64,000 nt of DNA from Cupriavidus metallidurans CH34 (GTDB lineage: Bacteria > Pseudomonadota > Gammaproteobacteria > Burkholderiales > Burkholderiaceae): assembly GCF_000196015.1 (NCBI RefSeq), contig NC_007974.2, positions 930,001 through 994,000 on the forward strand. The letters are read 5' to 3'. A program made the translations under genes and the position numbers. The notes under the pieces were generated by a model. The model saw only the letters and a list, made by a program, of their open reading frames with translations. It did not search any database and was not told the DNA's origin. Positions 1 to 64,000 of the stretch are shown piece after piece (within the stretch, counting starts at the first letter, position 1; each line of letters starts with the position of its first letter).

Positions 1-1014
1 CGGGTCGAAGACTGAGGTGCGCCAGAAGCGCCTGGCGATCTCAGCATAGCCACGGTAGTAGAAGCCGCCATTGCCGTGTAGTACTGCGGCGCGATGCGCG
101 CGGAAATAACGGGGGATGTGATACCAGGGCAGTGTGGGAAACAGGTGATGCACGTAGTGGAGGTTGTTGTAGAGGTAAAGCAGGCCACCAATGCTGTTGG
201 ATTCCACGATAGCCGTGCGTTCCACTGGACGTTCACCCCAGCGATGCTCGGTGAACGTCCGGAGCTGACCGAGCATCATGCCGGGATAGACGAAGTACAG
301 CAGGTACTCCCACCAGCGCATGCCGGCCAGCGCCAGCGCGAAGTACAGCAAGGGCGTCGCGGACAACGCATGTATCGCCCAGATCTTCAGACGACTGAAA
401 TCGCCTGCAATCAGGCACCGATACTCATTGCGCGCGAGCCGTACCAGACGCAGGAAGGGGCCGCATATCAAACGCACTGGCAGGATCTGATTGGCGCGAT
501 AGATCGCGCGCCATGTGACGCTCATTGCCTGCCATTGAGTGGGGCTGTGGTACGCGGTTTCCGTGTCCTTCTGGGGATGGGTGAGATGGACATTGATGTG
601 GTGCGTGCTGTGTCCCTTGTTATAGAACGGATACGGTAGCCACAGGTTGATGGGTGGCCAGACTACGGCAGTACGCAACCAGATCGGCAGGTGCCGCATG
701 GCGTGAATGGATTCGTGCTGCAGGGAAAAATGGAGCTGCGCGACATAGCCGCCCGCCAGGAACAGCAGCGGCCCGGGGATGCTTGCGTGCCACCAGACCA
801 ACGCGGCCCACGCGGCATAAAGTACGGCGGCCAGTGCAATGGTGGGAAGTTCATAGCGGTCCCAGGCATGCGACGAGCGTTTCGGCGTGGGCAGCCGCGT
901 CGAGTGGGCTGGCGATGTGCTGTAGTCGGTTGCCGGCACTTTGGCCTTTCCCGTTGGTGCGCTTTCGATGGTCTTGGTGGCTGGGCCAGTGCTCACGGGC
1001 GTGACAAGGGACAT
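1..1014 (-). CDS. Fatty acid desaturase, 3'-truncated by the window edge
   Basis: Membrane di-iron fatty acid desaturase that would introduce a double bond into acyl chains. I translated this frame by hand from the ATG at 1014: 338 codons are open to base 1, so the C-terminus is outside the window. The three histidine boxes of the family are present: HESIH (about residue 99), HSTHH (about 134) and HYVHH (about 287). Hydrophobic segments lie before the first box (residues 57-90) and between boxes two and three. The first 50 residues are Ser/Thr/Pro-rich and probably cytosolic. It is divergent from the Bug gene at 1229. The fold is certain; regiospecificity and substrate cannot be read from the sequence. 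Confidence 0.88.
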   Translation of the reverse strand, partial: MSLVTPVSTGPATKTIESAPTGKAKVPATDYSTSPAHSTRLPTPKRSSHAWDRYELPTIALAAVLYAAWAALVWWHASIPGPLLFLAGGYVAQLHFSLQHESIHAMRHLPIWLRTAVVWPPINLWLPYPFYNKGHSTHHINVHLTHPQKDTETAYHSPTQWQAMSVTWRAIYRANQILPVRLICGPFLRLVRLARNEYRCLIAGDFSRLKIWAIHALSATPLLYFALALAGMRWWEYLLYFVYPGMMLGQLRTFTEHRWGERPVERTAIVESNSIGGLLYLYNNLHYVHHLFPTLPWYHIPRYFRAHRAAVLHGNGGFYYRGYAEIARRFWRTSVFDP

Positions 1015-1228
1015 GGTGGCAAGTTCGTAACACTCCGCCGCTCACCATGTAACGGAAGAGGGCGGGGCGCGGTCGGTGTCTGGAGAAATGGTTGTCATCG
1101 TAGGAGGCTGGGCCGCGCCGTCGCAACGAAGATTCGGATATGTGAATACACGAATTTCTTCGTTCCCTTGGGTATTCGCTTCGGCATCCAATGGATGTCT
1201 GTTTGCATTACGTCTAGCGAAAATTCCA

Positions 1229-2236
1229 ATGAAGCACTCACATCAGCAGCGCAGAAAAATCGGGTTCAACGGGGTCATATTCGGCATGCTGGTGTGCCTT
1301 GCAACGTGGTTGCCAGAGGCGAATGCCGCGCCCACGGATGCCTATCCCAGCAAGCCGATTCGGGTGATCGTGCCGTATCCCGCAGGCGGCATTGCCGACA
1401 AGGTGGCCCGCGATGCGGCCGATGAGCTAGGCAAGCGCCTGTCGCAGACGATCGTGGTGGAGAATCGCCCGGGCGCGGCAGGCAATATCGGCTTTGAGTG
1501 GGTGGCACGACAGCCCGCGGACGGCTACACGCTGTTGCTGGCACCTGCTTCCAACCTGACCGTACAGCCCGCGTTGTTCAAGCATCTGTCCTACGATCTG
1601 GATCGCGACTTCACCCCGGTTTCCCTGCTGGTGCTAACCCCGCAGGTGCTGGTGGTGAACCCGAGCTTTCCGGTGAACTCGGTGCGTGAACTGATCGAAT
1701 ATTCGCGTGCGTACCCGAATAAGGTCAATTTCGGGGCAAGCATCGGCTCCTATGCGCATCTGGCGGGCGAGAAGCTCAAGACAGAGACTGGCGCGAACTT
1801 CACCTCCATTCCATATCAAGGTTCGGTGCCTGCTCTCAACGATCTGATGGGCGGACAGATCCAGTTCATGTTCACGGAGATGGCGACTGCGCTGCCCTAT
1901 ATCCAGGGCGGCAAATTGAAACCCCTAGCAGTCGCCTACAAGAACCGTGTGTCATGGTTGCCCAACGTGCCGACACTGAAGGAGCTTGGCTTGCAGAACT
2001 TCGAAGTGACGTCCTGGTACGCCATCGTTGCCCGCAGTGGAACGCCCCCGCAGATCGTCCAGCAGCTGTCGCGCGAACTGAACAATATCGTTCAAGCGCC
2101 TGGGTTCAAGAAACGCTACACCGATATCGGGGCAACAACGGTAGGCGGTCGTCCGGAGGAACTCGGTAGATTCGCGCGGCAGGAAGCCGTCCAGTGGATT
2201 GAAGAGGTCAAGCGCGTGGGCATCGAGCCAAACTGA
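1229..2236 (+). CDS. Bug-family (TTT) periplasmic solute-binding protein
   Basis: Extracytoplasmic receptor of the tripartite tricarboxylate transporter family (TctC/Bug), binding a small carboxylate or related solute. The ATG at 1229 is preferred over upstream starts because it begins a normal Sec signal peptide (KHSHQQRRK basic region, hydrophobic stretch, cleavage near ANAAP). The mature part opens with YPSKPIRVIVPYPAGG, the Bug signature, followed by the conserved NRPGAAGNIG segment. Length (335 residues) fits the family. No TctA/TctB membrane genes are nearby, so it is one of the orphan Bug receptors typical of Cupriavidus and Bordetella. It lies 63 bp upstream of the rhodanese gene and may be co-transcribed with it. 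Ligand unknown. Confidence 0.9.
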   Translation: MKHSHQQRRKIGFNGVIFGMLVCLATWLPEANAAPTDAYPSKPIRVIVPYPAGGIADKVARDAADELGKRLSQTIVVENRPGAAGNIGFEWVARQPADGYTLLLAPASNLTVQPALFKHLSYDLDRDFTPVSLLVLTPQVLVVNPSFPVNSVRELIEYSRAYPNKVNFGASIGSYAHLAGEKLKTETGANFTSIPYQGSVPALNDLMGGQIQFMFTEMATALPYIQGGKLKPLAVAYKNRVSWLPNVPTLKELGLQNFEVTSWYAIVARSGTPPQIVQQLSRELNNIVQAPGFKKRYTDIGATTVGGRPEELGRFARQEAVQWIEEVKRVGIEPN

Positions 2237-2299
2237 GATTGATGTCTTGCTACATCTATCGCATTGAGATAAGCAACGATATCCAAGGGAGTTGTTTCG

Positions 2300-3949
2300 A
2301 TGGCAAGCATTTCGCCGCCACGTCTGAAGGCGTGGCTTGAGGAGGGAAGCGAGCTGGCGTTGCTCGACGTCTCCGAAGGGCGCTATTTCGCGGCGGGACA
2401 CATCATCGCATCGCGGCACCTGCCGTTGTCGCTGTTGGAGCGCGAAGCGCCGCAGATCCTGACGCGGCAGGACGTACCTGTCGTCCTGGTCAGCGCGGAC
2501 CCGCGTGCAGGTGCCGCGTCCGAACAGATTGCGCGCGCTGCGGCTGTCCTGCGGCGGTTGGGCTACCAGGAGATCCATGAACTCGAAGGTGGCCTTTCCG
2601 CGTGGGTGGCGAGTGGCGGCGTCCTGATCGATGGCTACAACGCATTGGTCAAGGCGTTCGGCGAAGAAGTCCGCAAGCACTACGGTGTGGATGAACTGTC
2701 GCCAGAGGCGTTGGCCAGGCGCCTGGATCAGGGGCAGCCGACAACCGTGGTGGACGTACGCACGCGGCTTGAGCATCAATTCAGCACGTTGCCAGGCGCG
2801 CTGAACTACCCCGGCACGGAATGGCCGCTGCGACATTTGCCGCAGCGCGAACCGGATCACTTGTGGGCAGTGCACTGCTTCAGTCGGACGCGCGGCGTGA
2901 TTGGCGCGGCGACAACGCGCGTGGTACATGGCCAGCATGTACCGGTGGCATGGGTGGGGGATGGTGTCATGGCTTGGGTGGTTCAGGGCGAAGACGACGT
3001 GCGGCAGGCGCCAGAGCCGGGCGACGTGCTGCCCCCCCTGATTGAGTCGGATGCCGTGGCGCGCGCGAATGCGCTGATCGCGCGATACGCCTTGCCCGTG
3101 GTGGATGCCGCCACCGTACAGCGGTGGCGCGGTGAGGCCACGCGGAACGTGCAGTGCTTCGATCTGCGGCCTGGCGCCAAGTCACGACCCGGTGTGGTGG
3201 CGGTGTCTGGTGGCCAGTTGCTGATGCACTTCGAGAACCTGGTGGCGGTACGCAACGCCAGCATGGTGCTGGTGGACGAGCCGCATCGCCTGCGATCGGC
3301 AATCACCGCGTTCTGGCTGCTGCAGTTGGGCGAGGCGCAGGTCTACATCCTCGATGCGCGGCCCGACCACGACTTGGCGAACTTCGAAGCGTTGCACGAA
3401 CCGCCAATGCAGTTGCCGGCGTCTTCGGCGCAACCTCAGCCAGTTAGCGCCGTACAGCTCTCGCACCATATCGCCCACGCCGGCGCACGTGTCGTGGACG
3501 TGGGGCCGAGCATCGACTTCCTGCGCGGGCATGTTCCCGGCGCTTCCTATGCGACCGCTTCGGAGCATGGTGCGCTTGGCGCGGCATTGGCCGATGCGGT
3601 AGCCAACGGGCAGCGGTTGGTGCTGACATCGCCCGACGGCAGGCAGGCCTTGCTCGCAGCGCGAGATTTGCTGGATGCCGCGCGCAATGTCTACGGCAGC
3701 GCCACGGCGGAGAACGCGCTGCAATGGCTGCAAGGGGGCACGGATGCCTGGCGTGCCGCCGGCCAGACGCTTGAAACGGGGGTGGAAGATGATCGGTTGC
3801 TCACGCCTTTCCTGGATGACTGGGGTTCCATCATGCGCGTGCCCGAGTGCCAGCGCATTCCCGCCTGGGAGCGATACCTCCACTGGGAACGCAATCTCGC
3901 GCCGCGCGTGACGCAAGATCCTGCCGTACGGTTCCGGTTCTTTGACTAG
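2300..3949 (+). CDS. Multi-module rhodanese-like sulfurtransferase
   Basis: A 549-residue protein that I read as four consecutive rhodanese-like modules (roughly residues 1-115, 125-240, 255-370 and 385-515). Module boundaries are marked by repeated 'vvDVR/vvDVG' and 'hvPGAl/A' elements (for example TVVDVRTRLEHQF, ARVVDVGPSIDFLRGHVPGA). Only module two keeps a cysteine in the position of the catalytic loop (HCFSRTRG); modules one and four have Ser/Asp-rich loops, so most modules look non-catalytic. It would transfer sulfane sulfur or serve as a binding scaffold. No signal peptide is seen, so it is presumably cytoplasmic. A good ribosome-binding site (AAGGGAG) precedes the ATG. Related multidomain sulfurtransferases occur beside thiol-oxidising genes, none of which is here. 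Confidence 0.82.
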   Translation: MASISPPRLKAWLEEGSELALLDVSEGRYFAAGHIIASRHLPLSLLEREAPQILTRQDVPVVLVSADPRAGAASEQIARAAAVLRRLGYQEIHELEGGLSAWVASGGVLIDGYNALVKAFGEEVRKHYGVDELSPEALARRLDQGQPTTVVDVRTRLEHQFSTLPGALNYPGTEWPLRHLPQREPDHLWAVHCFSRTRGVIGAATTRVVHGQHVPVAWVGDGVMAWVVQGEDDVRQAPEPGDVLPPLIESDAVARANALIARYALPVVDAATVQRWRGEATRNVQCFDLRPGAKSRPGVVAVSGGQLLMHFENLVAVRNASMVLVDEPHRLRSAITAFWLLQLGEAQVYILDARPDHDLANFEALHEPPMQLPASSAQPQPVSAVQLSHHIAHAGARVVDVGPSIDFLRGHVPGASYATASEHGALGAALADAVANGQRLVLTSPDGRQALLAARDLLDAARNVYGSATAENALQWLQGGTDAWRAAGQTLETGVEDDRLLTPFLDDWGSIMRVPECQRIPAWERYLHWERNLAPRVTQDPAVRFRFFD

Positions 3950-3992
3950 AGCGGAAACGGGCCATGGCAGAAAGGGTGGGCCGCATCGATTC

Positions 3993-4307
3993 AGCATCAA
4001 CGCGCGCCACGCGCACCGCTCAATCTCGCTGCGTGCATCAACAGGCGCCGGTGGTTCTCTGGTGTTGACGGTCGAGGACGATGGTCCTGGCATTCCTGCC
4101 GCAGATCGTGTACGTGTCTTCGAACCGTTTCGCCGGCTGGACTCGAGCCGCGATCGCCATACGGGCGGTTTTGGCCTCGGGCTTGCGATCGTGCGCCGCG
4201 TGGCGCTCATTCATGGTGGCGATGTGCACCTCGACAGCGGTTCATGGGGTGGAGCACGCTTCATGATGACATTGCCGCCCATGCCGGATGAAGCCACGGT
4301 CGCGTAA
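3993..4307 (+). pseudogene. Remnant of a sensor histidine kinase (ATPase domain only)
   Basis: About 100 codons match the C-terminal HATPase domain of a two-component sensor kinase. Visible are an N-box-like NARHAH, the G1 box DDGPGIP, the F box FEPFRRLD and the G2 box GFGLGLAIV, ending normally at PDEATVA. There is no sensor, membrane, HAMP or dimerisation/H-box region upstream; the preceding bases belong to the end of the rhodanese gene. An open frame with a start at 3942 exists but its first 17 residues do not resemble a kinase. I read it as a 5'-deleted gene, not as a functional protein. Confidence 0.75.
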
Positions 4308-4577
4308 CGCTAGACAAGAGTTTGCGCATGTTGGGTTTTCGCCGTTATGTGACTCAAGCCACTCAAAATGTCATCGGTCTTCATTTCTGCATTAGGGTTT
4401 TCACCTAGCGTTTTACTCGGCGTGCGTTACAATCCGCGCTTTCGTATCGCCCGGCATGTGGAATTGCTTCCGACCCGCCGTGCACTGACAAGACAGCGCC
4501 CCCCAGTCTGAATCAACGTTGGCAAGGTCCGGCTTGGTCAGTCTGTCGACGCTGCACGCATATTTGAAGTGACTCCC

Positions 4578-6293
4578 ATGACTCAAACGGACAACAAGAC
4601 CGTGGCTGGCCGCGGCGGCAAGCCTTTCACCCGTCGTAAATTCCTTGCAGCCGCCGTCGGTGCCGCAGCCGCATGGGGCGGATACTCGTACTTTTTCGGC
4701 AGCCAGTACCGCGCCGCGAAGGCGGATCGCAAGGTCGATGTGCTGCTGATTGGCGGCGGCATCATGAGTGCGACGCTCGGCGTCTATCTGAAGGAGTTGG
4801 AGCCGAACTGGACGTGTGAGGTTTTCGAGCGTCTGGATAAAGTCGCGGAAGAAAGCTCGAACGGCTGGAACAACGCCGGTACCGGACACTCGGCGCTTTG
4901 CGAGCTGAACTACACGCCGATGGACGATAAGGGGAACGTCCATATCGCCCAGGCCATCAACATCAACGAGAACTTCCAGATTTCCCGCCAGTTCTGGGCG
5001 CATCAGGTGCGCAAGGGTGTTCTCGGCAATCCGCGTGAGTTCATCAACTCGACGCCGCACATGAATCTTGTCTTCGGGCAGGAGAATCGGGAGTTCATTC
5101 GTAAGCGCGTCGAGGCACTCAAGGCTTCGCCTCTGTTCGCGGGCATGGAAATGACGACCGAACCGGCGAAGATCGCCGAGTGGATTCCGGTCATGATGGA
5201 AGGTCGCAAGCCCGATGAGGTGGTCACCGCCACGCGTTCGCCGCTGGGTACGGACGTGAATCTGGGCGAAATCACGCGTCAGTTCTACAAGCACCTGTCC
5301 GGCAATTCGGGAGTGAAAGTCACCACCGGCTATGAAGTGCGTTCGATTACACGGAATGAGGACGGCACCTGGCGTGTGTCCGCGTTCGACACGAAGGATG
5401 GCTCCCAGATCCAGACGGTGGATGCGCGAAACGTGTTCATTGGCGCAGGTGGCGCTGCATTGCCGCTGCTCCAACTGTCCGGCATTCCCGAGGCGAAGCA
5501 ATATGGTGGCTTCCCGGTTGGCGGCGAGTTCCTGGTCACCGACAAGCCTGAGATCGCGTCGCGCCATCTGGCAAAGGTCTACGGTCTTGCGGATACCGGT
5601 TCGCCTCCGATGTCGGTGCCCCACCTGGATACCCGCGTGCTCGATGGCAAGAAGGTGATCCTTTTCGGGCCGTTTGCCACGTGGTCCAGCAAGTTCCTCA
5701 AGAACGGCTCGTATTTCGACCTGGCCAAGGCGACGACGCCGTCGAACGTCATTCCTCAGTTGCAAGTCGGCGCTCACGAATTTGCGCTCGTGAAGTATCT
5801 TGCGCAGCAATTGGCGCTGTCCCGCGAAGAAAAGATGGCGGCGCTGCGCCGCTACATGCCCGAGGCGAAGGACGAGGACTGGCGTCTGTGGGAGGCCGGA
5901 CAACGCGTGCAGATCATCAAGAACGATCCGGAGAAGGGCGGCGTACTGAAGCTTGGCACGGAGGTCGTGGTCTCTGGCGACCGTTCAGTATCTGCGCTGT
6001 TGGGCGCTTCGCCGGGCGGCTCGACGTCGCCAGCGATCATGTTGTCGTTGCTCGAGCGCGTTTTCCCCGAACAGATGAAAACGGCGGCCTGGCAGCAAAA
6101 GATTCATGAGATCGTGCCCAGCTACGGAAAAAAGCTCAACGAAAACCCGCAGCTTCTGGCAAAGGAATGGGCGACCACGGCAGAAACGCTGCAACTGGCC
6201 ATTGCTCCGCCAAGCCTGGACGGCGTTGTCCCGGCCACCGTCCCAATGATGAACCCGGGTGTGGTGAAGAAGGTGCCCGATATGGCCCTGTAA
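4578..6293 (+). CDS. mqo: Malate:quinone oxidoreductase with twin-arginine signal
   Basis: FAD-dependent, membrane-associated oxidation of L-malate to oxaloacetate with electrons to the quinone pool (TCA cycle). The FAD-binding motif is VDVLLIGGGIMSATLG (residues about 53-68), followed by the Mqo-typical SSNGWNNAGTGHSALCELNYTP block; the rest matches Mqo to the end. Unusual is the N-terminus: TRRKFLAAAVGAAAAWGG, a textbook Tat motif plus hydrophobic stretch before the FAD domain, so the protein may be exported or anchored facing the periplasm. The start at 4578 (ATG) is preferred; an in-frame GTG at 4569 would add three residues. About 270 bp of leader precede it with no gene. Length 571 residues. 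Confidence 0.93.
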   Translation: MTQTDNKTVAGRGGKPFTRRKFLAAAVGAAAAWGGYSYFFGSQYRAAKADRKVDVLLIGGGIMSATLGVYLKELEPNWTCEVFERLDKVAEESSNGWNNAGTGHSALCELNYTPMDDKGNVHIAQAININENFQISRQFWAHQVRKGVLGNPREFINSTPHMNLVFGQENREFIRKRVEALKASPLFAGMEMTTEPAKIAEWIPVMMEGRKPDEVVTATRSPLGTDVNLGEITRQFYKHLSGNSGVKVTTGYEVRSITRNEDGTWRVSAFDTKDGSQIQTVDARNVFIGAGGAALPLLQLSGIPEAKQYGGFPVGGEFLVTDKPEIASRHLAKVYGLADTGSPPMSVPHLDTRVLDGKKVILFGPFATWSSKFLKNGSYFDLAKATTPSNVIPQLQVGAHEFALVKYLAQQLALSREEKMAALRRYMPEAKDEDWRLWEAGQRVQIIKNDPEKGGVLKLGTEVVVSGDRSVSALLGASPGGSTSPAIMLSLLERVFPEQMKTAAWQQKIHEIVPSYGKKLNENPQLLAKEWATTAETLQLAIAPPSLDGVVPATVPMMNPGVVKKVPDMAL

Positions 6294-6327
6294 GGCCTGC
6301 GCTGCGCGCTGGGGCAGCACCCGGCGC

Positions 6328-6459
6328 GCGCGTCCGCGTTGCCTCCACCGCTGGTGTCGAACCGAAGAGGCACTTGAACGCTCGGCTGAACTGAGCAGGA
6401 CTCGTGTTGCGCAAGGCGTGGCTGGCTGCGTCTGTGCCCAGGCCTTGGCGGACCGTCAA
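6328..6459 (-). pseudogene. Remnant of an AraC-family regulator C-terminus
   Basis: On the minus strand the frame reads ASHALRNTSPAQFSRAFKCLFGSTP, matching the second helix-turn-helix of AraC-family regulators (consensus A..vGY.S.sqFsR.FKrlfG..P). Nothing upstream in any frame supplies the first HTH or an effector domain, and the opposite strand directly beyond carries a piece of another gene. It is a 40-codon relic. Confidence 0.6.
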
Positions 6460-6477
6460 GAGGCGGGCCTGACGCAG

Positions 6478-6572
6478 CCGCGTCGACTTGACGCACCATG
6501 GGGCAATCGCTCGCTTTTGCTGCGCGACCCGACGGGAATCTCGTCAGTATTTTTTCTCGCCCCAAGCGTTGA
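6478..6572 (+). pseudogene. Remnant of a VOC (glyoxalase/bleomycin-resistance) protein, frameshifted
   Basis: The plus strand reads PWGNRSLLLRDP and, after a one-base frame change near 6530, TGNLVSIFSRPKR followed by a stop. This is the usual C-terminal strand pair of VOC-superfamily proteins (PWGxRsllfrDPDGNLvxff). The upstream part of the gene is missing. It abuts the AraC relic, which suggests a decayed regulator/VOC gene pair. Confidence 0.55.
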
Positions 6573-6648
6573 GGAAACCAGGCGTCATGGCTGGTCGCCG
6601 CGTCGTTGTTCTTTCGTTCGCGAGCGGTTGCTTCGGAATCCCCCCAAG

Positions 6649-6674
6649 AAAAAGGCCCTCCACGAGGGAGGGCC
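6649..6674 (-). terminator. Rho-independent terminator of the Bug gene
   Basis: Perfect 8-bp stem GGCCCTCC / GGAGGGCC (6654-6661 and 6667-6674) with a 5-base loop. Read on the minus strand it is followed by a T run (complement of the A run at 6649-6653). It lies 50 bp past the stop of the Bug gene ending at 6725. Confidence 0.8.
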
Positions 6675-6724
6675 AATACTGCCCAGTGTTTCGCTGGCAG
6701 CGTCCGCCTTGGCAGAGTGTCGAT

Positions 6725-7687
6725 TCAGTCCAGGGAGATCTTGGCGTGCTCGATCACTTCACCCCAACGTTTCCCTTCCTTTTCCATGAGTCGGGTCATG
6801 TCCGCACTGGAGCCGGGGTACGGTCGTGCGCCTTGCTCTGCCAGTTGGGAAATAAATCGCTTGTCTTTGGTCACGACCAGCAGGGTGTCTTGCAGCTTCT
6901 TGATCACCTCCGGTTTGGTACCGGCAGGCGCCATCAAGCCGTACCACGACTCGACAACTGCATCCTTTACACCGGCTTCCGCAAACGTCGGTACGTCGGG
7001 AATGGCGGGGTCACGCTTTTCGCTGGCGACTGCCAGCAGGCGAACCTTTCCAGCCCTCGCATAAGGCAGCACGTTGGGCAGGTTCGCGAAGATGAGCTGT
7101 ACCTGCCCCGAGAGCAAATCGACACCGGCCGGGCCAGCGCCCTTGTACGGCACATGTACGAAATTGGCTCCGGTTCTGGACATGAAAAGTTCACCTATCA
7201 GTTGATTGATCGAGCCGATTCCAGCGGACGCCATGTTCAACTTGCCGGGATTAGCCTTTGAGTAGCCAACCAGGTCCGAGACGTTCTTCGCGGGAGCATT
7301 GCTGGATACGGCCAGAACATTCGAAACGGTTGCGAACAACGCAACCGGAACCAGCTTCTTGGGATCGTACGGTAGCCGCTTGGTAAGCAGAGGCTGAACG
7401 GCCTGTCCCATCGAGCCCAGCAGCAACGTATATCCATCCGGGGTGGCCTTGGCGACAAATCCGGCGCCAATCGCGCCGCCCGCACCGGCCTTGTTGTCGA
7501 CGACAACTGGCTGACCTAGCTGCTCCCCCATATGCTCGGCAACCAGCCGCCCCATCATGTTCACCGTACCACCTGCCGCAAAGGGCACCACCAGCATGAT
7601 TGGCTTCGAGGGATAGGTCTCTGCGCGCACACCCAGGGAGAGTGCCGCGAGGGACATAAACAAGGCAAAGGACTTCGACTTCAACAT
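6725..7687 (-). CDS. Bug-family (TTT) periplasmic solute-binding protein
   Basis: Second TctC/Bug receptor, 320 residues. The start at 7687 gives a Sec signal (LKSKSFALFMSLAALSLGVRA) and follows GGAGACGCTGGTT; the longer open frame upstream would overrun the leader. The mature protein begins with YPSKPIMLVVPFAAGG and keeps the family block DNKAGAGGAIGAGFVAKATPDGYT. It lies 46 bp downstream of an ArgH-like lyase on the same strand and ends at a strong terminator, so the two probably form one operation: uptake of a compound and its cleavage by the lyase. No TctAB genes are present in the window. Confidence 0.9.
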   Translation of the reverse strand: MLKSKSFALFMSLAALSLGVRAETYPSKPIMLVVPFAAGGTVNMMGRLVAEHMGEQLGQPVVVDNKAGAGGAIGAGFVAKATPDGYTLLLGSMGQAVQPLLTKRLPYDPKKLVPVALFATVSNVLAVSSNAPAKNVSDLVGYSKANPGKLNMASAGIGSINQLIGELFMSRTGANFVHVPYKGAGPAGVDLLSGQVQLIFANLPNVLPYARAGKVRLLAVASEKRDPAIPDVPTFAEAGVKDAVVESWYGLMAPAGTKPEVIKKLQDTLLVVTKDKRFISQLAEQGARPYPGSSADMTRLMEKEGKRWGEVIEHAKISLD

Positions 7688-7733
7688 AACCAGCGTCTCC
7701 TTCGGTATTTTTTCGTAAGCGTCACGCTGGTTC

Positions 7734-9236
7734 TCAGGCAACCAGCTTGCTCACGGCTTCATTGAGTGCCAGTTGCGATCGACTCAGTCGGCCGCGCGCC
7801 TCGCTGACCCATTGGCGATCCGCAGCGCGTTCTTGCGCCGCGCGTTCGAGCAGTCGCGCAACCTGCTGCGGCCCGACGCTGCCTTCCGTAATCCGGGTTT
7901 CGACAAAGCGAACCGGATCGAGCGCATCACGTACCGCCGCGTCGCCCAGATTCAGCGCGATACCCACCGTTTCGAGAGCTGCCTCATCGAGACGGCTGCT
8001 GGTCAACTGATCGGGACGCAGTCCTTGCGCCACGCAGTTGCGCACCGCACGGGCGACGATGTGGTGCACCTGGCGGAAGGACAGACGTCGTTCACGCACG
8101 ACGACGTCCGCCAGATTGCTCGCGGTGCACCAGCTTCCCTTGAGCGATTCGGCCATGTGGTCCTGATGCACGATCAGCGTTTCCATGACGCCAGTGAACA
8201 GATCGAGCATGCTTTCTGTCGTTGCCAAGGCCTCGTCGATATGTGAGACGCTACGCATGGCCTGGTCGCCGGTCCCTTCCGCGCGGAACGTGGCCAGCGC
8301 CGCGCTCAGCCACGTCACGGCAGGACCGGCGGCCTTCCTGATGGTCTCCAGTGCGACCGGGTTCTTCTTCTGCGGGAAGATGCTGCTCGTACCACAGTAG
8401 CTGTCATCGGATTCAACCAATCCGAACTCGGCACTGGACCAGATATGCAGGTCGGTAGCCAGATCGTTCAAATCGGCCATGATGAACGACAGTGCGCAGA
8501 TCGCATCCGCTGCATCGAAAGCTTCGCGGCCAAGCTTGGAGTTCTCGATTTGGCCGTCGAATCCGAGCAGTTCCGTGGTTCGCTCGCGATTAAGCGGCCA
8601 TGACGTGCCGGCAAGACCCACGGTTCCCAGTGGATTGCGGTTGACGCGTCCGTACGCCTGCGCCAGACGCTCGAAGCTGTCATGCAATCGGGAGCTGAAG
8701 CTGAGCAGATAGTGTCCGAACACCCATGGCTGGGCCTGCTGCATATGGGTGTAGCCGGGCATGATCGTGTGCGCGTGGTGGCGCGCTTGTTCGGCAATCG
8801 CCTCCTGGAATACGTTCAACTGGTCCATCACATCCAGCATGCGGTTGCGCTTGTACAGGCGGCGTACCGTGGCGCCCTGATCGATGCGGCTGCGGCCGGT
8901 GTGCATCTGGCCGCCCACGTCCTCGCCGATGGCGCCGAAGAGATACGACTCGATCTGCAGCAGAAGGCTGCCCTTGCGCACATCCACGGGAAACGCGGAG
9001 GGCTGCATTCTCCGAATGATCAGCAATTGCTCCAGGATGGCCCGACCGGTCTCCGCCGAAAGAATGCCCTGTTCCACGAGCATGGTCGTATGGGCAAGAT
9101 CAACGGCGACGAACTCGTGAAACTGCCTGCGTTCGCGCTCGAGCCCTGGCAGTGCGTAGTGCTTCGTCAACCGGGAGGCAGGAGGCGAACTCAGGCGAGC
9201 CTCGGCAAGTAGTGTTTCGTGGGGAGTCGATGTCAT
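7734..9236 (-). CDS. ArgH-like (fumarase/aspartase superfamily) C-N lyase
   Basis: Argininosuccinate-lyase-family enzyme of 500 residues that should eliminate fumarate or a related acid from an N-substituted amino acid. Seen: the TGRSRIDQGAT segment (substrate loop one), GYTHMQQAQPW (loop two with the catalytic-region His) and the mobile signature loop GTSSIFPQKKNP, where the canonical family has GSS.MPQKKNP. The context is a LysR gene, a Bug receptor and a porin rather than arginine genes, so a role in catabolism of an imported amino-acid conjugate or aminopolycarboxylate is more likely than arginine biosynthesis. The ATG at 9236 is chosen from homologous length; the frame extends upstream without family similarity. 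Substrate unknown. Confidence 0.82.
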   Translation of the reverse strand: MTSTPHETLLAEARLSSPPASRLTKHYALPGLERERRQFHEFVAVDLAHTTMLVEQGILSAETGRAILEQLLIIRRMQPSAFPVDVRKGSLLLQIESYLFGAIGEDVGGQMHTGRSRIDQGATVRRLYKRNRMLDVMDQLNVFQEAIAEQARHHAHTIMPGYTHMQQAQPWVFGHYLLSFSSRLHDSFERLAQAYGRVNRNPLGTVGLAGTSWPLNRERTTELLGFDGQIENSKLGREAFDAADAICALSFIMADLNDLATDLHIWSSAEFGLVESDDSYCGTSSIFPQKKNPVALETIRKAAGPAVTWLSAALATFRAEGTGDQAMRSVSHIDEALATTESMLDLFTGVMETLIVHQDHMAESLKGSWCTASNLADVVVRERRLSFRQVHHIVARAVRNCVAQGLRPDQLTSSRLDEAALETVGIALNLGDAAVRDALDPVRFVETRITEGSVGPQQVARLLERAAQERAADRQWVSEARGRLSRSQLALNEAVSKLVA

Positions 9237-9468
9237 GGTAACAAGCGAGGCAATCGGCGCCTGGCCATGCGGACGGCGCTTCTCTACCCAGCAATAATGC
9301 GGTTCAGACGGGGGCCTCGCCCCGCGCGCTGCAAGCAGATCGCGCCGGGCGAACGATCGGAATGAACCTTGGCGAAAGACCGCGGCGCGGTCACTTCTGC
9401 TAGTCCGATTCCATGACTCGATGATGAATTTTTGGTCCGCGAGGCACAACTACAGACACGGTTGGACG

Positions 9469-9495
9469 CGCATAAGGAAATCTTCTACTTATGCG
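9469..9495. promoter_or_regulatory. LysR-type operator (CGCATAAG-N11-CTTATGCG)
   Basis: A perfect 8-bp inverted repeat, CGCATAAG and CTTATGCG, separated by 11 bases. It lies between the lysR stop and the lyase start. The left arm sits in a longer block (9460-9476, GGTTGGACGCGCATAAG) that recurs inverted before the porin. Spacing and symmetry fit a LysR-family recognition site. Confidence 0.65.
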
Positions 9496-9520
9496 TGGTT
9501 TCACCGCGGCTCGCGGCGAA

Positions 9521-10426
9521 TCAGGACGAGGCGACGCTCGCCTTGAATTGTTCTTTGACCAGCTTGATAAAGTCTTCCACAACCTTCGATCGCGGCTGAT
9601 GGGACGGCAGGACCATGGAGAAATGGAACTGTACGGCCGGCGACAATGGACGCCAGACCACACCTGGATCACGCACTCTGCGCGCGGTGAAGGGATCAAC
9701 GACAGTCAAACCAAGTCCGCCTGCCACCAGGCTGCATGCCACGTGACCGAGCGATGTGACCACCGAGCGCTTGCAGGTCACGCCAGCAGCGTCGAGTTCC
9801 ATCTCCAATCGCATCCGCACCGGGCTATTGCGATTCAGCGAGATAAGCGGCTCATCCTGCAGATCGGTAATCTTCAATGACCTCTTGCGGGCCAAAGCAT
9901 GGCCACGCGGGAGTACGCAGACTGCCGCGACGCTTGGTAGCGGGAGAACATCGACCCCGGGGTACTCATCGCCGGACATCTGAACGAATCCGATATCGAT
10001 CTGGTGCGCTGCGGCGAGCTCCATGACGCCTAGAGAATTCCTGACGTCCAGCGAGATCGCCAGTTCTGGGCGGGAGAGTGAGAACTGCCTGACGCTTTCG
10101 CTGAGCAGGCTCAATCCCAGCGTATGCATGGACGCAACACGCAGGGTACCGATGCGAGCGGACTTCAGATCGAGCGCCACACGCTCGATCTGCTCCATGC
10201 CCTGGTAGAACCGGTCCACTTCGCGGAACAATCGCTGGGCTTCGGCACCCGGAATCAGGCGATTGCCTTCACGCCGGAACAGGCGGATTTCCAGTCTCTT
10301 TTCGAGGTCCCTGATAAGCGCACTCACCGCTGGCTGGCTGATCTTGAGCCGTTCGGCGGCCACGGTCATGCTGCCGGACACCATGACACTACGGAACGCT
10401 TCGAGTTGGCGGGGATTCAGTTGCAT
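9521..10426 (-). CDS. LysR-family transcriptional regulator
   Basis: 301-residue LysR regulator. The N-terminal winged HTH is clear (LNPRQLEAFRSVMVSGSMTVAAERL, then ISQPAVSALIRDLEKRL), followed by the periplasmic-binding-protein-like effector domain from about residue 90. It is divergent from the porin at 10676 and upstream of the lyase-Bug pair on the same strand. Two related operator sequences flank it (9469-9495 and 10498-10524), so it probably controls lyase, Bug receptor and porin together. Effector unknown. Confidence 0.9.
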   Translation of the reverse strand: MQLNPRQLEAFRSVMVSGSMTVAAERLKISQPAVSALIRDLEKRLEIRLFRREGNRLIPGAEAQRLFREVDRFYQGMEQIERVALDLKSARIGTLRVASMHTLGLSLLSESVRQFSLSRPELAISLDVRNSLGVMELAAAHQIDIGFVQMSGDEYPGVDVLPLPSVAAVCVLPRGHALARKRSLKITDLQDEPLISLNRNSPVRMRLEMELDAAGVTCKRSVVTSLGHVACSLVAGGLGLTVVDPFTARRVRDPGVVWRPLSPAVQFHFSMVLPSHQPRSKVVEDFIKLVKEQFKASVASS

Positions 10427-10497
10427 AGGTAGCTAAGGCGAAGACTGATGCCATGACTTTTGGGGGGCGAGCCTACAACGTAGCACGCTGCCGCGCC

Positions 10498-10524
10498 CAT
10501 AAATTTCTCTTATGCGCGTCCAAC
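10498..10524. promoter_or_regulatory. Second LysR-type operator copy before the porin
   Basis: CTTATGCGCGTCCAACC (10509-10525 region) is the exact reverse complement of the block at 9460-9476 upstream of the lyase. The opposite arm here is degraded to CATAA (10498-10502). It lies between the divergent lysR and porin genes, about 150 bp before the porin start. Confidence 0.6.
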
Positions 10525-10675
10525 CGTGGCTGGGGTTGTTCGTCATGAGAGACCAGCGTCAGAATTTTGTCATGGGATTCCAAAGTCCCATCGAGCCAGA
10601 ACAACAATGAATTCACGGCGCGTATGCCGTCCTTCTTTGGGACGGAGCCGTCCCCATTCACGAGGAGACCATTGA

Positions 10676-11791
10676 ATGAAATGCAAGTACCTTGCCATTG
10701 CGGTGGCAATGCTGACTGCGAGCAGTGTCCAAGCGCAATCGAGCGTTACCCTGTATGGCGTTGTTGATGCCGGTATCGAGTACCTGAACCATGCTGTCGC
10801 ATCGACGGGAACCGTTGCACCGGGTGCCAAGGGACATAGCCTGGTGGCCTTGCAATCAGGCAACCAGTCCGGATCACGCTGGGGTCTGCGTGGCATCGAG
10901 GACCTGGGTGGCGGCCTGAGGAGCCTCTTTGTTCTGGAAAGCGGATTCTCCATCGACACCGGCACGAGCACCCAAAGCGGTCGCCTGTTCGGACGCGGTG
11001 CCTACGTCGGACTCGAGAACCAATGGGGCAGGCTGACGTTGGGTCGCCACACGGTGCCGTTCTATGACTTTGCGGTGACGTACGATCCGATGGCGATTTC
11101 GAGCCGCTACGCTATCGGCGCGCAGGATCCGTTCATGGGAGCGGCGCGTGCAGACAATTCTGTCAAGTACATGGGCACCTTTGGCGGCCTGAGCGTGACA
11201 GGACTGTATAGCTTCAACTACAACAACCAGGAAGTTCCGGGCAACTTCACGAACGGCCGCGAGTACTCTCTCGGCGCGAACTATTCTGGCGGCTCGTTCT
11301 CGATTGGGGCAGTCTACGATCAGATCAACCAATCGGCCGCCACGGCATTGCAAACAAATAGCCTGACGCAACGGGCAGCGGTGGCCGGTACGTACGCCTA
11401 CGGCAACGCCAAGGTTTACGCGGGCTACCGCTATGCGCACGCGTTCAACGGTGCCAGCCTGCCTGGTTCCACAGTGGCTAACACTGCGTCGAACCTCGCT
11501 TGGGCAGGTGTTGGCTATCAACTGACACCTGCTCTCTCATTCGCTGGCTCGGCCTATTACCAGAATCTTCGCAACTCCCGATCTGGCAACCCATGGCAGT
11601 TCGTCATGGTGGCCGACTATGCGCTGTCGAAGCGCACCGACCTATATACGGCAGCATCGTATGTGCTTAACAAGGGCAAATCGAGCCTGGGCGTGAATGG
11701 CTTCAACAGCCAGCTGGGGACGACGAGCGAGGCCGTACAACCTGGCGCCAATCAATTCGGTGCTGTAGTCGGTGTTCGGCACAAGTTCTGA
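10676..11791 (+). CDS. Gram-negative outer-membrane porin (Omp32/OmpC type)
   Basis: Trimeric 16-stranded general porin of the betaproteobacterial type, 371 residues. Signal peptide KCKYLAIAVAMLTASSVQA precedes QSSVTLYGVVDAGIEY, the standard first strand. The eyelet loop motif GRLTLGRHTVPFYD is present, and the chain ends in the terminal phenylalanine (VGVRHKF) needed for Bam recognition. The ribosome-binding site is ACGAGGAGACC before the ATG. It is divergent from lysR with the shared operator between them, so it is likely the outer-membrane entry for the substrate handled by the Bug receptor and lyase. Confidence 0.93.
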   Translation: MKCKYLAIAVAMLTASSVQAQSSVTLYGVVDAGIEYLNHAVASTGTVAPGAKGHSLVALQSGNQSGSRWGLRGIEDLGGGLRSLFVLESGFSIDTGTSTQSGRLFGRGAYVGLENQWGRLTLGRHTVPFYDFAVTYDPMAISSRYAIGAQDPFMGAARADNSVKYMGTFGGLSVTGLYSFNYNNQEVPGNFTNGREYSLGANYSGGSFSIGAVYDQINQSAATALQTNSLTQRAAVAGTYAYGNAKVYAGYRYAHAFNGASLPGSTVANTASNLAWAGVGYQLTPALSFAGSAYYQNLRNSRSGNPWQFVMVADYALSKRTDLYTAASYVLNKGKSSLGVNGFNSQLGTTSEAVQPGANQFGAVVGVRHKF

Positions 11792-11881
11792 GCCGACCGG
11801 TACGGCGCCCTGCCTTTCAAGCGGTGCCACATACGCGTGCTATATATTTGTCCTTTCGACAGCATGGCGAGGTAGGTCCGC

Positions 11882-12253
11882 ATGGCAAAGAAATCGATTC
11901 GGGTATCGCATGTCGCGATACCCGGCGACCTGAGTGTTCTCAAGCTGAAGGGATATTTGAGATCCGCGCTCACTGAAGTGGCGGAAGGAACTGGTGACGA
12001 CGAAATCCTTCTGATCAAGGTTCTAGTGCCACGGCCGTTGGGCCTGAAAGCCGGTGAGAAACTGCTCGACAAGGTCTTGCAAGCGATCGTCGACAAGGAT
12101 CCACGCGTGAGCCGGGTGTCAGTTGAATTCGTCGATGGTGATGTCACGCCCGAGAAGATCGCGGAAAGCCAGGCGCGAACGCAGAAAGAGATCGACGCAT
12201 ATGGGCACCTGCTCCAGGAATCGACGGACGAAGGGGAATCCGATCGCCATTGA
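11882..12253 (+). CDS. Conserved hypothetical protein, 123 residues
   Basis: A small soluble protein with no signal peptide or membrane segment and a credible alternation of charged and hydrophobic residues (KVLVPRPLGLKAGEKLLDKVLQAIVDKD). The C-terminal 30 residues are acidic and polar. Its ribosome-binding site is weak (GGCGAGGTAGGTCCGC). I do not recognise the family. Codon use is like its neighbours, which supports a real gene. It stands alone, 90 bp after the porin. Confidence 0.6.
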   Translation: MAKKSIRVSHVAIPGDLSVLKLKGYLRSALTEVAEGTGDDEILLIKVLVPRPLGLKAGEKLLDKVLQAIVDKDPRVSRVSVEFVDGDVTPEKIAESQARTQKEIDAYGHLLQESTDEGESDRH

Positions 12254-13351
12254 ATGGTTCAGTTGATATATCGATAGCCCTCCTGCGTGGCCACCACATC
12301 TATTCCAGACGTTGGTAGCTCGCTGCTAGTCGGCGGTTTCCCAAGATGCTGGTTTCACTCCGCATGTGCGCAGCCGCACGATCTCTTGCAAGCCTCCTTG
12401 TTGCGGACGATTTCAGTACTGAGCGGGTTTGAATGCCATGAATAAGGAGGGCAGCCAGGCGTGGTGTCCGTCGCTGCGGTCAAGCTGCTAATCCACGCGA
12501 AGGGCTTGGCCAACATGCATGGTGTTGTACGTGGTAAGTCCGGCAGCAGGTGCAACCATCGGCGACTCAGACATTGCCTGTGCGGAAGCTTCAGTGTTGG
12601 AGCAATTGGCGATGCTAGTTGGGCGTGATTCGACGGCTGCGCTGCGCTAAGCGGCTCGGCCAGCATCGGCGCATCATCCGTCTGACTTTCCTTTAAATTG
12701 CACCGAATCTTGAATCACCAAGTCATCGTCGCCACGGCATACGGGAGAGGGGCATCTTGCGAAGCAACCTTTTTCGCTGGGGCGGCACTTATTGTCATCC
12801 CTAGATACAAAGGCCGTAGGGCTAGGCATTCTCAAATGTCGACACGGGCACGCCTTTGGTGATGCATGGTTAGCCTTATGTTGAGCTGTGGCAATGGCCT
12901 ACGACGGCTGGGTGAGCGCAGGAAGGGCCGAGGGCGACGTCATTGAAAAGCAATAGCTGGTAGCTACCAACTTGGAAGTCCTAAACGCCGGTGACACTTG
13001 GCGCATCGCTCAATTCAACTCAGGCCGATGTCGTCGTGAATTGGCGGCAGTCTCTAACCGACCCTGAACTGCCCTTCGACGCGGGGTAACCTCTACGGCT
13101 GCTTCCAGAGGGATCCGGTCTCCGCGCAGGCTTGCCACATGCACCGGTTCGGTGGATAGCTGACAAGGTAGCAGGCACGACAAACTCGACGCGAATGAGC
13201 CAAGGCGGATATCAAAACTGATCAGCGCCGATGGCAAACCGCACATGCGTAGTGAAGGGCATCAGAACTGACCGGTCACGTGAGAAAATAGCATTGTGCG
13301 GGCAACGGAGTTCGGCAGTTCGCCACCGATTTGACGGTTGGTTTGGTCGCA
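12254..13351. other. 1.1 kb with no recognisable gene
   Basis: Both strands were read. Open frames of up to 103 codons exist (for example minus 12355-12666) but none has family features, a good ribosome-binding site or the third-position GC bias of the neighbours. The base composition looks more AT-rich and the stretch may be decayed accessory DNA. No hairpin terminator or repeat stood out. Confidence 0.5.
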
Positions 13352-13813
13352 CTACTTGTAGTAACCGACGCCGCAACCCAGGCCGGCAACCGCAGTAACG
13401 AGGCTCGCCTTCGGCACCCACGTCTTGTCAGCGCCGGCCTTGGGAGACATGTAGCTGACCTCGTTGACCTGGCCCTCTTTTGCCGCGTCATAGAGCCTTG
13501 GTCCATACACGTCGCCCGTAGGGTCCCTAAATTTCCTAGCATCCTTGCCGAGCAACCCCTTAACGTTGGGATTGCCGACCGCGACGAGGAGTCCGTCGCT
13601 GAGATTGAAGCAGAACGGATAGAGATCGCCAACAAGAAAGCCATTTTCGCCGTTGTTGATCTGGTTGAGCGTCCTGGCTTTATCGGCTTTGATGGCCGCA
13701 ACCGTCTTTTCAAGCATGGTCCTAGCGTCCGCCGCAGTACCTTGCGCCAATGCCGTAGCCGAGAATAAGGCAGCCATGGCGCCTAGCGTGCCAATCACGA
13801 GTTTACGAAACAT
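13352..13813 (-). CDS. Periplasmic single-cache-domain protein
   Basis: Secreted 153-residue protein made only of a signal peptide (FRKLVIGTLGAMAALFSATALA) and one sCache_2-type domain. The typical core is seen: a long helix (ARTMLEKTVAAIKADKARTLNQIN), then GDLYPFCFNLSDGLLVAVG, DPTGDVYG and a C-terminal VAGLGCGVGYYK. Such stand-alone cache proteins bind small organic acids in the periplasm. The start at 13813 is preferred over 13819: GGAGG lies 7 bases before 13813 but only 1 base before 13819. No sensor kinase or chemoreceptor is adjacent. Confidence 0.82.
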   Translation of the reverse strand: MFRKLVIGTLGAMAALFSATALAQGTAADARTMLEKTVAAIKADKARTLNQINNGENGFLVGDLYPFCFNLSDGLLVAVGNPNVKGLLGKDARKFRDPTGDVYGPRLYDAAKEGQVNEVSYMSPKAGADKTWVPKASLVTAVAGLGCGVGYYK

Positions 13814-14168
13814 GGACATTCCTCCCTTCTCTTCGAGCAATTGGCAATTGTCATGCACCGCGTGCAGCCAGCAAGTCATCATGTCCAAACATTGCCCCAG
13901 TTGACCAGTCTACTCGTGCCCGCCGACGAGTTGATAAAAAGAGGTGGGGCGGCTACTTCAGGATTGGGCCCATCGTGTCGATCCCGAGCGTGGTCGAACG
14001 GCGTGAAGCGCGCGGCATGGTGCACTAGATACGCGCCTGCAATATCACGCAGGTAATTCAAAGGCGAAGTTACACTTCGCGGACGTGGAGTCACCGCCTA
14101 TCGCTGAAATCCGCGGCAGCGTTGCCCTGGCCGACGCGAGGATTGTCAATCGGCGGCCGGCGCGATCA

Positions 14169-14561
14169 TCACTTACGTTGAGGCGACCACTCGGTGCCGC
14201 CGTCTGAGCCATTCAACATTGTGCTGTTGAAACGGACGAGCGCGGCGGTTGCAATGGCCTCCTTTATTTGAGCATCGGTCGCACCAGCGGCTTTTGCCGC
14301 TTTAGTGTGAGCGGAAACGCAATATGCACAAGGAATTTGTGCAGCCACGCCGAGGGCAATGAGTTGCTTGGTTTTCGCATCTAAAGCTCCCGTGGGATTC
14401 ATCACGGCCCGAGATTCGTCCCAGTGCGGCTTCAGTGCCTGTTCGGGAAGTGTCTGTTTCATCCATTCAGGTGCCTCCTGAGCGCTGACGCTTGGTTCCG
14501 TTGCCAGGGCCAACAGCAGTGCTAAACCGGCGCTCGCCAGTAGAGTTCTCATGACTGACAT
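14169..14561 (-). CDS. Exported carboxymuconolactone decarboxylase/AhpD-like protein
   Basis: 130-residue CMD/AhpD-family protein. The redox motif CAYCVSAH (CxxC plus the distal His) of AhpD-type peroxidase partners is intact, in the context LIALGVAAQIPCAYC and followed by AAGATDAQIKEAIATAA. An N-terminal hydrophobic signal (RTLLASAGLALLLALATEPSVSA) indicates export, which is uncommon for this mainly cytosolic family. The start at 14561 has GGGGAGG six bases upstream; the frame upstream is not coding. Likely a thiol-dependent peroxide or disulfide activity in the periplasm. Confidence 0.85.
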   Translation of the reverse strand: MSVMRTLLASAGLALLLALATEPSVSAQEAPEWMKQTLPEQALKPHWDESRAVMNPTGALDAKTKQLIALGVAAQIPCAYCVSAHTKAAKAAGATDAQIKEAIATAALVRFNSTMLNGSDGGTEWSPQRK

Positions 14562-14800
14562 GACTGACCTCCCCAAGTAATATTGAAGGGCTACTGATCG
14601 TGACACTGAGGCGCCAGGACTGTCAATCGGCTCGGTCTGCGCCCCGCAGTGCCTGCCGCCGAGTGGCTTCCAGTCCAAATTCGAATTGGGGGGCCGACCT
14701 TACGCCACTGCACCGAGTCGGACGACGTTCCCAGCCTCCACCGGGGCGTCGGCGAAGCCGAGCATCGCCATTGCGGAGCGCGCGCCGTCGAGGATCAGAT

Positions 14801-14955
14801 CGCAACACTCTTGCATCTGCTTTGCTCGCTGCGTCGCGCTTTGGCATGGTGGGGGAAGTCGCCGATCTCGTCGCTTGCGTCGCCAGTCCGCGTGCGGGCT
14901 ACATACCGGGGTGATCGTTGGGCTAGGCGGGGGACTCGCGCCGTTCACCAACTGA
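14801..14955 (+). pseudogene. Remnant of a short-chain dehydrogenase 3' end, frameshifted
   Basis: One frame reads ASRFGMVGEVADLVACVASPRAGYI and, after loss of one base near 14910, the next frame continues TGVIVGLGGGLAPFTN and stops. Together they match the C-terminal end of SDR enzymes (RFG..eEVADLVaFLaSPrAgYItGtvv.vDGGl). The nucleotide-binding and catalytic parts are absent. The rest of 14562-15192 shows no gene. Confidence 0.65.
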
Positions 14956-15192
14956 ATTTTGCAGACGAGATTGCGGTGCAAAGTGTGGGCGCGGCGGTCC
15001 GGGGTAGGCTGAACTTCGGCCATTGGACTTGTAATTTCGATTGACTCTTCATGGCCGGAACCGGCCGATGTCCGAGGTTTTCGGTCCACGTCCCGCAGTT
15101 GGATGCCGTCAAAATGCGGTCGTCTTGCCGCGACAATCGAGGTACGATGCCGGTCTTTCAGGCTGGCTGACCAGTCCAAAGGAACTATACCC

Positions 15193-15543
15193 ATGAGCCA
15201 ACGACGTAGCCGTCGCCAACGCAAGAAGCTGCGGGTGGCGGAATTTCAGGAACTCGGATTTCTCGTCACAGCGGAGCTTGCCGTTGGACTGGGTGCGGAC
15301 GCAAAGATTGCTGCCTGCGAAGCCTTCATTGCCGATTGCATCGAAGCGAACCAACTCACCTATGGTGGTGCAATAGATGACCGCCTGGATGGATTTGTAT
15401 CCCCGGAGGGGAACCGCAGTTCCTCCACGGAGGAACACCGCCGAATCGTCCTGGACTGGCTGAACGGTCGGGCTGAGTTCGGTGCTGTGCGCGTCGGTCC
15501 GCTGATCGACGCGTGGTACGGCAATTTCGCGGAACTTGGCTGA
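15193..15543 (+). CDS. yggL: YggL-family (DUF469) ribosome-associated protein
   Basis: 116 residues matching the YggL/DUF469 family, described as 50S-subunit-associated. Seen: basic N-terminus SQRRSRRQRKKLRVAEFQELGF, then the conserved D/E-rich middle, LTYGGAIDDRLDGFVSP, and the C-terminal WLNGRAEFGAVRVGPLIDAWYG. The start at 15193 is chosen because family similarity begins there; the ORF extends upstream without similarity. It is a monocistronic gene surrounded by non-coding DNA. Confidence 0.88.
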   Translation: MSQRRSRRQRKKLRVAEFQELGFLVTAELAVGLGADAKIAACEAFIADCIEANQLTYGGAIDDRLDGFVSPEGNRSSSTEEHRRIVLDWLNGRAEFGAVRVGPLIDAWYGNFAELG

Positions 15544-15924
15544 GCCTTCATATGCCACGCATTGAAGGATGCCGCCAGGAGACATTCGTCCGCTCGGCGA
15601 GGCCGTGGTTGGCCGGATCGAAAGCGTGCAGGAAGATTCCCTGTGAGGCTCGTTGAAGGGAACTGGCGCAAGCTATCTCGGAATCGCCAGTGGATGAGGT
15701 GTCTTCTTTTCCCGCACTGTACGATTTGAGTTCCGAACGGCAGGTCAGGCAGGAACCTTGCCAGTCCGGCGGACGTCTCAGGCAATCTTGCCTTGCGCGA
15801 AACTGCCGGTTTTCTTTTGTGTGGAGCCTGACGGGCAGCCGATTCGCCGGTCACCAGCTCGGCGCGCATTGCAGTTCGGTCAAGGCGCAACAATCAGACG
15901 TGGACAGACTAAGCGGACTTCGAT
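15544..15924. other. 381 bp without a supported gene
   Basis: No open frame here shows family similarity or a convincing start. It probably contains the yggL 3' end and the promoter of the small gene at 15925. Confidence 0.4.
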
Positions 15925-16140
15925 ATGAATAGCAAACAACGCCGCAAAGCCTACCGGAAGAGTCCCTACCAGATCGAAACGACATGGACGTTCAGGGGCG
16001 CGCAGGTGATCATCACGCGCATTGCAAGCCCCACCGCAGTCATCGTCGAGTTTGAGGGAGCCGGAGCACGCACGCATGTCCCCACGCGTGCACTGGAGCC
16101 ACGCGGCCCTAACGGAAGCATGTTCCGCCCGCTGCCATAG
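15925..16140 (+). CDS. Small hypothetical protein, 71 residues
   Basis: A basic, soluble small protein beginning NSKQRRKAYRKSPYQIE, with a short beta-rich middle (VIITRIASPTAVIVEFEGAG) and a C-terminal VPTRALEPRGPNG. The alternation of hydrophobic and charged residues looks like a real small SH3- or KOW-like fold, but I do not recognise the family. The ribosome-binding site is weak. Confidence 0.5.
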   Translation: MNSKQRRKAYRKSPYQIETTWTFRGAQVIITRIASPTAVIVEFEGAGARTHVPTRALEPRGPNGSMFRPLP

Positions 16141-16882
16141 TTTCTCGACCTACCTCGCATCGGCACTTGGCGGGACTGGCATCCCCGTCGTGTGCGTCGT
16201 TGCAATGTGTGACTGCGCGACGGGTGGAATGGGCCGGGAGGCTTATCGAAGCACGGTGCTGCCGTAGCTGGTGCGGACGCTCGGTGCGCGTGACGGCGAC
16301 CGAGCCCCATCTGTGTGGCAATTCTGGACCTCCGGTGTCGCCTGGTATCGCGGAAGGGAAACCAACGGTCATTGCCAGAAGGCCCCTACATCGGGAAACC
16401 CCGGGCGCCCATGTTCCCCGTACGGCCGACCCGACGGTCACGGCGGCTCCGATGTGCGTGGCGCGCGCGGATGCGGGCACGGCGGCTGGCTGCGTGACCA
16501 TCCTCGCCCGTGTTTCCTGGTTTTCCATCGATGGCCGGAAGGTCGCACGCGACGCCAGCAGCCCCGACCTTTGAGTGCTCAAAAGGTAACTTTTGAGTTT
16601 GGCCTTAGAAATTGGCTTATCTTGATAATTAGCACTATCTCGATAGCTGCCCCCCCTAGCGTGCGATTCCTTTTAGGCGCCGATGCTAGCTTGCTGGGAA
16701 TGCCCCAGTTGCGCCGCCGCGGCGTCGTGATATCCGGTCTTATCGCAATGGTTAGATGTCGAAGCCATGGGGGGCGCCCGTCTAAGTCAGAGCGAGCGAC
16801 AGGGGGCTGACCGGCGGCAGACACAGCTAACCCGTATGGGACATCCGAGCAGTCCCGGCGATTTCGCCATTGCCGTGCACGC
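16141..16882. other. 740 bp without a recognisable gene
   Basis: Open frames on both strands (such as minus 16109-16582) lack any family features and overlap each other. An AT-richer patch lies at 16575-16680. Nothing else is seen before the helicase fragment. Confidence 0.4.
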
Positions 16883-17149
16883 CTATGCGATCCTGATGTG
16901 TTTGACCCTATCGCTTGTCAGAAGCTGATAAAGCGTCGCGATCTTCGCTCGCGCGGCACGCTGTGCGCAGTAGGTGAAAAGAACACGTTGTTTTGCGCGC
17001 GTGAACGCTACGAAGAACCTAGCTGTGCCGTCAACCTCATCCTTGGTGAAGCTCCGCCGGGCACCATTGTCCAATCCGACGAAGATGACGGTATGGTGCT
17101 CAAGGCCTTTACTCTTGCGAATCGTCATCAGCGGGATGGCACCTGTGGC
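16883..17149 (-). pseudogene. Remnant of a UvrD/Rep-type helicase C-terminus
   Basis: The minus strand reads AIPLMTIRKSKGLEHHTVIFVGLDNG, then TARFFVAFTRAKQRVLFTYC, ending VKHIRIA. These are helicase motifs V (TIHKSKGLE) and VI (VAFTRAK) of superfamily 1A enzymes. The 'FVGLDDGA...' wording is typical of UvrD-like helicases found beside OLD-family nucleases (Gabija-type). Motifs Q and I-IV and the partner gene are missing, because the promoter of the gene at 17251 lies directly beyond. It is a truncated relic of about 90 codons. Confidence 0.75.
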
Positions 17150-17250
17150 ATCGCAGCCATACGCACTATTACCTAATGCTGCATTGCGACAATCCGTCTG
17201 CTACAATTCGGGAAAACCCCATAAGGGTAATCCCTGAAAGGAAGGACGCC

Positions 17251-17436
17251 ATGAACACCCAATCCGATATCAAGCTGACCGATCAACTCGAACGTGACCT
17301 CATCGAGCGCGAGCTCGGCGCCCAAAGCATGGGCTTCGGCAACGACGTGAAGCGCGTGATCGCTTCGATCCAGAACGTTTTCACCCGCCTGCAGGCGGAA
17401 GCGCGCAAGGCCAAGGTTGCCTACGCGAACGGCTGA
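17251..17436 (+). CDS. Small conserved hypothetical protein, 61 residues
   Basis: Short, highly charged helical protein (NTQSDIKLTDQLERDLIERELGAQ, then VKRVIASIQNVFTRLQAEARKAK). It has a strong ribosome-binding site (GAAAGGAAGGAC) before ATG 17251 and is followed by a strong terminator. No membrane segment or known domain is recognised. Codon use and signals support a genuine, well-expressed small gene. The ORF upstream of 17251 is leader. Confidence 0.7.
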   Translation: MNTQSDIKLTDQLERDLIERELGAQSMGFGNDVKRVIASIQNVFTRLQAEARKAKVAYANG

Positions 17437-17522
17437 TTGGCCGGGAAGTCTGAACGTAGTAGCGGGTAGATAGCTGTAGTTGGTACCGAAACGCGGCGCA
17501 TTGGTGCCGCGTGGGAATGAGA

Positions 17523-17569
17523 GCCGACCCGCCACACACGTGCATCGTGTGTGGCGGGTCGGCTTTTTT
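17523..17569. terminator. Strong bidirectional-looking terminator
   Basis: An 18-bp perfect stem (17523-17540 with 17546-17563, beginning GCCGACCCGCCACACACG) with the loop TGCAT and a run of six T on the plus strand. It terminates the 61-residue gene and separates it from the convergent DUF427 gene. Confidence 0.95.
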
Positions 17570-17578
17570 GTGCGCGAA

Positions 17579-17956
17579 TTACGGTGTGATGCCGATGCTG
17601 TCGACGCGATCGGGGTAGAACGCGAGGTAGCCTGCAATGGCCGACACGGCCGGGTAGGGGCACTCATAGGTCCAGACGGCATTCTCTGCGCGCGCCCCGC
17701 CGGCGGGGATGCTGTAGTAGGTGGCATCCCCCTTGTAGGGGCAGTAGCTACCATGTGAGGTACGCGACAGTTCAGACATGTCCACGTCCTCGCGCGGCAC
17801 GTACTGAACAGCGGGATAGGCTGCTTCCTGAAGCGTCAGTGCGTTTCGGGTATCGGCAATCACTTTGCCGGCGACGGTGACAACCACACGGTCGCCTTGG
17901 CGGGTGATGGTGATTGGGTGGTCGGGGCCGGGAATCTTGACGGGTTTGTCTGGCAT
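17579..17956 (-). CDS. DUF427 family protein
   Basis: 125-residue DUF427 protein. Family features: PDHPITITRQGDRVVVTVAGKVIADT, then EAAYPAVQYVPREDVD and the Cys/Lys block SHGSYCPYKGDATYYSI with WTYECPYP near the end. The fold is known but the biochemical role is not. ATG at 17956 is chosen because family similarity starts there. The 315 bp upstream (17957-18271) hold its promoter and the terminator at 18195 but no other gene. Confidence 0.85.
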   Translation of the reverse strand: MPDKPVKIPGPDHPITITRQGDRVVVTVAGKVIADTRNALTLQEAAYPAVQYVPREDVDMSELSRTSHGSYCPYKGDATYYSIPAGGARAENAVWTYECPYPAVSAIAGYLAFYPDRVDSIGITP

Positions 17957-18194
17957 GGGGGCCTCATCTGGCTGGCACAGCGAAAAAACGGGCGCGGCAA
18001 CGTTGCCGCGCCTTGCGCTGACATCGACATACGGACGAACAGGAACCTCATGCCGCCAGCGCCAATGATGAAAAAACCGCCACGGAGGGTGACGTGAGGC
18101 CAGAAGAGAGGGATCCTTGGCCTCGGAGGAAAAGATAGCAAGCGCCATCGTTCCAGAAAAGCGTTCTCACGGAACACACTTTTCGAGGGCGTAA

Positions 18195-18234
18195 AACAAT
18201 AGCCCCGTCACGGTTTCGTGACGGGGCTATTGTT
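18195..18234. terminator. Bidirectional rho-independent terminator
   Basis: An 18-bp stem (18195-18212 with 18217-18234, core GCCCCGTCACG) with the loop GTTT, flanked by T-rich sequence on both strands. It ends the GntR gene, whose stop is at 18272 on the minus strand. Confidence 0.9.
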
Positions 18235-18271
18235 CTTGATCTTGCCGTTACTCTGCGCGCCGGATGCGACT

Positions 18272-18964
18272 TCAGGTGCCAGATTGCTCTTCGATCCAGA
18301 GCGACAGCCGGACCTTGTAGGCTTGCTGGATATGGCGCCGCGCGATCTGCTCGGCCTGCTCGGGGTCACGGGCTTCCAGCGCCTGGACCAGCGCCATGTG
18401 TTCCTCATACGATCCGCGCGCGCGGCCTGGGACGGCCAGCGTGGAGCGCCCTAGCAGTGCCATGGATTCGTGCAGCGAGCGGAGCGTCTTCAGCAGATAG
18501 CGATTGTGGGCGCAGCGGTGCAGCGTCTCGTGGAACAGGCGGTTGTTCATCGCCAGCTTGTCGGGATCCTCGGCGAACGAGAGGTCGCGTTCGACGATAT
18601 CGCGCAGCAGCGAGATCTCCACGTCGGTGGCGTGGCGTGCGGCCAGCGCCGCGGCGGTGGACTCGAGCACCTCTCGCATGACGTAGAGTTCGCTGACCAT
18701 GCTGGCGTCGAGGCGCGTCACGATCATGCCCCGATTGGGCTCGTTTACAACAAGCCCTTCTGACTCGAGCCGCGACAGCGCCTCGCGCACCGGCGTGCGC
18801 GACAGGCCCAGGGATTCCGCGAGTTCGACTTCTCTCAGGCGGGTGCCGGGCGGCAGTTGACCTGCCTGGATGGCTGATCGCAACTGTTGATAGGCGCGCT
18901 CGGAGCGTGGCAGCGAGGCGTTTTGATCGCCGTCGGAGCTGGCGACGAGGTCCGTAGGAAGCAT
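18272..18964 (-). CDS. GntR-family regulator (FCD domain)
   Basis: 230-residue GntR regulator of the FadR/FCD class. Winged HTH at about residues 18-85 (SERAYQQLRSAIQAGQLPPGTRLREVELAE, then LGLSRTPVREALSRLE) followed by a helical FCD effector domain with the metal/ligand His residues in the FHETLHRCAHN stretch. The ATG at 18964 is preferred over the longer frame. It is monocistronic with its own terminator, and the flanking genes give no clear target. It is different from the GntR protein at 22413. Confidence 0.88.
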   Translation of the reverse strand: MLPTDLVASSDGDQNASLPRSERAYQQLRSAIQAGQLPPGTRLREVELAESLGLSRTPVREALSRLESEGLVVNEPNRGMIVTRLDASMVSELYVMREVLESTAAALAARHATDVEISLLRDIVERDLSFAEDPDKLAMNNRLFHETLHRCAHNRYLLKTLRSLHESMALLGRSTLAVPGRARGSYEEHMALVQALEARDPEQAEQIARRHIQQAYKVRLSLWIEEQSGT

Positions 18965-19211
18965 GGAGTCGTGAAGTGGGGATCTGTAACTCCGCCGCAG
19001 GCGGCGAAGTTCGCTATTCAATCTACTGGTTAATGATGCGAGACAACCCAGGGCCATCCGGTTGCCGTCGCGCGTTCCTGCCAGCACGGCTGGAGCGGGA
19101 ATGGACAGAGACGGCACCAGGAAGAGGGAGATTCTACCTCGCATGCCGGCTCTCGGACCTCCAGGCGCAATATACGCCCCATCACGCGGCTGTTAATCCT
19201 GCTTTGCCTGA

Positions 19212-19814
19212 CTAGGGACTCAGCGGTGTCTGAAGCGCGCTCATGCCGAGACTGGTCAGTCCCAGGCGACCGCGCACGCCCAACTTGCGATAGACGCTGG
19301 CGACCCGGCGGCGCATGTCGTCGGCCGCCACGCCAAGGCGTCTGGCAATCTGCATCTCGGTGGCGGATGTCAGCAGCAGCAGAAACACCTCCTGCTCGTA
19401 GGGGTCGAGCAGCCCCAGAAGGTCTGGTGGCAGGAGATATGCGCACGCTGGCTGCCGAAGGATTGTGACATCGCGCGCGGTACCAAGTCGCAATTGATGT
19501 GATTCCAGCCAGCGTGCCGACCACGAGAAGTGGATGTCACTTCCATCCTGGTGCCGGTAACGGTTCTCGAAGCCGGTGCGTTTGTGGCCGGCCAGCACCT
19601 CGCTGGCTTCCTTGATGGTGCGATCGCGGTCGCGCTGGACCACGAGTTCGAGCATGGTTTGTCCGATGAGGTCGGACTGCGCAAAGCCCAGCGAATCGTG
19701 ACATCGGGGGTTCACGTACCGGATGATGCCGGTCTTGTCGACGAGGAAGACGGCATCAGGCTGGGCATCCGCCAAGGCATGAATGGAGTCTTCCGACAGG
19801 ATGGGCTTTGCCAT
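19212..19814 (-). CDS. PAS-domain LuxR-type transcriptional regulator
   Basis: A 200-residue protein with a PAS domain (residues about 5-125; DAVFLVDKTGIIRYVNPRC, DLIGQTMLELV) and a C-terminal LuxR-like HTH (residues about 140-195; LLDPYEQEVFLLLLTSATEMQIARRLGV, RVASVYRKLGV). There is no receiver domain or membrane segment, so it likely senses a cytosolic cue through PAS. The start at 19814 gives the family's domain spacing. It is isolated from its neighbours. Confidence 0.8.
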   Translation of the reverse strand: MAKPILSEDSIHALADAQPDAVFLVDKTGIIRYVNPRCHDSLGFAQSDLIGQTMLELVVQRDRDRTIKEASEVLAGHKRTGFENRYRHQDGSDIHFSWSARWLESHQLRLGTARDVTILRQPACAYLLPPDLLGLLDPYEQEVFLLLLTSATEMQIARRLGVAADDMRRRVASVYRKLGVRGRLGLTSLGMSALQTPLSP

Positions 19815-20199
19815 GGGGTGATCAACCGGACACGGAGAAATCACCGCAGGGCAGGTTACATGTCGCCATGGATTACTGCCCCAGATGAACGTCGATGTGC
19901 GGATCGTAGCGCAAACGGATGCGGATCGAAACGAAAAAAAGCCGGCCTTCAGGCCTAATTTCCAGCCTTCGATGTCCGGGATCATCTGGTGGCAAGCGAA
20001 CTCGTGGAAGTCCTGTCGGATTGGCCCGTTCCGCCCATGCCGGCGCAACTGGTCTATCCGCATCGACGATTGCTGTCCCACCGAACGCAGGTATTTTCAG
20101 TGAATGGCTGGCGAGCGTGTTGGCACAGCATATCTAGTTGGCGGGGCCCGCATTCTCCGCAGCATCCCCGCCCGGCCCGCGTTTGACGCGTTTCGGCGG
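19815..20199. other. 385 bp intergenic
   Basis: No gene is seen. On the minus strand GGCCTGAAGGCC followed by a GGC and T run (about 19936-19957) could be a weak terminator for the TerC gene. Confidence 0.35.
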
Positions 20200-20961
20200 C
20201 TAGTGCGCTGGCGGTTCGATGCCGGCCGCGTGGGCACGCCGTCGCCGCGACAGCATATTCAGCCCCTCGACCGCGCTCGAGAACGCCATCGCCGTATAGA
20301 TATAGCCCTTGGGCACGTGGTGGCCGAGGCCATCGGCGATCAGCGTCATGCCGATCATGATCAGGAACGCCAGCGCAAGCATGACGATGGTCGGGTTCTG
20401 ATTAATGAAATTCGCCAGCGGCGTGGCGGCCACCAGCATCACCACCACTGCGGCAATCACGGCCACGAACATGATCGGCACATGGTCGGTCATGCCGACC
20501 GCCGTGATGATGCTGTCGATCGAGAAGACCAGGTCCAGCACCAGGATCTGGCCGATCGCGGCGGCGAAACCTGGAGCGGCGCTCCGAGCGCTCTCGGCAT
20601 TCTCGTACTCGGTCTCGGGCGACACATGCTGGTGAATCTCACGTGTGGCTTTCCAGACCAGGAAAGCGCCCCCGGCGATCAGGATCATGTCGCGCCAGGA
20701 AATCCCCTTGCCGAGCACCGTGAACACCGGCTCGGTCAGCGCCACGATGACTGCGATCGTGGCCAGCAGCGCCAATCGCATGATCAGCGCCAGGCCGATG
20801 CCGATACGCCGTGCCTTTTCGCGGATTTGCTCGGGAAGCTTGTTGGTGAGGATCGAGATGAAGATCAGGTTGTCGATGCCAAGCACGATTTCCATGGCCA
20901 CCAGGGTGGCCAATGCGGCCCAGGCGGCCGGATCGCGCAGCAGTGCGAGCAGCGTTTCCAT
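20200..20961 (-). CDS. TerC-family integral membrane protein
   Basis: 253-residue TerC/Alx-type membrane protein with about seven membrane segments. The two conserved acidic signatures are intact: [15 protein letters not shown] (residues about 23-38) and [14 protein letters not shown] (about 143-156), the positions thought to bind manganese or another divalent cation. Members export Mn2+ or support metal loading of exported proteins. ATG 20961 follows GGAGTTCGC and starts [10 protein letters not shown]. Monocistronic. Confidence 0.9.
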
Positions 20962-21096
20962 GCGAACTCCTTGAGGGGGTGGGCTTGGGCCGCTGGCCCG
21001 CAAGCGGACGACTGTCGACATGGTAGCGCACGGCTTGAGGCCGGCGTAGCCGATATAGCAAAGATTGAGGTTGTCGAATGGCGATTGTGAAATATA

Positions 21097-21111
21097 GTAT
21101 GTGATATATCA
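21097..21111 (-). promoter_or_regulatory. GntR regulon operator, copy 1
   Basis: AGTATGTGATATATC, in an extended block AAATATAGTATGTGATATATCAAAA almost identical to copy 3 at 25408. It lies 46 bp before the ketopantoate-reductase-like gene. The core TGTGATATA is shared by all six copies in the window. Confidence 0.8.
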
Positions 21112-21156
21112 AAATTAACCATCACTCAGCAATCACAACCATCGAGGAGACAACCG

Positions 21157-22164
21157 ATGAAAATTTGTATCTACGGCGCGGGCGCCATCGGCGGCTATAT
21201 GGGCGCGCAACTGGCGCTGGCCGGGGCGGACGTCAGTTTCATCGCCCGTGGGCCCCATCTGGCGGCGATGCAGGCAAACGGCGTGCGGTTGCTGATCGAA
21301 GGCGAGGAACGGGTGGCCAAGGTCCGTTGCGCCAGCGACCCGCACGAACTCGGCCCTCAGGACTATGTGTTCATCACGCTCAAGGCGCACCAGGTGCCTG
21401 GGGTGGTGGACCTGATGCAGCCGCTGCTCGGGCCGGACACTGCGGTGGTGACCGGCGTCAACGGCATCCCGTATTGGTACTTCCATCAGCACGGCGGCGA
21501 GTTCGCGGGGCGCACGCTGGAAAGCGTCGATCCTGGCGCCCGCCAATGGAATGGGCTGGGCCCGGAGCGTGCCATCGGCTGTGTGCTGTATCCAGCCGCC
21601 GAAATCATCGCGCCGGGCGTGATCAAGCATGTCTATGGCAAGAAATTCCCGATCGGGGAGCCGGACGGCACCCGCTCCGAGCGCGTGACCCGTCTGGCAG
21701 AGATGATGGCGCGGGCGGACATGGACGCCCCGGTGCGCGACAACATTCGCGACGAGATCTGGCTCAAGCTCTGGGGCAACCTCTGCTTCAACCCGATCAG
21801 CGCCTTGACGCATGCGACGCTCGACATCATTACGTCGGACCCGGCCACGCGGGCGCTGTCGCGCCAGATGATGCTCGAAGCGAAGCACATCGCCGAGAGC
21901 TTCGGTGTGCATTTCCGGGTAGACGTCGAACGTCGGATCGACGGTGCCGGTGCGGTTGGCGCCCACAAGACGTCGATGCTGCAGGATCTGGAGGCGGGCA
22001 GGGCGATGGAAATCGACCCGCTGCTGACGGTGGTGCAGGAGATGGGCCGAATGATCGGGCAGCCGACACCGATGATCGACGCGGTGCTCGGACTGATCAA
22101 GCAACGTGACCGGATGGCCCAGGCAGCGCCTTCAGGCGCGGCGCCAATGGCCAAGGCAGCCTGA
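21157..22164 (+). CDS. 2-dehydropantoate 2-reductase family enzyme
   Basis: PanE/ApbA-family NADPH-dependent 2-oxoacid reductase, 335 residues. The Rossmann motif is KICIYGAGAIGGYMGAQLA at the N-terminus; the catalytic Lys region is WLKLWGNLCFNPISALT (about residues 206-222), and the C-terminal helical domain carries HKTSMLQDLEAGRAMEIDPL. Ribosome-binding site GAGGAGAC. It stands behind an operator shared with the CoA-dependent catabolic genes and precedes their GntR regulator, so it may reduce a 2-oxoacid to a 2-hydroxyacid for that pathway rather than make pantoate. The symbol is left blank for that reason. Confidence 0.88.
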   Translation: MKICIYGAGAIGGYMGAQLALAGADVSFIARGPHLAAMQANGVRLLIEGEERVAKVRCASDPHELGPQDYVFITLKAHQVPGVVDLMQPLLGPDTAVVTGVNGIPYWYFHQHGGEFAGRTLESVDPGARQWNGLGPERAIGCVLYPAAEIIAPGVIKHVYGKKFPIGEPDGTRSERVTRLAEMMARADMDAPVRDNIRDEIWLKLWGNLCFNPISALTHATLDIITSDPATRALSRQMMLEAKHIAESFGVHFRVDVERRIDGAGAVGAHKTSMLQDLEAGRAMEIDPLLTVVQEMGRMIGQPTPMIDAVLGLIKQRDRMAQAAPSGAAPMAKAA

Positions 22165-22208
22165 AACGCGGACGGTCTGCCGGAAATCGGCGACAATCGG
22201 CATTGTGG

Positions 22209-22223
22209 TCAATGTGATATACG
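22209..22223 (-). promoter_or_regulatory. GntR regulon operator, copy 2 (degenerate)
   Basis: TCAATGTGATATACG keeps the TGTGATATA core and is followed by a second GATATAC (22224-22230 region). It lies 190 bp before the GntR gene and suggests autoregulation. The remaining leader to 22412 contains palindromes around CGCATGCG but no gene. Confidence 0.6.
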
Positions 22224-22412
22224 ATATACGAAAGGTCGGATTCGTCCCTTTCCAGGCCAGAACTCGCCGCATGCGGCGGGATTGATGCGCGAAACGCATG
22301 GCGTCATGCCAAACTTGACGTCATGCGTCACGCGCCAACCTGGTCCTGAATCGGCGAGTGCCATCGGCGGCCATTTGGGTCGCCGGGGCGCCGGCCATTT
22401 ACGAGTGCACTC

Positions 22413-23135
22413 ATGTCTGCCCAAAGCCAAACCGACGTCCAGCCGACTTCCGGCCTGACCCTTTCACTGCAGCCGATCAATGCGGGTGCCAGCCTGCGTG
22501 ACCAGGCCTACGCGATGCTGCGCCAGGCGATTGCCGATGCCGACATCTACCAGTCGCGTGACGAAGTCCGTCTGGACGAGCGCGTGCTGTCCGAAGCGCT
22601 CGGCGTCAGTCGCACGCCGATTCGCGAAGCCATGACCCTTCTGGAGCAGGAAGGCTTCCTGCGCACGGTGCCGCGCCGCGGCATCTACATCACGCGCAAG
22701 ACCAAACGCGAGATCGTCGAGATGATCCAGGTCTGGGGCGCGCTGGAAAGCATGGCCGCGCGGCTGGCCACGCTGCACGCCAGCGACGAGGAAATCGGCA
22801 AGCTGCGGCATATGTTCGACAGCTTCCGCGATGCCACGCCGGCCGAGCATATCGAGGAATACTCCGACGCCAACATCGCCTTCCATCAGGCGATCGTGCA
22901 GTTGTCGAAGTCGCAGATCATCATGGACTCGATCAAGAACATCTTTGTCCATGTGCGTGCGATCCGGAAGATGACGATCTCGCAGAGCGACCGCGCCGCG
23001 CGCTCGATCGTCGATCACCTGCGCATCATCGAGGCGCTGGAGAAGCGCGATACGGAGCTGGCCGAGCGGCTGGTGCGCCAGCACTCGCTGGATCTGGCGG
23101 ACTACGTCGAGAAGCACTGCGATTTTCTGGATTGA
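22413..23135 (+). CDS. GntR-family (FCD) regulator of the CoA-dependent catabolic regulon
   Basis: 240-residue FadR/FCD regulator. The winged HTH lies at about residues 25-95 (SLRDQAYAMLRQAIADADIY, then LDERVLSEALGVSRTPIREAMTLLEQEG), followed by the FCD helical bundle with ANIAFHQAIVQLSK and the C-terminal LAERLVRQHSLDLADYVEKH. It sits among genes carrying six near-identical operators and is the only GntR gene between them, so it is the natural candidate for their regulator. The effector may be a CoA thioester or carboxylic acid of the pathway. ATG 22413 begins SAQSQTDVQP. Confidence 0.9.
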   Translation: MSAQSQTDVQPTSGLTLSLQPINAGASLRDQAYAMLRQAIADADIYQSRDEVRLDERVLSEALGVSRTPIREAMTLLEQEGFLRTVPRRGIYITRKTKREIVEMIQVWGALESMAARLATLHASDEEIGKLRHMFDSFRDATPAEHIEEYSDANIAFHQAIVQLSKSQIIMDSIKNIFVHVRAIRKMTISQSDRAARSIVDHLRIIEALEKRDTELAERLVRQHSLDLADYVEKHCDFLD

Positions 23136-23200
23136 AAAGGGAGAGGGTGCGGAGGTTCAAATCGCGACTTATCGGTGATTGAGCCGCTGCCTCTCTCCCC

Positions 23201-23233
23201 TGTCCCCGCTCCCGCACTGCGGGAGCGGGGACA
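23201..23233. terminator. Long GC palindrome between convergent genes
   Basis: A 33-base near-perfect palindrome, TGTCCCCGCTCCCGCA on the left and its complement on the right with a single central base. It has no T run. It lies between the convergent gntR and sucD-like genes and may terminate both, or be a dispersed intergenic element (compare 31099-31136). Confidence 0.55.
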
Positions 23234-23247
23234 ACTGCCAGACCAAC

Positions 23248-24120
23248 CTACCGCATCGCCGCCGCCATCGTATTGCCCAGCTCCGCTGGAGACGCGGCCA
23301 CGTGGATACCCGCCTCGCGCATCGCTTCGATCTTGGCCTCGGCCGTGCCCGTGCCGCCCGATATGATGGCGCCAGCATGGCCCATGCGGCGGCCCGGTGG
23401 GGCCGTGGAGCCGGCGATGAATCCGACCACGGGTTTGCGAGTGCGCGCGTCGCGCAGGAATTGCGCGGCTTCCTCTTCGGCCGACCCGCCGATCTCGCCG
23501 ATCATGATGATGCCTTCGGTCTGATCATCGGCAAGGAACAGTTCCAGGCTGTCGATGAAGTTCGTGCCGTTGACGGGATCTCCGCCAATGCCGATGCAGG
23601 TCGATTGTCCAAGCCCCGTTGCCGTCGTTTGCGCCACCGCTTCGTAGGTCAGCGTGCCGGAGCGCGATACCACGCCGATCCGTCCCGGCTTGTGGATGTG
23701 CCCCGGCATGATGCCGATCTTGCACTGGCCAGGCGTGATGACGCCCGGGCAGTTGGGCCCGACCAGCCGGCTGGCGGAGCCGCTCAGCGCCCGCTTGACG
23801 CGCACCATGTCAATGACGGGAATGCCTTCGGTGATGCAGACGATCAGTCCGATGCCGGCATCCACGGCCTCGAGGATCGCATCGGCGGCGAACGGCGGCG
23901 GGACGTAGATGACCGACGCATCGGCGCCGGTGGCATGGGCGGCGGCCGATACGGTATCGAATACCGGCAGCCCCAGATGCGTCTCTCCGCCCTTGCCGGG
24001 CGTGACACCGCCAACCATTTTCGTGCCATAGGCCAATGCCTGCTCCGAGTGGAAGGTGCCTTGGGCGCCCGTGAAACCCTGGCAGATCACGCGCGTATGT
24101 TGGTCGATTAGCACGGCCAT
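23248..24120 (-). CDS. sucD: Succinyl-CoA synthetase alpha subunit, accessory copy
   Basis: 290-residue alpha subunit of a succinate/malate-CoA ligase (NDP-forming). Seen: the CoA-binding start [33 protein letters not shown], and the phosphohistidine loop [15 protein letters not shown] (His about residue 247). It pairs with the beta subunit 1 bp upstream on the same strand. Ribosome-binding site AAAGGAGGCAAG. The operon is divergent from the ThDP enzyme, with two operators between, so this is a regulated accessory enzyme rather than the housekeeping TCA enzyme. It could feed succinyl-CoA as a CoA donor or make a dicarboxyl-CoA. Confidence 0.9.
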
Positions 24121-24121
24121 T

Positions 24122-25333
<1,212 letters not shown>

Positions 25334-25407
25334 GTGTCTCCTCGCTTGTCTGTCACCGTGGCCGCAGGTCGGGGTCCGCCTGTCCGGTTTCACACGGCGT
25401 AAAATAT

Positions 25408-25422
25408 GGTATGTGATATATC
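25408..25422 (-). promoter_or_regulatory. GntR regulon operator, copy 3
   Basis: GGTATGTGATATATC within AAAATATGGTATGTGATATATCAAAA. It lies 75 bp upstream of the sucC-like start. The 395-bp divergent region 25334-25728 carries this site and copy 4 and no gene. Confidence 0.85.
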
Positions 25423-25633
25423 AAAAAGAAAATCAAGCTGGATTTGATGCTCTCGGCAAGTGGAGAAGGCTGTTCCAGGTGGCAGACAGACTTCAGAAGA
25501 CAATCGCATCAATGCCTTGTCATTGATCAGAAAGCGGCATTCTTTGCGGGTTAACGCCAAATGGGATGGGCTGCTTGCTGCGGTGCGTCGTTGAAAGTCG
25601 GCAGCGGCCAGCATTTTGTTCTTGTTGTTTGGT

Positions 25634-25648
25634 GGTATATCACATACC
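25634..25648 (+). promoter_or_regulatory. GntR regulon operator, copy 4 (perfect dyad)
   Basis: GGTATATCACATACC has perfect half-sites GGTAT and ATACC around five bases, the most symmetric copy. It lies 81 bp before the ThDP enzyme start and in opposite orientation to copy 3. Confidence 0.88.
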
Positions 25649-25728
25649 GTATGTCATCAAGATCGGCTGCTTTCCGAAGCGCAACGATCTGCGATCCGAC
25701 GATCCAGTCCAAACGAGGAGACAAAGAC

Positions 25729-27483
25729 ATGTCCGCTGTCGTATCCACCCGGCCCGAGACCACCACGGCTGAAGACACGCTGAAGCAAAAGTCCCGCGAC
25801 GCGGGCGTCATATCCGGCGGCCATCTGGTGGCTCGCGCCCTCAAGAACGAGGGGGTGGATACGATCTTCACGCTGTGCGGCGGGCACATCATCGACATCT
25901 ACGACGGTTGCGTGGATGAGGGCATTCGCATCATCGACGTGCGCCACGAGCAGGTGGCCGCGCACGCAGCAGATGGTTATGCGCGCCAGACCGGCAAGCT
26001 CGCCTGCGTTGTGACCACGGCAGGCCCTGGCTGCACGAACGCCGTCACGGGCGTGGCCACCGCGTTCCGTTCGGAAAGCCCGATCATCCATATCGGCGGC
26101 CAAGGCGCGCTGTCCCAGCACAAGATGGGATCGTTGCAGGATCTGCCGCACGTGGACATGATGGCGCCGATCACGAAGTTCGCGGCCACCATCCCCAGCA
26201 CCGAGCGCGTGGCCGACATGATTGCGATGGCCGCCCGTGAGTGCTTCAACGGCGCGCCGGGGCCGGCCTACCTGGAAATCCCGCGCGATGTGCTGGATCG
26301 TGAAGTCGATGTATCGCGTGCCGTGATTCCGCGCCCGGGCCACTATCGTGCCTCGACGAAGTCGATCGGCGATCCGCGCGACATCGAGAAACTGGCCGAC
26401 ATCCTCGTCAACGCCGAACGTCCGGCAATTCTCTATGGCCAGCAGGTCTGGACCGCGCGCGGGCATGAGGAAGCTGTCGACCTGCTGCGCGGTCTCGATA
26501 TCCCCGGCTATTTCAACGGCGCCGCACGTGGCCTGCTGCCCCCGGGCGATCCGCATCACTTCGACCGCACCCGTTCGCAGGCATTCGCCAATGCCGATGT
26601 GCTGGTGATCGTCGGCACGCCGTTCGACTTCCGCATGGGCTACGGCAAGCGCATCAGCAAGGAAATCACGCTGGTGCAGATCGACATGGACTACCGCACG
26701 GTGGGCAAGAATCGCGAGATCGATCTGGGCCTGGTGGGCGATCCGGGCGCGATTCTTGGCGCGGTGCTGCAGGCGGCCAGTGGCCGGATCAAGAACGATA
26801 AGCGCCTGGCGCGCAAGAAGTGGATGGGTCAGTTGACGGAAGCCGAAGCTGTGGCCACGGAAAAGCTGATGCCGCTGTTCAAGTCGGAGAACAAGCCGAT
26901 TCACCCGTATCGCGTGGCCTACGAACTCAACGAGTTCCTGGCCGACAACACGATCTATATCGGCGACGGTGGCGACGTGGTCACGATTTCCGCGCAGGCG
27001 GTGCGTCCGCGCCGCCCGGGCCAGTGGATGGACCCGGGCGCGCTCGGATCGCTCGGTGTCGGTACCGGCTTTGCGATTGCAGCGGGTGTGGCCAATCCAG
27101 GCAAGGAAGTGCTCTGCTACTACGGCGACGGATCGTTCGGCATGACCGCGTTCGACATGGAAACGGCCAACCGCTTCGGCGTGCCGTACCTGGCCGTCAT
27201 CGGCAATAACTCGGCGATGAACCAGATCCGCTACGGCCAGCTTGCCAAGTACGGCGACGACCGTGGCAATGTCGGCAACCTGCTGTCCGACGTGCCGTTC
27301 TCCAAGTTCGCCGAGATGCTGGGCGGATACGGCGAGGAGGTGCGCGAGCCGGGCCAGATCGCCGGTGCGCTGCAGCGCGGCCGCGAGTCGATCGCGAAGA
27401 CCGGCAAGTCCGCCGTCATCAATATCTGGGTGGACCCGCGCGAGTACGCGCCGGGCACAAAGAACCAGACCATGTACAAGTAA
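25729..27483 (+). CDS. ThDP-dependent lyase (benzaldehyde lyase / 2-hydroxyacyl-CoA lyase-like)
   Basis: 584-residue thiamine-diphosphate enzyme of the acetolactate-synthase superfamily. The cofactor-activating Glu is in IIDVRHEQVAAHAADGYAR (Glu74); the ThDP/Mg motif is YYGDGSFGM...NN near residue 465. The N-terminal FTLCGGHIIDIYDGC keeps a His (53) at the position of the benzaldehyde-lyase active-site His, and ALSQ..GSLQD..MMAPITKF also reads like that enzyme. Canonical oxalyl-CoA decarboxylases have YGVPGIP and GDSAFGF instead, so it is not a standard Oxc. Followed by formyl-CoA transferase with 54 bp between; likely it forms formyl-CoA from oxalyl-CoA or a 2-hydroxyacyl-CoA. ATG 25729 follows GAGGAGACAAAG; the frame upstream contains the operator. 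Confidence 0.85.
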   Translation: MSAVVSTRPETTTAEDTLKQKSRDAGVISGGHLVARALKNEGVDTIFTLCGGHIIDIYDGCVDEGIRIIDVRHEQVAAHAADGYARQTGKLACVVTTAGPGCTNAVTGVATAFRSESPIIHIGGQGALSQHKMGSLQDLPHVDMMAPITKFAATIPSTERVADMIAMAARECFNGAPGPAYLEIPRDVLDREVDVSRAVIPRPGHYRASTKSIGDPRDIEKLADILVNAERPAILYGQQVWTARGHEEAVDLLRGLDIPGYFNGAARGLLPPGDPHHFDRTRSQAFANADVLVIVGTPFDFRMGYGKRISKEITLVQIDMDYRTVGKNREIDLGLVGDPGAILGAVLQAASGRIKNDKRLARKKWMGQLTEAEAVATEKLMPLFKSENKPIHPYRVAYELNEFLADNTIYIGDGGDVVTISAQAVRPRRPGQWMDPGALGSLGVGTGFAIAAGVANPGKEVLCYYGDGSFGMTAFDMETANRFGVPYLAVIGNNSAMNQIRYGQLAKYGDDRGNVGNLLSDVPFSKFAEMLGGYGEEVREPGQIAGALQRGRESIAKTGKSAVINIWVDPREYAPGTKNQTMYK

Positions 27484-27537
27484 AGGCCGGTCGCCAGCAC
27501 GACATTGCCTCAAGAGAATCCTCAAGGAGACAACGCC

Positions 27538-28770
27538 ATGAACAACAAGGCACTGGAAGGGGTCCGCATTCTGGACATGACGCATGTGCAGGCCGGCCCG
27601 TCGGCCACCCAGCTGATGGCCTGGCTGGGTGCCGATGTCATCAAGGTGGAACTGCCCGGTCGCGGCGACATCACGCGTAGCCAGCTGCGCGATGTTCCGA
27701 ACGCGGACAGCCTCTACTTTACGATGCTGAACTCGAACAAGCGCAGTCTGACGTTGAACATGAAGACGCCGGAAGGCAAGGCGCTGCTTGAAGACCTGGT
27801 GCAGCGCTGCGACGTGCTGGTGGAGAACTTCGGGCCGGGCGTGCTGGATCGCGCCGGGTTCGACTGGGACCGCCTGCAGTCGCTGAATCCGCGCCTGATC
27901 TACGCATCGATCAAAGGCTTCGGCCCCGGCCCGTACGCCGATTGCAAGGCGTACGAGAACGTGGCGCAGTGCATGGGCGGCTCGGCCAGCACCACTGGCA
28001 ACGAAGACGGCGTGCCGACGGTGACCGGCGCGCAGATCGGCGATTCGGGCACGGGCGTGCATTGCGTGGTCGGCATCCTGGCCGCGCTGCTGCACCGCGA
28101 GCAGAGCGGGCGTGGGCAGCGGGTGGAAGTCGCCATGCAGGACTCGGTGCTGAACCTGTGCCGCGTGAAGCTGCGCGATCAGCAACGGTTGTCGGCCGGG
28201 CCGCTCAAGGAGTATCCGAACGACGATTTCCAGGACTACGTGCCGCGCGCTGGCAATGCGTCCGGTGGCGGACAACCGGGTGCGGCGCTGCGCTGCTCGC
28301 CCGGTGGCGCCAACGACTTCGTCTACGTCATCATCCAGCCGCAGGGCTGGGAGCCGCTGATGCGCCTGTGCGGCCGCGAGGATCTGATCACGCATCCGCA
28401 GTTCGCCACGCCGGAGGCTCGCCTCAAGTGCCTGGCCGAGTGCTTCTCGATCGTCGAGAAATGGACGCGGACCAAGAGCAAGTTCGAGGTGATGGCGGCG
28501 CTTAATGACGTTGACGTGCCGTGTGGCCCGATCCTGTCGATGAAGGACCTGATCGAGGATCGCTCGCTCTACGAACGTGGCTATATGGTCGAACTCGACC
28601 ATCCGGAGCGCGGCAGGTACGTGCAGCTCGGCTGCCCGATCTCGCTGTCGGCATCGCCGGTGGAAGTCGAGCGCTCGCCGCTGCTTGGCGAGCATACCGA
28701 AGAGATCCTCGAGTGGCTCGGCCGCACGCCGTCGCAAATCGTCGCGCTCAAGGCCGCCGGCGCGGTGTAG
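27538..28770 (+). CDS. frc: Formyl-CoA transferase (CaiB/BaiF family)
   Basis: 410-residue class III CoA transferase closely resembling Oxalobacter formigenes Frc. The opening [20 protein letters not shown], the catalytic aspartate in [12 protein letters not shown] (Asp169, the same number as in Oxalobacter), [18 protein letters not shown] and the glycine loop ASGGGQPG are all there. It moves CoA from formyl-CoA to an acid, oxalate in the known enzymes, by a covalent aspartyl mechanism. ATG 27538 follows AAGGAGACAACGCC. It is second in the operon after the ThDP enzyme, which would produce the formyl-CoA it uses. An imperfect hairpin (28820-28860) follows the stop. Confidence 0.92.
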
Positions 28771-28936
28771 CCCTCCACACCCTCAACGCACACTCTCTCA
28801 ACCGATTCCGGCGAAATCCGCAGGCCGCCCGCATCTCCAATGCGTGGCGGGTGGGCCTGCTTTCGCCCTGCGCAGCCCATCCGGGCCGCGTTTTTCGCCT
28901 GCCCCTCATTCATGCCTGAACAGATGGAGACCTGAC

Positions 28937-31066
28937 ATGGCACATGACAAGGATGCTGTACGCAAGATTCTCGCAATCGCCAAGAAGGAAGGCCGCAATG
29001 CGCTGACCGCCCCCGAAGGCAAGCTGGTTTGCGATGCCTATGGCATCTCTGTGCCAGGGGAGGGCGTCGCCAGGTCGCCCACGGGCGCGGTGGAACTGGC
29101 CAGCAAGATGGGATACCCGGTGGTGCTCAAGATCGTGTCGCCGGACATCCTGCACAAGACCGAAGCCGGTGGTGTGCTGGTGGGTGTGAACTCGGCCGCC
29201 GACGTGGAGCGCGGCTATCTGACGATCGTCGAGAACGCGAAGAAGTACAACGCGAATGCGCAGATCGTTGGCGTGCAGGTCCAGCAGATGATTGGCGGCG
29301 GGCAGGAGGTGATCATCGGCGCGGTGACCGACCCGTCGTTCGGCAAGCTGGTGGCATTCGGCCTGGGCGGCGTGCTGGTGGAGGTGCTCAAGGATGTGAC
29401 GTTCCGCATGGCGCCGGCCACCTATGACGATGCGCTGTCGATGCTCGATGGCATCGCCGCGGCGGACGTGCTCAAGGGCGTGCGCGGCGCGGACCCGGCC
29501 AATCGCGAGGCGCTGGCCGGGATGATCCAGCGCGTGTCCGAACTCGTGAGCGATTTCCCCGAGATCTCCGAGCTTGACCTGAATCCGGTGTTCGCCAGCA
29601 AGGACGGCGCGATTGCCGCCGACGTGCGCATCGTGATCGACGACTCGCCGCAGCCGGAGAAATACCGGCCGAGCCAGGAAGAGATCGTGCGGCAGATGAA
29701 CCGGATTATGCGGCCCGACACGGTGGCGGTGATCGGCGCATCGGCCGAGGACGGCAAGATCGGCAACTCGGTCATGAAGAACCTGATCAATGGCGGCTAT
29801 CAGGGCAAGATCTACCCGATCCACCCGAAGGCCGACGAGATCATGGGCATGACGGCCTACAAGAGCGTGCTCGACGTGCCGGGCGATGTCGATGTGGCGG
29901 TCTTCGCTATCCCGGCCAAGTTCGTCGCGCAGGCATTGGAGGAGGTCGGCAAGAAGGGTATTCCGGGTGCGGTGTTGATTCCGTCCGGATTCGCCGAGAC
30001 CGGCAATGTGGAGGGCCAGGAGGAGATTGTCGCCATCGCCCGCAAACACAATATCCGGCTGATGGGGCCGAACATCTACGGCTTCTACTACACACCGAAG
30101 AACTTGTGCGCGACGTTCTGCACGCCATACGACGTCAAGGGCAAGGCTGCGCTGTCGTCGCAGTCGGGCGGTATTGGCATGGCGATCATCGGGTTCTCGC
30201 GCTCGGCCAAGATGGGGGTGTCCGCGATTGTCGGGCTCGGCAACAAGTCCGATATCGACGAGGACGATCTGCTCACGTTCTTCGAGCAGGACGACAACAC
30301 CGAGATCATCGCCCAGCACTGCGAGGACCTGAAGGATGGCCGGTCGTTCGCCGAAGTGGCACGTCGCGTCTCGAAGAAGAAGCCGGTGGTGGTGCTGAAG
30401 GCAGGCCGCACCAGCCTTGGCGCGCGCGCCGCAAGCTCGCACACGGGCGCGCTGGCAGGCAATGACAAGATCTACGAGGACGTCTTCAAGCAAGCAGGCG
30501 TGATCCGCGCCCGCTCGCTGCGCGACTTGCTCGAGTTCGCGCGCGGCATTCCAAAGCTGCCGACGCCGACGGGCGAGAACGTGGTCATCATCACCGGCGC
30601 GGGTGGCTCGGGCGTGCTGCTGTCCGATGCGTGCGTGGACAACGGACTGTCGCTGATGACGATGCCCGATGACCTGGACGCGGCGTTCCGCAAGTTCATC
30701 CCGCCGTTCGGCGCGGCCGGCAATCCGGTGGACATCACCGGCGGCGAGCCGCCCTCCACGTACAAGAACACGATCAAGCTCGGCCTGGAAGATCCGCGTA
30801 TCCACGCGATCATCCTGGGCTACTGGCACACGATCATCACGCCGCCGATGGTCTTTGCCAAGCTCGTGGTCGAGGTGAAGGAAGAAATGCGCGCGAAGGG
30901 CATCGAGAAGCCGATCGTCGCGTCTCTGGCCGGTGACGTGCAGGTCGAGGAGGCTGCGGAGTACCTGTACGAGCACGGCGTGCCGGCCTATGCGTACTCG
31001 ACGGAGATTCCGGTGGCGGTGCTCGGCGCAAAGTACAAGTGGGCGCGAGGGGCGGGCAAGATCTGA
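28937..31066 (+). CDS. ADP-forming acyl-CoA ligase, fused beta-alpha form
   Basis: 709-residue NDP-forming acyl-CoA synthetase of the acetate-CoA ligase (ADP-forming) family. The ATP-grasp (beta) domain comes first (about 10-230; KMGYPVVLKIVSPDILHKTEAGGV, GLGGVLVEVLKDVTFRMAP), then the CoA-binding domain (about 250-390; DTVAVIGASAEDGKIGNSVMKN) and the ligase/phosphohistidine part (ASSHTGALAGND, His about 502). The common bacterial order is alpha first. It could conserve the energy of formyl-CoA or another thioester as ATP, or activate the substrate. ATG 28937 follows ATGGAGACCTGAC; similarity starts there although the frame is open further upstream. Third gene of the operon. Confidence 0.9.
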   Translation: MAHDKDAVRKILAIAKKEGRNALTAPEGKLVCDAYGISVPGEGVARSPTGAVELASKMGYPVVLKIVSPDILHKTEAGGVLVGVNSAADVERGYLTIVENAKKYNANAQIVGVQVQQMIGGGQEVIIGAVTDPSFGKLVAFGLGGVLVEVLKDVTFRMAPATYDDALSMLDGIAAADVLKGVRGADPANREALAGMIQRVSELVSDFPEISELDLNPVFASKDGAIAADVRIVIDDSPQPEKYRPSQEEIVRQMNRIMRPDTVAVIGASAEDGKIGNSVMKNLINGGYQGKIYPIHPKADEIMGMTAYKSVLDVPGDVDVAVFAIPAKFVAQALEEVGKKGIPGAVLIPSGFAETGNVEGQEEIVAIARKHNIRLMGPNIYGFYYTPKNLCATFCTPYDVKGKAALSSQSGGIGMAIIGFSRSAKMGVSAIVGLGNKSDIDEDDLLTFFEQDDNTEIIAQHCEDLKDGRSFAEVARRVSKKKPVVVLKAGRTSLGARAASSHTGALAGNDKIYEDVFKQAGVIRARSLRDLLEFARGIPKLPTPTGENVVIITGAGGSGVLLSDACVDNGLSLMTMPDDLDAAFRKFIPPFGAAGNPVDITGGEPPSTYKNTIKLGLEDPRIHAIILGYWHTIITPPMVFAKLVVEVKEEMRAKGIEKPIVASLAGDVQVEEAAEYLYEHGVPAYAYSTEIPVAVLGAKYKWARGAGKI

Positions 31067-31157
31067 CGCGTTCGGTTGTTCGGTCGTTCGTACGGCTGCC
31101 TCTTTCCCTCTCGCGCTGGCGTGAGAGGGAAAGAGGGCCAGCGCTTCCATTGCCAAG

Positions 31158-31199
31158 GCCCTCGACATGACAGCCCACGTCGAGGGCTTCTTCTTTTTT
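31158..31199 (+). terminator. Rho-independent terminator inside the operon
   Basis: GCCCTCGAC (31158-31166) pairs with GTCGAGGGC (31179-31187), followed by a T-rich tail (TTCTTCTTTTTTC). A second palindrome, CCTCTTTCCCTCTC / GAGAGGGAAAGAGG, lies just upstream (31099-31136). They separate the CoA ligase from the FAH-family gene, so the latter may be expressed at a lower level or have its own start. Confidence 0.8.
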
Positions 31200-31213
31200 C
31201 ATAAGGAGCCCCC

Positions 31214-31990
31214 ATGCAGCAAACCTGGATTCGCTTCCGCAGCCCACGCGGAGACACTGGCTTCGGCCTCGTCGATGGCGATCGCGTCATCGTGTACGAC
31301 GGCCCCGGCTACACCGGCTCGAAGCCCACCGGCGCCGTGCTGCCCCGCGACGAAGTGCACCTGCTGGCGCCGTGCGAGCCGGGCAAGATCGTCGCGCTAT
31401 GGAACAACTTCCACGCGCTGGCGCGCAAGCTCGAGAAGCCCGTGCCGCTGCATCCGTTGTTCCTGATGAAGCCGGCCAGTTCGCTGGCCGGGCCTGGCGA
31501 TGCCATCGAGCGGCCCGCCAGCTATCGCGGCAAGATCGTCTATGAAGGCGAGCTCGGGATCGTTATCGGCCGCAAATGCCGCAATGTGGGCGTGTCGGAG
31601 GCGGCCTCGCACATCTTTGGCTACACGGTGGTCAACGATGTCACCGCGGCCGAGTTGATCACCGAAGACCCGAACTTCCCGCAGTGGACGCGGGCCAAGG
31701 GTTACGACACGTTCGGCTGTCTGGGGCCGGGCATCGTCACCGGCTTCGACTGGCGCGCCGCCAGCGTTGTAACGCGGCTCGATGGCGTGGAGCGGCAGAA
31801 CTATCCGCTCGCCGACATGGTCTTCTCGCCCGAAGAACAGGTCAGCCGGATCTCACAGGATCTGACGCTGATGCCCGGCGACGTGATTGCCTGCGGTACT
31901 TCGCTCGGTGTCGGATCGATGAAGGACGGCGCGGTGGTCGAGGTGTCGATCGCCGGAATCGGCGCCTTGGTCAACCACGTGAAGGGATAG
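31214..31990 (+). CDS. Fumarylacetoacetate hydrolase-family protein
   Basis: 258-residue FAH-superfamily enzyme. The metal ligands are in VYEGELGIVIGRKC (E-x-E) and the downstream Asp in TVVNDVTAAEL; the C-terminal GDVIACGTSLGVGSMKDG closes the family fold. Such enzymes hydrolyse or decarboxylate beta-dicarbonyl acids, or act as oxaloacetate/acylpyruvate hydrolases. ATG 31214 follows ATAAGGAGCCCCC. It is the last gene of the ThDP/Frc/ligase block and ends at a bidirectional terminator. Its place suggests a ketoacid or oxaloacetate side reaction, which is only inference. Confidence 0.88.
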   Translation: MQQTWIRFRSPRGDTGFGLVDGDRVIVYDGPGYTGSKPTGAVLPRDEVHLLAPCEPGKIVALWNNFHALARKLEKPVPLHPLFLMKPASSLAGPGDAIERPASYRGKIVYEGELGIVIGRKCRNVGVSEAASHIFGYTVVNDVTAAELITEDPNFPQWTRAKGYDTFGCLGPGIVTGFDWRAASVVTRLDGVERQNYPLADMVFSPEEQVSRISQDLTLMPGDVIACGTSLGVGSMKDGAVVEVSIAGIGALVNHVKG

Positions 31991-32002
31991 CTGAAGGGCG
32001 GC

Positions 32003-32034
32003 AAAAGGCCCCCCACAACTGCAAGGGGCCTTTT
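32003..32034. terminator. Bidirectional terminator between convergent genes
   Basis: AAAAGGCCCC (32003-32012) pairs with GGGGCCTTTT (32025-32034). The A and T runs serve both strands. It ends the FAH-family gene and the minus-strand 102-residue gene. Confidence 0.9.
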
Positions 32035-32056
32035 CACCGAGAGAAAGGCTCGGCGA

Positions 32057-32365
32057 TCAGTTGACGCCGGCGCCTGCCATTGCCCGCATGTACTCGCTCT
32101 TCTTATCGAAGATGAGTTCGCTCAGGAACGATGCCTCGTAGGCCTTCAACAGGTGAGCGTGGAAGTCCTCGATATAGCGCGCGACGCGGGTCTTCTCGCA
32201 TTCGATGCCGCAGAGCCAGTCGAACATCTGCATGTCCCAGCGGAAGCGCAGCCCGAGTTCGGCGAACGCGGCGTTGTACGCGGCGAGCTGCATTTCGCGA
32301 TCAGGCTGGCCCTTCTCGCTGACTGCCGGGGCGGTAATCGGTGCGGCGGGCTGGAGTTGGTTCAT
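32057..32365 (-). CDS. Small conserved hypothetical protein, 102 residues
   Basis: A soluble protein with a Pro/Ala-rich N-terminus and a helical core rich in aromatic residues (YNAAFAELGLRFRWDMQMFDWLCGIECEKTRVARYIEDFHAHLLKAY). It has a very good ribosome-binding site (AAGGAGACGATC), the same style as the neighbouring catabolic genes. I do not recognise the family. It lies between the FAH-family gene (convergent) and a LysR gene on the same strand, and may be a small partner of this catabolic island. The Cys residues (WLCGIEC) could bind a metal but no known motif is evident. Confidence 0.72.
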   Translation of the reverse strand: MNQLQPAAPITAPAVSEKGQPDREMQLAAYNAAFAELGLRFRWDMQMFDWLCGIECEKTRVARYIEDFHAHLLKAYEASFLSELIFDKKSEYMRAMAGAGVN

Positions 32366-32477
32366 GATCGTCTCCTTGCAAGGCAGGTGGGGCGGCTTGA
32401 TGCCGGTTTGATGCCTGCAGCTTAGATGGGACGATCGATTTACGATAATTAAAGTTTCATCGCAAAATCATAAGCAA

Positions 32478-33428
32478 TCATTTATGGATGGCGCGCGGGC
32501 GAATCAGCCCCTCCACGCCAGTGATCTGCTGGATCAGCGTGGCGCCTTCTTCCATGAGGAAATGCTTGAATGCCAGGGCCACGGGTGGCAGGCGCTTGTT
32601 TTTGCGGTGCACCACGTACCAGTTGAGCATCACCGGGAAGCCCTGGATGTCGAGCACGGCCAGCTTGCCGGCCTGAAGTTCCAGGCCCACCGTGTGGGCT
32701 GACAGGAAGGCGATGCCCATGTTCGCGATTACCGCCTGCTTGATGGTCTCGGTGCTCTTGATCTCCATCGCGATGCGCAGGTTCGACAAGCGGCCCGCGA
32801 AGCCTTCCTGCATCGAATTCCAGGTGTCCGAGCCTTTCTCGCGCGAGACGAATGCTTCCTCGGCCAGGTCAGCCAGCGGGATATTGCGCTGGTCCACCAG
32901 CGGATGGTTCGGCGCGGCGACAATCACGTAGGGGTGGGGGGCGAATGCTTCGGCGATCGTATCCATGCCTTCCGGCGGGCGAACCATCACCGCCAGATCG
33001 GTCAGGTTGCCGGCTAGCTGATGCAGCAGTTCCTCGCGATTGTGCACGGCAAGATTGAGCGTGACCGATTCGTGCCGGTTCATGAACTCGGCCAGCAGGC
33101 GGGGGAAGAAGTAGTCACCGGCACTGATAACCGCGACGTTGAGGCGGCCCCCGGATATACCCTTAAGCTGCGCCATCGCGTCTTCGGCCTCGCGGAACTG
33201 CTGGATGATGCATCGGCTGTAATGCAGCATCTCGGTGCCGGCCGGCGTCAGGTAGATGCGCTTTCCAAGCTGCTCGAAGAGGGGCAGGCCGACATGGAGT
33301 TCGAGCTGTCGAACCTGTGTGGAAACAGCAGGTTGCGTGAGATGAAGCTCCTCCGCCGCGCGTGAGAAGCTCAGATGGCGGGCCACTGTTTCGAACACTT
33401 TCAGCTGGCGAAGCGTCGCGTTCTTCAT
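32478..33428 (-). CDS. LysR-family regulator, CbbR-like
   Basis: 316-residue LysR regulator whose N-terminus (KNATLRQLKVFETVARHLSFSRAAEEL, then LTQPAVSTQVRQLELHVGLPLFEQLGKR) resembles CbbR/RbcR regulators of autotrophy operons. The effector domain is standard (about 90-300). It is divergent from the first OFA permease, with a 216-bp region containing direct repeats ATGATC at 33453 and 33463 in an AT-rich stretch. It likely controls that permease and possibly the 102-residue gene. The link between oxalate/formate use and CO2 fixation in Cupriavidus makes the CbbR-likeness notable, but function here is inferred only from position. Confidence 0.85.
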   Translation of the reverse strand: MKNATLRQLKVFETVARHLSFSRAAEELHLTQPAVSTQVRQLELHVGLPLFEQLGKRIYLTPAGTEMLHYSRCIIQQFREAEDAMAQLKGISGGRLNVAVISAGDYFFPRLLAEFMNRHESVTLNLAVHNREELLHQLAGNLTDLAVMVRPPEGMDTIAEAFAPHPYVIVAAPNHPLVDQRNIPLADLAEEAFVSREKGSDTWNSMQEGFAGRLSNLRIAMEIKSTETIKQAVIANMGIAFLSAHTVGLELQAGKLAVLDIQGFPVMLNWYVVHRKNKRLPPVALAFKHFLMEEGATLIQQITGVEGLIRPRAIHK

Positions 33429-33644
33429 CGCACGATATCCTGCAATCTATAAATGATCGTCAATGATCATAATAAAAAACTTTATGCTGTGCTGATCTAA
33501 GTTTGAAGTAGCATCAATCCACAGATGCAACGTGCCGCAATGTCAGGCGCGCTCATTCAGTAGTGAAAAAGTCGGGCGTCCACAAGGCCAGCCCAGCAGT
33601 CGCGCCACCAGAGCGCGAAAGACACTAATGCAAGGAGACACGAC

Positions 33645-34988
33645 ATGGCGCACACCAACGCGGCAGGCCCCGCCGTGGGCAACTTCAACGGCGGGCTGCT
33701 TCGCAACCGCTGGTTCCAGCTCTTCATCGGCGTGATCTGCATGGGGCTGGTGGCCAACCTCCAGTATGGCTGGACATTGTTCGTCACCCCCATGAATGCC
33801 CGGCACCACTGGGGCGAATCGGCGATCCAGGTCGCATTTTCCATTTTCATCGTCACCGAAACCTGGCTCGTGCCGCTGGAAGGCTGGCTCGTCGACAAGT
33901 TCGGGCCCCGCCCCGTGGTGGCCGGCGGCGCGATCTGTGCCGGACTGGCGTGGGTGATGAACTCGTACGCCACGACCCTGCCGATGCTGTACACGGCTGC
34001 CGTGATCGCGGGGATTGGCGCCGGCGGTGTCTATGGCACGTGCGTCGGCAATGCGCTGAAGTGGTTCCCGGACAAGCGCGGCCTGGCGGCAGGACTGACC
34101 GCTGCGGGCTTCGGCGCGGGCTCGGCGCTGACGGTGATTCCCATCGCCAACATGATCCAGAAGTCCGGCTATGAGCACGCCTTCTTCACATTCGGCATCC
34201 TGCAGGGTGTGCTGATCTTCGCGATGGCGCTGCTGCTGGTGAAGCCGCAGCCGCCCAAGGGCGTGGTGGCGAACAAGGCCATCCTGACCAACCCGGTTGA
34301 GTTCACGCCGGGCCAGATGGTGCGCACGCCGGTCTTCTGGGTGATCTATGCCTCGTTCGTGGCGGTGGCCGCGGGCGGCATCATGGCTACCGCGCAGCTT
34401 GGGCCGATTGCCAAGGACTTCGGGTTTGCCTCGATGCCGGTCACGATGCTTGGCATGACACTGCCGCTGCTGACGATGACGCTGTCGATTGACAATCTTT
34501 GCAACGGGCTCACGCGTCCGCTGTGCGGCTTTATTTCCGACCGCATCGGCCGCGAGAACACGATGTTCGTGATCTTCATTGGTGAAGGACTGTCGCTGAT
34601 CGGGCTCCTCGAACTGGGCCATGACCCCTACTGGTTCATGCTCTTCGCCGCGCTGACCTTCCTGTTCTGGGGCGAGATCTTTTCGATCTTCCCCGCGCTC
34701 TGCGCCGATACGTTTGGCAGCAAGTTTGCCGCGGCCAACGCCGGCACGCTCTACACGGCGAAGGGCACCGCCGCGCTGCTGGTGCCGCTGGCGTCCGTGC
34801 TGTCCCACCACGGTGGCTGGAACCTGGTGTTCACGGTGGCGGCCGTAATGACCGTGGCGGCCGGGCTTTCCGCCAAGTTCGTGCTGCAGCCGATGCGTCG
34901 CCGCTTCATCACCGGCCACGCGATGGCGCAGCCGGTCAGCGATCACGCGACATACATGGCCGGGTTCTCGACCGGCAAGGGTGAATAA
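33645..34988 (+). CDS. OFA-family MFS permease (OxlT-like), copy 1
   Basis: 447-residue, 12-segment major facilitator of the oxalate:formate antiporter (OFA) group. N-terminal RWFQLFIGVICM and QYGWTLFV, and the loop KWFPDKRGLAAGLTAAGFGAGS, are group hallmarks. Two basic residues that correspond by my reading to the oxalate-contacting Arg272 and Lys355 of OxlT are kept (NGLTRPLCG and YTAKGTAALL). It would exchange or import oxalate or a related carboxylate. The ribosome-binding site CAAGGAGACACGAC precedes ATG 33645. It is divergent from the CbbR-like gene and has no GntR operator. A paralogue is at 36998. Confidence 0.9.
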   Translation: MAHTNAAGPAVGNFNGGLLRNRWFQLFIGVICMGLVANLQYGWTLFVTPMNARHHWGESAIQVAFSIFIVTETWLVPLEGWLVDKFGPRPVVAGGAICAGLAWVMNSYATTLPMLYTAAVIAGIGAGGVYGTCVGNALKWFPDKRGLAAGLTAAGFGAGSALTVIPIANMIQKSGYEHAFFTFGILQGVLIFAMALLLVKPQPPKGVVANKAILTNPVEFTPGQMVRTPVFWVIYASFVAVAAGGIMATAQLGPIAKDFGFASMPVTMLGMTLPLLTMTLSIDNLCNGLTRPLCGFISDRIGRENTMFVIFIGEGLSLIGLLELGHDPYWFMLFAALTFLFWGEIFSIFPALCADTFGSKFAAANAGTLYTAKGTAALLVPLASVLSHHGGWNLVFTVAAVMTVAAGLSAKFVLQPMRRRFITGHAMAQPVSDHATYMAGFSTGKGE

Positions 34989-35020
34989 CCGGTCCGGCGA
35001 ATGCGGAAAGGAGCGGCAGC

Positions 35021-35950
35021 ATGAATGTATCGCTTCCCCAGTTGAAGGCTTTCGCTGCGGTGGCTCGCCAAAAGAGCTTCACGCGAGCCGCGGCAGAGCT
35101 TGGGCTGACACAGTCGGCCATCAGCCGGAGCGTGCGCGAACTGGAAGAGGAGATCGACCAGCGGCTGTTCGATCGCACCACGCGCCAGGTGGAGTTGACC
35201 GATGCGGGCGAGATGCTGTCGCAACGGATCTGCCATCTGGTCGAGGAAGTCGAACAGACACTGCGCGATAGCCACGGCACCGGCAAACCGTGTGAAGGCA
35301 CGGTGCAGATCGCCACCGATCCGGTGTTGTCATCGATGACGCTGCCGATGTGGGTGGCTGGCTGCCGCAAGGCGTGGCCCGGCATCGGCATCACGCTGCG
35401 CGACTGCTCGCATGAATGCGTGCTGCAGCGTGTGCGTAGCGGAGAGGTCGATTTCGGCATCGCCAGCAATCCGGCGCCTTGCGACGATCTTTACTGTGAA
35501 CCCCTGTGCGTGGATCCTTTCCAGGCCGTGCTGCCGGCGGGGCATCCTCTGGCGGCGCGGGAGTCACTGGGGTGGGGCGAACTGGGCGATGCGTCGGTGC
35601 TGACGCTCGATCAGAGTTCCGGCATCCAGCCCGCGGTGGAGCGCGCGCTGGCCGCCTATCGCGTACGCCCGGGCTCGTTGCAGGTACTGGGCCATTTTGC
35701 TGCGGTATTCGGCATGGTGGCGATGGGGTTGGGGATCGGTGTGGTGCCATCGCGGGCGCAGGCCGCTGGTATTGCGCCCTCGGCAGTGCTGCGCCCGTTG
35801 CGTCCGCAGGTGACCTCGAACGTCATGCTCGTGCGCCGCAAGGCCCGGTCGCTCAAGCCAAATGCGGCGGCGGTGTGGGACAACCTGCGTGCCCAGGAGT
35901 ACGAGCGTGGCGATTACGGCAATCAGGGGTTGCTGAAGAAAGTGGGGTAG
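35021..35950 (+). CDS. LysR-family transcriptional regulator
   Basis: 309-residue LysR regulator with a clear HTH (NVSLPQLKAFAAVARQKSFTRAAAEL, then LTQSAISRSVRELEEEIDQRLFDRTTRQ) and effector domain from about residue 90. It starts 32 bp after the OFA permease stop on the same strand, with ribosome-binding site GGAAAGGAGCGGCAGC, and is followed by its own terminator. It is probably co-transcribed with the permease. Effector and targets are not known. Confidence 0.88.
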   Translation: MNVSLPQLKAFAAVARQKSFTRAAAELGLTQSAISRSVRELEEEIDQRLFDRTTRQVELTDAGEMLSQRICHLVEEVEQTLRDSHGTGKPCEGTVQIATDPVLSSMTLPMWVAGCRKAWPGIGITLRDCSHECVLQRVRSGEVDFGIASNPAPCDDLYCEPLCVDPFQAVLPAGHPLAARESLGWGELGDASVLTLDQSSGIQPAVERALAAYRVRPGSLQVLGHFAAVFGMVAMGLGIGVVPSRAQAAGIAPSAVLRPLRPQVTSNVMLVRRKARSLKPNAAAVWDNLRAQEYERGDYGNQGLLKKVG

Positions 35951-36036
35951 GGCATTGAATCGAATTCACGTGCGGCACTGCCGCAGGCGTATTCCGATCA
36001 ACTTTTGATGCGACGGACGTTCAATTTGAGATGCGC

Positions 36037-36068
36037 AACGCACCCTACGGGGTGCGTTGTTGCTTTTA
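36037..36068 (+). terminator. Rho-independent terminator
   Basis: CAACGCACCC (36037-36046), loop TACG, GGGTGCGTTG (36051-36060), then TTGCTTTT. It ends the permease-lysR unit. Confidence 0.9.
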
Positions 36069-36084
36069 GAGCGACAGGTCTATT

Positions 36085-36099
36085 GATATATCACATACA
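36085..36099 (+). promoter_or_regulatory. GntR regulon operator, copy 5
   Basis: GATATATCACATACA within TATTGATATATCACATACAACATAT. It lies 70 bp upstream of the 72-residue membrane peptide gene and just after a terminator, so it must act on that gene. Confidence 0.82.
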
Positions 36100-36168
36100 A
36101 CATATTTACAGACGCCGCAGTGCAGCATATACTGAGGACTCCTTGATCTATCTCACTTAGGAGTTTTC

Positions 36169-36387
36169 ATGAACGCCGTACTGCTTTCCGCCATCGCCCT
36201 CGGTTTGATCGCGACGGGTGTCGCCGTGACCTACCTGCTGGCAACGCGCCTGCCGATGCGCTTGCTGGCCACGGCGCAAGACCATGGTCGTTTCGCCGGA
36301 CTCGGGTCCACGCAGGAAATTGACGGTGCGGGCCGCGCAACGCCGAGCACCTCCACATCGGTGCAGCCGCAACTCGCGCACGCCTGA
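36169..36387 (+). CDS. Small single-pass membrane protein, 72 residues
   Basis: Short gene with ribosome-binding site TTAGGAG seven bases before ATG 36169. Residues 3-26 (AVLLSAIALGLIATGVAVTYLL) form one hydrophobic membrane segment; the remainder is a polar, Thr/Ser/Gly-rich tail without cysteines. It may also be an uncleaved signal. No family is recognised. Its own GntR-regulon operator shows it belongs to the catabolic regulon, so it may help the OFA permease or be a small membrane regulator. The 475 bp after it hold no other gene. Confidence 0.62.
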   Translation: MNAVLLSAIALGLIATGVAVTYLLATRLPMRLLATAQDHGRFAGLGSTQEIDGAGRATPSTSTSVQPQLAHA

Positions 36388-36862
36388 TACTCCCAGGCGA
36401 GTTTTACCAGCAGGAGCCTTGTGACGGCCGGCAACTCCTGATGTCCAGCAGTACCGAGCAGTTTCCCCACGGCCGTTCCTCCCTTGTTTCCGCTTCGTTT
36501 CGTTCAGACGCTTCCACGCAAGCCTGTCGAACCGGTCTCCGATCTTCCCGATTCCCTTTCGGGTTCATGCGGTGGTGTGCTGAACCACCCGCCACTCATC
36601 CGTTGCCTGTCTGATTCGCCGCTTGGGACTTTCCCTAGGGCGGTCGATTCACGACGTGCGCCGCAACATTTCACGCCGGCTTTTTCCGGTCGTGCATTGA
36701 TGCCGGATTTGTACCTAAGTCATTGATCCGGAATGAGGCTTGCCGGGGTAGGGCAGTGCGTTTGATGCACCCTGCGCACCATTGATCCAGCCCCTCGAAA
36801 ACCGTCGTCAAGAATGTCTGCACGATAGGTCAGGCAGGCATCCAAATCGCCTTGACACTGTT
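36388..36862. other. 475 bp without a supported gene
   Basis: Open frames (plus 36484-36726, minus 36720-37049) lack good start signals and family features; the latter runs into the start of the next permease gene. A long leader or small RNA is possible. Nothing definite is seen. Confidence 0.4.
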
Positions 36863-36877
36863 GATATATCACATACC
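36863..36877 (+). promoter_or_regulatory. GntR regulon operator, copy 6
   Basis: GATATATCACATACC within TTGATATATCACATACCGTATAGCAC, 120 bp before the second OFA permease. A TTGACA-like element (TTGACACT at 36852) lies just upstream and could be the -35 hexamer that the operator would occlude. Confidence 0.85.
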
Positions 36878-36997
36878 GTATAGCACTAGAACGGCTCAGC
36901 TGTTCGAGATCAGCAGGGTGAAGCGACGCGATACACCAGAGGCATCTCCGCAGATGCCCATCCACAACGGCGACCAAGGTTGCCAGAAGGAGACACC

Positions 36998-38323
36998 ATG
37001 GAACCTCAGCAGAACGGAAGCGCGCCGACGTCATGGTTTGCATCGCCATGGACGCAGCTCGTGTTCGGTGTGATCTGCATGGCGATGATTGCCAACATGC
37101 AGTACGGCTGGACGTTGTTCGTCAATCCGATTGACGAGAAGTACCACTGGGGTCGCACCGCGATCCAGGTGGCATTCACGATCTTCGTGGTCACGGAGAC
37201 CTGGCTGGTGCCCATCGAAGGGTATCTGGTCGACAAGTACGGGCCACGCCCGGTGGTTGTTGGTGGCGGCCTGCTTTGCGCGGTGGCCTGGGCGTTGAAC
37301 TCGGTGGCCTCATCGTTGCCGATGCTGTACTTCGCGGCAGCGGTGGGTGGCGTCGGGGCCGGGGCGGTCTACGGGACCTGCGTCGGCAATGCGCTCAAGT
37401 GGTTCCCGAATCGTCGAGGGCTGGCGGCGGGACTGACGGCCGCGGGTTTCGGCGCGGGTTCCGCCGCCACCGTGGTGCCAATTGCCAACATGATCAAGTC
37501 CAGCGGCTACGAGGCCACGTTCCTGTGGTTTGGGCTCGGGCAGGGGATCGTTGTGGTGATGCTCGGCATGTTGCTCTATCCGCCGTCGGCCAAGATCCTC
37601 TCGGATGTAAAGAGTACGCTGAAGGCTGCGGCCACCTACAACGCCACGCCGCGCCAGGTGCTGTCCTCGCCGATTTTCTGGGTCATGTACGCCATGTTCG
37701 TGATGATGGCGGCGGGCGGACTGATGGCAACGGCGCAGCTTGGGCCCATCGCCAAGGACTTCGGTCTGCACGACTCGCCGGTCTCCATCCTTGGTCTGAC
37801 CCTGCCAGCGTTGACCTTCGCGCTGACCATCGACCGTGTGCTAAATGGTCTGACACGCCCGTTTTTCGGCTGGATTTCCGACAACATTGGTCGCGAGAAC
37901 ACCATGTTCCTGGCGTTCGCGGTCGAAGCCGTCGGCATCCTGCTGCTGGCCAAGTATGGGCAGAACCCAACGGCGTTTGTGATCCTGACCGGCATCGTGT
38001 TCTTCGCCTGGGGCGAAATCTATAGTCTGTTCCCGGCGACGTGCGGCGATACCTTCGGACCGAAGTTCGCCGCGACCAATGCAGGGCTGCTCTACACTGC
38101 GAAAGGCACCGCCGCACTGCTGGTGCCGTTCTCCAGTGTCATTACGGCGGCAACGGGCGACTGGTATGCAGTGTTCATGCTGGCGTCCGGCATGGCAGCG
38201 GTTTCGGCCCTGATGGCAATCTTCGTACTCAAGCCGATGCGTGAAGCCCATGCGAGGAGATTTGTCCAGGATAGCGCGGGCGCGCCGATGGGATACCGTC
38301 CTGTACCGGAGGACCTGACCTGA
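36998..38323 (+). CDS. OFA-family MFS permease (OxlT-like), copy 2
   Basis: 441-residue paralogue of the permease at 33645, with the same OFA landmarks (QLVFGVICM, QYGWTLFVNP, KWFPNRRGLAAGLTAAGFGAGS) and the same two basic residues (NGLTRPFFGW, YTAKGTAALL). Twelve membrane segments are apparent. ATG 36998 follows AGAAGGAGACACC; the in-frame ATG at 36980 would overlap the ribosome-binding site. It has a GntR operator, unlike copy 1, so the two copies respond to different signals. A terminator follows. Confidence 0.9.
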   Translation: MEPQQNGSAPTSWFASPWTQLVFGVICMAMIANMQYGWTLFVNPIDEKYHWGRTAIQVAFTIFVVTETWLVPIEGYLVDKYGPRPVVVGGGLLCAVAWALNSVASSLPMLYFAAAVGGVGAGAVYGTCVGNALKWFPNRRGLAAGLTAAGFGAGSAATVVPIANMIKSSGYEATFLWFGLGQGIVVVMLGMLLYPPSAKILSDVKSTLKAAATYNATPRQVLSSPIFWVMYAMFVMMAAGGLMATAQLGPIAKDFGLHDSPVSILGLTLPALTFALTIDRVLNGLTRPFFGWISDNIGRENTMFLAFAVEAVGILLLAKYGQNPTAFVILTGIVFFAWGEIYSLFPATCGDTFGPKFAATNAGLLYTAKGTAALLVPFSSVITAATGDWYAVFMLASGMAAVSALMAIFVLKPMREAHARRFVQDSAGAPMGYRPVPEDLT

Positions 38324-38345
38324 GTGAGTGCGCTGTAAAACCTTG

Positions 38346-38368
38346 GCCCGCCTCGTGCGGGCTTTTTT
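38346..38368 (+). terminator. Rho-independent terminator
   Basis: GCCCGC (38346-38351), loop CTCGT, GCGGGC (38357-38362), then six T. Ends the second OFA permease. Confidence 0.9.
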
Positions 38369-38478
38369 GTCGTTCTATTTTCCCGATATGCGGGAAAGTG
38401 ATTGCGGGATCTTCCGGCTAATCGTCGGGATCGTTTGCGACTAGCATCCGCTTATCTCTCCCTTCAAAGGATGCCGCC

Positions 38479-39495
38479 ATGAAAGCCATTGGTCTGACCC
38501 GTTACCTGCCCATCAGCGATCCGCAGTCGCTCGTCGATGTCGAGATCGCCCAGCCCGAGGCCAGCGGCCATGACCTGCTGGTCAAGGTGGAGGCAATCTC
38601 GGTGAATCCCGTGGACACCAAGGTCCGGGCGCCGAAAGACAAGGTCGAGGATGCGCCGCGCGTGTTGGGCTGGGATGCCGCTGGCACCGTCGTGGCTGTC
38701 GGCGCGGATGTCACGCTGTTCAAGGTAGGCGATCCCGTGTTCTACGCCGGCAGCATTACGCGCCCGGGCGCGAATAGCGAGTACCACCTGGTAGACGAAC
38801 GGATCGTCGGCCATAAGCCGGCTTCGCTCGATTTCCCGCAAGCGGCAGCCTTGCCGCTGACAGCCATCACGGCCTGGGAAGCGATGTTCGATCGCCTGCG
38901 TATCTCGCCGAAAGGCGAGGACGCCGGAAAATCGGTGTTGATTATTGGTGGCGCGGGTGGGGTAGGGTCGATCGGCATCCAGCTTGCCAAGGTTCTGGCT
39001 GGCTTGACGGTGATTGCCACGGCGTCCCGGCCGGAATCTGAAGCCTGGTGCCGCGGGCTTGGGGCCGACCATACGATTGATCATCACGGCGACATCCCGG
39101 CCCAACTGCGCGCGCTGGGTTTCGCGCATGTGGACTTCGTCCTCTGCTTCAACGACACCGATCGCCATTTCAACGCCATGGCCGAGGCTATCGCCCCGCA
39201 GGGAACGATCTGCACGATCGTGGAGAATACCGGCCCCCTGGCCATTTCGGCGCTCAAGAACAAGAGCGCCGGCTTTGTCTGGGAATTAATGTTCACGCGG
39301 GCGATGTTCCAGACGCCGGACATAATTGCGCAACACCGGCTGCTGAATGAGGTGGCGCGGTTGATCGATGCCGGCAAGCTGCGGACTACGGTGGGTGACA
39401 ACCTCGGCACCATCAATGCGGCCAATCTGCGTCGCGCCCATGCGCTGCTCGAAGGCGGGCGAACGATCGGCAAACTTGTGCTCTCCGGCTTCTGA
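38479..39495 (+). CDS. Zinc-type alcohol dehydrogenase-like / quinone oxidoreductase (MDR)
   Basis: 338-residue medium-chain reductase of the quinone-oxidoreductase-like group. GroES-like N-terminal part (ISVNPVDTKVRAP, RVLGWDAAGTVVAVG) and a Rossmann NADPH-binding core (VLIIGGAGGVGSIGIQLAK, about residues 155-173). The structural zinc cysteines of true alcohol dehydrogenases are absent. It likely reduces alpha,beta-unsaturated carbonyls or quinones. Single gene with terminators on both sides; no link to its neighbours is evident. Confidence 0.88.
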   Translation: MKAIGLTRYLPISDPQSLVDVEIAQPEASGHDLLVKVEAISVNPVDTKVRAPKDKVEDAPRVLGWDAAGTVVAVGADVTLFKVGDPVFYAGSITRPGANSEYHLVDERIVGHKPASLDFPQAAALPLTAITAWEAMFDRLRISPKGEDAGKSVLIIGGAGGVGSIGIQLAKVLAGLTVIATASRPESEAWCRGLGADHTIDHHGDIPAQLRALGFAHVDFVLCFNDTDRHFNAMAEAIAPQGTICTIVENTGPLAISALKNKSAGFVWELMFTRAMFQTPDIIAQHRLLNEVARLIDAGKLRTTVGDNLGTINAANLRRAHALLEGGRTIGKLVLSGF

Positions 39496-39544
39496 TAGCG
39501 GTATATCTGCAATTAACTGCCAGGCAGCGCGCGACACCAATATG

Positions 39545-39580
39545 AAGGGGCGGGCCTCTCGCGAGGCCCGCCCCTTTTGC
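39545..39580. terminator. Bidirectional terminator
   Basis: AAGGGGCGGGCCTC (39545-39558) pairs with GAGGCCCGCCCCTT (39563-39576), followed by T residues. It separates the MDR gene from the convergent hydrolase. Confidence 0.9.
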
Positions 39581-39602
39581 TTTGCTTGCAGTCGGGGCGA
39601 GA

Positions 39603-40634
39603 TCAGATGGTGGTCGCCGGCGACGTCCGCGCGCTTGTCATGCGATGCACGGGTGGTATCGCCTGCAGATCGTTCACGAAGCCGGCAATGTGGCCAATCA
39701 CGGTAGCGTCACGCAGGATCCGGCGATGCCCGAGGCCCTGGGTTGTTACCAGCCGCGCGGCTGGCCATGCGCCTGCGATTGCCGCACCGTCCTCCCAACG
39801 GACTTCCTTGTCCTCGCGATCATGAATCACCAGCGCGGGTGGTACCGGTCGCGTGCGTCCCACGTCGGGCACGTTGAACGTGGACCACTGCGTGCCCAGC
39901 CACTGTTCGCTGCGACGCTCCATGCGGGCCTGCACGTGTGGCGCCACGCCAAGTTGCCAGGCGAGGGTGGAGCAGGCGCTGTGCATGTCGGCGGGAGAGC
40001 CGAGCATGACCACGCCGCGCACGGGCAAGCCTTCGCGGATTGCATGGGCCGTGGCCGCGCCGCCCATTGAGTGGGCTACCACCGCATGGACCGGGCCGAC
40101 GTGCCAGGCAACGGCCAGCAGCGATCGGGCCATCTCGATAATCGAGCTTTGATCCTGCCCGCGCGCGCCTGCGTCCGAGGCTCCATGCGATAGCGCGTCA
40201 AATGCCACCACGCGCATACCCGCCGCCAGCAAGCCGCTGACCACGGCGTGCCACTGGCCGGCTTCGCCGCCCCAGCCGTGCGCAAGCAGAACCACGGGTC
40301 CCTTGCTGCCCCAGCGATAGACGCGCACGCGCCGGCTGGCGCCCTGGCCGGTGACCAGTGCCCATTCTGCGCGGGCGCTGTCGAGCAAGCGCAGACCGTC
40401 GGGCGTGGATCGCGCGCGGGGTGGGCTGAACCACAGGCGCTCCAGCGCCCGGGATGTCGCCACGGGGAAAATCAGGCTGCCGGCCTGCCAGCTCAGACGT
40501 CGGCTGGCATGACTTATCGCTCCGGCCAAACGGGAAAGTGTGGCGCCGGCGCGTCGGCGATTGGAGGCCGTCTCGCCGGGTGCGGATGCACGGGCGGGGC
40601 GGGTTTGGGTTGACGATGACAGCACTTGCGACAC
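39603..40634 (-). CDS. Alpha/beta hydrolase
   Basis: 343-residue alpha/beta hydrolase. The oxyanion-region motif LLAHGWGGEAGQW, the nucleophile elbow VVAHSMGGAATAH (Ser in A-H-S-M-G) and a late His (GLGHRRILRD) make a complete triad. The start is GTG 40634, preceded by AGGAGGAGTTTGTC; it begins SQVLSSSTQTRP and has a basic 60-residue N-terminal arm before the core domain. An upstream frame exists but has no ribosome-binding site. It lies downstream of a TetR gene and behind a palindrome like that before tetR, so it is probably repressed by it. Substrate unknown; a lipophilic ester is plausible. Confidence 0.85.
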   Translation of the reverse strand: MSQVLSSSTQTRPARASAPGETASNRRRAGATLSRLAGAISHASRRLSWQAGSLIFPVATSRALERLWFSPPRARSTPDGLRLLDSARAEWALVTGQGASRRVRVYRWGSKGPVVLLAHGWGGEAGQWHAVVSGLLAAGMRVVAFDALSHGASDAGARGQDQSSIIEMARSLLAVAWHVGPVHAVVAHSMGGAATAHAIREGLPVRGVVMLGSPADMHSACSTLAWQLGVAPHVQARMERRSEQWLGTQWSTFNVPDVGRTRPVPPALVIHDREDKEVRWEDGAAIAGAWPAARLVTTQGLGHRRILRDATVIGHIAGFVNDLQAIPPVHRMTSARTSPATTI

Positions 40635-40711
40635 GACAAACTCCTCCTGCGGATGCTTCAACCGGTCAGGCCGGCAGCAAGACCCTGTGATTCCTGAAGA
40701 TTTTTGTACGT

Positions 40712-40729
40712 CACGACCGACCAGTCGTG
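40712..40729. promoter_or_regulatory. Putative TetR operator before the hydrolase
   Basis: CACGACCGACCAGTCGTG, an inverted repeat (CACGAC / GTCGTG) around CGACCAG, about 80 bp before the hydrolase start. It shares ACGACCG with the palindrome before tetR. Confidence 0.65.
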
Positions 40730-40831
40730 CTATTTTTTGGGCAAGAAAAAGTGGCAAAAATGCCGTTGGATACACCGCGCTTCCATCACCGATACTTATC
40801 GTGCGGATGCTCGAACGCTGCTGTTTCCGCC

Positions 40832-41452
40832 TTAGCGTGTCGCAACGAGCGGTTCGGCGCGATTCTCTTTCAGGTCATTGACCAGTCTTGCAAAGGCGCG
40901 CCGCGCCATCGTTTCGGCGCTCGCACGGCCCATCAGCTTGAATGACGACTGGAAGGACATGCCGATACCTTCCATTTCGAACGCAAACTGGTGCGCGTCG
41001 GTATCGGCGCGCAATACACCTTCATCCACCGCATCGCCAATCACGCGCACGATCGTGCTGTGCCAATCCTTGAATGCCTGCACAACCTTGTCGCGTATGA
41101 CTCCGGGGCGATTTGCGTACTCCTGGGAGAGGGCCATGAAAATACATCGGCCCTCCACGACCGTGCCCCCCAGCCATGCCAGGTAGCCATCGAACAGCGC
41201 CAGCAATCGAGGCGCGCCACGGCGCTGCCGCATGGCGGGGTTGATCACGATCTCGCCAAATCGCTCCATCGCGTGTTCGAGCACGGCTTCCTGCAGCGCC
41301 TCCTTTGACTTGAAGTGCGCGTACAACCCGCTCTTGGACATATTCGTGTCCGCCGCCAGGGTCGCGAGCGACAGCTGTTCGAACCCGACCTGCGTCGCGG
41401 ATCGGAATGCCTGTTCGATGATGGCGGTGCGAGTGAGTTGGCCTTTTTGCAT
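40832..41452 (-). CDS. TetR-family transcriptional regulator
   Basis: 206-residue TetR/AcrR regulator. The HTH is QLTRTAIIEQAFRSATQVGFEQLSLATLAADTNMSKSGLYAHFKSKEAL (residues about 5-53, quoted in part); the C-terminal ligand domain is all-helical. ATG 41452 is preferred because the upstream frame overlaps the operator-like palindrome at 41466. It is upstream of the alpha/beta hydrolase on the same strand with 197 bp between. Confidence 0.88.
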   Translation of the reverse strand: MQKGQLTRTAIIEQAFRSATQVGFEQLSLATLAADTNMSKSGLYAHFKSKEALQEAVLEHAMERFGEIVINPAMRQRRGAPRLLALFDGYLAWLGGTVVEGRCIFMALSQEYANRPGVIRDKVVQAFKDWHSTIVRVIGDAVDEGVLRADTDAHQFAFEMEGIGMSFQSSFKLMGRASAETMARRAFARLVNDLKENRAEPLVATR

Positions 41453-41465
41453 GGGTTTGAGAATA

Positions 41466-41484
41466 GCACGACCGGTCGGTTTGT
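41466..41484. promoter_or_regulatory. Putative TetR operator before tetR
   Basis: GCACGACCGGTCGGTTTGT contains the palindrome ACCGGT with arms CGACCGGTCG, located 14 bp before the tetR start. Similar to the site at 40712, consistent with autoregulation. Confidence 0.65.
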
Positions 41485-41734
41485 CAACTTGCCTTGTGCC
41501 ACACATTGACGATACTGATGTGACGTCAACGCAAAACAGGCGGTCCCGTTATGTGTGTGGCGGGAGGAGGAAGTTGTGCTCTATCCGTCTTTTGGATGAG
41601 AGTCTGGAAGAACGGAGCGAGCCATCATAGGAAATCTGCAAAAGTGTTCCAGAAGACCTTACGGAACGCTTTACGTGCTCTATACTCGAATGCACGTCCG
41701 CGCACTTTTTTTTCACTGGTGACTGGAGACCGAC

Positions 41735-42106
41735 ATGAACAGTACAGCCGTGCCAAGAGGCGCTAGCGAACCGTTCCGGCAACTGCGGGCGTTGCGTCGA
41801 GCGCGCAAGCTCAAGCAGGAGGACGTCGCCCGTAAGGCCGGGATATCCCGGGAAGCTTATCTACGGGCGGAATCGGGACAAGCCGATCCGCGTATGTCCA
41901 CGTTCCTCGCGGCCTGTGAGGCACTGGGCCTCGAGGTCGTACTTGCTCCGCAGCATCTTGCGGCAGACGTGAACGCATTCATTGCCAGCCGTAATGGCGG
42001 CGTAACAGCCGCATCCATGGCGGGCCCGGCAACCACCGCGCCTGCCGCGCCGGCCCCTGGCGGGTTCGGTTCGGGCTCGACGCCCGAAGGTCACAAGCCC
42101 GTCTGA
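41735..42106 (+). CDS. XRE-family helix-turn-helix protein
   Basis: 123-residue regulator with a Cro/C1-type HTH at residues about 13-66 (FRQLRALRRARKLKQEDVARKAGISREAYLRAESGQADP, quoted to show helices two and three) and a 45-residue Ala/Pro/Gly-rich tail that looks disordered. Ribosome-binding site TGGAGACCGAC. No toxin gene is next to it. It lies upstream of the homogentisate operon on the same strand but with a 15-bp-stem hairpin and 455 bp between, so a link is uncertain. Confidence 0.8.
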   Translation: MNSTAVPRGASEPFRQLRALRRARKLKQEDVARKAGISREAYLRAESGQADPRMSTFLAACEALGLEVVLAPQHLAADVNAFIASRNGGVTAASMAGPATTAPAAPAPGGFGSGSTPEGHKPV

Positions 42107-42127
42107 GCCCGGTAGGGCTCCGGATTT

Positions 42128-42161
42128 CTCGGCACGGCGAACGTTTGTTCGCCGTGCCGAG
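42128..42161. terminator. Perfect 15-bp hairpin after the XRE gene
   Basis: CTCGGCACGGCGAAC (42128-42142), loop GTTT, and its exact complement (42147-42161). There is no T run. It may be a terminator for the XRE gene. The remainder of 42107-42561 holds the hmgA promoter region and no gene. Confidence 0.6.
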
Positions 42162-42410
42162 GTCCAGTCGCCCCTGCGTTTGGGCGCGATGACCTTTTCC
42201 TCCTGGCTGGCCTGGGCGCAGCCATCGCCGCTGTCGTCCATGCAGCCGGCATTCTGCCTCGCCGATTCTCCGGCGTGATTGGCAGCCCCTTTCCGAAAGA
42301 CTTTCTTCTCTGTCTGTCCTGCTTTCGCAGCACATCCGTGCAACTGCGCGTTTGCTCGCGCGCTGTCGCCTATCGTAATTGTGGTTTGACATTGCGCAAG
42401 ACGATGATTA

Positions 42411-42446
42411 CGATTTGGTAAATCGATTTCATAATACGTAAATCGA
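42411..42446. promoter_or_regulatory. Candidate operator upstream of hmgA
   Basis: CGATTTGGTAAATCG (perfect 6-bp arms, 3-base centre) followed by ATTTCATAATACGTAAATCG, giving three AAATCG/CGATTT half-sites within 36 bases in an AT-rich stretch, 116 bp before hmgA. The repeat structure suggests a regulator site for the homogentisate operon; which protein binds is unknown. Confidence 0.5.
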
Positions 42447-42561
42447 AGATAAAGCGGAGACATCGTCACAGGACGGGCCTGGCGTTCGCCAGCAGCCAGT
42501 CTCCTTGCCGCCCAGGATGCTCGCCGCGTCGCAGGTACGAGCAAAGTGAGAGGAAGACTTC

Positions 42562-43890
42562 ATGACCCAGACCCAACTCAATGTGGCCGACACCGCCGTG
42601 GCGGAGTACATGTCCGGTTTTGCCAATGAGTTCGCCACGGAGGCGTTGCCCGGCGCGTTGCCGGTAGGACGCAACTCGCCGCAGCGCGCGCCGTATGGCC
42701 TGTATGCCGAACAGCTATCGGGCACCGCGTTCACCGCGCCGCGCGCCCACAATCGCCGTTCGTGGCTGTATCGCATTCGCCCGGCAGCCATGCACAAGCC
42801 GTTCACGTTGATCGAGCAGGATCGTTGGCTGAGCCGCTTCGACGAAGTGGCGCCATCGCCCAATCAGATGCGCTGGAGTGCGCCGGCCATGCCGACCGTT
42901 CCCACCGACTTTGTCGATGGCATCGTCACGATGGCTGGTAACGGCGGTCCGGAAGCGCTGTCCGGGTGCGGGATCCATCTGTATCTGGCCAACGCGTCGA
43001 TGCGGGACCGCTTCTTCTACAACGCCGATGGCGAAATGCTGATCGTGCCGCAGGAGGGCCGTCTGCTGATCGTCACCGAGATGGGGCGCCTGGCGGTGGA
43101 GCCGCAGGAGATCGTGGTGATCCCGCGCGGCGTGCGTTTCCGCGTGGAACTGCCCGACGGCGCGGCGCGTGGCTATATCTGCGAAAACTACGGCGCGATG
43201 TTCAAGCTGCCCGACCTCGGCGTAATCGGCTCCAACGGGCTGGCCAACCCGCGTGATTTCCTGACGCCGGTCGCCAGCTACGAGGATCGCGAAGGCGACT
43301 TCGAACTGGTCGCCCGTTTCCAGGGCAATCTGTGGCGTGCCGACATTGGCCACTCGCCGCTCGATGTGGTGGCGTGGCACGGCAACTATGTGCCGTACAA
43401 GTACGATCTGCGCCTCTTCAACACGATCGGCTCGATCAGCTACGACCATCCGGACCCGTCGATTTTCCTGGTGCTGCAATCGCCGTCGGATACGCCGGGC
43501 GTGGACACGATCGACTTCGTGATCTTCGGCCCGCGCTGGCTGGCTGCGGAAGACACGTTCCGTCCGCCCTGGTTCCACCGCAATATCGCCAGCGAATTCA
43601 TGGGTTTGATCGCGGGCGAGTATGACGCCAAGGCCGAAGGCTTTGTGCCGGGCGGGGCGAGCCTGCACAACTGCATGAGCGGTCACGGCCCCGATGCGGA
43701 GACCTTCGAGCGTGCGTCCGCCTCTGACACCAGCAAGCCGCACCACATCACGGACACGATGGCATTCATGTTCGAAACCCCGGGCGTGATCCGTCCGACG
43801 CGGCACGCTGCCGAGTCGGCGCTGCTCCAGCACGATTACTACACCTGCTGGCAAGGCCTGAAGAAGCATTTCAACCCGAACGTGCGTTGA
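42562..43890 (+). CDS. hmgA: Homogentisate 1,2-dioxygenase
   Basis: 442-residue iron dioxygenase that opens the homogentisate ring to maleylacetoacetate in tyrosine/phenylalanine catabolism. The C-terminal iron ligands are visible: [17 protein letters not shown] (His and Glu) and [15 protein letters not shown] (His), with the conserved opening [18 protein letters not shown]. Length is normal. It is 38 bp upstream of fahA with the ribosome-binding site ATAGGAG for that gene. No maleylacetoacetate isomerase gene is in the window, so the middle step must be encoded elsewhere. Confidence 0.97.
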
Positions 43891-43928
43891 TCTGACGCGA
43901 CTCTCGCACCAATAGGAGTAACAAGATA

Positions 43929-45191
43929 ATGACTGCCCCCAAGACTAGCTGGGTCAATTCCGCGAACGACGGCCAGACCCATTTCCCGCTGCAGAACCTG
44001 CCGTATGGCATCTTTTCGACCACGGGCGGCGCGGCACGCGTGGGCGTGGCGATCGGCAACCAGATCGTCGATCTGGCTGCGCTGGACGATGCCGGCCTGA
44101 TGCCGACGGCGGCCAAGGGCGCGTTTGCAGCGTCGAGCCTCAACCGCTTTATCGCGCTGGGCAAGCCGGTCTGGACCGACGTGCGCGCGCGCCTGACCGC
44201 GCTGCTGTCCGCCGATGACCAGCGGCTCTCCGGCAACGTGGCGCTGCGCGACAAGGCACTCGTGCCGATGTCGGCCGCCACGCTGCATTTGCCGGTGGAT
44301 ATTCCCGGCTATACGGACTTCTATTCGTCGCGCGAACACGCCACCAACGTTGGCCGCATGTTCCGCGATCCCGAAAACGCGCTGCTGCCAAACTGGCTCG
44401 AAATCCCGATCGGCTATAACGGCCGTGCGAGTTCGGTGGTCGTCAGCGGCACCGCGCTGCATCGTCCCAATGGCCAGATCAAGCTGCCGAACGAGGCACG
44501 CCCGATCTTCAGCCCCTGCCGCAAGCTTGATTACGAGCTCGAGATGGCCTTTATCGTCGGCAAGCCGTCGAACCTCGGCGAGCCGGTGAGCACAGGCGAT
44601 GCCCCGGCCCATATGTTCGGTCTGGTGATCCTCAACGATTGGAGCGCCCGCGATATCCAGCAGTGGGAGTACGTGCCGCTCGGTCCGTTCAACAGCAAGT
44701 CCTTCGGCACCTCAATTTCGCCGTGGGTGGTGACGATGGACGCGCTGGAGCCGTTCCGCCGCGAAAACCCGGCGCAATCGCCGGAGCCGTTGCCGTATCT
44801 GCAGCAGCAAGGGCAAAACGCCTACGACATCGACCTGGAAGTGGCGCTGCAACCAGCCGGCGCCACGGCGGCCAGCACGGTGTGCCGCACCAACTTCAAG
44901 GCGATGTACTGGACCATGGCGCAGCAACTGGCCCACCACACGGTATCGGGCTGCAATGTGCGCATTGGCGACCTGATGGGCTCCGGCACGATCAGCGGCA
45001 CTACGTCGGATTCGTGCGGCAGCCTGCTGGAAACCACGCGTAATGGTGCGGAACCCGTCACCTTGGCTGATGGCGCGAAGCGCGGTTTCCTCGAGGATGG
45101 CGATACCGTGACCATGACGGGCTGGTGTCAGGGCGAAGGGTATCGCGTCGGCTTCGGCGAGGTAACAGGTAAAATCCTGCCGGCGCGCTAA
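43929..45191 (+). CDS. fahA: Fumarylacetoacetase
   Basis: 420-residue fumarylacetoacetate hydrolase, the final step giving fumarate and acetoacetate. Both domains are present: N-terminal SH3-like part (LPYGIFSTTGGAARVGVAIG) and the catalytic C-terminal part with YTDFYSSREHATNVG, the metal ligands YELEMAFIVG and LNDWSARDIQQWE, and GSGTISGTT. Length matches the eukaryotic-type enzyme. Second gene of the hmgA operon; a hairpin follows. Confidence 0.96.
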   Translation: MTAPKTSWVNSANDGQTHFPLQNLPYGIFSTTGGAARVGVAIGNQIVDLAALDDAGLMPTAAKGAFAASSLNRFIALGKPVWTDVRARLTALLSADDQRLSGNVALRDKALVPMSAATLHLPVDIPGYTDFYSSREHATNVGRMFRDPENALLPNWLEIPIGYNGRASSVVVSGTALHRPNGQIKLPNEARPIFSPCRKLDYELEMAFIVGKPSNLGEPVSTGDAPAHMFGLVILNDWSARDIQQWEYVPLGPFNSKSFGTSISPWVVTMDALEPFRRENPAQSPEPLPYLQQQGQNAYDIDLEVALQPAGATAASTVCRTNFKAMYWTMAQQLAHHTVSGCNVRIGDLMGSGTISGTTSDSCGSLLETTRNGAEPVTLADGAKRGFLEDGDTVTMTGWCQGEGYRVGFGEVTGKILPAR

Positions 45192-45228
45192 GTACCGCGA
45201 CGGCTGCTACGGCGGCCACGGCAAGTCA

Positions 45229-45267
45229 ACAGGGCGGAGCGGCAAGAAAGTGCTGCATCCGCCCTGT
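45229..45267 (+). terminator. Probable terminator of the hmgA-fahA operon
   Basis: ACAGGGCGGA (45229-45238) pairs with TCCGCCCTGT (45258-45267) across a 19-base loop, followed by the moderately T-rich TACATTTCC. It lies between fahA and the aryl-polyene cluster. Confidence 0.6.
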
Positions 45268-45402
45268 TACATTTCCGAAATTCCGTTACTTTTCTGGCAC
45301 AGCCAGTGCGCGCAGGAGCATGAGAGAATGCGCCGCCGACCAGATATCCAACCTATCAGAATCTGGCGGCGGACCGGGTCACAATCCTCCCACGCGCAAG
45401 GC

Positions 45403-46188
45403 ATGACACTTGAATTCGAGATCCGCGCATGGGCGGCATGTGCGCCGGCGTTGCAGACACACGCCGACTGGCTGGCATGGAGCCGAGCCCCATGGCTGCC
45501 GGAAGGTGCTGATCTGCCCGCGCTTGCCGCGATGGCGCCGATGTTGCGTCGCCGTGTCAATGCCACAGGACGTGCCGCGCTACATCCCGCCTACGAGATC
45601 GCCGCCAATGACGCAGGCGTAATGCCGGCCGTCTTCGCGTCGCGTCACGGGGATTCGCGCCGCGCTTTTTCGATGCTGAGCGAGCTTGCCGCCGGCGAAC
45701 CGCTGTCGCCCACGGCGTTCGGTCTGTCCGTGCACAACGCGATCGGGGCGATGTTTTCCATCGACCGGAGCGCGGCATCCAATATCCAGGCGTTGTCCGG
45801 TGGGAAGGACACCGTCGAGGCCGCCATCGTCGAGGCCTGCAGCTTGCTGGCCGATGGTGCCGACGAGGTTCTGCTGGTCTGCTATGACACGCCGCTTCCC
45901 GAGCCGTACCTGACGTATGCCGACGAACCGCAGTGCCTGTATGGGTGGGCGTGGCGCGTGGGCTTGCCGCGTGCAGGCGCGCCAGTGTGGACGCTCGAGT
46001 TGGCCGATCCCGCGATCGAGGTGACCGACAAGTCGGGGGACGGCCCCGTGGACGGTCAGGGCAAGCCGCTGCTGCCACACGGCCTGGAGGTATTGCATTT
46101 CGTCCTGTCCAATGACGCAGGGGCCGGCAAGTCGCAACTGTTGCATCGCACGGATCATGCGATCTGGAAGTGGGGGCGCCATGTTTGA
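45403..46188 (+). CDS. Beta-ketoacyl synthase-like chain length factor (aryl polyene)
   Basis: First gene of the aryl-polyene (APE) cluster. A 261-residue ketosynthase-fold protein lacking the catalytic cysteine, of the 'beta-ketoacyl synthase chain length factor' family; it pairs with a full ketosynthase to set polyene length. Seen: RRVNATGRAALHPAYEIA and FGLSVHNAIGAMFSIDRSAASNIQALSGGKDTVEAAI, where the Cys nucleophile of true synthases is replaced. ATG 45403 is preferred over the longer frame from 45250. It overlaps the next gene by 8 bp. Confidence 0.88.
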   Translation: MTLEFEIRAWAACAPALQTHADWLAWSRAPWLPEGADLPALAAMAPMLRRRVNATGRAALHPAYEIAANDAGVMPAVFASRHGDSRRAFSMLSELAAGEPLSPTAFGLSVHNAIGAMFSIDRSAASNIQALSGGKDTVEAAIVEACSLLADGADEVLLVCYDTPLPEPYLTYADEPQCLYGWAWRVGLPRAGAPVWTLELADPAIEVTDKSGDGPVDGQGKPLLPHGLEVLHFVLSNDAGAGKSQLLHRTDHAIWKWGRHV

Positions 46189-46960
46189 CCGCCTCGGCCG
46201 CGCGTGGCGCGTTGTCGCCACGGCATTCTGCTTCGCGATCTTCGGCATCGGGGGCCTGGTGCTGGGCGTTCTGGTATTCCCGCTGCTCTCGCTGATGCTC
46301 TGGGCGCGTGCCAGGGCGCAGCGGGCCTGTCGCCGCGTGATTCATTCCACGCTTTGGGGATTCCTGTGGCTGATGCGCACTCTGGGTGTGCTGGACTACG
46401 AAATCCGCAATGCGGATCGGCTGCGCCGGCCCGGCCTGCTGATCGTGGCCAATCATCCGTCGCTGATCGATGCGGTCTTCCTGCTGGCGCTGACACCCGA
46501 CGCGAACTGCGTCGTGAAGGGGGCGCTGGCGCGGAATCCGTTCACGCGGGGGGCCGTGCAGGCCACCGGCTGGGTACGCAACGACAGCGGTGGCGTGGCG
46601 ATGGTCGACGACTGCATCGCATCACTCCGCGCCGGCAGCAGCCTGATCATCTTTCCGGAAGGCACCCGCACGCGGCCCGGCGCGCCGCTGCAATTGCAGC
46701 GCGGCGCGGCCAACGTGGCCGTACGCGGCGATATTGCGCTGACACCGGTGGTGATCCGCTGCGTACCGCCTACGCTGACTAAAGGCGAGAAGTGGTACCA
46801 CGTCCCACGGCGGCGGCCGCGCTTTGTCATCGACGTTCATGCCGATGTCAGCGTCGCCCAGTGGGTGCCGCAAGGCCTGGAGCCCGTAAAGGCCGTACGC
46901 CGGTTGAATCATTCACTATCTGACTATTTTTCTCGGGAGATCCGCCGTGAAGTCGCTTGA
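46181..46960 (+). CDS. 1-acylglycerol-3-phosphate-type acyltransferase (APE)
   Basis: 259-residue PlsC-family membrane acyltransferase. Motifs: NHPSLIDA (HX4D) near residue 90 and FPEGTRTRPG near 158. A hydrophobic N-terminal segment (VVATAFCFAIFGIGGLVLGVLVFPLL) anchors it. It probably attaches the polyene acyl chain to a lipid or glycolipid anchor. Start ATG 46181 overlaps the preceding stop (translational coupling) and its end overlaps the ACP gene by 14 bp. Confidence 0.9.
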   Translation: MFDRLGRAWRVVATAFCFAIFGIGGLVLGVLVFPLLSLMLWARARAQRACRRVIHSTLWGFLWLMRTLGVLDYEIRNADRLRRPGLLIVANHPSLIDAVFLLALTPDANCVVKGALARNPFTRGAVQATGWVRNDSGGVAMVDDCIASLRAGSSLIIFPEGTRTRPGAPLQLQRGAANVAVRGDIALTPVVIRCVPPTLTKGEKWYHVPRRRPRFVIDVHADVSVAQWVPQGLEPVKAVRRLNHSLSDYFSREIRREVA

Positions 46961-47216
46961 GCAGGAAATCAAGGAACTCATTATTACCTCGCTGTCTCTG
47001 GAAGATATCAAGGCGGAAGATATCGAGACCGACGCGCCGCTCTTCGTGGAAGGGCTGGGGCTCGATTCCATCGACGCGCTGGAACTCGGCCTGGCGCTGC
47101 AGAAGCGCTATGGAATCACTATGAAGGGCGAGAAGGACGAAGTCCGCGCCCGGTTCGCCAGCGTCGCGACGCTGGCCGCCTATATTGCGTCGCAGCGCGG
47201 CCAGGCCACCGCGTGA
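46947..47216 (+). CDS. Acyl carrier protein 1 (APE)
   Basis: 89-residue ACP with the phosphopantetheine serine in LGLDSIDALELGLALQ (residue about 41). GTG start at 46947, preceded by GGGAGATCC, inside the end of the acyltransferase gene. Carries the growing aryl-polyene intermediate; equivalent to one of the two ACPs (ApeE/ApeF) of the E. coli CFT073 pathway. Confidence 0.9.
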   Translation: MKSLEQEIKELIITSLSLEDIKAEDIETDAPLFVEGLGLDSIDALELGLALQKRYGITMKGEKDEVRARFASVATLAAYIASQRGQATA

Positions 47217-47268
47217 CGCGCGGATGATGGTCTGGATGGTTTGAATCGGGGAACACGGAGCCACAAGC

Positions 47269-47526
47269 ATGACGCACGACGAAATCTTCACACGCGTGGC
47301 CGGGGTGCTCGAACAGATGTTCGAGATCGACCCCGCCCGCATCACGCTCGATGCGCGCCTGTATGACGATCTCGATATCGACAGCATCGACGCCGTGGAC
47401 CTGCTGGTGAAAATGAAACCGCTGATGAGCCGGCCGATCCGGGCGGAGCAGTTCAAATCGGTGAAGACGGTGGGCGACGTGGTGCGGACCCTGGCATCGC
47501 TGATCGACTCGCCGGCCACCGCCTGA
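47269..47526 (+). CDS. Acyl carrier protein 2 (APE)
   Basis: 85-residue second ACP. The 4'-phosphopantetheine site is the serine of DDLDIDSIDAVDLLVKM. It is distinct in sequence from ACP 1. The pair is a hallmark of aryl-polyene clusters, one ACP probably accepting the aryl starter and the other the extender or product. ATG 47269 lies 52 bp after ACP 1. Confidence 0.9.
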   Translation: MTHDEIFTRVAGVLEQMFEIDPARITLDARLYDDLDIDSIDAVDLLVKMKPLMSRPIRAEQFKSVKTVGDVVRTLASLIDSPATA

Positions 47527-47533
47527 CAAGCAC

Positions 47534-48091
47534 ATGGCATGGCGCAAATGGGGGCTGGGGCTGCTGACGATGGCTTACCCGCTCGTGATCTACTTCGGCT
47601 TGCAGCACTACTCGCCGCGCGTGATGGCGCTGGCGCTGGTCGTGCTCGCGCTGCTGCGCGCCGCCACCAGCCGCCAGACCGGCTGGCGCGTCACGGCGCT
47701 GCTGGCGGCCGCGCTGGCAATTGCGGTGCTGGCCTCCGATCATGAATTGCCGCTGAAGCTCTACCCCGTCCTCGTCAACGTGGCCATGCTCGCCGTCTTT
47801 GGCTGGAGCCTGCGCCATCCTCCCACGCTGATCGAACGCCTTGCGCGCCTGCGCGAACCGGACTTGCCGCCGAGCGGCGTGGCCTATACGCGCCGGGTCA
47901 CACAGGCTTGGTGCGTGTTCTTCGTCGTCAATGGCACGATTGCCGCGATCACGGCCCTGGCCGGTAGCGACCGTGCCTGGGCGATCTACAACGGCGGCAT
48001 TGCCTACGGATTGATCGGCGCGATGTTCGCGGTGGAGTGGCTGGTGCGCCAGCGCGTGAAGCGCCGTCATGCGGAGGGCCATCATGGATGA
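47534..48091 (+). CDS. APE cluster integral membrane protein (COG4648 type)
   Basis: 185 residues with five or more hydrophobic segments (GLGLLTMAYPLVIYFG, VMALALVVLALLRA, VTALLAAALAIAVLA, LVNVAMLAVFGW, AWCVFFVVNGTIAAITALAG). Matches the small membrane protein found next to the ACPs in APE clusters; function unknown, possibly anchoring the biosynthetic complex. Its last codons overlap the ligase gene start. Confidence 0.85.
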   Translation: MAWRKWGLGLLTMAYPLVIYFGLQHYSPRVMALALVVLALLRAATSRQTGWRVTALLAAALAIAVLASDHELPLKLYPVLVNVAMLAVFGWSLRHPPTLIERLARLREPDLPPSGVAYTRRVTQAWCVFFVVNGTIAAITALAGSDRAWAIYNGGIAYGLIGAMFAVEWLVRQRVKRRHAEGHHG

Positions 48092-49757
48092 CCGTCCGAA
48101 CGGCGTCAGTGCAACGATGGCGGCGCTGGTTGCCCGAGACGGTGCTCGCGCCTTGGTCGCGCGGGCAACGGCATGGCGACACGCGTTCCTGGCGGCGCCC
48201 GGCGCGCGCTGGGCATTGTTCGTCGACAGCCCGGCCGAGTTTGCCGCTGCGCTGTTCGGCGCCTGGCACGCGGGCAAGCATGTGGTGCTGCCCGGCGATG
48301 CGAGGCGCGATACGCTTGCCGCGCTGCGCGAGCAGGTCGATGGCATGGCCGGCGATCTTCCGCAGGGCCTGCAACCGTCTGCCACGGAGTCTCCGCTGCA
48401 ATGGCCCCGCCTGGACGCGCGAGAAACCTGGATCACGTTGTTCACGTCCGGCTCCACCGGTGCGCCGGAGGCGGCGCCCAAGCGGCTGGCGCAGTTGGAG
48501 GCCGAGGTCCATGCGCTCGAACAGGCGTTTGGTCCGACGATGCCGCGAGAAAACCGTTTGTTGACTACGGTTTCGCATCAACATATCTACGGCCTGCTGT
48601 TCACGGTCCTGTGGCCGCTGGCGGTGGGCCGGTCGATGCCGGTGGCACGCATGGCGTTCCACGAGGAGTTGGTCGCGGCCTGTGCCGAAGACCGGACACC
48701 GGTGGTCCTGGTCAGCAGCCCGGCGCATCTGAAGCGGATGCCGGAAGCGCTGGACTGGGCCGCCACGCGCGGCGTGGTGCGGGCGGTGTTTTCGTCTGGT
48801 GGTCCGTTGCCGCCAGAGGGTGCGTCGGATGTGCTGCGCCATACCGGTGTCTCGCCGATCGAAGTATTTGGAAGTTCCGAGACCGGTGGCGTCGCGTGGC
48901 GTCAGCGCGCGGCAGGGGACGACCGCTGGACGCCGCTGCCCGGTGTGGCGTGGCGGCTGCAAGAAGGGTTCCTCGCGGTTCGCTCGGCCCACCTCGCCGA
49001 CGATGACTGGCAGGTGTGCGCCGACCGGGTGCTGCCGACTGGAGATGGCGCATTCGTGCTGGCCGGTCGGGCGGACCGCATCGTCAAGATCGAGGAAAAA
49101 CGGGTGTCGCTGAGCGCGATCGAGCAGCGGTTGCAGGCGTCGCCGCTGGTGCGCGAAGCCCGCGTATTGCTGATCGAGACCGCTATCGGCACGCGCGTGG
49201 GCGCGGCCATCGTGCTGCAGGAAGCCGGCCAATCGATGCATGACGGCAAGGGCCGTCATGCGCTGATTGCCGCGCTGCGCCGTGCGCTGGCCGACGGCGT
49301 TGACCGGCTGGCGTTGCCGCGGCGCTGGGCGTTCCCGCAGGCGTTGCCGTGCAACGCCCAGGGCAAGACCACCGAGGCGATGCTGCGCGAACTGCTGCGT
49401 CACAGTATTCCGGTGGCGCGCTGGGTGGAGGCCGACGATACGTCGGCCACGGCCGAGCTGGACATCGCCGAAGACCTCGCAATCTTCGATGGCCACTTTC
49501 CGGGCGCACCGGTCGTGCCGGGCGTCGCTCAGGTCGACTGGGTCATGGCGCTGGCGCCGCAACGCCTGGCGGTCCCGCCACGTCAACGTTTTGCCAGGCT
49601 GGATGTGCTCAAATTCCAGGCTGTGATGCGTCCCGGCGCAGCGGTGCGCATGGCGCTCGACTGGCAGCCGGCGTCATGCACGCTGGCCTTTCGACTAACC
49701 TCCGATGCCGGCTCGCACGCGAGCGGCAAGATCGTTTTTCACCCCGCAGTTTCATGA
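48084..49757 (+). CDS. Acyl-ACP synthetase (AMP-ligase) fused to a FabA-like dehydratase (APE)
   Basis: 557 residues. The first about 430 form an ANL adenylating ligase: P-loop-like LFTSGSTGAPEAAPKR (around 125), ETGGVAWRQ, GRADRIVKIEEKRVSL. The last 110 residues form a hotdog dehydratase part with EDLAIFDGHFPGAPVVPGVAQVDWV, the FabA/FabZ-type substrate loop. In E. coli CFT073 these activities are, as I remember, the separate proteins ApeH and ApeI. The ligase loads the aryl starter onto an ACP; the dehydratase would remove water during elongation. ATG 48084 follows GGAGGGCC; an earlier ATG at 48069 lacks such a site. Confidence 0.88.
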   Translation: MDDRPNGVSATMAALVARDGARALVARATAWRHAFLAAPGARWALFVDSPAEFAAALFGAWHAGKHVVLPGDARRDTLAALREQVDGMAGDLPQGLQPSATESPLQWPRLDARETWITLFTSGSTGAPEAAPKRLAQLEAEVHALEQAFGPTMPRENRLLTTVSHQHIYGLLFTVLWPLAVGRSMPVARMAFHEELVAACAEDRTPVVLVSSPAHLKRMPEALDWAATRGVVRAVFSSGGPLPPEGASDVLRHTGVSPIEVFGSSETGGVAWRQRAAGDDRWTPLPGVAWRLQEGFLAVRSAHLADDDWQVCADRVLPTGDGAFVLAGRADRIVKIEEKRVSLSAIEQRLQASPLVREARVLLIETAIGTRVGAAIVLQEAGQSMHDGKGRHALIAALRRALADGVDRLALPRRWAFPQALPCNAQGKTTEAMLRELLRHSIPVARWVEADDTSATAELDIAEDLAIFDGHFPGAPVVPGVAQVDWVMALAPQRLAVPPRQRFARLDVLKFQAVMRPGAAVRMALDWQPASCTLAFRLTSDAGSHASGKIVFHPAVS

Positions 49758-50506
49758 CCGCCGTTTTTCGTCCCATCGTGCTGGTTCCGGTCTTTGACCA
49801 CGAACATGCCATCGGAGCCATGGTCGAGGCCATCCTGAGGCATCCGTGGCCTTGCCTGCTGGTCGATGACGGCAGCGGCCCGGCGTGCAGCCAGGTGCTG
49901 CGCGACCTTGCCGATGCCCATGGGGAGCGCGTGATCCTGATCCGCCTGCCGCAAAACCGGGGCAAGGGCGCGGCGATGATGGCCGGGTTCCAGGAGGCCG
50001 CGAAGCTCGGCTATACGCACGCGCTGCAGATCGATGCCGACGGGCAGCACAATGCCGACGACATCGCGCGTTTCTTCACGCTGGCACGCGAGAACCCGAC
50101 GGCGGTCATCGCGGGCTGCCCGGTGTATGACCAGACGGTGCCGCGCCACCGCTTCTATTTCCGGTATCTCACGCACATCCTGGTGTGGATCAACACGCTC
50201 TCGTTCGAGATCCGCGACTCGATGTGCGGCTTGCGCGTCTATCCGCTCGACGCGGTGACAGCGCTGATGCAGGACGTGCGGCTCGGCCACCACATGGAGT
50301 TCGACACCGAGGTGATCGTGCGCCTGTACTGGCGCGGCGTGCCGGTCGTCAACGTTCCGACGCGGGTCACGTATCCCAGCGATGGCGTCTCGCATTTCCG
50401 TCTTATCCAGGACAACCTGCTGATGACGGGGATGCTGACCCGCCTGTTCTTCGGCATGTTGTGGCGAATGCCGCGTCTGTTGTGGCGCAAGGTGCGCCCC
50501 GCATGA
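49754..50506 (+). CDS. Family 2 glycosyltransferase (APE)
   Basis: 250-residue GT2 enzyme. VLVPVFDHEHAIGAMVEAIL and the D-x-D-like LQIDADGQHNADDI are seen; the C-terminal half keeps the family pattern and ends in a basic hydrophobic tail, so it is membrane-associated. It probably adds a sugar to the lipid anchor of the polyene. The start overlaps the preceding stop (ATGA) and its stop overlaps the next start. Confidence 0.9.
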   Translation: MTAVFRPIVLVPVFDHEHAIGAMVEAILRHPWPCLLVDDGSGPACSQVLRDLADAHGERVILIRLPQNRGKGAAMMAGFQEAAKLGYTHALQIDADGQHNADDIARFFTLARENPTAVIAGCPVYDQTVPRHRFYFRYLTHILVWINTLSFEIRDSMCGLRVYPLDAVTALMQDVRLGHHMEFDTEVIVRLYWRGVPVVNVPTRVTYPSDGVSHFRLIQDNLLMTGMLTRLFFGMLWRMPRLLWRKVRPA

Positions 50507-51534
50507 GCACCTTGCACCCCGAAACACAGGGCGCCGCGCCGCGCCGCCGCACGCCGCACTGGAGCGCCATTGGCGAAGCCACCTGCGTCTGGGGCATCTG
50601 GTTACTCTACGGCCTGTACCGCGCGTTCGGCCGGCTGCTGTTCCGCGTGGTGATGTACCCCGTGGTCGTCTACTTCTGGCTGGCGTATCCGCTGGCGCGC
50701 CGGTCTTCGATGGAGTATCTCGCGCGAGTCGAGGCGGCAACAGGCGCCATCGGCACGCAGCCCACGTGGCGCCAGTCGCTACGGCATCTGTTTTCGTTTG
50801 GCGACACGATGCTCGACAAGCTGCTGGCCATTGGCGGACGGTATCGCTTCGAGCATGTTTCCAAGGAAGGCGGCGACGTGCTGCTCCGGCAGATCGCGAG
50901 CGGGCGGGGCGGCATCATCATGACGGCTCACGTCGGCTGTCTGGAGCTTTGCCGGGCGATGGCCAACCGGTTGAACGGGCTGCGGCTGACCGTGCTGGTC
51001 CACAGCGCCCATGCCGAGCGCTTCAATCGCATTCTGGCGCGGCTGGACCCGGACTCGATGCTGCAGCTCTACCAGATCGACGATATCTCTCCGGCCACGG
51101 CGCTCGAACTGTCCGCGCGCGTGGAGGCCGGTGAATTCGTGGCGATTGCCGGCGATCGCGCGCCCGCGCACGGTGGCCGGGCTGTGCGGGTGCCGTTCCT
51201 CGGTCAGCCCGCACGCTTCCCGGTAGGCCCCTATGTGCTGGCGAGCCTGCTGAAATGCCCGCTGTACGCGATGGGTTGCGTGCGGGAGGGGCGCGGGCAC
51301 CTGATCCGCTTCACCGAGCTGGAACGCGTCGTGACGCTACCGCGCGCCACACGCGAGGCACGTCTGCAGGCGCTGGCCGCAACCTACTCCCGCTGGCTGG
51401 AGGACCTCGTGGCGCGTTCACCGTACGACTGGTTCAATTTCTATGATTTCTGGGCGGACGATCCGATCAGCATCGGCCGCCGTGACATGCAGCAGCCCGC
51501 ACAGGAGCGCGATGCCAAGAATCCTGAGTCATGA
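50503..51534 (+). CDS. HtrB/LpxL-like lysophospholipid acyltransferase (APE)
   Basis: 343-residue LPLAT of the lauroyl/myristoyl transferase superfamily. One N-terminal membrane segment (ATCVWGIWLLYGLYRAF, then LLFRVVMYPVVVYFWL), the GGIIMTAHVGCLELCRAM catalytic His region and the late FVAIAGDRAPAHGGRAVRVPFLG block. It transfers an acyl chain, perhaps the polyene, to a glycolipid. ATG 50503 overlaps the GT2 stop (ATGA). Confidence 0.9.
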   Translation: MSTLHPETQGAAPRRRTPHWSAIGEATCVWGIWLLYGLYRAFGRLLFRVVMYPVVVYFWLAYPLARRSSMEYLARVEAATGAIGTQPTWRQSLRHLFSFGDTMLDKLLAIGGRYRFEHVSKEGGDVLLRQIASGRGGIIMTAHVGCLELCRAMANRLNGLRLTVLVHSAHAERFNRILARLDPDSMLQLYQIDDISPATALELSARVEAGEFVAIAGDRAPAHGGRAVRVPFLGQPARFPVGPYVLASLLKCPLYAMGCVREGRGHLIRFTELERVVTLPRATREARLQALAATYSRWLEDLVARSPYDWFNFYDFWADDPISIGRRDMQQPAQERDAKNPES

Positions 51535-51928
51535 AATCACGCTGACGCCGGCGTTCCACGATCTCGATCCGATGAACGTGGTCTGGCACGGCAACTATCT
51601 CCGTTACTTCGAGCTGGCACGCTGCGCGTTGCTGCAGCAGATCGACTACGACTATCCGCAGATGTCAGTATCGGGCTATGCCTGGCCGATCGTCGACGTG
51701 CGCGTCAAGTACGTTCGCCCGTTGCGATATGGCCAGCCTGTGATCGTGCGTGCCACGTTCGCGGAATGGGAAAACCGGCTCCGAATCGACTACGAGATGC
51801 GCGACGCGCTGTCCGGCGCGCGGCTGACCAAGGGATACTCCATCCAGGTGGCGGTGGATATGGCCACCCAGGAGATGCAGTACGTCAGTCCGCCCGTGCT
51901 GCTGCAACGGCTTGGAGTCGAGCCATGA
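51512..51928 (+). CDS. Hotdog thioesterase (YbgC/4HBT type, APE)
   Basis: 138-residue 4-hydroxybenzoyl-CoA-type thioesterase. Catalytic-loop motif FHDLDPMNVVWHGNYLRYFE is intact (Asp about residue 19). Equivalent to the cluster thioesterase (ApeK role). It may edit or release stalled chains. ATG 51512 follows CAGGAGCGCG, within the end of the LPLAT gene. Confidence 0.9.
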   Translation: MPRILSHEITLTPAFHDLDPMNVVWHGNYLRYFELARCALLQQIDYDYPQMSVSGYAWPIVDVRVKYVRPLRYGQPVIVRATFAEWENRLRIDYEMRDALSGARLTKGYSIQVAVDMATQEMQYVSPPVLLQRLGVEP

Positions 51929-52554
51929 TGCGCCGCCGGGCTCTGCAGGCGACGTTTGCGCTGGTGACGATGGCGGCGATGAGCGTGGTACCGGCGCACG
52001 CCGAGGATCTTTCCGCGGCCGTGTCGGCGCGGTTGTCCGATGCGCCGGTCATCCATGGTCAGTTCGAGCAGACGCGCCGCCTGGCCGGCTTCAGCAACCC
52101 GTTGATCTCGCGGGGCGACTTCGTGATGGCGCGAGGCCGGGGCGTAGTGTGGGCCACGCGCGAACCGTTCGCGTCGAGCCTGCTGGTCACGCCAGAGAAG
52201 CTGGTGATGCGGGGCGCGGACGGCAAGGTGCAGCAGGAAATGCAGGCCGATGCCCAGCCCGCCATGCGGCTGGTCGGGGAGTCGATGATCGCGATCCTGC
52301 GCGGCGACCTGCGCAGTCTGTCCACGCGCTTTAGCGTGACCGGCAAGCTCGTCGGCAAGTCGGGCTGGACGCTGACCCTGACACCGACCGATGCGGGTGT
52401 GCGCCGCGCGTTCACGCGGATCGATCTGGCCGGAGACCGCTACGTCCGCGACGTCAGGCTCGAGGAAGCCAGCGGCGACAGCACCGTCGTCAGGATGATC
52501 GACCCCGCCGGAGCGGAAAAACTCAGTCCTTCGGAGGAACAACGTTTTGAATGA
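51925..52554 (+). CDS. LolA-like outer-membrane carrier (APE)
   Basis: 209-residue periplasmic protein with a Sec signal (RRRALQATFALVTMAAMSVVPAHA) and a LolA-type half-barrel body (VIHGQFEQTRRLAGFSNPLISRGDFVMARGRGVVW). It is the cluster protein that ferries the lipid-linked polyene across the periplasm. Start overlaps the thioesterase stop. Confidence 0.88.
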   Translation: MMRRRALQATFALVTMAAMSVVPAHAEDLSAAVSARLSDAPVIHGQFEQTRRLAGFSNPLISRGDFVMARGRGVVWATREPFASSLLVTPEKLVMRGADGKVQQEMQADAQPAMRLVGESMIAILRGDLRSLSTRFSVTGKLVGKSGWTLTLTPTDAGVRRAFTRIDLAGDRYVRDVRLEEASGDSTVVRMIDPAGAEKLSPSEEQRFE

Positions 52555-54934
52555 ACTGGCCCACGGGGCCGCGATGCAGGGCGGGCTGACCCGCCGCGAG
52601 CGCCTGCTGGCGATTGGCTGGCTGCTGCTCGTGATTGCGCTGATCGCGCACCAGGTGCAGTTCTGGCGTGCATCGCGGCTCGACACCGACGTGATGGCGC
52701 TGCTGCCGACCAGCGAGCGCACCGCCACGGCCGATCGCGTGCTGCGGCAGCTGACCGACGGTGTGTCGCGCGAGATCGTCGTGTTGGTGGGGGGCTCGGA
52801 CTGGGCCCGCACGCGCGCGGCGGCGCAGCGCTTCTCGCAGGCCACGTCCGGCGGCAGCGCGTTGCTGAAGCCCGTCGACAAGATTGCCGCGTTCGATTTC
52901 GATGCGGCGCTGGCGTTCTACCGGCCGTGGCGCGACGGGCTTCTGACCGACGCGCAGCGCGAGGCATTGCGCACGACCAATGCCGATACGCTCGCGCAGC
53001 AGGCGCTGACGCGGCTCTACCAGTTTTCCACCGGACCGCGCCTGACCGATTGGGCGTCCGACCCGCTCGGGCTGTGGCAGAACTGGTGGCTGTCTCGCGC
53101 GGCGGTGACCCGCGTACATGAGCGCGATGGTCTGGCAACGGTGACCGGCGAAGGCAAGGATTGGGTGCTGTTGACCTATCGGATCACCAAGCCCGCGTTT
53201 TCCGCCAATGGCAGCACCGACTACGGCGACCTGCTCCACGCGGCGGAAGCGGCGGCGCGTCAGGGCGACGACGGCGTGCGCGTGGTGACGGCCGGCATCC
53301 CGCTGCACGCCGAAGCCGCGGCCGCGCAGGCCAATTGGGAAATGAACGTGATCGGATGGGGTTCGCTGGCCGCGGTGCTGCTGCTGGTGTGGCTGGCCTT
53401 CCGTTCGCTGCGGCCCATCGTGCTGGTGGGGCTGTCACTGCTGATCGGGACGGCGGCAGCAATCTCCGCCACGGCGATCGTCTTCGACCGCGTCCACCTG
53501 ATCACGCTGGTGTTCGGCGCCAGTCTGGTCGGGGTGGCCGAGGATTTCGGCATCCACTACTTCGTGACGCGCCAGGCCATGCCACGCGCGACACCGCCTG
53601 CCGTGATGCGCTTCCTGGCGCCCGGACTGGCGCTGGCGTTGTCTACGAGCGTAGTGGCCTATCTCGCGCTTGGCATCGCACCGTTCCCCGGGCTGCGCCA
53701 GATGGCGCTGTTTTCCGCGGTTGGCCTGATCACGGCCTTCCTGACCGTGCTGTTCTGGTTCCCTTTGCTCGATCGGGGCAACCTGCGTCCGACGCGTCTT
53801 TCCACCTGGCTTGCCGATAGCCTGGCGCGCTGGCCGTACGCACGCAATGACCGGCGTACCTGGCTGGCGCTTGGCGTGTTGATGCTGTTCATCGTGACCG
53901 GCATCTGGCAGGTGCGCGTTGCCGACGACATCCGGCAACTGCAGAGTTCGCCGCCCGCGCTGATCGAGGCGCAACGCACGGCAGGGCAGTTGCTGGGCAC
54001 GCCAAGCCCGGCGCAGTTCATCCTCGTGCGTGGCGCAACGCCGGACGAGGTGCTCGCGCGCGAGGAGGCGATCAAGGCCGGGTTGGCCGATGCGATCCGG
54101 CGCGGCGATCTGGCCGGCTTCATTGCGATCTCGGACTGGGTGCCGTCCGCCGGCCGTCAGCAAGCCGATGCCGCGCTGGCCGATCGGCAGGAGGCGGCGA
54201 TCCGCGCACGCGTGGCCAGCGCAGTGGGCGGCTCGATCGCGCCGCCCGCTCCGTCCGCGCGTGCTGGTGACGCCGTGCTGACGCTGCCCGCGTGGCTGGC
54301 GAATCCGGTATCGGAAACGCCGCGGCACCTGTGGCTTGGCCGCGAGGGCAATGGTTTCGCCAGCGTGATGCTGTTGCGCGGCCTGGACCACGTGTCGGCG
54401 ATTGACGGTATCGCGGCGTCGGTGCGGCAGGTGCCCGGCGCGGAGTGGGTCGATCGCGTGGCCGATATCTCGTTCCTGCTCCATCACTACCGGGTATTGA
54501 TGAGCTGGTTCCTGCTGGCAGGCGCCGTGGGCGTGGCACTGCTGCTCTGGTGGCGTTATGGCCGCTCGGGCTGGCGCGCCCTCGTGCCGACGCTGCTGGC
54601 GGCGGCGTTCAGTGTGGCCGTGCTGGGCTGGACCGGCGTGCCACTGCAATTGTTCTCGGTGCTCGCGCTGGCGCTGCTGCTGGGTGTGGGCGTCGACTAT
54701 GGAATTTTCCTGCTCGAACACCCGGGCGATGGCGTGTCCTGGACCGCCATCGTGCTCGGGGCGGCCAGCACGTTGCTGGCCTTCGGGCTGCTTGCGTTGT
54801 CGTCGACTCCCGCGCTTCATGCGTTCGGGGCGACGATGCTGTCGGGCGTGGGTGCGGTCTGGGTGATGTCGCCGTGGTTCAGGCCGCTGCCCGGAACGTC
54901 ATCGCATCAAATCAGTCAGGAAGGATCTCAATGA
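52547..54934 (+). CDS. MMPL/RND-type polyene exporter (APE)
   Basis: 795-residue inner-membrane exporter with two repeats: an N-terminal segment, a large periplasmic loop, then a five-segment block (about 265-430), a second loop, and a second block (from about 640). It is the MMPL-family exporter conserved in aryl-polyene clusters. TTG start at 52547 preceded by GGAGGAACAACGTT, inside the LolA-like gene; the next in-frame ATG is at 52574. The final GAVWVMSPWFRPLPG is followed by an ATGA overlap with the flavoprotein gene. Confidence 0.9.
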   Translation: MNELAHGAAMQGGLTRRERLLAIGWLLLVIALIAHQVQFWRASRLDTDVMALLPTSERTATADRVLRQLTDGVSREIVVLVGGSDWARTRAAAQRFSQATSGGSALLKPVDKIAAFDFDAALAFYRPWRDGLLTDAQREALRTTNADTLAQQALTRLYQFSTGPRLTDWASDPLGLWQNWWLSRAAVTRVHERDGLATVTGEGKDWVLLTYRITKPAFSANGSTDYGDLLHAAEAAARQGDDGVRVVTAGIPLHAEAAAAQANWEMNVIGWGSLAAVLLLVWLAFRSLRPIVLVGLSLLIGTAAAISATAIVFDRVHLITLVFGASLVGVAEDFGIHYFVTRQAMPRATPPAVMRFLAPGLALALSTSVVAYLALGIAPFPGLRQMALFSAVGLITAFLTVLFWFPLLDRGNLRPTRLSTWLADSLARWPYARNDRRTWLALGVLMLFIVTGIWQVRVADDIRQLQSSPPALIEAQRTAGQLLGTPSPAQFILVRGATPDEVLAREEAIKAGLADAIRRGDLAGFIAISDWVPSAGRQQADAALADRQEAAIRARVASAVGGSIAPPAPSARAGDAVLTLPAWLANPVSETPRHLWLGREGNGFASVMLLRGLDHVSAIDGIAASVRQVPGAEWVDRVADISFLLHHYRVLMSWFLLAGAVGVALLLWWRYGRSGWRALVPTLLAAAFSVAVLGWTGVPLQLFSVLALALLLGVGVDYGIFLLEHPGDGVSWTAIVLGAASTLLAFGLLALSSTPALHAFGATMLSGVGAVWVMSPWFRPLPGTSSHQISQEGSQ

Positions 54935-56160
54935 AGAAAGAGACAGTGGACGTACTGATCGTCGGCGCGGGCCCGGCGGGTTCCGTGGCGGCCGGATTGC
55001 TGCGCAAGCGCGGCATCGGCGTGCTGGTGATCGAAAAGGAAACGTTCCCGCGTTTCTCGATCGGCGAGAGCCTGCTGCCCCAGAGCATGGCCTACATCGA
55101 GGAGGCCGGTATGCTGCAGGCTGTGGTGGAGGCGGGCTTCCAGTACAAGAACGGGGCGGCCTTCGCGCGGGGCGACCGCTATACCGATTTCGATTTTCGC
55201 GAGAAATTCTCGCCGGGATGGGGCACCACCTACCAGGTGCAGCGCGCCCATTTCGACGATGTGCTGATTCGCGAGGCGCAGAAGCAGGGCGCCGAGGTGC
55301 GCTTTCGCCATGTTGTGGAAGCGGTGGACGTCAGCGGTGCCGCGCCGGTTGTCACCGTGCGCGATCCGGATGGCAACGTGTATCAGGTGGAATCACGCTT
55401 CCTGCTGGACGCCTCTGGCTTTGGCCGGGTTTTGCCGCGCCTGCTCGACCTGGAGTCGCCGTCGAATTTTCCGGTGCGCGCCGCCATCTTCACGCACGTG
55501 GCCGACAGGATTCCGGGGGGCAGCTTCGATCGCAACAAGATCCGCGTCAGCGTGCATCCGGAACACGTCGATGTCTGGTACTGGACCATCCCGTTCTCCA
55601 ACGGGCGTTGCTCGCAGGGCGTGGTGGCCGAGAAGTCGTTCCTCGACCGGTACGAAGGCGATGAAATGACTCGCCTCAGGCAACTCGTGGCCGAGGAGCC
55701 GGGCCTCGCGAAGCTGCTGAAGGATGCCGAGTGGGACACGCCGGCCCGCCAGATCGTCGGCTATTCGGCCAACGTCCGGTCGCTCTGGGGCAATGGCTAC
55801 GCACTGCTTGGCAATGCCGGCGAATTTCTCGACCCCGTGTTTTCGTCGGGCGTGACGATCGCATTCAAGTCGGCCAGCCTCGCCACCGCCTGCGTGGCGC
55901 GCGCGTTGGCCGGCGAATCCGTGGACTGGGAAACCGAGTACGCCAGGCCGCTGAAAGCAGGCGTTGACTGCTTCCGTGCCTTTGTCGAAGCATGGTACGA
56001 AGGCAGCTTCCAGAAGCTTATCTTCCATCCCAACGCGCCCACCGACATTCGCGACATGATCTCGTCGATCCTGGCAGGCTATGCCTGGGATCTGAACAAT
56101 CCATTCGTGACGGAGTCGCGCCGTCGGCTGAGCGTGCTGGAGCAATTTTGCGACGATTGA
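54931..56160 (+). CDS. FAD-dependent oxidoreductase, halogenase-like (APE)
   Basis: 409-residue flavoprotein of the tryptophan-halogenase/geranylgeranyl-reductase-like group. N-terminal FAD motif VDVLIVGAGPAGSVAAGLL, then PRFSIGESLLP, and the C-terminal GYALLGNAGEFLDPVFSSGVTIAFKS. The characteristic WxWxIP motif of halogenases reads VWYWTIPFSNG here, so only part is conserved. It may hydroxylate or desaturate the aryl head group. Start overlaps the exporter stop. Ribosome-binding site CAGGAAGGATC. Confidence 0.88.
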   Translation: MKKETVDVLIVGAGPAGSVAAGLLRKRGIGVLVIEKETFPRFSIGESLLPQSMAYIEEAGMLQAVVEAGFQYKNGAAFARGDRYTDFDFREKFSPGWGTTYQVQRAHFDDVLIREAQKQGAEVRFRHVVEAVDVSGAAPVVTVRDPDGNVYQVESRFLLDASGFGRVLPRLLDLESPSNFPVRAAIFTHVADRIPGGSFDRNKIRVSVHPEHVDVWYWTIPFSNGRCSQGVVAEKSFLDRYEGDEMTRLRQLVAEEPGLAKLLKDAEWDTPARQIVGYSANVRSLWGNGYALLGNAGEFLDPVFSSGVTIAFKSASLATACVARALAGESVDWETEYARPLKAGVDCFRAFVEAWYEGSFQKLIFHPNAPTDIRDMISSILAGYAWDLNNPFVTESRRRLSVLEQFCDD

Positions 56161-56729
56161 GGCTGCCCGCCGCGCTGGCGACGCTGGCTGCGTTGGCCGC
56201 GCTAGCGGTGCTGGCCGGTTGCGCCACCGTCGCCCCGACGCGGGCCGAGGTGCCGCTGTTGCGCCTGCCGCCGGCCTCGCTGGGCAGGACGCTGAGCCTG
56301 CAGCAGCAGATCACAGTGCAGTTCCCATCGCCGCAGGGCGAGCAGACACGTGACATGATCGCGATGCTGGAAGCCGATGCCGCCCATACGCGGCTGGCCG
56401 CCGTGGCAGGTGGCCAGGTGCTGGCGCGTATCGATTGGGATGGCCGGGACCTGCGTGTGACGCGGGCCCCGTGGGCCCCACGGGAACTGATGCCCGAGCG
56501 CATCCTGAGCGACCTGCAACTGTCGCTCTGGCCTGTCGAAGCGATTCAGGCGGCGCTGCCCGATGGCTGGCACGTCGATGCCACGCCGGCCATGCGTGTG
56601 CTGCGGTACGGCGATGAGGTCGTGGCCGAAGTGCGCTATCCGGATGCCACCACCACGCTGTTCACGCAGCGGCGTGACGGCTATCGGCTGACCATTCGCA
56701 CGTTGCAGGAAGAAGGAAAGACGCCATGA
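56148..56729 (+). CDS. DUF3261 lipoprotein (APE)
   Basis: 193-residue predicted outer-membrane lipoprotein. The TTG at 56148 after GGAGCAATT is taken as start; it gives a short signal with lipobox VLAGC (RLRLPAALATLAALAALAVLAGC) and overlaps the flavoprotein end. The body matches the DUF3261 lipoprotein of aryl-polyene clusters, thought to assist outer-membrane insertion of the polyene lipid. Its stop overlaps the next ATG. Confidence 0.82.
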   Translation: MRRLRLPAALATLAALAALAVLAGCATVAPTRAEVPLLRLPPASLGRTLSLQQQITVQFPSPQGEQTRDMIAMLEADAAHTRLAAVAGGQVLARIDWDGRDLRVTRAPWAPRELMPERILSDLQLSLWPVEAIQAALPDGWHVDATPAMRVLRYGDEVVAEVRYPDATTTLFTQRRDGYRLTIRTLQEEGKTP

Positions 56730-57916
56730 CGATCTATCTGAACGCAATGAACGTGATATGCGCGCTCGGTAGCGGCAGCGACGCCGTGCGTGCCGCGCTG
56801 TGGCGCAGTGACTGTCCGTTTGGTGGCGAGGTCACCGAACGCTATACGCCGGGCAGTCCGCTGCATCTGGGCACCGTTGCAGAGCCCATGGCGGCCACCG
56901 ACCTTCCGGCGGGCACCGCGCTGGAACTGGCCAGCCGCAACAACGCCATGCTGGAGCGCACGCTTGCCGGCTTGCGTCCGGCGGTGGATGCGGCCATCGC
57001 GCGGGTGGGCCCGATGCGGGTGGCGATCGTGCTCGGTACCAGCACGTCCGGCATCTACGAGGGCGAGCTTGCCGTGCGCACGCACGCGAAAGAGGGCACG
57101 TGGCCCGAGCAGTTCCACTACGCCCAGCAGGAGCTTGGCTCGCCGGCCCGGTATCTGGCCTGGCGGCTCGGCGTCGGCGGGCCTGCCTACACGATTTCCA
57201 CGGCGTGCTCGTCCAGCGCCAAGGCCATGTCGGCCGCGGCCCGCCTGATCGAGCACGGCATCGTCGACGTGGCAATCGCCGGTGGTGTCGACACGCTGTG
57301 CACGTTTACGATTTCCGGTTTCCTTTCGCTCGATTCGGTGAGCGCCGAGCGGTGCAACCCGCTGTCGGCGAACCGGCGTGGCATCAATCTGGGAGAGGGC
57401 GCGGGGTTGTTCCTGATGTCCCGCGAGGCCGGGCCCGTGCGGCTGACCGGCTGGGGCGAGACTTCGGATGCCCACCATATGTCCGCACCCGACCCATCGG
57501 GTGTCGGCGCGCGGACGGCCATGCAGCAGGCGCTGGCTCGCGCCGGACTGAAGCCCGCGGACATCGACTATCTGAACCTGCACGGAACCGCCACCGAGCA
57601 GAACGACGTGATGGAAGCGCGTGCGGTGTCCGACCTGTTCGGCGCCGGTGTGCCGGTCAGTTCCACCAAGTCGCAGACCGGGCACACGCTTGGGGCCGCC
57701 GGCGCGGTGGAAGCCGCACTGCTGTACCTGACGCTGACGGACAACCCCCGGGGTCGCCTGCCGCCGCACTGGTGGGATGGCATCGCCGACCCCGCGATGC
57801 CGCCGCTGCATGTGGTGGGCGCTGACGAATCCCTGGGCCGGCCGGTGCGCCATGCGGTGAGCAATTCATTTGCGTTTGGGGGTAGCAATTGCGTATTGGT
57901 GATGGGGGAGGGCTAA
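56726..57916 (+). CDS. Beta-ketoacyl synthase 1 (APE)
   Basis: 396-residue FabF-type condensing enzyme. Catalytic triad Cys-His-His: ISTACSSSAKAM (Cys about 156), LNLHGTATEQND (His about 284) and KSQTGHTLGAAGAVEA (His about 318); ends SFAFGGSNCVLVMG. It elongates the aryl-polyene chain with the chain length factor, corresponding to one of the two APE ketosynthases (ApeO/ApeR roles). Start overlaps the DUF3261 gene (ATGA). Confidence 0.92.
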   Translation: MTIYLNAMNVICALGSGSDAVRAALWRSDCPFGGEVTERYTPGSPLHLGTVAEPMAATDLPAGTALELASRNNAMLERTLAGLRPAVDAAIARVGPMRVAIVLGTSTSGIYEGELAVRTHAKEGTWPEQFHYAQQELGSPARYLAWRLGVGGPAYTISTACSSSAKAMSAAARLIEHGIVDVAIAGGVDTLCTFTISGFLSLDSVSAERCNPLSANRRGINLGEGAGLFLMSREAGPVRLTGWGETSDAHHMSAPDPSGVGARTAMQQALARAGLKPADIDYLNLHGTATEQNDVMEARAVSDLFGAGVPVSSTKSQTGHTLGAAGAVEAALLYLTLTDNPRGRLPPHWWDGIADPAMPPLHVVGADESLGRPVRHAVSNSFAFGGSNCVLVMGEG

Positions 57917-57918
57917 AG

Positions 57919-58392
57919 ATGCGCACACCCGCACCGATATCGACCTTGCCGCCCGTTGGCGAGCTGGTGCCGCATGACGGCGCGATGCGTCTGATCGACG
58001 AACTGCTGGCAGCCGATGACACCCAGTGCGTGGCGCGCGCGACAGTCAGGTCGACGCAGTTGTTCGTCGATGACGCTGGGATGCCCGCATGGATTGGCAT
58101 CGAGTACATGGCGCAGACGATCGCGGCATGGGCGGGTATGCAGGCTCGCGGCAAGGGATGCAAGCCCGGCCCGGGTTTCCTGCTGGGCTCGCGCCGCTAT
58201 GCCAGTGACGTGCCCGCGTTTCCGGTGGGCAGCGTGCTGACCATTCGTGCCCGGCTGGAGATGACGGGTGATGACGGCCTGTCGCTGTTCGCCTGCACGC
58301 TGGACATGGGCGGCCAGGAGGTGGCTCGGGCAACGGTTTCGGTATATCGGCCTGCGGACGCGCAGGCCTTCCTCGAGGGGCAGCAGACATGA
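57919..58392 (+). CDS. 3-hydroxyacyl-ACP dehydratase-like protein (APE)
   Basis: 157-residue hotdog protein of the ApeP type. Seen: VGELVPHDGAMRLIDELLA, PAWIGIEYMAQTIAAWAGMQ (active-site Glu helix) and FLLGSRRYASDVPAFPVGS. It removes water from 3-hydroxyacyl-ACP to build conjugated double bonds. ATG 57919 follows GGGGGAGGGC. It is the second dehydratase of the cluster beside the fused one. Confidence 0.88.
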   Translation: MRTPAPISTLPPVGELVPHDGAMRLIDELLAADDTQCVARATVRSTQLFVDDAGMPAWIGIEYMAQTIAAWAGMQARGKGCKPGPGFLLGSRRYASDVPAFPVGSVLTIRARLEMTGDDGLSLFACTLDMGGQEVARATVSVYRPADAQAFLEGQQT

Positions 58393-59120
58393 CAACCCAG
58401 ACCGTGCTCGTCACGGGATCATCGCGCGGCATCGGCCGCGCCATTGCGCTGCGTCTTGCGCGCGATGGCTATGACGTGGTGATCCACTGCCGCGCGCGTC
58501 GCAACGAAGCCGAATCGGTGGCCGACGCCGTGCGCGCGTTCGGCCGAAATGCGCGCGTGCTGTGTTTCGATGTCGGGCAACGCGAGGCCGCGGCCAGCGC
58601 ATTGCTGGCCGATATCGACCATCACGGCTGCTACTACGGAGTGGTCTGCAACGCCGGGCTGGCCCGCGATGCAGCGTTTCCGGCCATGAGCGGCGAGGAG
58701 TGGGACGAGGTGATTCACACCAACCTCGATGCGTTCTTCAACGTGCTCAATCCCGTGGTGCTGCCAATGGTGCAGCGGCGTCGGCCGGGCCGGATCGTCA
58801 CGCTGTCGTCGGCGTCCGGGATCGTGGGCAATCGCGGGCAGACCAACTACAGCGCTGCCAAGGCTGGGGTGATCGGCGCCACCAAGGCACTGGCGATCGA
58901 ACTGGCCAAACGCCAGATCACGGTCAACTGCGTGGCGCCGGGGCTGATCGACACGGAAATGATCGAGGAACACGTGCGCGAGGAAGCCATGAAGATGATT
59001 CCCGCCCGCCGCATGGGCACCCCGGACGAGGTGGCGGCCACGGTGGCGTTCCTGCTTTCGCCCGATGCCGGGTACATTACGCGCCAGGTGATTTCGGTGA
59101 ACGGAGGCATGTTCGGATGA
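58389..59120 (+). CDS. 3-oxoacyl-ACP reductase, FabG type (APE)
   Basis: 243-residue SDR with NADPH motif VTGSSRGIGRAIALRLA, VCNAGLARDAAF, the catalytic Ser in VTLSSASGIVGNRGQTNYSAAKAG (Tyr and Lys included) and the typical C-terminus FLLSPDAGYITRQVISVNGG. Reduces the beta-keto group in each APE extension. Start overlaps the dehydratase end by 4 bp, stop overlaps the next start. Confidence 0.95.
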   Translation: MTTQTVLVTGSSRGIGRAIALRLARDGYDVVIHCRARRNEAESVADAVRAFGRNARVLCFDVGQREAAASALLADIDHHGCYYGVVCNAGLARDAAFPAMSGEEWDEVIHTNLDAFFNVLNPVVLPMVQRRRPGRIVTLSSASGIVGNRGQTNYSAAKAGVIGATKALAIELAKRQITVNCVAPGLIDTEMIEEHVREEAMKMIPARRMGTPDEVAATVAFLLSPDAGYITRQVISVNGGMFG

Positions 59121-60346
59121 AGCGGGTGGTGGTCACGGGAGCGGGCGCGGTCAGCGCGATCGGCAACGACTGGGCGACGGTGCGCGAGCGCCTGGCCGCC
59201 GGTCGCAATGCGATAGTGGTCATGCCAGACTGGCGCGAGATCCGTGGCCTCAACACGCACATCGCGGCGCCGGTGCCGCCGTTCACGCTGCCGCCGCACT
59301 ACACGCGCAAACTCATGCGGACCATGGGCCGCGTGTCGCAGATGGCCGTGCTGGCGACCGAATCGGCGCTGGCCGGTGCCGGGCTGGCCGGACATCCGCT
59401 GGTGACCGGCGGACAGATGGGGATCGCGTACGGGTCCTCGACCGGCACGCCGTCCGCCGCGCAGGACTTCGCGCGGATGATGAGCGACCGCACCACCGAG
59501 GGCGTCAATGCCACCACGTACATCCGCATGATGTCGCATACGGCCGCCGTAAACATCGGCGTGTTCTTCGGCATCAAGGGCCGCATCCTGACCACGTCGA
59601 GCGCCTGCACGTCAGGCAGCCACGGCATTGGCTACGCATACGAGACGATCCGCATGGGCCGTCAGGTGGCGATGGTGGCCGGCGGCGCCGAAGAGCTTGA
59701 CGCCACGGAGGCGGCCGTCTTCGATACGCTGTTCGCCACCAGCACGCGCAACGATGCGCCCACGGCGACGCCACGACCGTTCGATGCCGCGCGCGATGGC
59801 CTGGTGCTGGGCGAGGGCGCTTGCACGCTGGTACTGGAGGAACTGGAGCACGCGCGCCAGCGCGGCGCCCCGATCCTGGCCGAGATCGTCGGCTATGGCA
59901 CCAACAGCGATGGCGTGCATGTGACCCAGGCCGACGCCGGCACGATGGCCCTGGCCATGCGGATGGCGCTCGACGATGCCGGCGTCTCGCCGGATCGAAT
60001 CGGCTACGTGAACGCGCATGGCACGGCTACCGATCAGGGCGATATCGCCGAATCACAGGCCACGCACGCCGTGTTTGGCGCCCGAATGCCAATCAGTTCG
60101 CTCAAGAGCTACGTCGGCCATACGCTGGGCGCGTGTGGTGCGCTCGAGGCGTGGATGACGATCGAGATGATGCGCGATGGCTGGTTTGCGCCGACGATCA
60201 ATCTGGAGAACCCCGATCCCCGCTGCGCGCAACTTGACTACATCGTGGGCGAGGGGCGTGCTATCGACACCGAGTACGTGATGAGCAACAATTTCGCGTT
60301 CGGCGGCATCAATACGTCGCTGGTCTTGCGCCGCTGGAGCGACTGA
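59117..60346 (+). CDS. Beta-ketoacyl synthase 2 (APE)
   Basis: 409-residue FabF-type condensing enzyme. Triad in LTTSSACTSGSHGIG (Cys), VNAHGTATDQGD (His) and LKSYVGHTLGACGALEA (His); closing SNNFAFGGINTSLV. It differs from synthase 1 around the active site (ACTSG rather than ACSSS), as the two APE synthases usually do, one for priming and one for elongation. ATG 59117 overlaps the FabG stop. Confidence 0.92.
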   Translation: MKRVVVTGAGAVSAIGNDWATVRERLAAGRNAIVVMPDWREIRGLNTHIAAPVPPFTLPPHYTRKLMRTMGRVSQMAVLATESALAGAGLAGHPLVTGGQMGIAYGSSTGTPSAAQDFARMMSDRTTEGVNATTYIRMMSHTAAVNIGVFFGIKGRILTTSSACTSGSHGIGYAYETIRMGRQVAMVAGGAEELDATEAAVFDTLFATSTRNDAPTATPRPFDAARDGLVLGEGACTLVLEELEHARQRGAPILAEIVGYGTNSDGVHVTQADAGTMALAMRMALDDAGVSPDRIGYVNAHGTATDQGDIAESQATHAVFGARMPISSLKSYVGHTLGACGALEAWMTIEMMRDGWFAPTINLENPDPRCAQLDYIVGEGRAIDTEYVMSNNFAFGGINTSLVLRRWSD

Positions 60347-60370
60347 GTCGTTCCTGACCCTTTCGGCCTT

Positions 60371-60397
60371 TTTCGATCCTTTTCGATCCTTTTCGAC
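60371..60397 (+). repeat. Short tandem repeat of TTTCGATCCT
   Basis: Two exact copies and a partial third copy of the 10-base unit TTTCGATCCT in the 73-bp gap between ketosynthase 2 and the phosphopantetheinyl transferase. It is the only sizeable gap late in the APE operon. Confidence 0.75.
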
Positions 60398-60419
60398 GCA
60401 TTCGAACCCTTCCACTGAC

Positions 60420-61115
60420 ATGCCGCTCGCACTGCGTACCGGATCTGTGATGGCCTTCGCGGCAATGGCGCCGCCCGTGAGCCGTTGGATGTCGCAGGAA
60501 GAACTGGGGCGGCTGGCGACGATGCGGGCCGAGGCGCGGGCGGAGCAGTTCGCCGCCGGCCGGTGGCTGGCGCGCCGGCTACTGGCGGTGACATTCGGCG
60601 GCGATGCGTCCGAGTGGGCGCTGTCGGCCGCGGAGGATTCGCCGCCACTGGCGATACATACGAGCGGAGCGGTGGGCGTGCCGGTATTCGTGTCGATTGC
60701 CCATTCCGGCGATCACCTGGCCTGCGCGGTGGCCGATGTGCCGGTTGGCATCGACATCGAGCACCTGCAGCCGCGCAAGCATCTGGACACGCTGATCGAA
60801 GCCACCACGACGGAGGCCGAGCGTGCCGCGCTACCCGAACTGTTGCGCGAGAGCGATGCCGATGCGCGTCTCGTGGCGTTTTTTCAACTCTGGACCCTGA
60901 AGGAAGCGTGGATCAAGTGCCACGGTGGCAACCTGTTCCAGACCATGATGGGACATGTGGTGGAGGCGCTGCCGGCGCCGATATCCCAGGCCAATGCGGT
61001 GACCTGGCGGCGCGATGACGCCGTGCTGGCGTTGGCGGCTTCCGCGCCCGTGGACGGATTGGGCTTGCCGGATGCCACCGGTTGGCGGCTGCGCGAGCGC
61101 GACGCCGCCGACTGA
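60420..61115 (+). CDS. 4'-phosphopantetheinyl transferase (APE)
   Basis: 231-residue Sfp-type transferase that would activate the two cluster ACPs. Motifs: SIAHSGDHLACAVADVPVGIDIEHLQPRK (Mg-binding Asp/Glu, GIDIE) and FFQLWTLKEAWIKCHGGNL (WxxKEAxxK). ATG 60420 has no strong ribosome-binding site; ATG 60450 is an alternative. Last gene of the cluster; next gene is convergent. Confidence 0.9.
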   Translation: MPLALRTGSVMAFAAMAPPVSRWMSQEELGRLATMRAEARAEQFAAGRWLARRLLAVTFGGDASEWALSAAEDSPPLAIHTSGAVGVPVFVSIAHSGDHLACAVADVPVGIDIEHLQPRKHLDTLIEATTTEAERAALPELLRESDADARLVAFFQLWTLKEAWIKCHGGNLFQTMMGHVVEALPAPISQANAVTWRRDDAVLALAASAPVDGLGLPDATGWRLRERDAAD

Positions 61116-61121
61116 TTCCGC

Positions 61122-61898
61122 TCAGGTTTTTTCCAGTGCCGCACAGGCGGCGCGCAGCATTGGCGCATAGCGGTCGAGGTGCGGTTCGATCCGGTAGACC
61201 GGACCCGCAATCGAAATTGCGTAGCACTCGCCGGACAGCCGCACCGGCCATGCCAGCGCCCCCACGTCGGGCATCGACTCGCTCAGGTTCACGTAAGCGC
61301 CGCGTTCGCGCGCCTGCTGCAGATCCGCCTCCAGCGCGGCGGGCGTGGTCAGCGTGCGCGAGGTGAACGCCTGGAAGGGCAGTTGCGCGAGCAGCGTCGC
61401 GCGTTCGGCCTCGTCCATCGCCGCCAGCAGGGCCTTGCCGATCGAATTGGCATGAAGCTCGCGGCGCTCGCCCGCCGTGGCGATGTATCGAATCGCATGT
61501 GGTGATTCAAGCACATCCAGATACACCACCGCCTGCCCTTCATGCAGTTTGCCGATGACGATGGTTTCGCCGGTGGCGTCACGCAACTCGCTCATCGTGC
61601 CGTGCACGCGATCCAGCACCGGATCGTGGCGAGCAATCTGCTGCGCCATCGCCAGCAGGCGGCCGGTGGGGTAGTAGCCTTGGCGGCGCGCGGTTTCGTA
61701 GAGATAGCCGAGCGAGGTCAGCGTGCGGATCAGCGCCAGACAGCTCGACGCCGGCACGGCCAGCAGGCGGGCCAGTTCCGACAGCGACAACGCCCGGCGC
61801 TCGCGTGCGAACGTTTCGATGATTTCGATGACGCGCAGCGCCGTCTTGACGTTCATCGACGACGGTTTGGCAGCGGAAGGGGCGGGGCGCTCTGGCAT
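61122..61898 (-). CDS. IclR-family transcriptional regulator
   Basis: 258-residue IclR regulator: HTH at about residues 15-75 (KTALRVIEIIETFARERRALSLSELARLLAVPASSCLALIRTL) and the GAF-like ligand domain (GETIVIGKLHEGQAVVYLDVLES, then ANSIGKALLAAMDEAER and the C-terminal LSGECYAISIAGPVYRI). ATG 61898 chosen by family length. Convergent with the APE cluster and divergent from uspA; its target is not evident. Confidence 0.9.
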   Translation of the reverse strand: MPERPAPSAAKPSSMNVKTALRVIEIIETFARERRALSLSELARLLAVPASSCLALIRTLTSLGYLYETARRQGYYPTGRLLAMAQQIARHDPVLDRVHGTMSELRDATGETIVIGKLHEGQAVVYLDVLESPHAIRYIATAGERRELHANSIGKALLAAMDEAERATLLAQLPFQAFTSRTLTTPAALEADLQQARERGAYVNLSESMPDVGALAWPVRLSGECYAISIAGPVYRIEPHLDRYAPMLRAACAALEKT

Positions 61899-62051
61899 GG
61901 CGGGCGGAGTCTTGGGGCGTCTGAATGTGGCGTCTGATACCCGGCGGACTGTAGCACGGGCCCGAATGTCCGGTCGATGTGGCTGGCTGGGTGGCTGCAA
62001 TGCCGCAAGCGCAGGTTCCCGGAGTCGGCTAGATTTAAGACTGGAGCGAGT

Positions 62052-62065
62052 TTGCGCTACATCAA
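62052..62065 (+). promoter_or_regulatory. Anr/FNR-like box before uspA
   Basis: TTGCGCTACATCAA resembles the TTGAT-N4-ATCAA consensus, with the left arm TTGCG and the right arm ATCAA. It lies 85 bp before the uspA start, compatible with activation of universal-stress genes under low oxygen. Confidence 0.55.
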
Positions 62066-62149
62066 AGCAACAACAACCTCCACGCTTAGAGTGACGTGTG
62101 AGAATCTCCGCCATCCTGGCGGGGACTGCCATTCCAAAAGGAGCCCCAC

Positions 62150-62644
62150 ATGTATCGCAACATCATGGTCCCGATCGACGATAGCCACTGCTCGTCCCGC
62201 GCGCTGGACGAAGCCGTCCGGCTGGCCCGCGCCACCGGTTCAAATCTCGAGATCATCCATGTCATCGACTACGGTTTCCTTAGGGTGCGCGCGCATGGTG
62301 GAGAACTGGAGGAGGAGCACCAGCATCGCGTGGCGGCCGGCAATGCGCTGCTCGTCAAGGCCCGGCACCACGCCGAGCGCGCCGGGATCAAGTTCACCGA
62401 GCGGCTGCTCGACGATAAGTCCACGCTCGGCGACGTTGCGAACCGGCTGATCCATGACATCCAGGACAGCAAGCCTGACCTGGTGGTCATCGGCACCCAC
62501 GGCAAGAGCGGGCTGCAGCGCGTCGTGCTTGGCAGCGTGGCCGAAACCCTGGTGCGCCACGCTTCCGTTCCCGTATTGGTGGTGCGTGGGGACATTCCGC
62601 TGGCCGAGGAAGTGGCCGCCGGCCAAAGCACCACTTCCGCGTAA
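62150..62644 (+). CDS. Universal stress protein UspA family
   Basis: 164-residue Usp domain. ATP-binding motif GTHGKSGLQRVVLGSVAETLVRHASVPVLVVR (G-2x-G-9x-G-S) is intact, opening YRNIMVPIDDSHCSSRALDEAV. ATG 62150 follows AAAAGGAGCCCCAC. It stands alone, preceded by an Anr/FNR-like box, and is convergent with the polyamine-binding protein. Confidence 0.93.
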   Translation: MYRNIMVPIDDSHCSSRALDEAVRLARATGSNLEIIHVIDYGFLRVRAHGGELEEEHQHRVAAGNALLVKARHHAERAGIKFTERLLDDKSTLGDVANRLIHDIQDSKPDLVVIGTHGKSGLQRVVLGSVAETLVRHASVPVLVVRGDIPLAEEVAAGQSTTSA

Positions 62645-62676
62645 TTCCCCATCCCAATCCTTTCCCGATCGAATCG

Positions 62677-63765
62677 CTAGTGGCCGACCTTGAGGTCGGT
62701 CCACGCTCGATTCCACGCCCGCCGTGTGCGGCTGTCGAGGTCGTTCAACTGTTCGAGCCGCTGTCGCTGCGTGACACCCGGCGTGATGACCGGGTCGGCC
62801 AGCAGGTCTGGCCGGATGAACGCGCGCGCCGCGGCATTCGGATTGCCCGCGCCGATGGCATTAGTGATCTCAGCGGCATTTTCAGGGCGCAGCATGAAGT
62901 TGATGAACCTGTACGCCAGCGCGGGATGCGGCGCCGTCTTTGTGACCACGAAACTGTCGGCGGTCATGCCATTGCCCTCGCGCTGCAGTGACGAGGTGAT
63001 CGAGAAAGCCCGGTGGGTGTTGCGCGCGTCCAACCCGGCCTGATAGACATCGCTCGAATAGCCGAGCACCACCCAGATATTGCCGACCGTAAGCTCGCGG
63101 ATATAGCTCTGGCTGTTGAACGCCGCCCAGTAGGGCAGCGCGGCGCGGATGGCCGCCTCGGCTTCGCGCAGTTGCGCAGGGTCCGTCGAATTACCGGAGT
63201 GGCCCTTGTAGCGCAACGCAGCCGCGATGACTTCGCGGGGGTCGTCCAGCACGGTGACACGGCCCCGCAGCTTCTCCAGCATGTGCGGGTCGAAAACCAG
63301 CGACCATGACGACGCATCGAGCCCCAGATCGTGCAGGCGCGTGGCGTTGTAGCCGACCAGCGTGATCGTGAAATCGTAGGGCAGGGAATAGACGTTGCCC
63401 GGGTCAAGCGGCGTGTTCAGGAACGCCGGGTCGATATTGCGAAGATTCGGGATGGCGTGCTTGTCCAGCGGCCGGAGCAGCCCCAGGCGGATCAGCGCCG
63501 GAATGCCGTAGTTGCTCGGACATATCACGTCGAACCCTTGCGCGCCGCCCGCAAGCTTGGCCAGCGCTTCCTCCATCGAACCGAAATACGTCAGGTTCAC
63601 GTGGCAGGCGCATTCGGACTCGAATCGGGCAATCGTCTCGGGCGACAGCGCGTTGTTCCAGGTGAATACGTTCAGGTCTTCCGTGGCCATGGCCAGGCCA
63701 AAGCACCCCATCAGCGTCAGGCTCACCAGCAGATGGCGCACCTTCGTCCATATGCGATGACTCAT
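62677..63765 (-). CDS. PotF/PotD-like polyamine ABC transporter substrate-binding protein
   Basis: 362-residue periplasmic binding protein of the spermidine/putrescine type. Signal peptide (HLLVSLTLMGCFGLAMA), mature start EDLNVFTWNNALSPETIARFE, FDVICPSNYGIPALIRLGLL and NVYSLPYDFTITLVGYN are typical. It sits just downstream of the permease gene, with overlapping stop/start, in the usual order of a pot operon. Confidence 0.92.
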   Translation of the reverse strand: MSHRIWTKVRHLLVSLTLMGCFGLAMATEDLNVFTWNNALSPETIARFESECACHVNLTYFGSMEEALAKLAGGAQGFDVICPSNYGIPALIRLGLLRPLDKHAIPNLRNIDPAFLNTPLDPGNVYSLPYDFTITLVGYNATRLHDLGLDASSWSLVFDPHMLEKLRGRVTVLDDPREVIAAALRYKGHSGNSTDPAQLREAEAAIRAALPYWAAFNSQSYIRELTVGNIWVVLGYSSDVYQAGLDARNTHRAFSITSSLQREGNGMTADSFVVTKTAPHPALAYRFINFMLRPENAAEITNAIGAGNPNAAARAFIRPDLLADPVITPGVTQRQRLEQLNDLDSRTRRAWNRAWTDLKVGH

Positions 63766-64000
63766 AGTTGCGCCCTCCAGACGTCGCGCGAAACGCGATA
63801 GGCCGTGAGCGACACGGCCAGTGTCAGCATCATGAGGATGGACGAGATCGCATTCACTTCCGGCGTGACCGCGATCCGGATCATCGAGTAAATCTGCAGC
63901 GGCAGTGTCGGTTGGCCGGGCCCCGCCGTGAAGAAGGTCACGACGAAGTCGTCCATCGACAGGGTGAAGGCCAGCAACGCGCCCGCGAGGACGCCCGGCA
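63762..64000 (-). CDS. Polyamine-type ABC transporter permease (PotC/PotI), 5' end outside window
   Basis: The last about 78 codons of an inner-membrane permease; the frame is open to base 64000 and continues outside. LAFTLSMDDFVVTFFTAGPGQPTLPLQIYS is the EAA-loop and helix region typical of PotC/PotI; the chain ends YRVSRDVWRAQL after a final membrane segment (ISSILMMLTLAVSLTAY). It overlaps the binding-protein start by 4 bp. Confidence 0.88.
   Translation of the reverse strand, partial: PGVLAGALLAFTLSMDDFVVTFFTAGPGQPTLPLQIYSMIRIAVTPEVNAISSILMMLTLAVSLTAYRVSRDVWRAQL

Follow-up and report, generated by a model that had tools for sequence, protein, structure and literature searches.

A short dyad element recurs six times among the genes of an oxalate-utilisation locus of Cupriavidus metallidurans CH34, and the question that it raises is whether the copies are operators of a single regulon and, if so, which protein binds them. 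The DNA considered is a window of 64,000 nt, the whole stretch that was analysed. On the evidence of sequence comparison the six elements would be the operators through which the GntR/FCD protein encoded at 22413 controls a single oxalate-utilisation regulon, a reading to which we assign a probability of roughly 0.8. The cluster is the Cupriavidus oxalate locus, with a PanE-like oxidoreductase, frc, CoA ligases and two oxalate/formate antiporters:

18272..19144, minus strand: second GntR-FCD gene, about 2 kb outside the operator span
21157..22164, plus strand: PanE/ApbA-family oxidoreductase (ketopantoate-reductase family)
22413..23135, plus strand: GntR-family regulator of the FCD (FadR) subfamily (PF00392 and PF07729), proposed repressor
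23248..24120, minus strand: sucD-like succinate-CoA ligase alpha subunit
24122..25333, minus strand: sucC-like succinate/malate-CoA ligase beta subunit, likely start GTG 25333
25729..27483, plus strand: ThDP-dependent enzyme, 2-hydroxyacyl-CoA-lyase-like, in the oxc position of other species
27538..28770, plus strand: frc, formyl-CoA:oxalate CoA-transferase (TIGR03253), likely start ATG 27538
28937..31066, plus strand: NDP-forming acyl-CoA ligase, likely start ATG 28937
31214..31990, plus strand: fumarylacetoacetate-hydrolase-family protein, downstream gene of the ThDP-frc-ligase operon
32478..33428, minus strand: LysR-type regulator 1 (LysR1), divergent from OFA1, rival binder
33645..34988, plus strand: OFA1 oxalate/formate antiporter (TIGR04259, 653.4 bits, cut-off 335)
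35021..35950, plus strand: LysR-type regulator 2
36169..36387, plus strand: putative 72-residue membrane peptide, a recurrent member of the oxalate locus
36998..38323, plus strand: OFA2 oxalate/formate antiporter (TIGR04259, 628.6 bits, cut-off 335)

The frc product passes its family cut-off (623.5 bits vs 504.2), while the 72-residue peptide has no match in Pfam or NCBIfam. By analogy with C. necator ApbA2, whose role is taken from the available text of PMC7486775, the PanE-like protein is probably an oxalyl-CoA reductase, or CoA-acylating glyoxylate dehydrogenase. The operator copies and the promoters predicted around them are arranged as follows:

21096..21110, plus strand: operator copy 1, 5' of the panE-like gene, overlapping the -10 hexamer and start-site region
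21071..21098, plus strand: inferred panE promoter, TTGTCG (21071-21076), 16 bp, TATAGT (21093-21098), a conserved block
22209..22223, plus strand: operator copy 2, of divergent sequence TGTGATATACGATATAC, roughly 190 bp 5' of gntR
25408..25422, plus strand: operator copy 3, in the divergent promoter region, on its sucCD side
25634..25648, minus strand: operator copy 4, within the spacer of the promoter inferred for the ThDP-frc-ligase operon
25622..25650, plus strand: inferred ThDP-frc-ligase promoter, TTGTTG-17-TACCGT, its spacer filled by copy 4, proposed from conservation
36085..36099, minus strand: operator copy 5, immediately 5' of the -35 that precedes the 72-residue peptide gene
36105..36133, plus strand: promoter-like TTTACA-17-TATACT of the small peptide gene (consensus scan, 10/12)
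36863..36877, minus strand: operator copy 6, between the -35 and -10 inferred for OFA2
TTGACA (36852-36857)-16-TACCGT (36874-36879): inferred OFA2 promoter, with copy 6 in its spacer

The initial annotation had described six copies of a 15-base element, each upstream of a gene. All six exist and all lie 5' of a gene, the first beginning at 21096 and not 21097, and copy 4 is, as claimed, a perfect GGTAT-N5-ATACC dyad. The consensus GRTATGTGATATATC is matched in full by the copies at 25408 and 36863 and with one mismatch by those at 21096, 25634 and 36085, so that it describes copies 1, 3, 4, 5 and 6 well; it is too tight for the divergent copy 2 (22209), which departs from it at 5/15 positions and thus belongs to the set through the 9-base core only. 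That core, TGTGATATA, is invariant across the six window copies as had been stated, but this does not extend to relatives, where the copy on the sucC side is retained in 9/10 orthologous gaps examined and reads TGTAATATATC in 5/10. There is no operator of this type 5' of OFA1.

Within the window the core occurs six times, against 0.05 occurrences expected from shuffles. An exact search of the 6.91-Mb genome used the 11-mer TATGTGATATA, which copy 2 does not match, and all five of its matches fall inside the oxalate cluster, with none for the reversed control; the expectation that the motif would not be common elsewhere is thereby borne out. Allowing up to one mismatch to GKTATGTGATATATC recovers the identical five sites genome-wide, two mismatches add one more, and up to three give 43 matches vs 30 for the reversed control. 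The overlap of the element with promoter-like hexamers might suggest a chance assembly or a general AT-rich promoter element. This is ruled out by the shuffle expectation and by genome-wide uniqueness, and two congeners without the GntR have no motif matches at all, leaving such an origin a negligible probability.

The protein at 22413 passes the gathering scores both for an N-terminal winged helix-turn-helix (PF00392, 46.6 bits against 27) and for a C-terminal FCD ligand-binding domain (PF07729, 91.3 bits against 24.3). Its best NCBIfam equivalog is TIGR03338, phnR_burk, at 101.8 of 271.5 bits, and it falls under the cut-off of every named equivalog (phnR_burk, NanR, LldR, GlcC, PdhR, CsiR, UxuR). 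Across 20 aligned orthologs, three histidines (in FH, DH and RxH contexts), candidates for the metal-binding Asp/His set of the FCD pocket, are invariant and the recognition-helix segment SRTP(I/V)REA(M/L)TLLEQ(E/D)GF(L/I)R is common to all.

The operator core is found near gntR in 35/35 Cupriavidus-type and 7/7 Paraburkholderia-type loci; the element marks corresponding promoters throughout Cupriavidus and lies close to the corresponding genes in Paraburkholderia. In the Cupriavidus-type loci, copy 1 is conserved in 34/35, with TATAGTA immediately 5' of the core in 33/34, and copy 2 is kept as TGTGATATACC in 27/35, followed by ATATAC in 26/27. Among 299 family genomes, 111 have both motif and GntR ortholog, 35 the GntR only, one the motif only and 152 neither (Fisher 2.7e-49, a value that ignores phylogeny), and the co-occurrence repeats within three genera (g1, 38/38 vs 0/2; g44, 35/35 vs 0/3; g33, 31/35 vs 0/5). 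The genomes with GntR and without the exact motif belong to g34 (27), g33 (4), g49 (3) and g37 (1). Lone matches to TATGTGATATA without a GntR in the genus g35 proved, at the eight such loci read (L146-L151, L154, L155), to be the last codons, TAT GTG ATA TAG, of a conserved ORF of 483 residues, and the longer pattern TATGTGATATAYC eliminated them.

Co-occurrence alone does not name the binder, however, as LysR1 co-occurs with the motif nearly as well (109/36/3/151, in the same order, over the 299 genomes), and the phyletic pattern was consequently dropped as sole proof. Either LysR1 (32478-33428) or the LysR-type regulator at 35021 could instead bind the elements as an oxalate-responsive activator: the one motif genome in which GntR was not found, G278, has LysR1, and LysR sites can also contain a GTAT/ATAC dyad. 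Nevertheless, LysR1 is missing, at a threshold of E 1e-90, from three genomes with motif and GntR (G024, G287, G324). LysR regulators usually bind their own divergent promoter, yet the region between lysR1 and OFA1 lacks an operator-like site in 8/8 loci; together with the three LysR1-less genomes, this operator-free promoter points to GntR. Moreover, the sites fall inside inferred core promoters, a placement unusual for LysR activators, and there is no lysR1 match in the alphaproteobacterial loci whose gntR promoters bear the dyad. We regard a LysR-type binder as improbable.

Two further observations point to GntR as the binder. The first is that diverged GntRs accompany diverged dyads. Both g34 genomes with an 87%-identical GntR carry the exact motif, whereas it is absent from 27/28 genomes of that genus with a weaker GntR (E 1e-103 to 1e-108; listed identities about 72%). 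For the alphaproteobacterial GntRs (59-68% identical), GGTAT-N5-ATAY lies within 400 bp 5' of gntR at 13/14 loci vs 9/600 other windows of the same loci, a count that, as these loci are closely related, equals about three independent sequences. Less favourably to GntR, over all gntR loci the strict dyad precedes gntR in just 24/74, against a background of 106/2960 windows. The second is an orphan gntR that retains its genome's only exact operator: in G324, one of the genomes without LysR1, the sole TATGTGATATAYC site lies 263 bp 5' of the gene, with only a small-peptide ORF between.

As the initial annotation stated, no GntR gene other than 22413 is found among the copies. Some 2 kb away from copy 1, however, there is a second GntR-FCD gene (18272-19144), and its product or an unlinked regulator might be the binder. 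The second protein shares only 33% identity with 22413 and has no match in the flanks retrieved for several loci that carry the motif (e.g. L073, L084, L092, L095-L100), and it is the 22413 ortholog that the motif tracks, making this very unlikely. A GntR regulon is thus favoured by conservation, co-occurrence, the orphan gntR and the diverged dyads; its proposed confinement to 16 kb does not carry over to relatives, where the operator also marks remote OFA antiporter genes outside the cluster. Weighing against the regulon, 7/20 fetched regions have a site without a recognised oxalate gene beside it, and 35 genomes have a GntR but not the exact motif.

The operators either occupy the spacer between -35 and -10 or extend over the -10 itself, a location that makes repression the likely mode of control. 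A consensus scan found no promoter at copy 4; in homologous promoters with the operator in the spacer, TTG occupies a fixed place in 59/61 distinct sites and TACNGT is present in 57/61. It is also conceivable, if unlikely, that GntR does not simply repress but works chiefly by activation or in both directions. Copy 5, immediately 5' of a good -35, is in a position that would suit an activator too, and a similar layout is seen 5' of small-peptide ORFs in relatives (L095, L096, L135); in the frc/oxc/OFA and panE classes, by contrast, the operator is inside the inferred promoter, where its occupancy would obstruct polymerase. Under repression, a GntR dimer would sit on kGTAT-N5-ATAYc across the -35/-10 spacer at the ThDP-frc operon and OFA2, and over the -10/start region at panE, blocking RNA polymerase, and would also occupy its own upstream region, giving autoregulation. 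Oxalate or a product (oxalyl-CoA, formyl-CoA or glyoxylate) might then bind the FCD domain and cause the dimer to leave, allowing co-production of the OFA2 antiporter, CoA-transferase, oxalyl-CoA-consuming enzymes, oxalyl-CoA reductase and CoA ligases.

The operon under copy 4 carries a ThDP enzyme that is not a canonical Oxc. It scores 225.8 of the 739.4 bits set by the Oxc model TIGR03254, a cut-off reached by no protein match in the whole genome. The active-site pair Tyr134-Glu135 and C-terminal Ser568 loop of Oxc (numbering from the accessible part of PMC8411744) have no counterpart in it, as read by eye from an alignment with Cupriavidus Oxc. Its nearest PDB chain is 7pt3, an HACL, and it is also under the 2-hydroxyacyl-CoA lyase cut-off NF058623 (349.1 of 600 bits). 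The lyase-like enzyme is in the operon of 14/60 Cupriavidus genomes, only one of which also has canonical Oxc, so that the two are near-exclusive among these congeners. Without the Oxc catalytic residues, oxalyl-CoA might be handled by a different chemistry. More tentatively still, and rather less probably than the regulon itself, one GntR/FCD repressor, acting on a dyad that co-evolves with it, may govern oxalotrophy throughout Burkholderiaceae and as far as Azospirillum, with the lyase-type ThDP enzyme providing non-Oxc oxalyl-CoA chemistry and the 72-residue membrane peptide a third pathway part. If so, the alternative ThDP chemistry could be another decarboxylase mechanism, or carboligation or cleavage feeding the CoA ligases.

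Use of oxalate by soil bacteria is important for root colonisation (PMC3886118, in part) and for protection from oxalate-secreting fungi (PMC12927642, in part). Within the open-licence PMC literature, no paper was found that names an oxalate regulator in these genera. No tie between a GntR and oxalate genes appears in PMC9476978 or in the available portions of PMC7486775, PMC5987411, PMC12927642, PMC3886118, PMC8411744, PMC8305402, PMC11728337, PMC10535843 and PMC9004370. The C. necator oxalate study, in which apbA2 and frc-oxc matter for growth on oxalate, makes no mention of GntR in the portion available (PMC7486775). With an operator, a regulator and a set of targets defined, induction comes within experimental reach in C. 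necator H16 and sensor design gains a candidate oxalate-responsive promoter, while the Oxc-less oxalate operon and the small membrane peptide are flagged for biochemistry.

Several known systems resemble this one. The ThDP enzyme is of the same superfamily as Oxc and HACL, here beside frc and behind the same operator. The 22413 protein shares its winged helix-turn-helix and FCD domain with the FadR/FCD subfamily (LldR, GlcC, NanR, PdhR, UxuR, CsiR), whose members typically bind dyad operators around promoters, control carboxylate pathways and regulate themselves. To our knowledge, the sites and targets of the named members differ from the kGTAT-N5-ATAYc operator and oxalate genes described here. 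The C. necator oxalate locus, with its frc-oxc operon and apbA2, overlaps that of CH34 in panE, gntR, frc, fah and OFA1. The same operator is present at the C. necator loci L082, L089 and L091; the C. necator loci read have canonical oxc, whereas that of CH34 has the lyase-like ThDP enzyme instead.

A 15-base element with an invariant core, recurring six times, was proposed in the initial annotation to define one GntR regulon. All six copies of the core, TGTGATATA, are present in the window, where 0.05 would be expected from shuffled sequence, although copy 1 starts at 21096, not 21097. The longer element is common to only five of them: mismatches to GRTATGTGATATATC number 1, 5, 0, 1, 1 and 0 in window order, and copy 2 is a separate form, TGTGATATACGATATAC. 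The genome-wide search that the annotation called for found TATGTGATATA five times in 6,913,352 bases, always inside the oxalate cluster, and the reversed control not at all. At up to three mismatches, GKTATGTGATATATC gives 43 genomic matches versus 30 for its reversed control, leaving as distinctive just the five sites that deviate at one position or none. The features concerned are:

21096, 22209, 25408, 25634, 36085 and 36863, starts of operator copies 1 to 6 (panE-like gene, gntR, sucC, ThDP-frc-ligase operon, small peptide, OFA2)
18272-19144 (-), another GntR-FCD regulator, some 2 kb to the left of copy 1, sharing 33% identity with 22413
21157-22164 (+), panE-like gene, homologue of apbA2
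22413-23135 (+), GntR regulator with FCD domain (Pfam)
25729-27483 (+), ThDP enzyme
27538-28770 (+), frc
32478-33428 (-), LysR1
33645-34988 (+), OFA1
35021-35950 (+), LysR2
36035-36060, terminator-like hairpin after LysR2, setting it apart from the peptide gene under operator control
36169-36387, 72-residue putative membrane peptide
36998-38323 (+), OFA2

Frc scores 623.5 bits against TIGR03253 (cut-off 504.2) and the two oxalate/formate antiporters 653.4 and 628.6 against TIGR04259 (cut-off 335); NCBIfam further identifies a ketopantoate-reductase-family protein and sucCD-type and NDP-forming CoA ligases. Cupriavidus records hold GntR orthologs of up to 97% identity. In C. necator, apbA2 was concluded to encode a CoA-acylating glyoxylate dehydrogenase, and deleting frc-oxc abolished growth on oxalate; GntR is not mentioned in the accessible portions of that study (PMC7486775). 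Together, the gene identities and the C. necator evidence identify the set of genes marked by the six sites as an oxalate regulon. The 72-residue peptide contains a conserved stretch, HGRFAGLG, and is matched in oxalate loci of Cupriavidus, Paraburkholderia, Caballeronia and genus g34, often adjoining gntR; three of its 20 homologs are labelled oxalate:formate antiporter at source despite their length.

Conservation was followed at 57 gntR loci. The exact core occurs in 35/35 Cupriavidus-type loci (L065-L094, L101, L103, L117, L119, L120), 7/7 from Paraburkholderia/Burkholderia (L095-L100, L102) and 1/1 from Caballeronia (L104) (flanks diverged), and in none of 14 alphaproteobacterial loci. 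Among the Cupriavidus-type loci, the panE site is present in 34 (the exception is L093), directly preceded by TATAGTA in 33 of these, and the gntR site reads TGTGATATACC in 27. The sucC-side site is retained in 9/10 gaps examined, but five read TGTAATATATC; thus the core, uniform across the window, is not strictly invariant in relatives. Split tblastn matches to panE (L072, L188), the ligase (L072, L094) and the ThDP enzyme (L188) in relatives could be sequencing errors or decay.

Motif and regulator travel together. The set of 60 relatives included 35 congeners: 34 carry a GntR ortholog (87-97% identity), the same 34 have the motif, and G016 has neither. The ortholog was not found in any of 24 genomes drawn from the order's other families, two of which have one motif match each. 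Scoring 299 family genomes for GntR (E <=1e-60) and the longer motif TATGTGATATAYC gave 111 with both, 35 with GntR only, one with the motif only (G278) and 152 with neither (Fisher 2.7e-49, without phylogenetic correction). By genus, the motif occurs in 38/38 genomes with GntR and 0/2 without (g1), 35/35 and 0/3 (g44), and 31/35 and 0/5 (g33). The GntR-only genomes fall in g34 (27), g33 (4), g49 (3) and g37 (1); within g34, the exact motif is found in both genomes with an 87% ortholog (G105, G129) and in 1/28 others (G294).

These counts do not separate GntR from LysR1 as the binder, since LysR1 is distributed almost identically (both 109, LysR1 only 36, motif only 3, neither 151), and G278, with motif and LysR1 but no GntR found, counts against GntR. 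Three genomes (G024, G287, G324), however, have GntR and the motif without LysR1. G324 has a single exact site, 263 bp upstream of an orphan gntR and separated from it by nothing but a small-peptide ORF; the 46 kb read from that contig contain no panE, frc, ThDP, OFA or LysR match. The lysR1-OFA1 promoter lacks an operator-like site in 8/8 loci, and diverged GntRs are accompanied by diverged dyads: CGGTATGTGGTATATC upstream of gntR in 6/7 g34 loci (L166, L168-L172; not L167), and GGTATCTCATATACG, GGTATCTTATATACG or GGTATGTAGGATACG in alphaproteobacteria. The 400 bp upstream of gntR contain GGTAT-N5-ATAY in 13/14 alphaproteobacterial loci, mostly related sequences, versus 9/600 other windows; overall, that strict pattern is present in only 24/74 loci (background 106/2960), as the site at gntR in Cupriavidus takes the other form. 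These three lines point to GntR rather than LysR1 as the likely binder. With copy 1's start, copy 2's form and core invariance corrected, the reading as one GntR regulon stands; there is good support for it as a new regulon, with a regulator of known type as its predicted binder.

Remote targets appear among 28 loci (L036-L063) taken at the sites listed first for congeners and other relatives: in 11, the site precedes an OFA-family gene that shares about 50% identity with OFA2, and is separated from gntR by 44 kb or more or lies on a different contig. Twenty further selected regions gave eight sites at remote-type OFA genes, four at in-cluster OFA2, one (L141) at a 447-residue ORF that carries no label and neighbours an OFA match, and seven at no recognised oxalate gene, five of which fail the longer motif. 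For g33, nine loci were fetched, and in five of them the site stands at an OFA gene sharing 82-84% identity with OFA2. G003 has its remote site about 250 kb away from gntR, and G028 has it on a separate contig. Another site, TATGTGATATACAATATATTA, recurs in two congeners (L132, L134) next to genes with no oxalate match; it may belong to a different regulator.

Within clusters, 61 distinct sites face frc, oxc, ThDP or OFA genes; 59 of these have TTG at one fixed position and 57 have TACNGT, a geometry in which the operator occupies a 17-bp spacer. Remote OFA sites are similar: all 23 distinct sites have TTG, with a spacer of 16 or 17 bp, and 17 have TACNGT. The panE sites overlap the -10. Operators placed in the spacer or over the -10 favour repression as the predicted mode. 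Copy 5 lies directly upstream of TTTACA-17-TATACT, where it may act by activation or in some other way. A consensus scan missed the copy-4 promoter.

No match in the CH34 genome reaches the Oxc (oxalyl-CoA decarboxylase) cut-off. Across 60 congeners, the window's ThDP enzyme (E <=1e-180) is found in 14 and Oxc (E <=1e-100) in 42, 40 of them over the cut-off; 13 have only the former, 41 only Oxc, one (G340) both and five neither (G335, G337, G238, G016 and the 54%-complete G012), a near-exclusivity with Fisher 2.1e-8 (uncorrected). The Oxc-type genomes G018 and G010 retain the order frc (91-94%), ligase, LysR1, OFA1, LysR2, peptide, OFA2; they lack the ThDP gene, and their fah belongs to a different operon. 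In two C. necator loci, short ThDP-like matches precede frc (L089, 10920-11147; L091, 13395-13550) and may be what is left of a lost ThDP gene. Near-exclusivity and position suggest that the lyase-like ThDP enzyme encoded at 25729-27483 replaces canonical Oxc. Its score is 274.7 bits with the 2-hydroxyacyl-CoA lyase 7pt3, to which it is nearer, and 190.1 bits with Oxc 7ayg; whereas Oxc has a Tyr-Glu pair and a C-terminal serine loop (residues as numbered in PMC8411744), the window enzyme has neither in the alignment.
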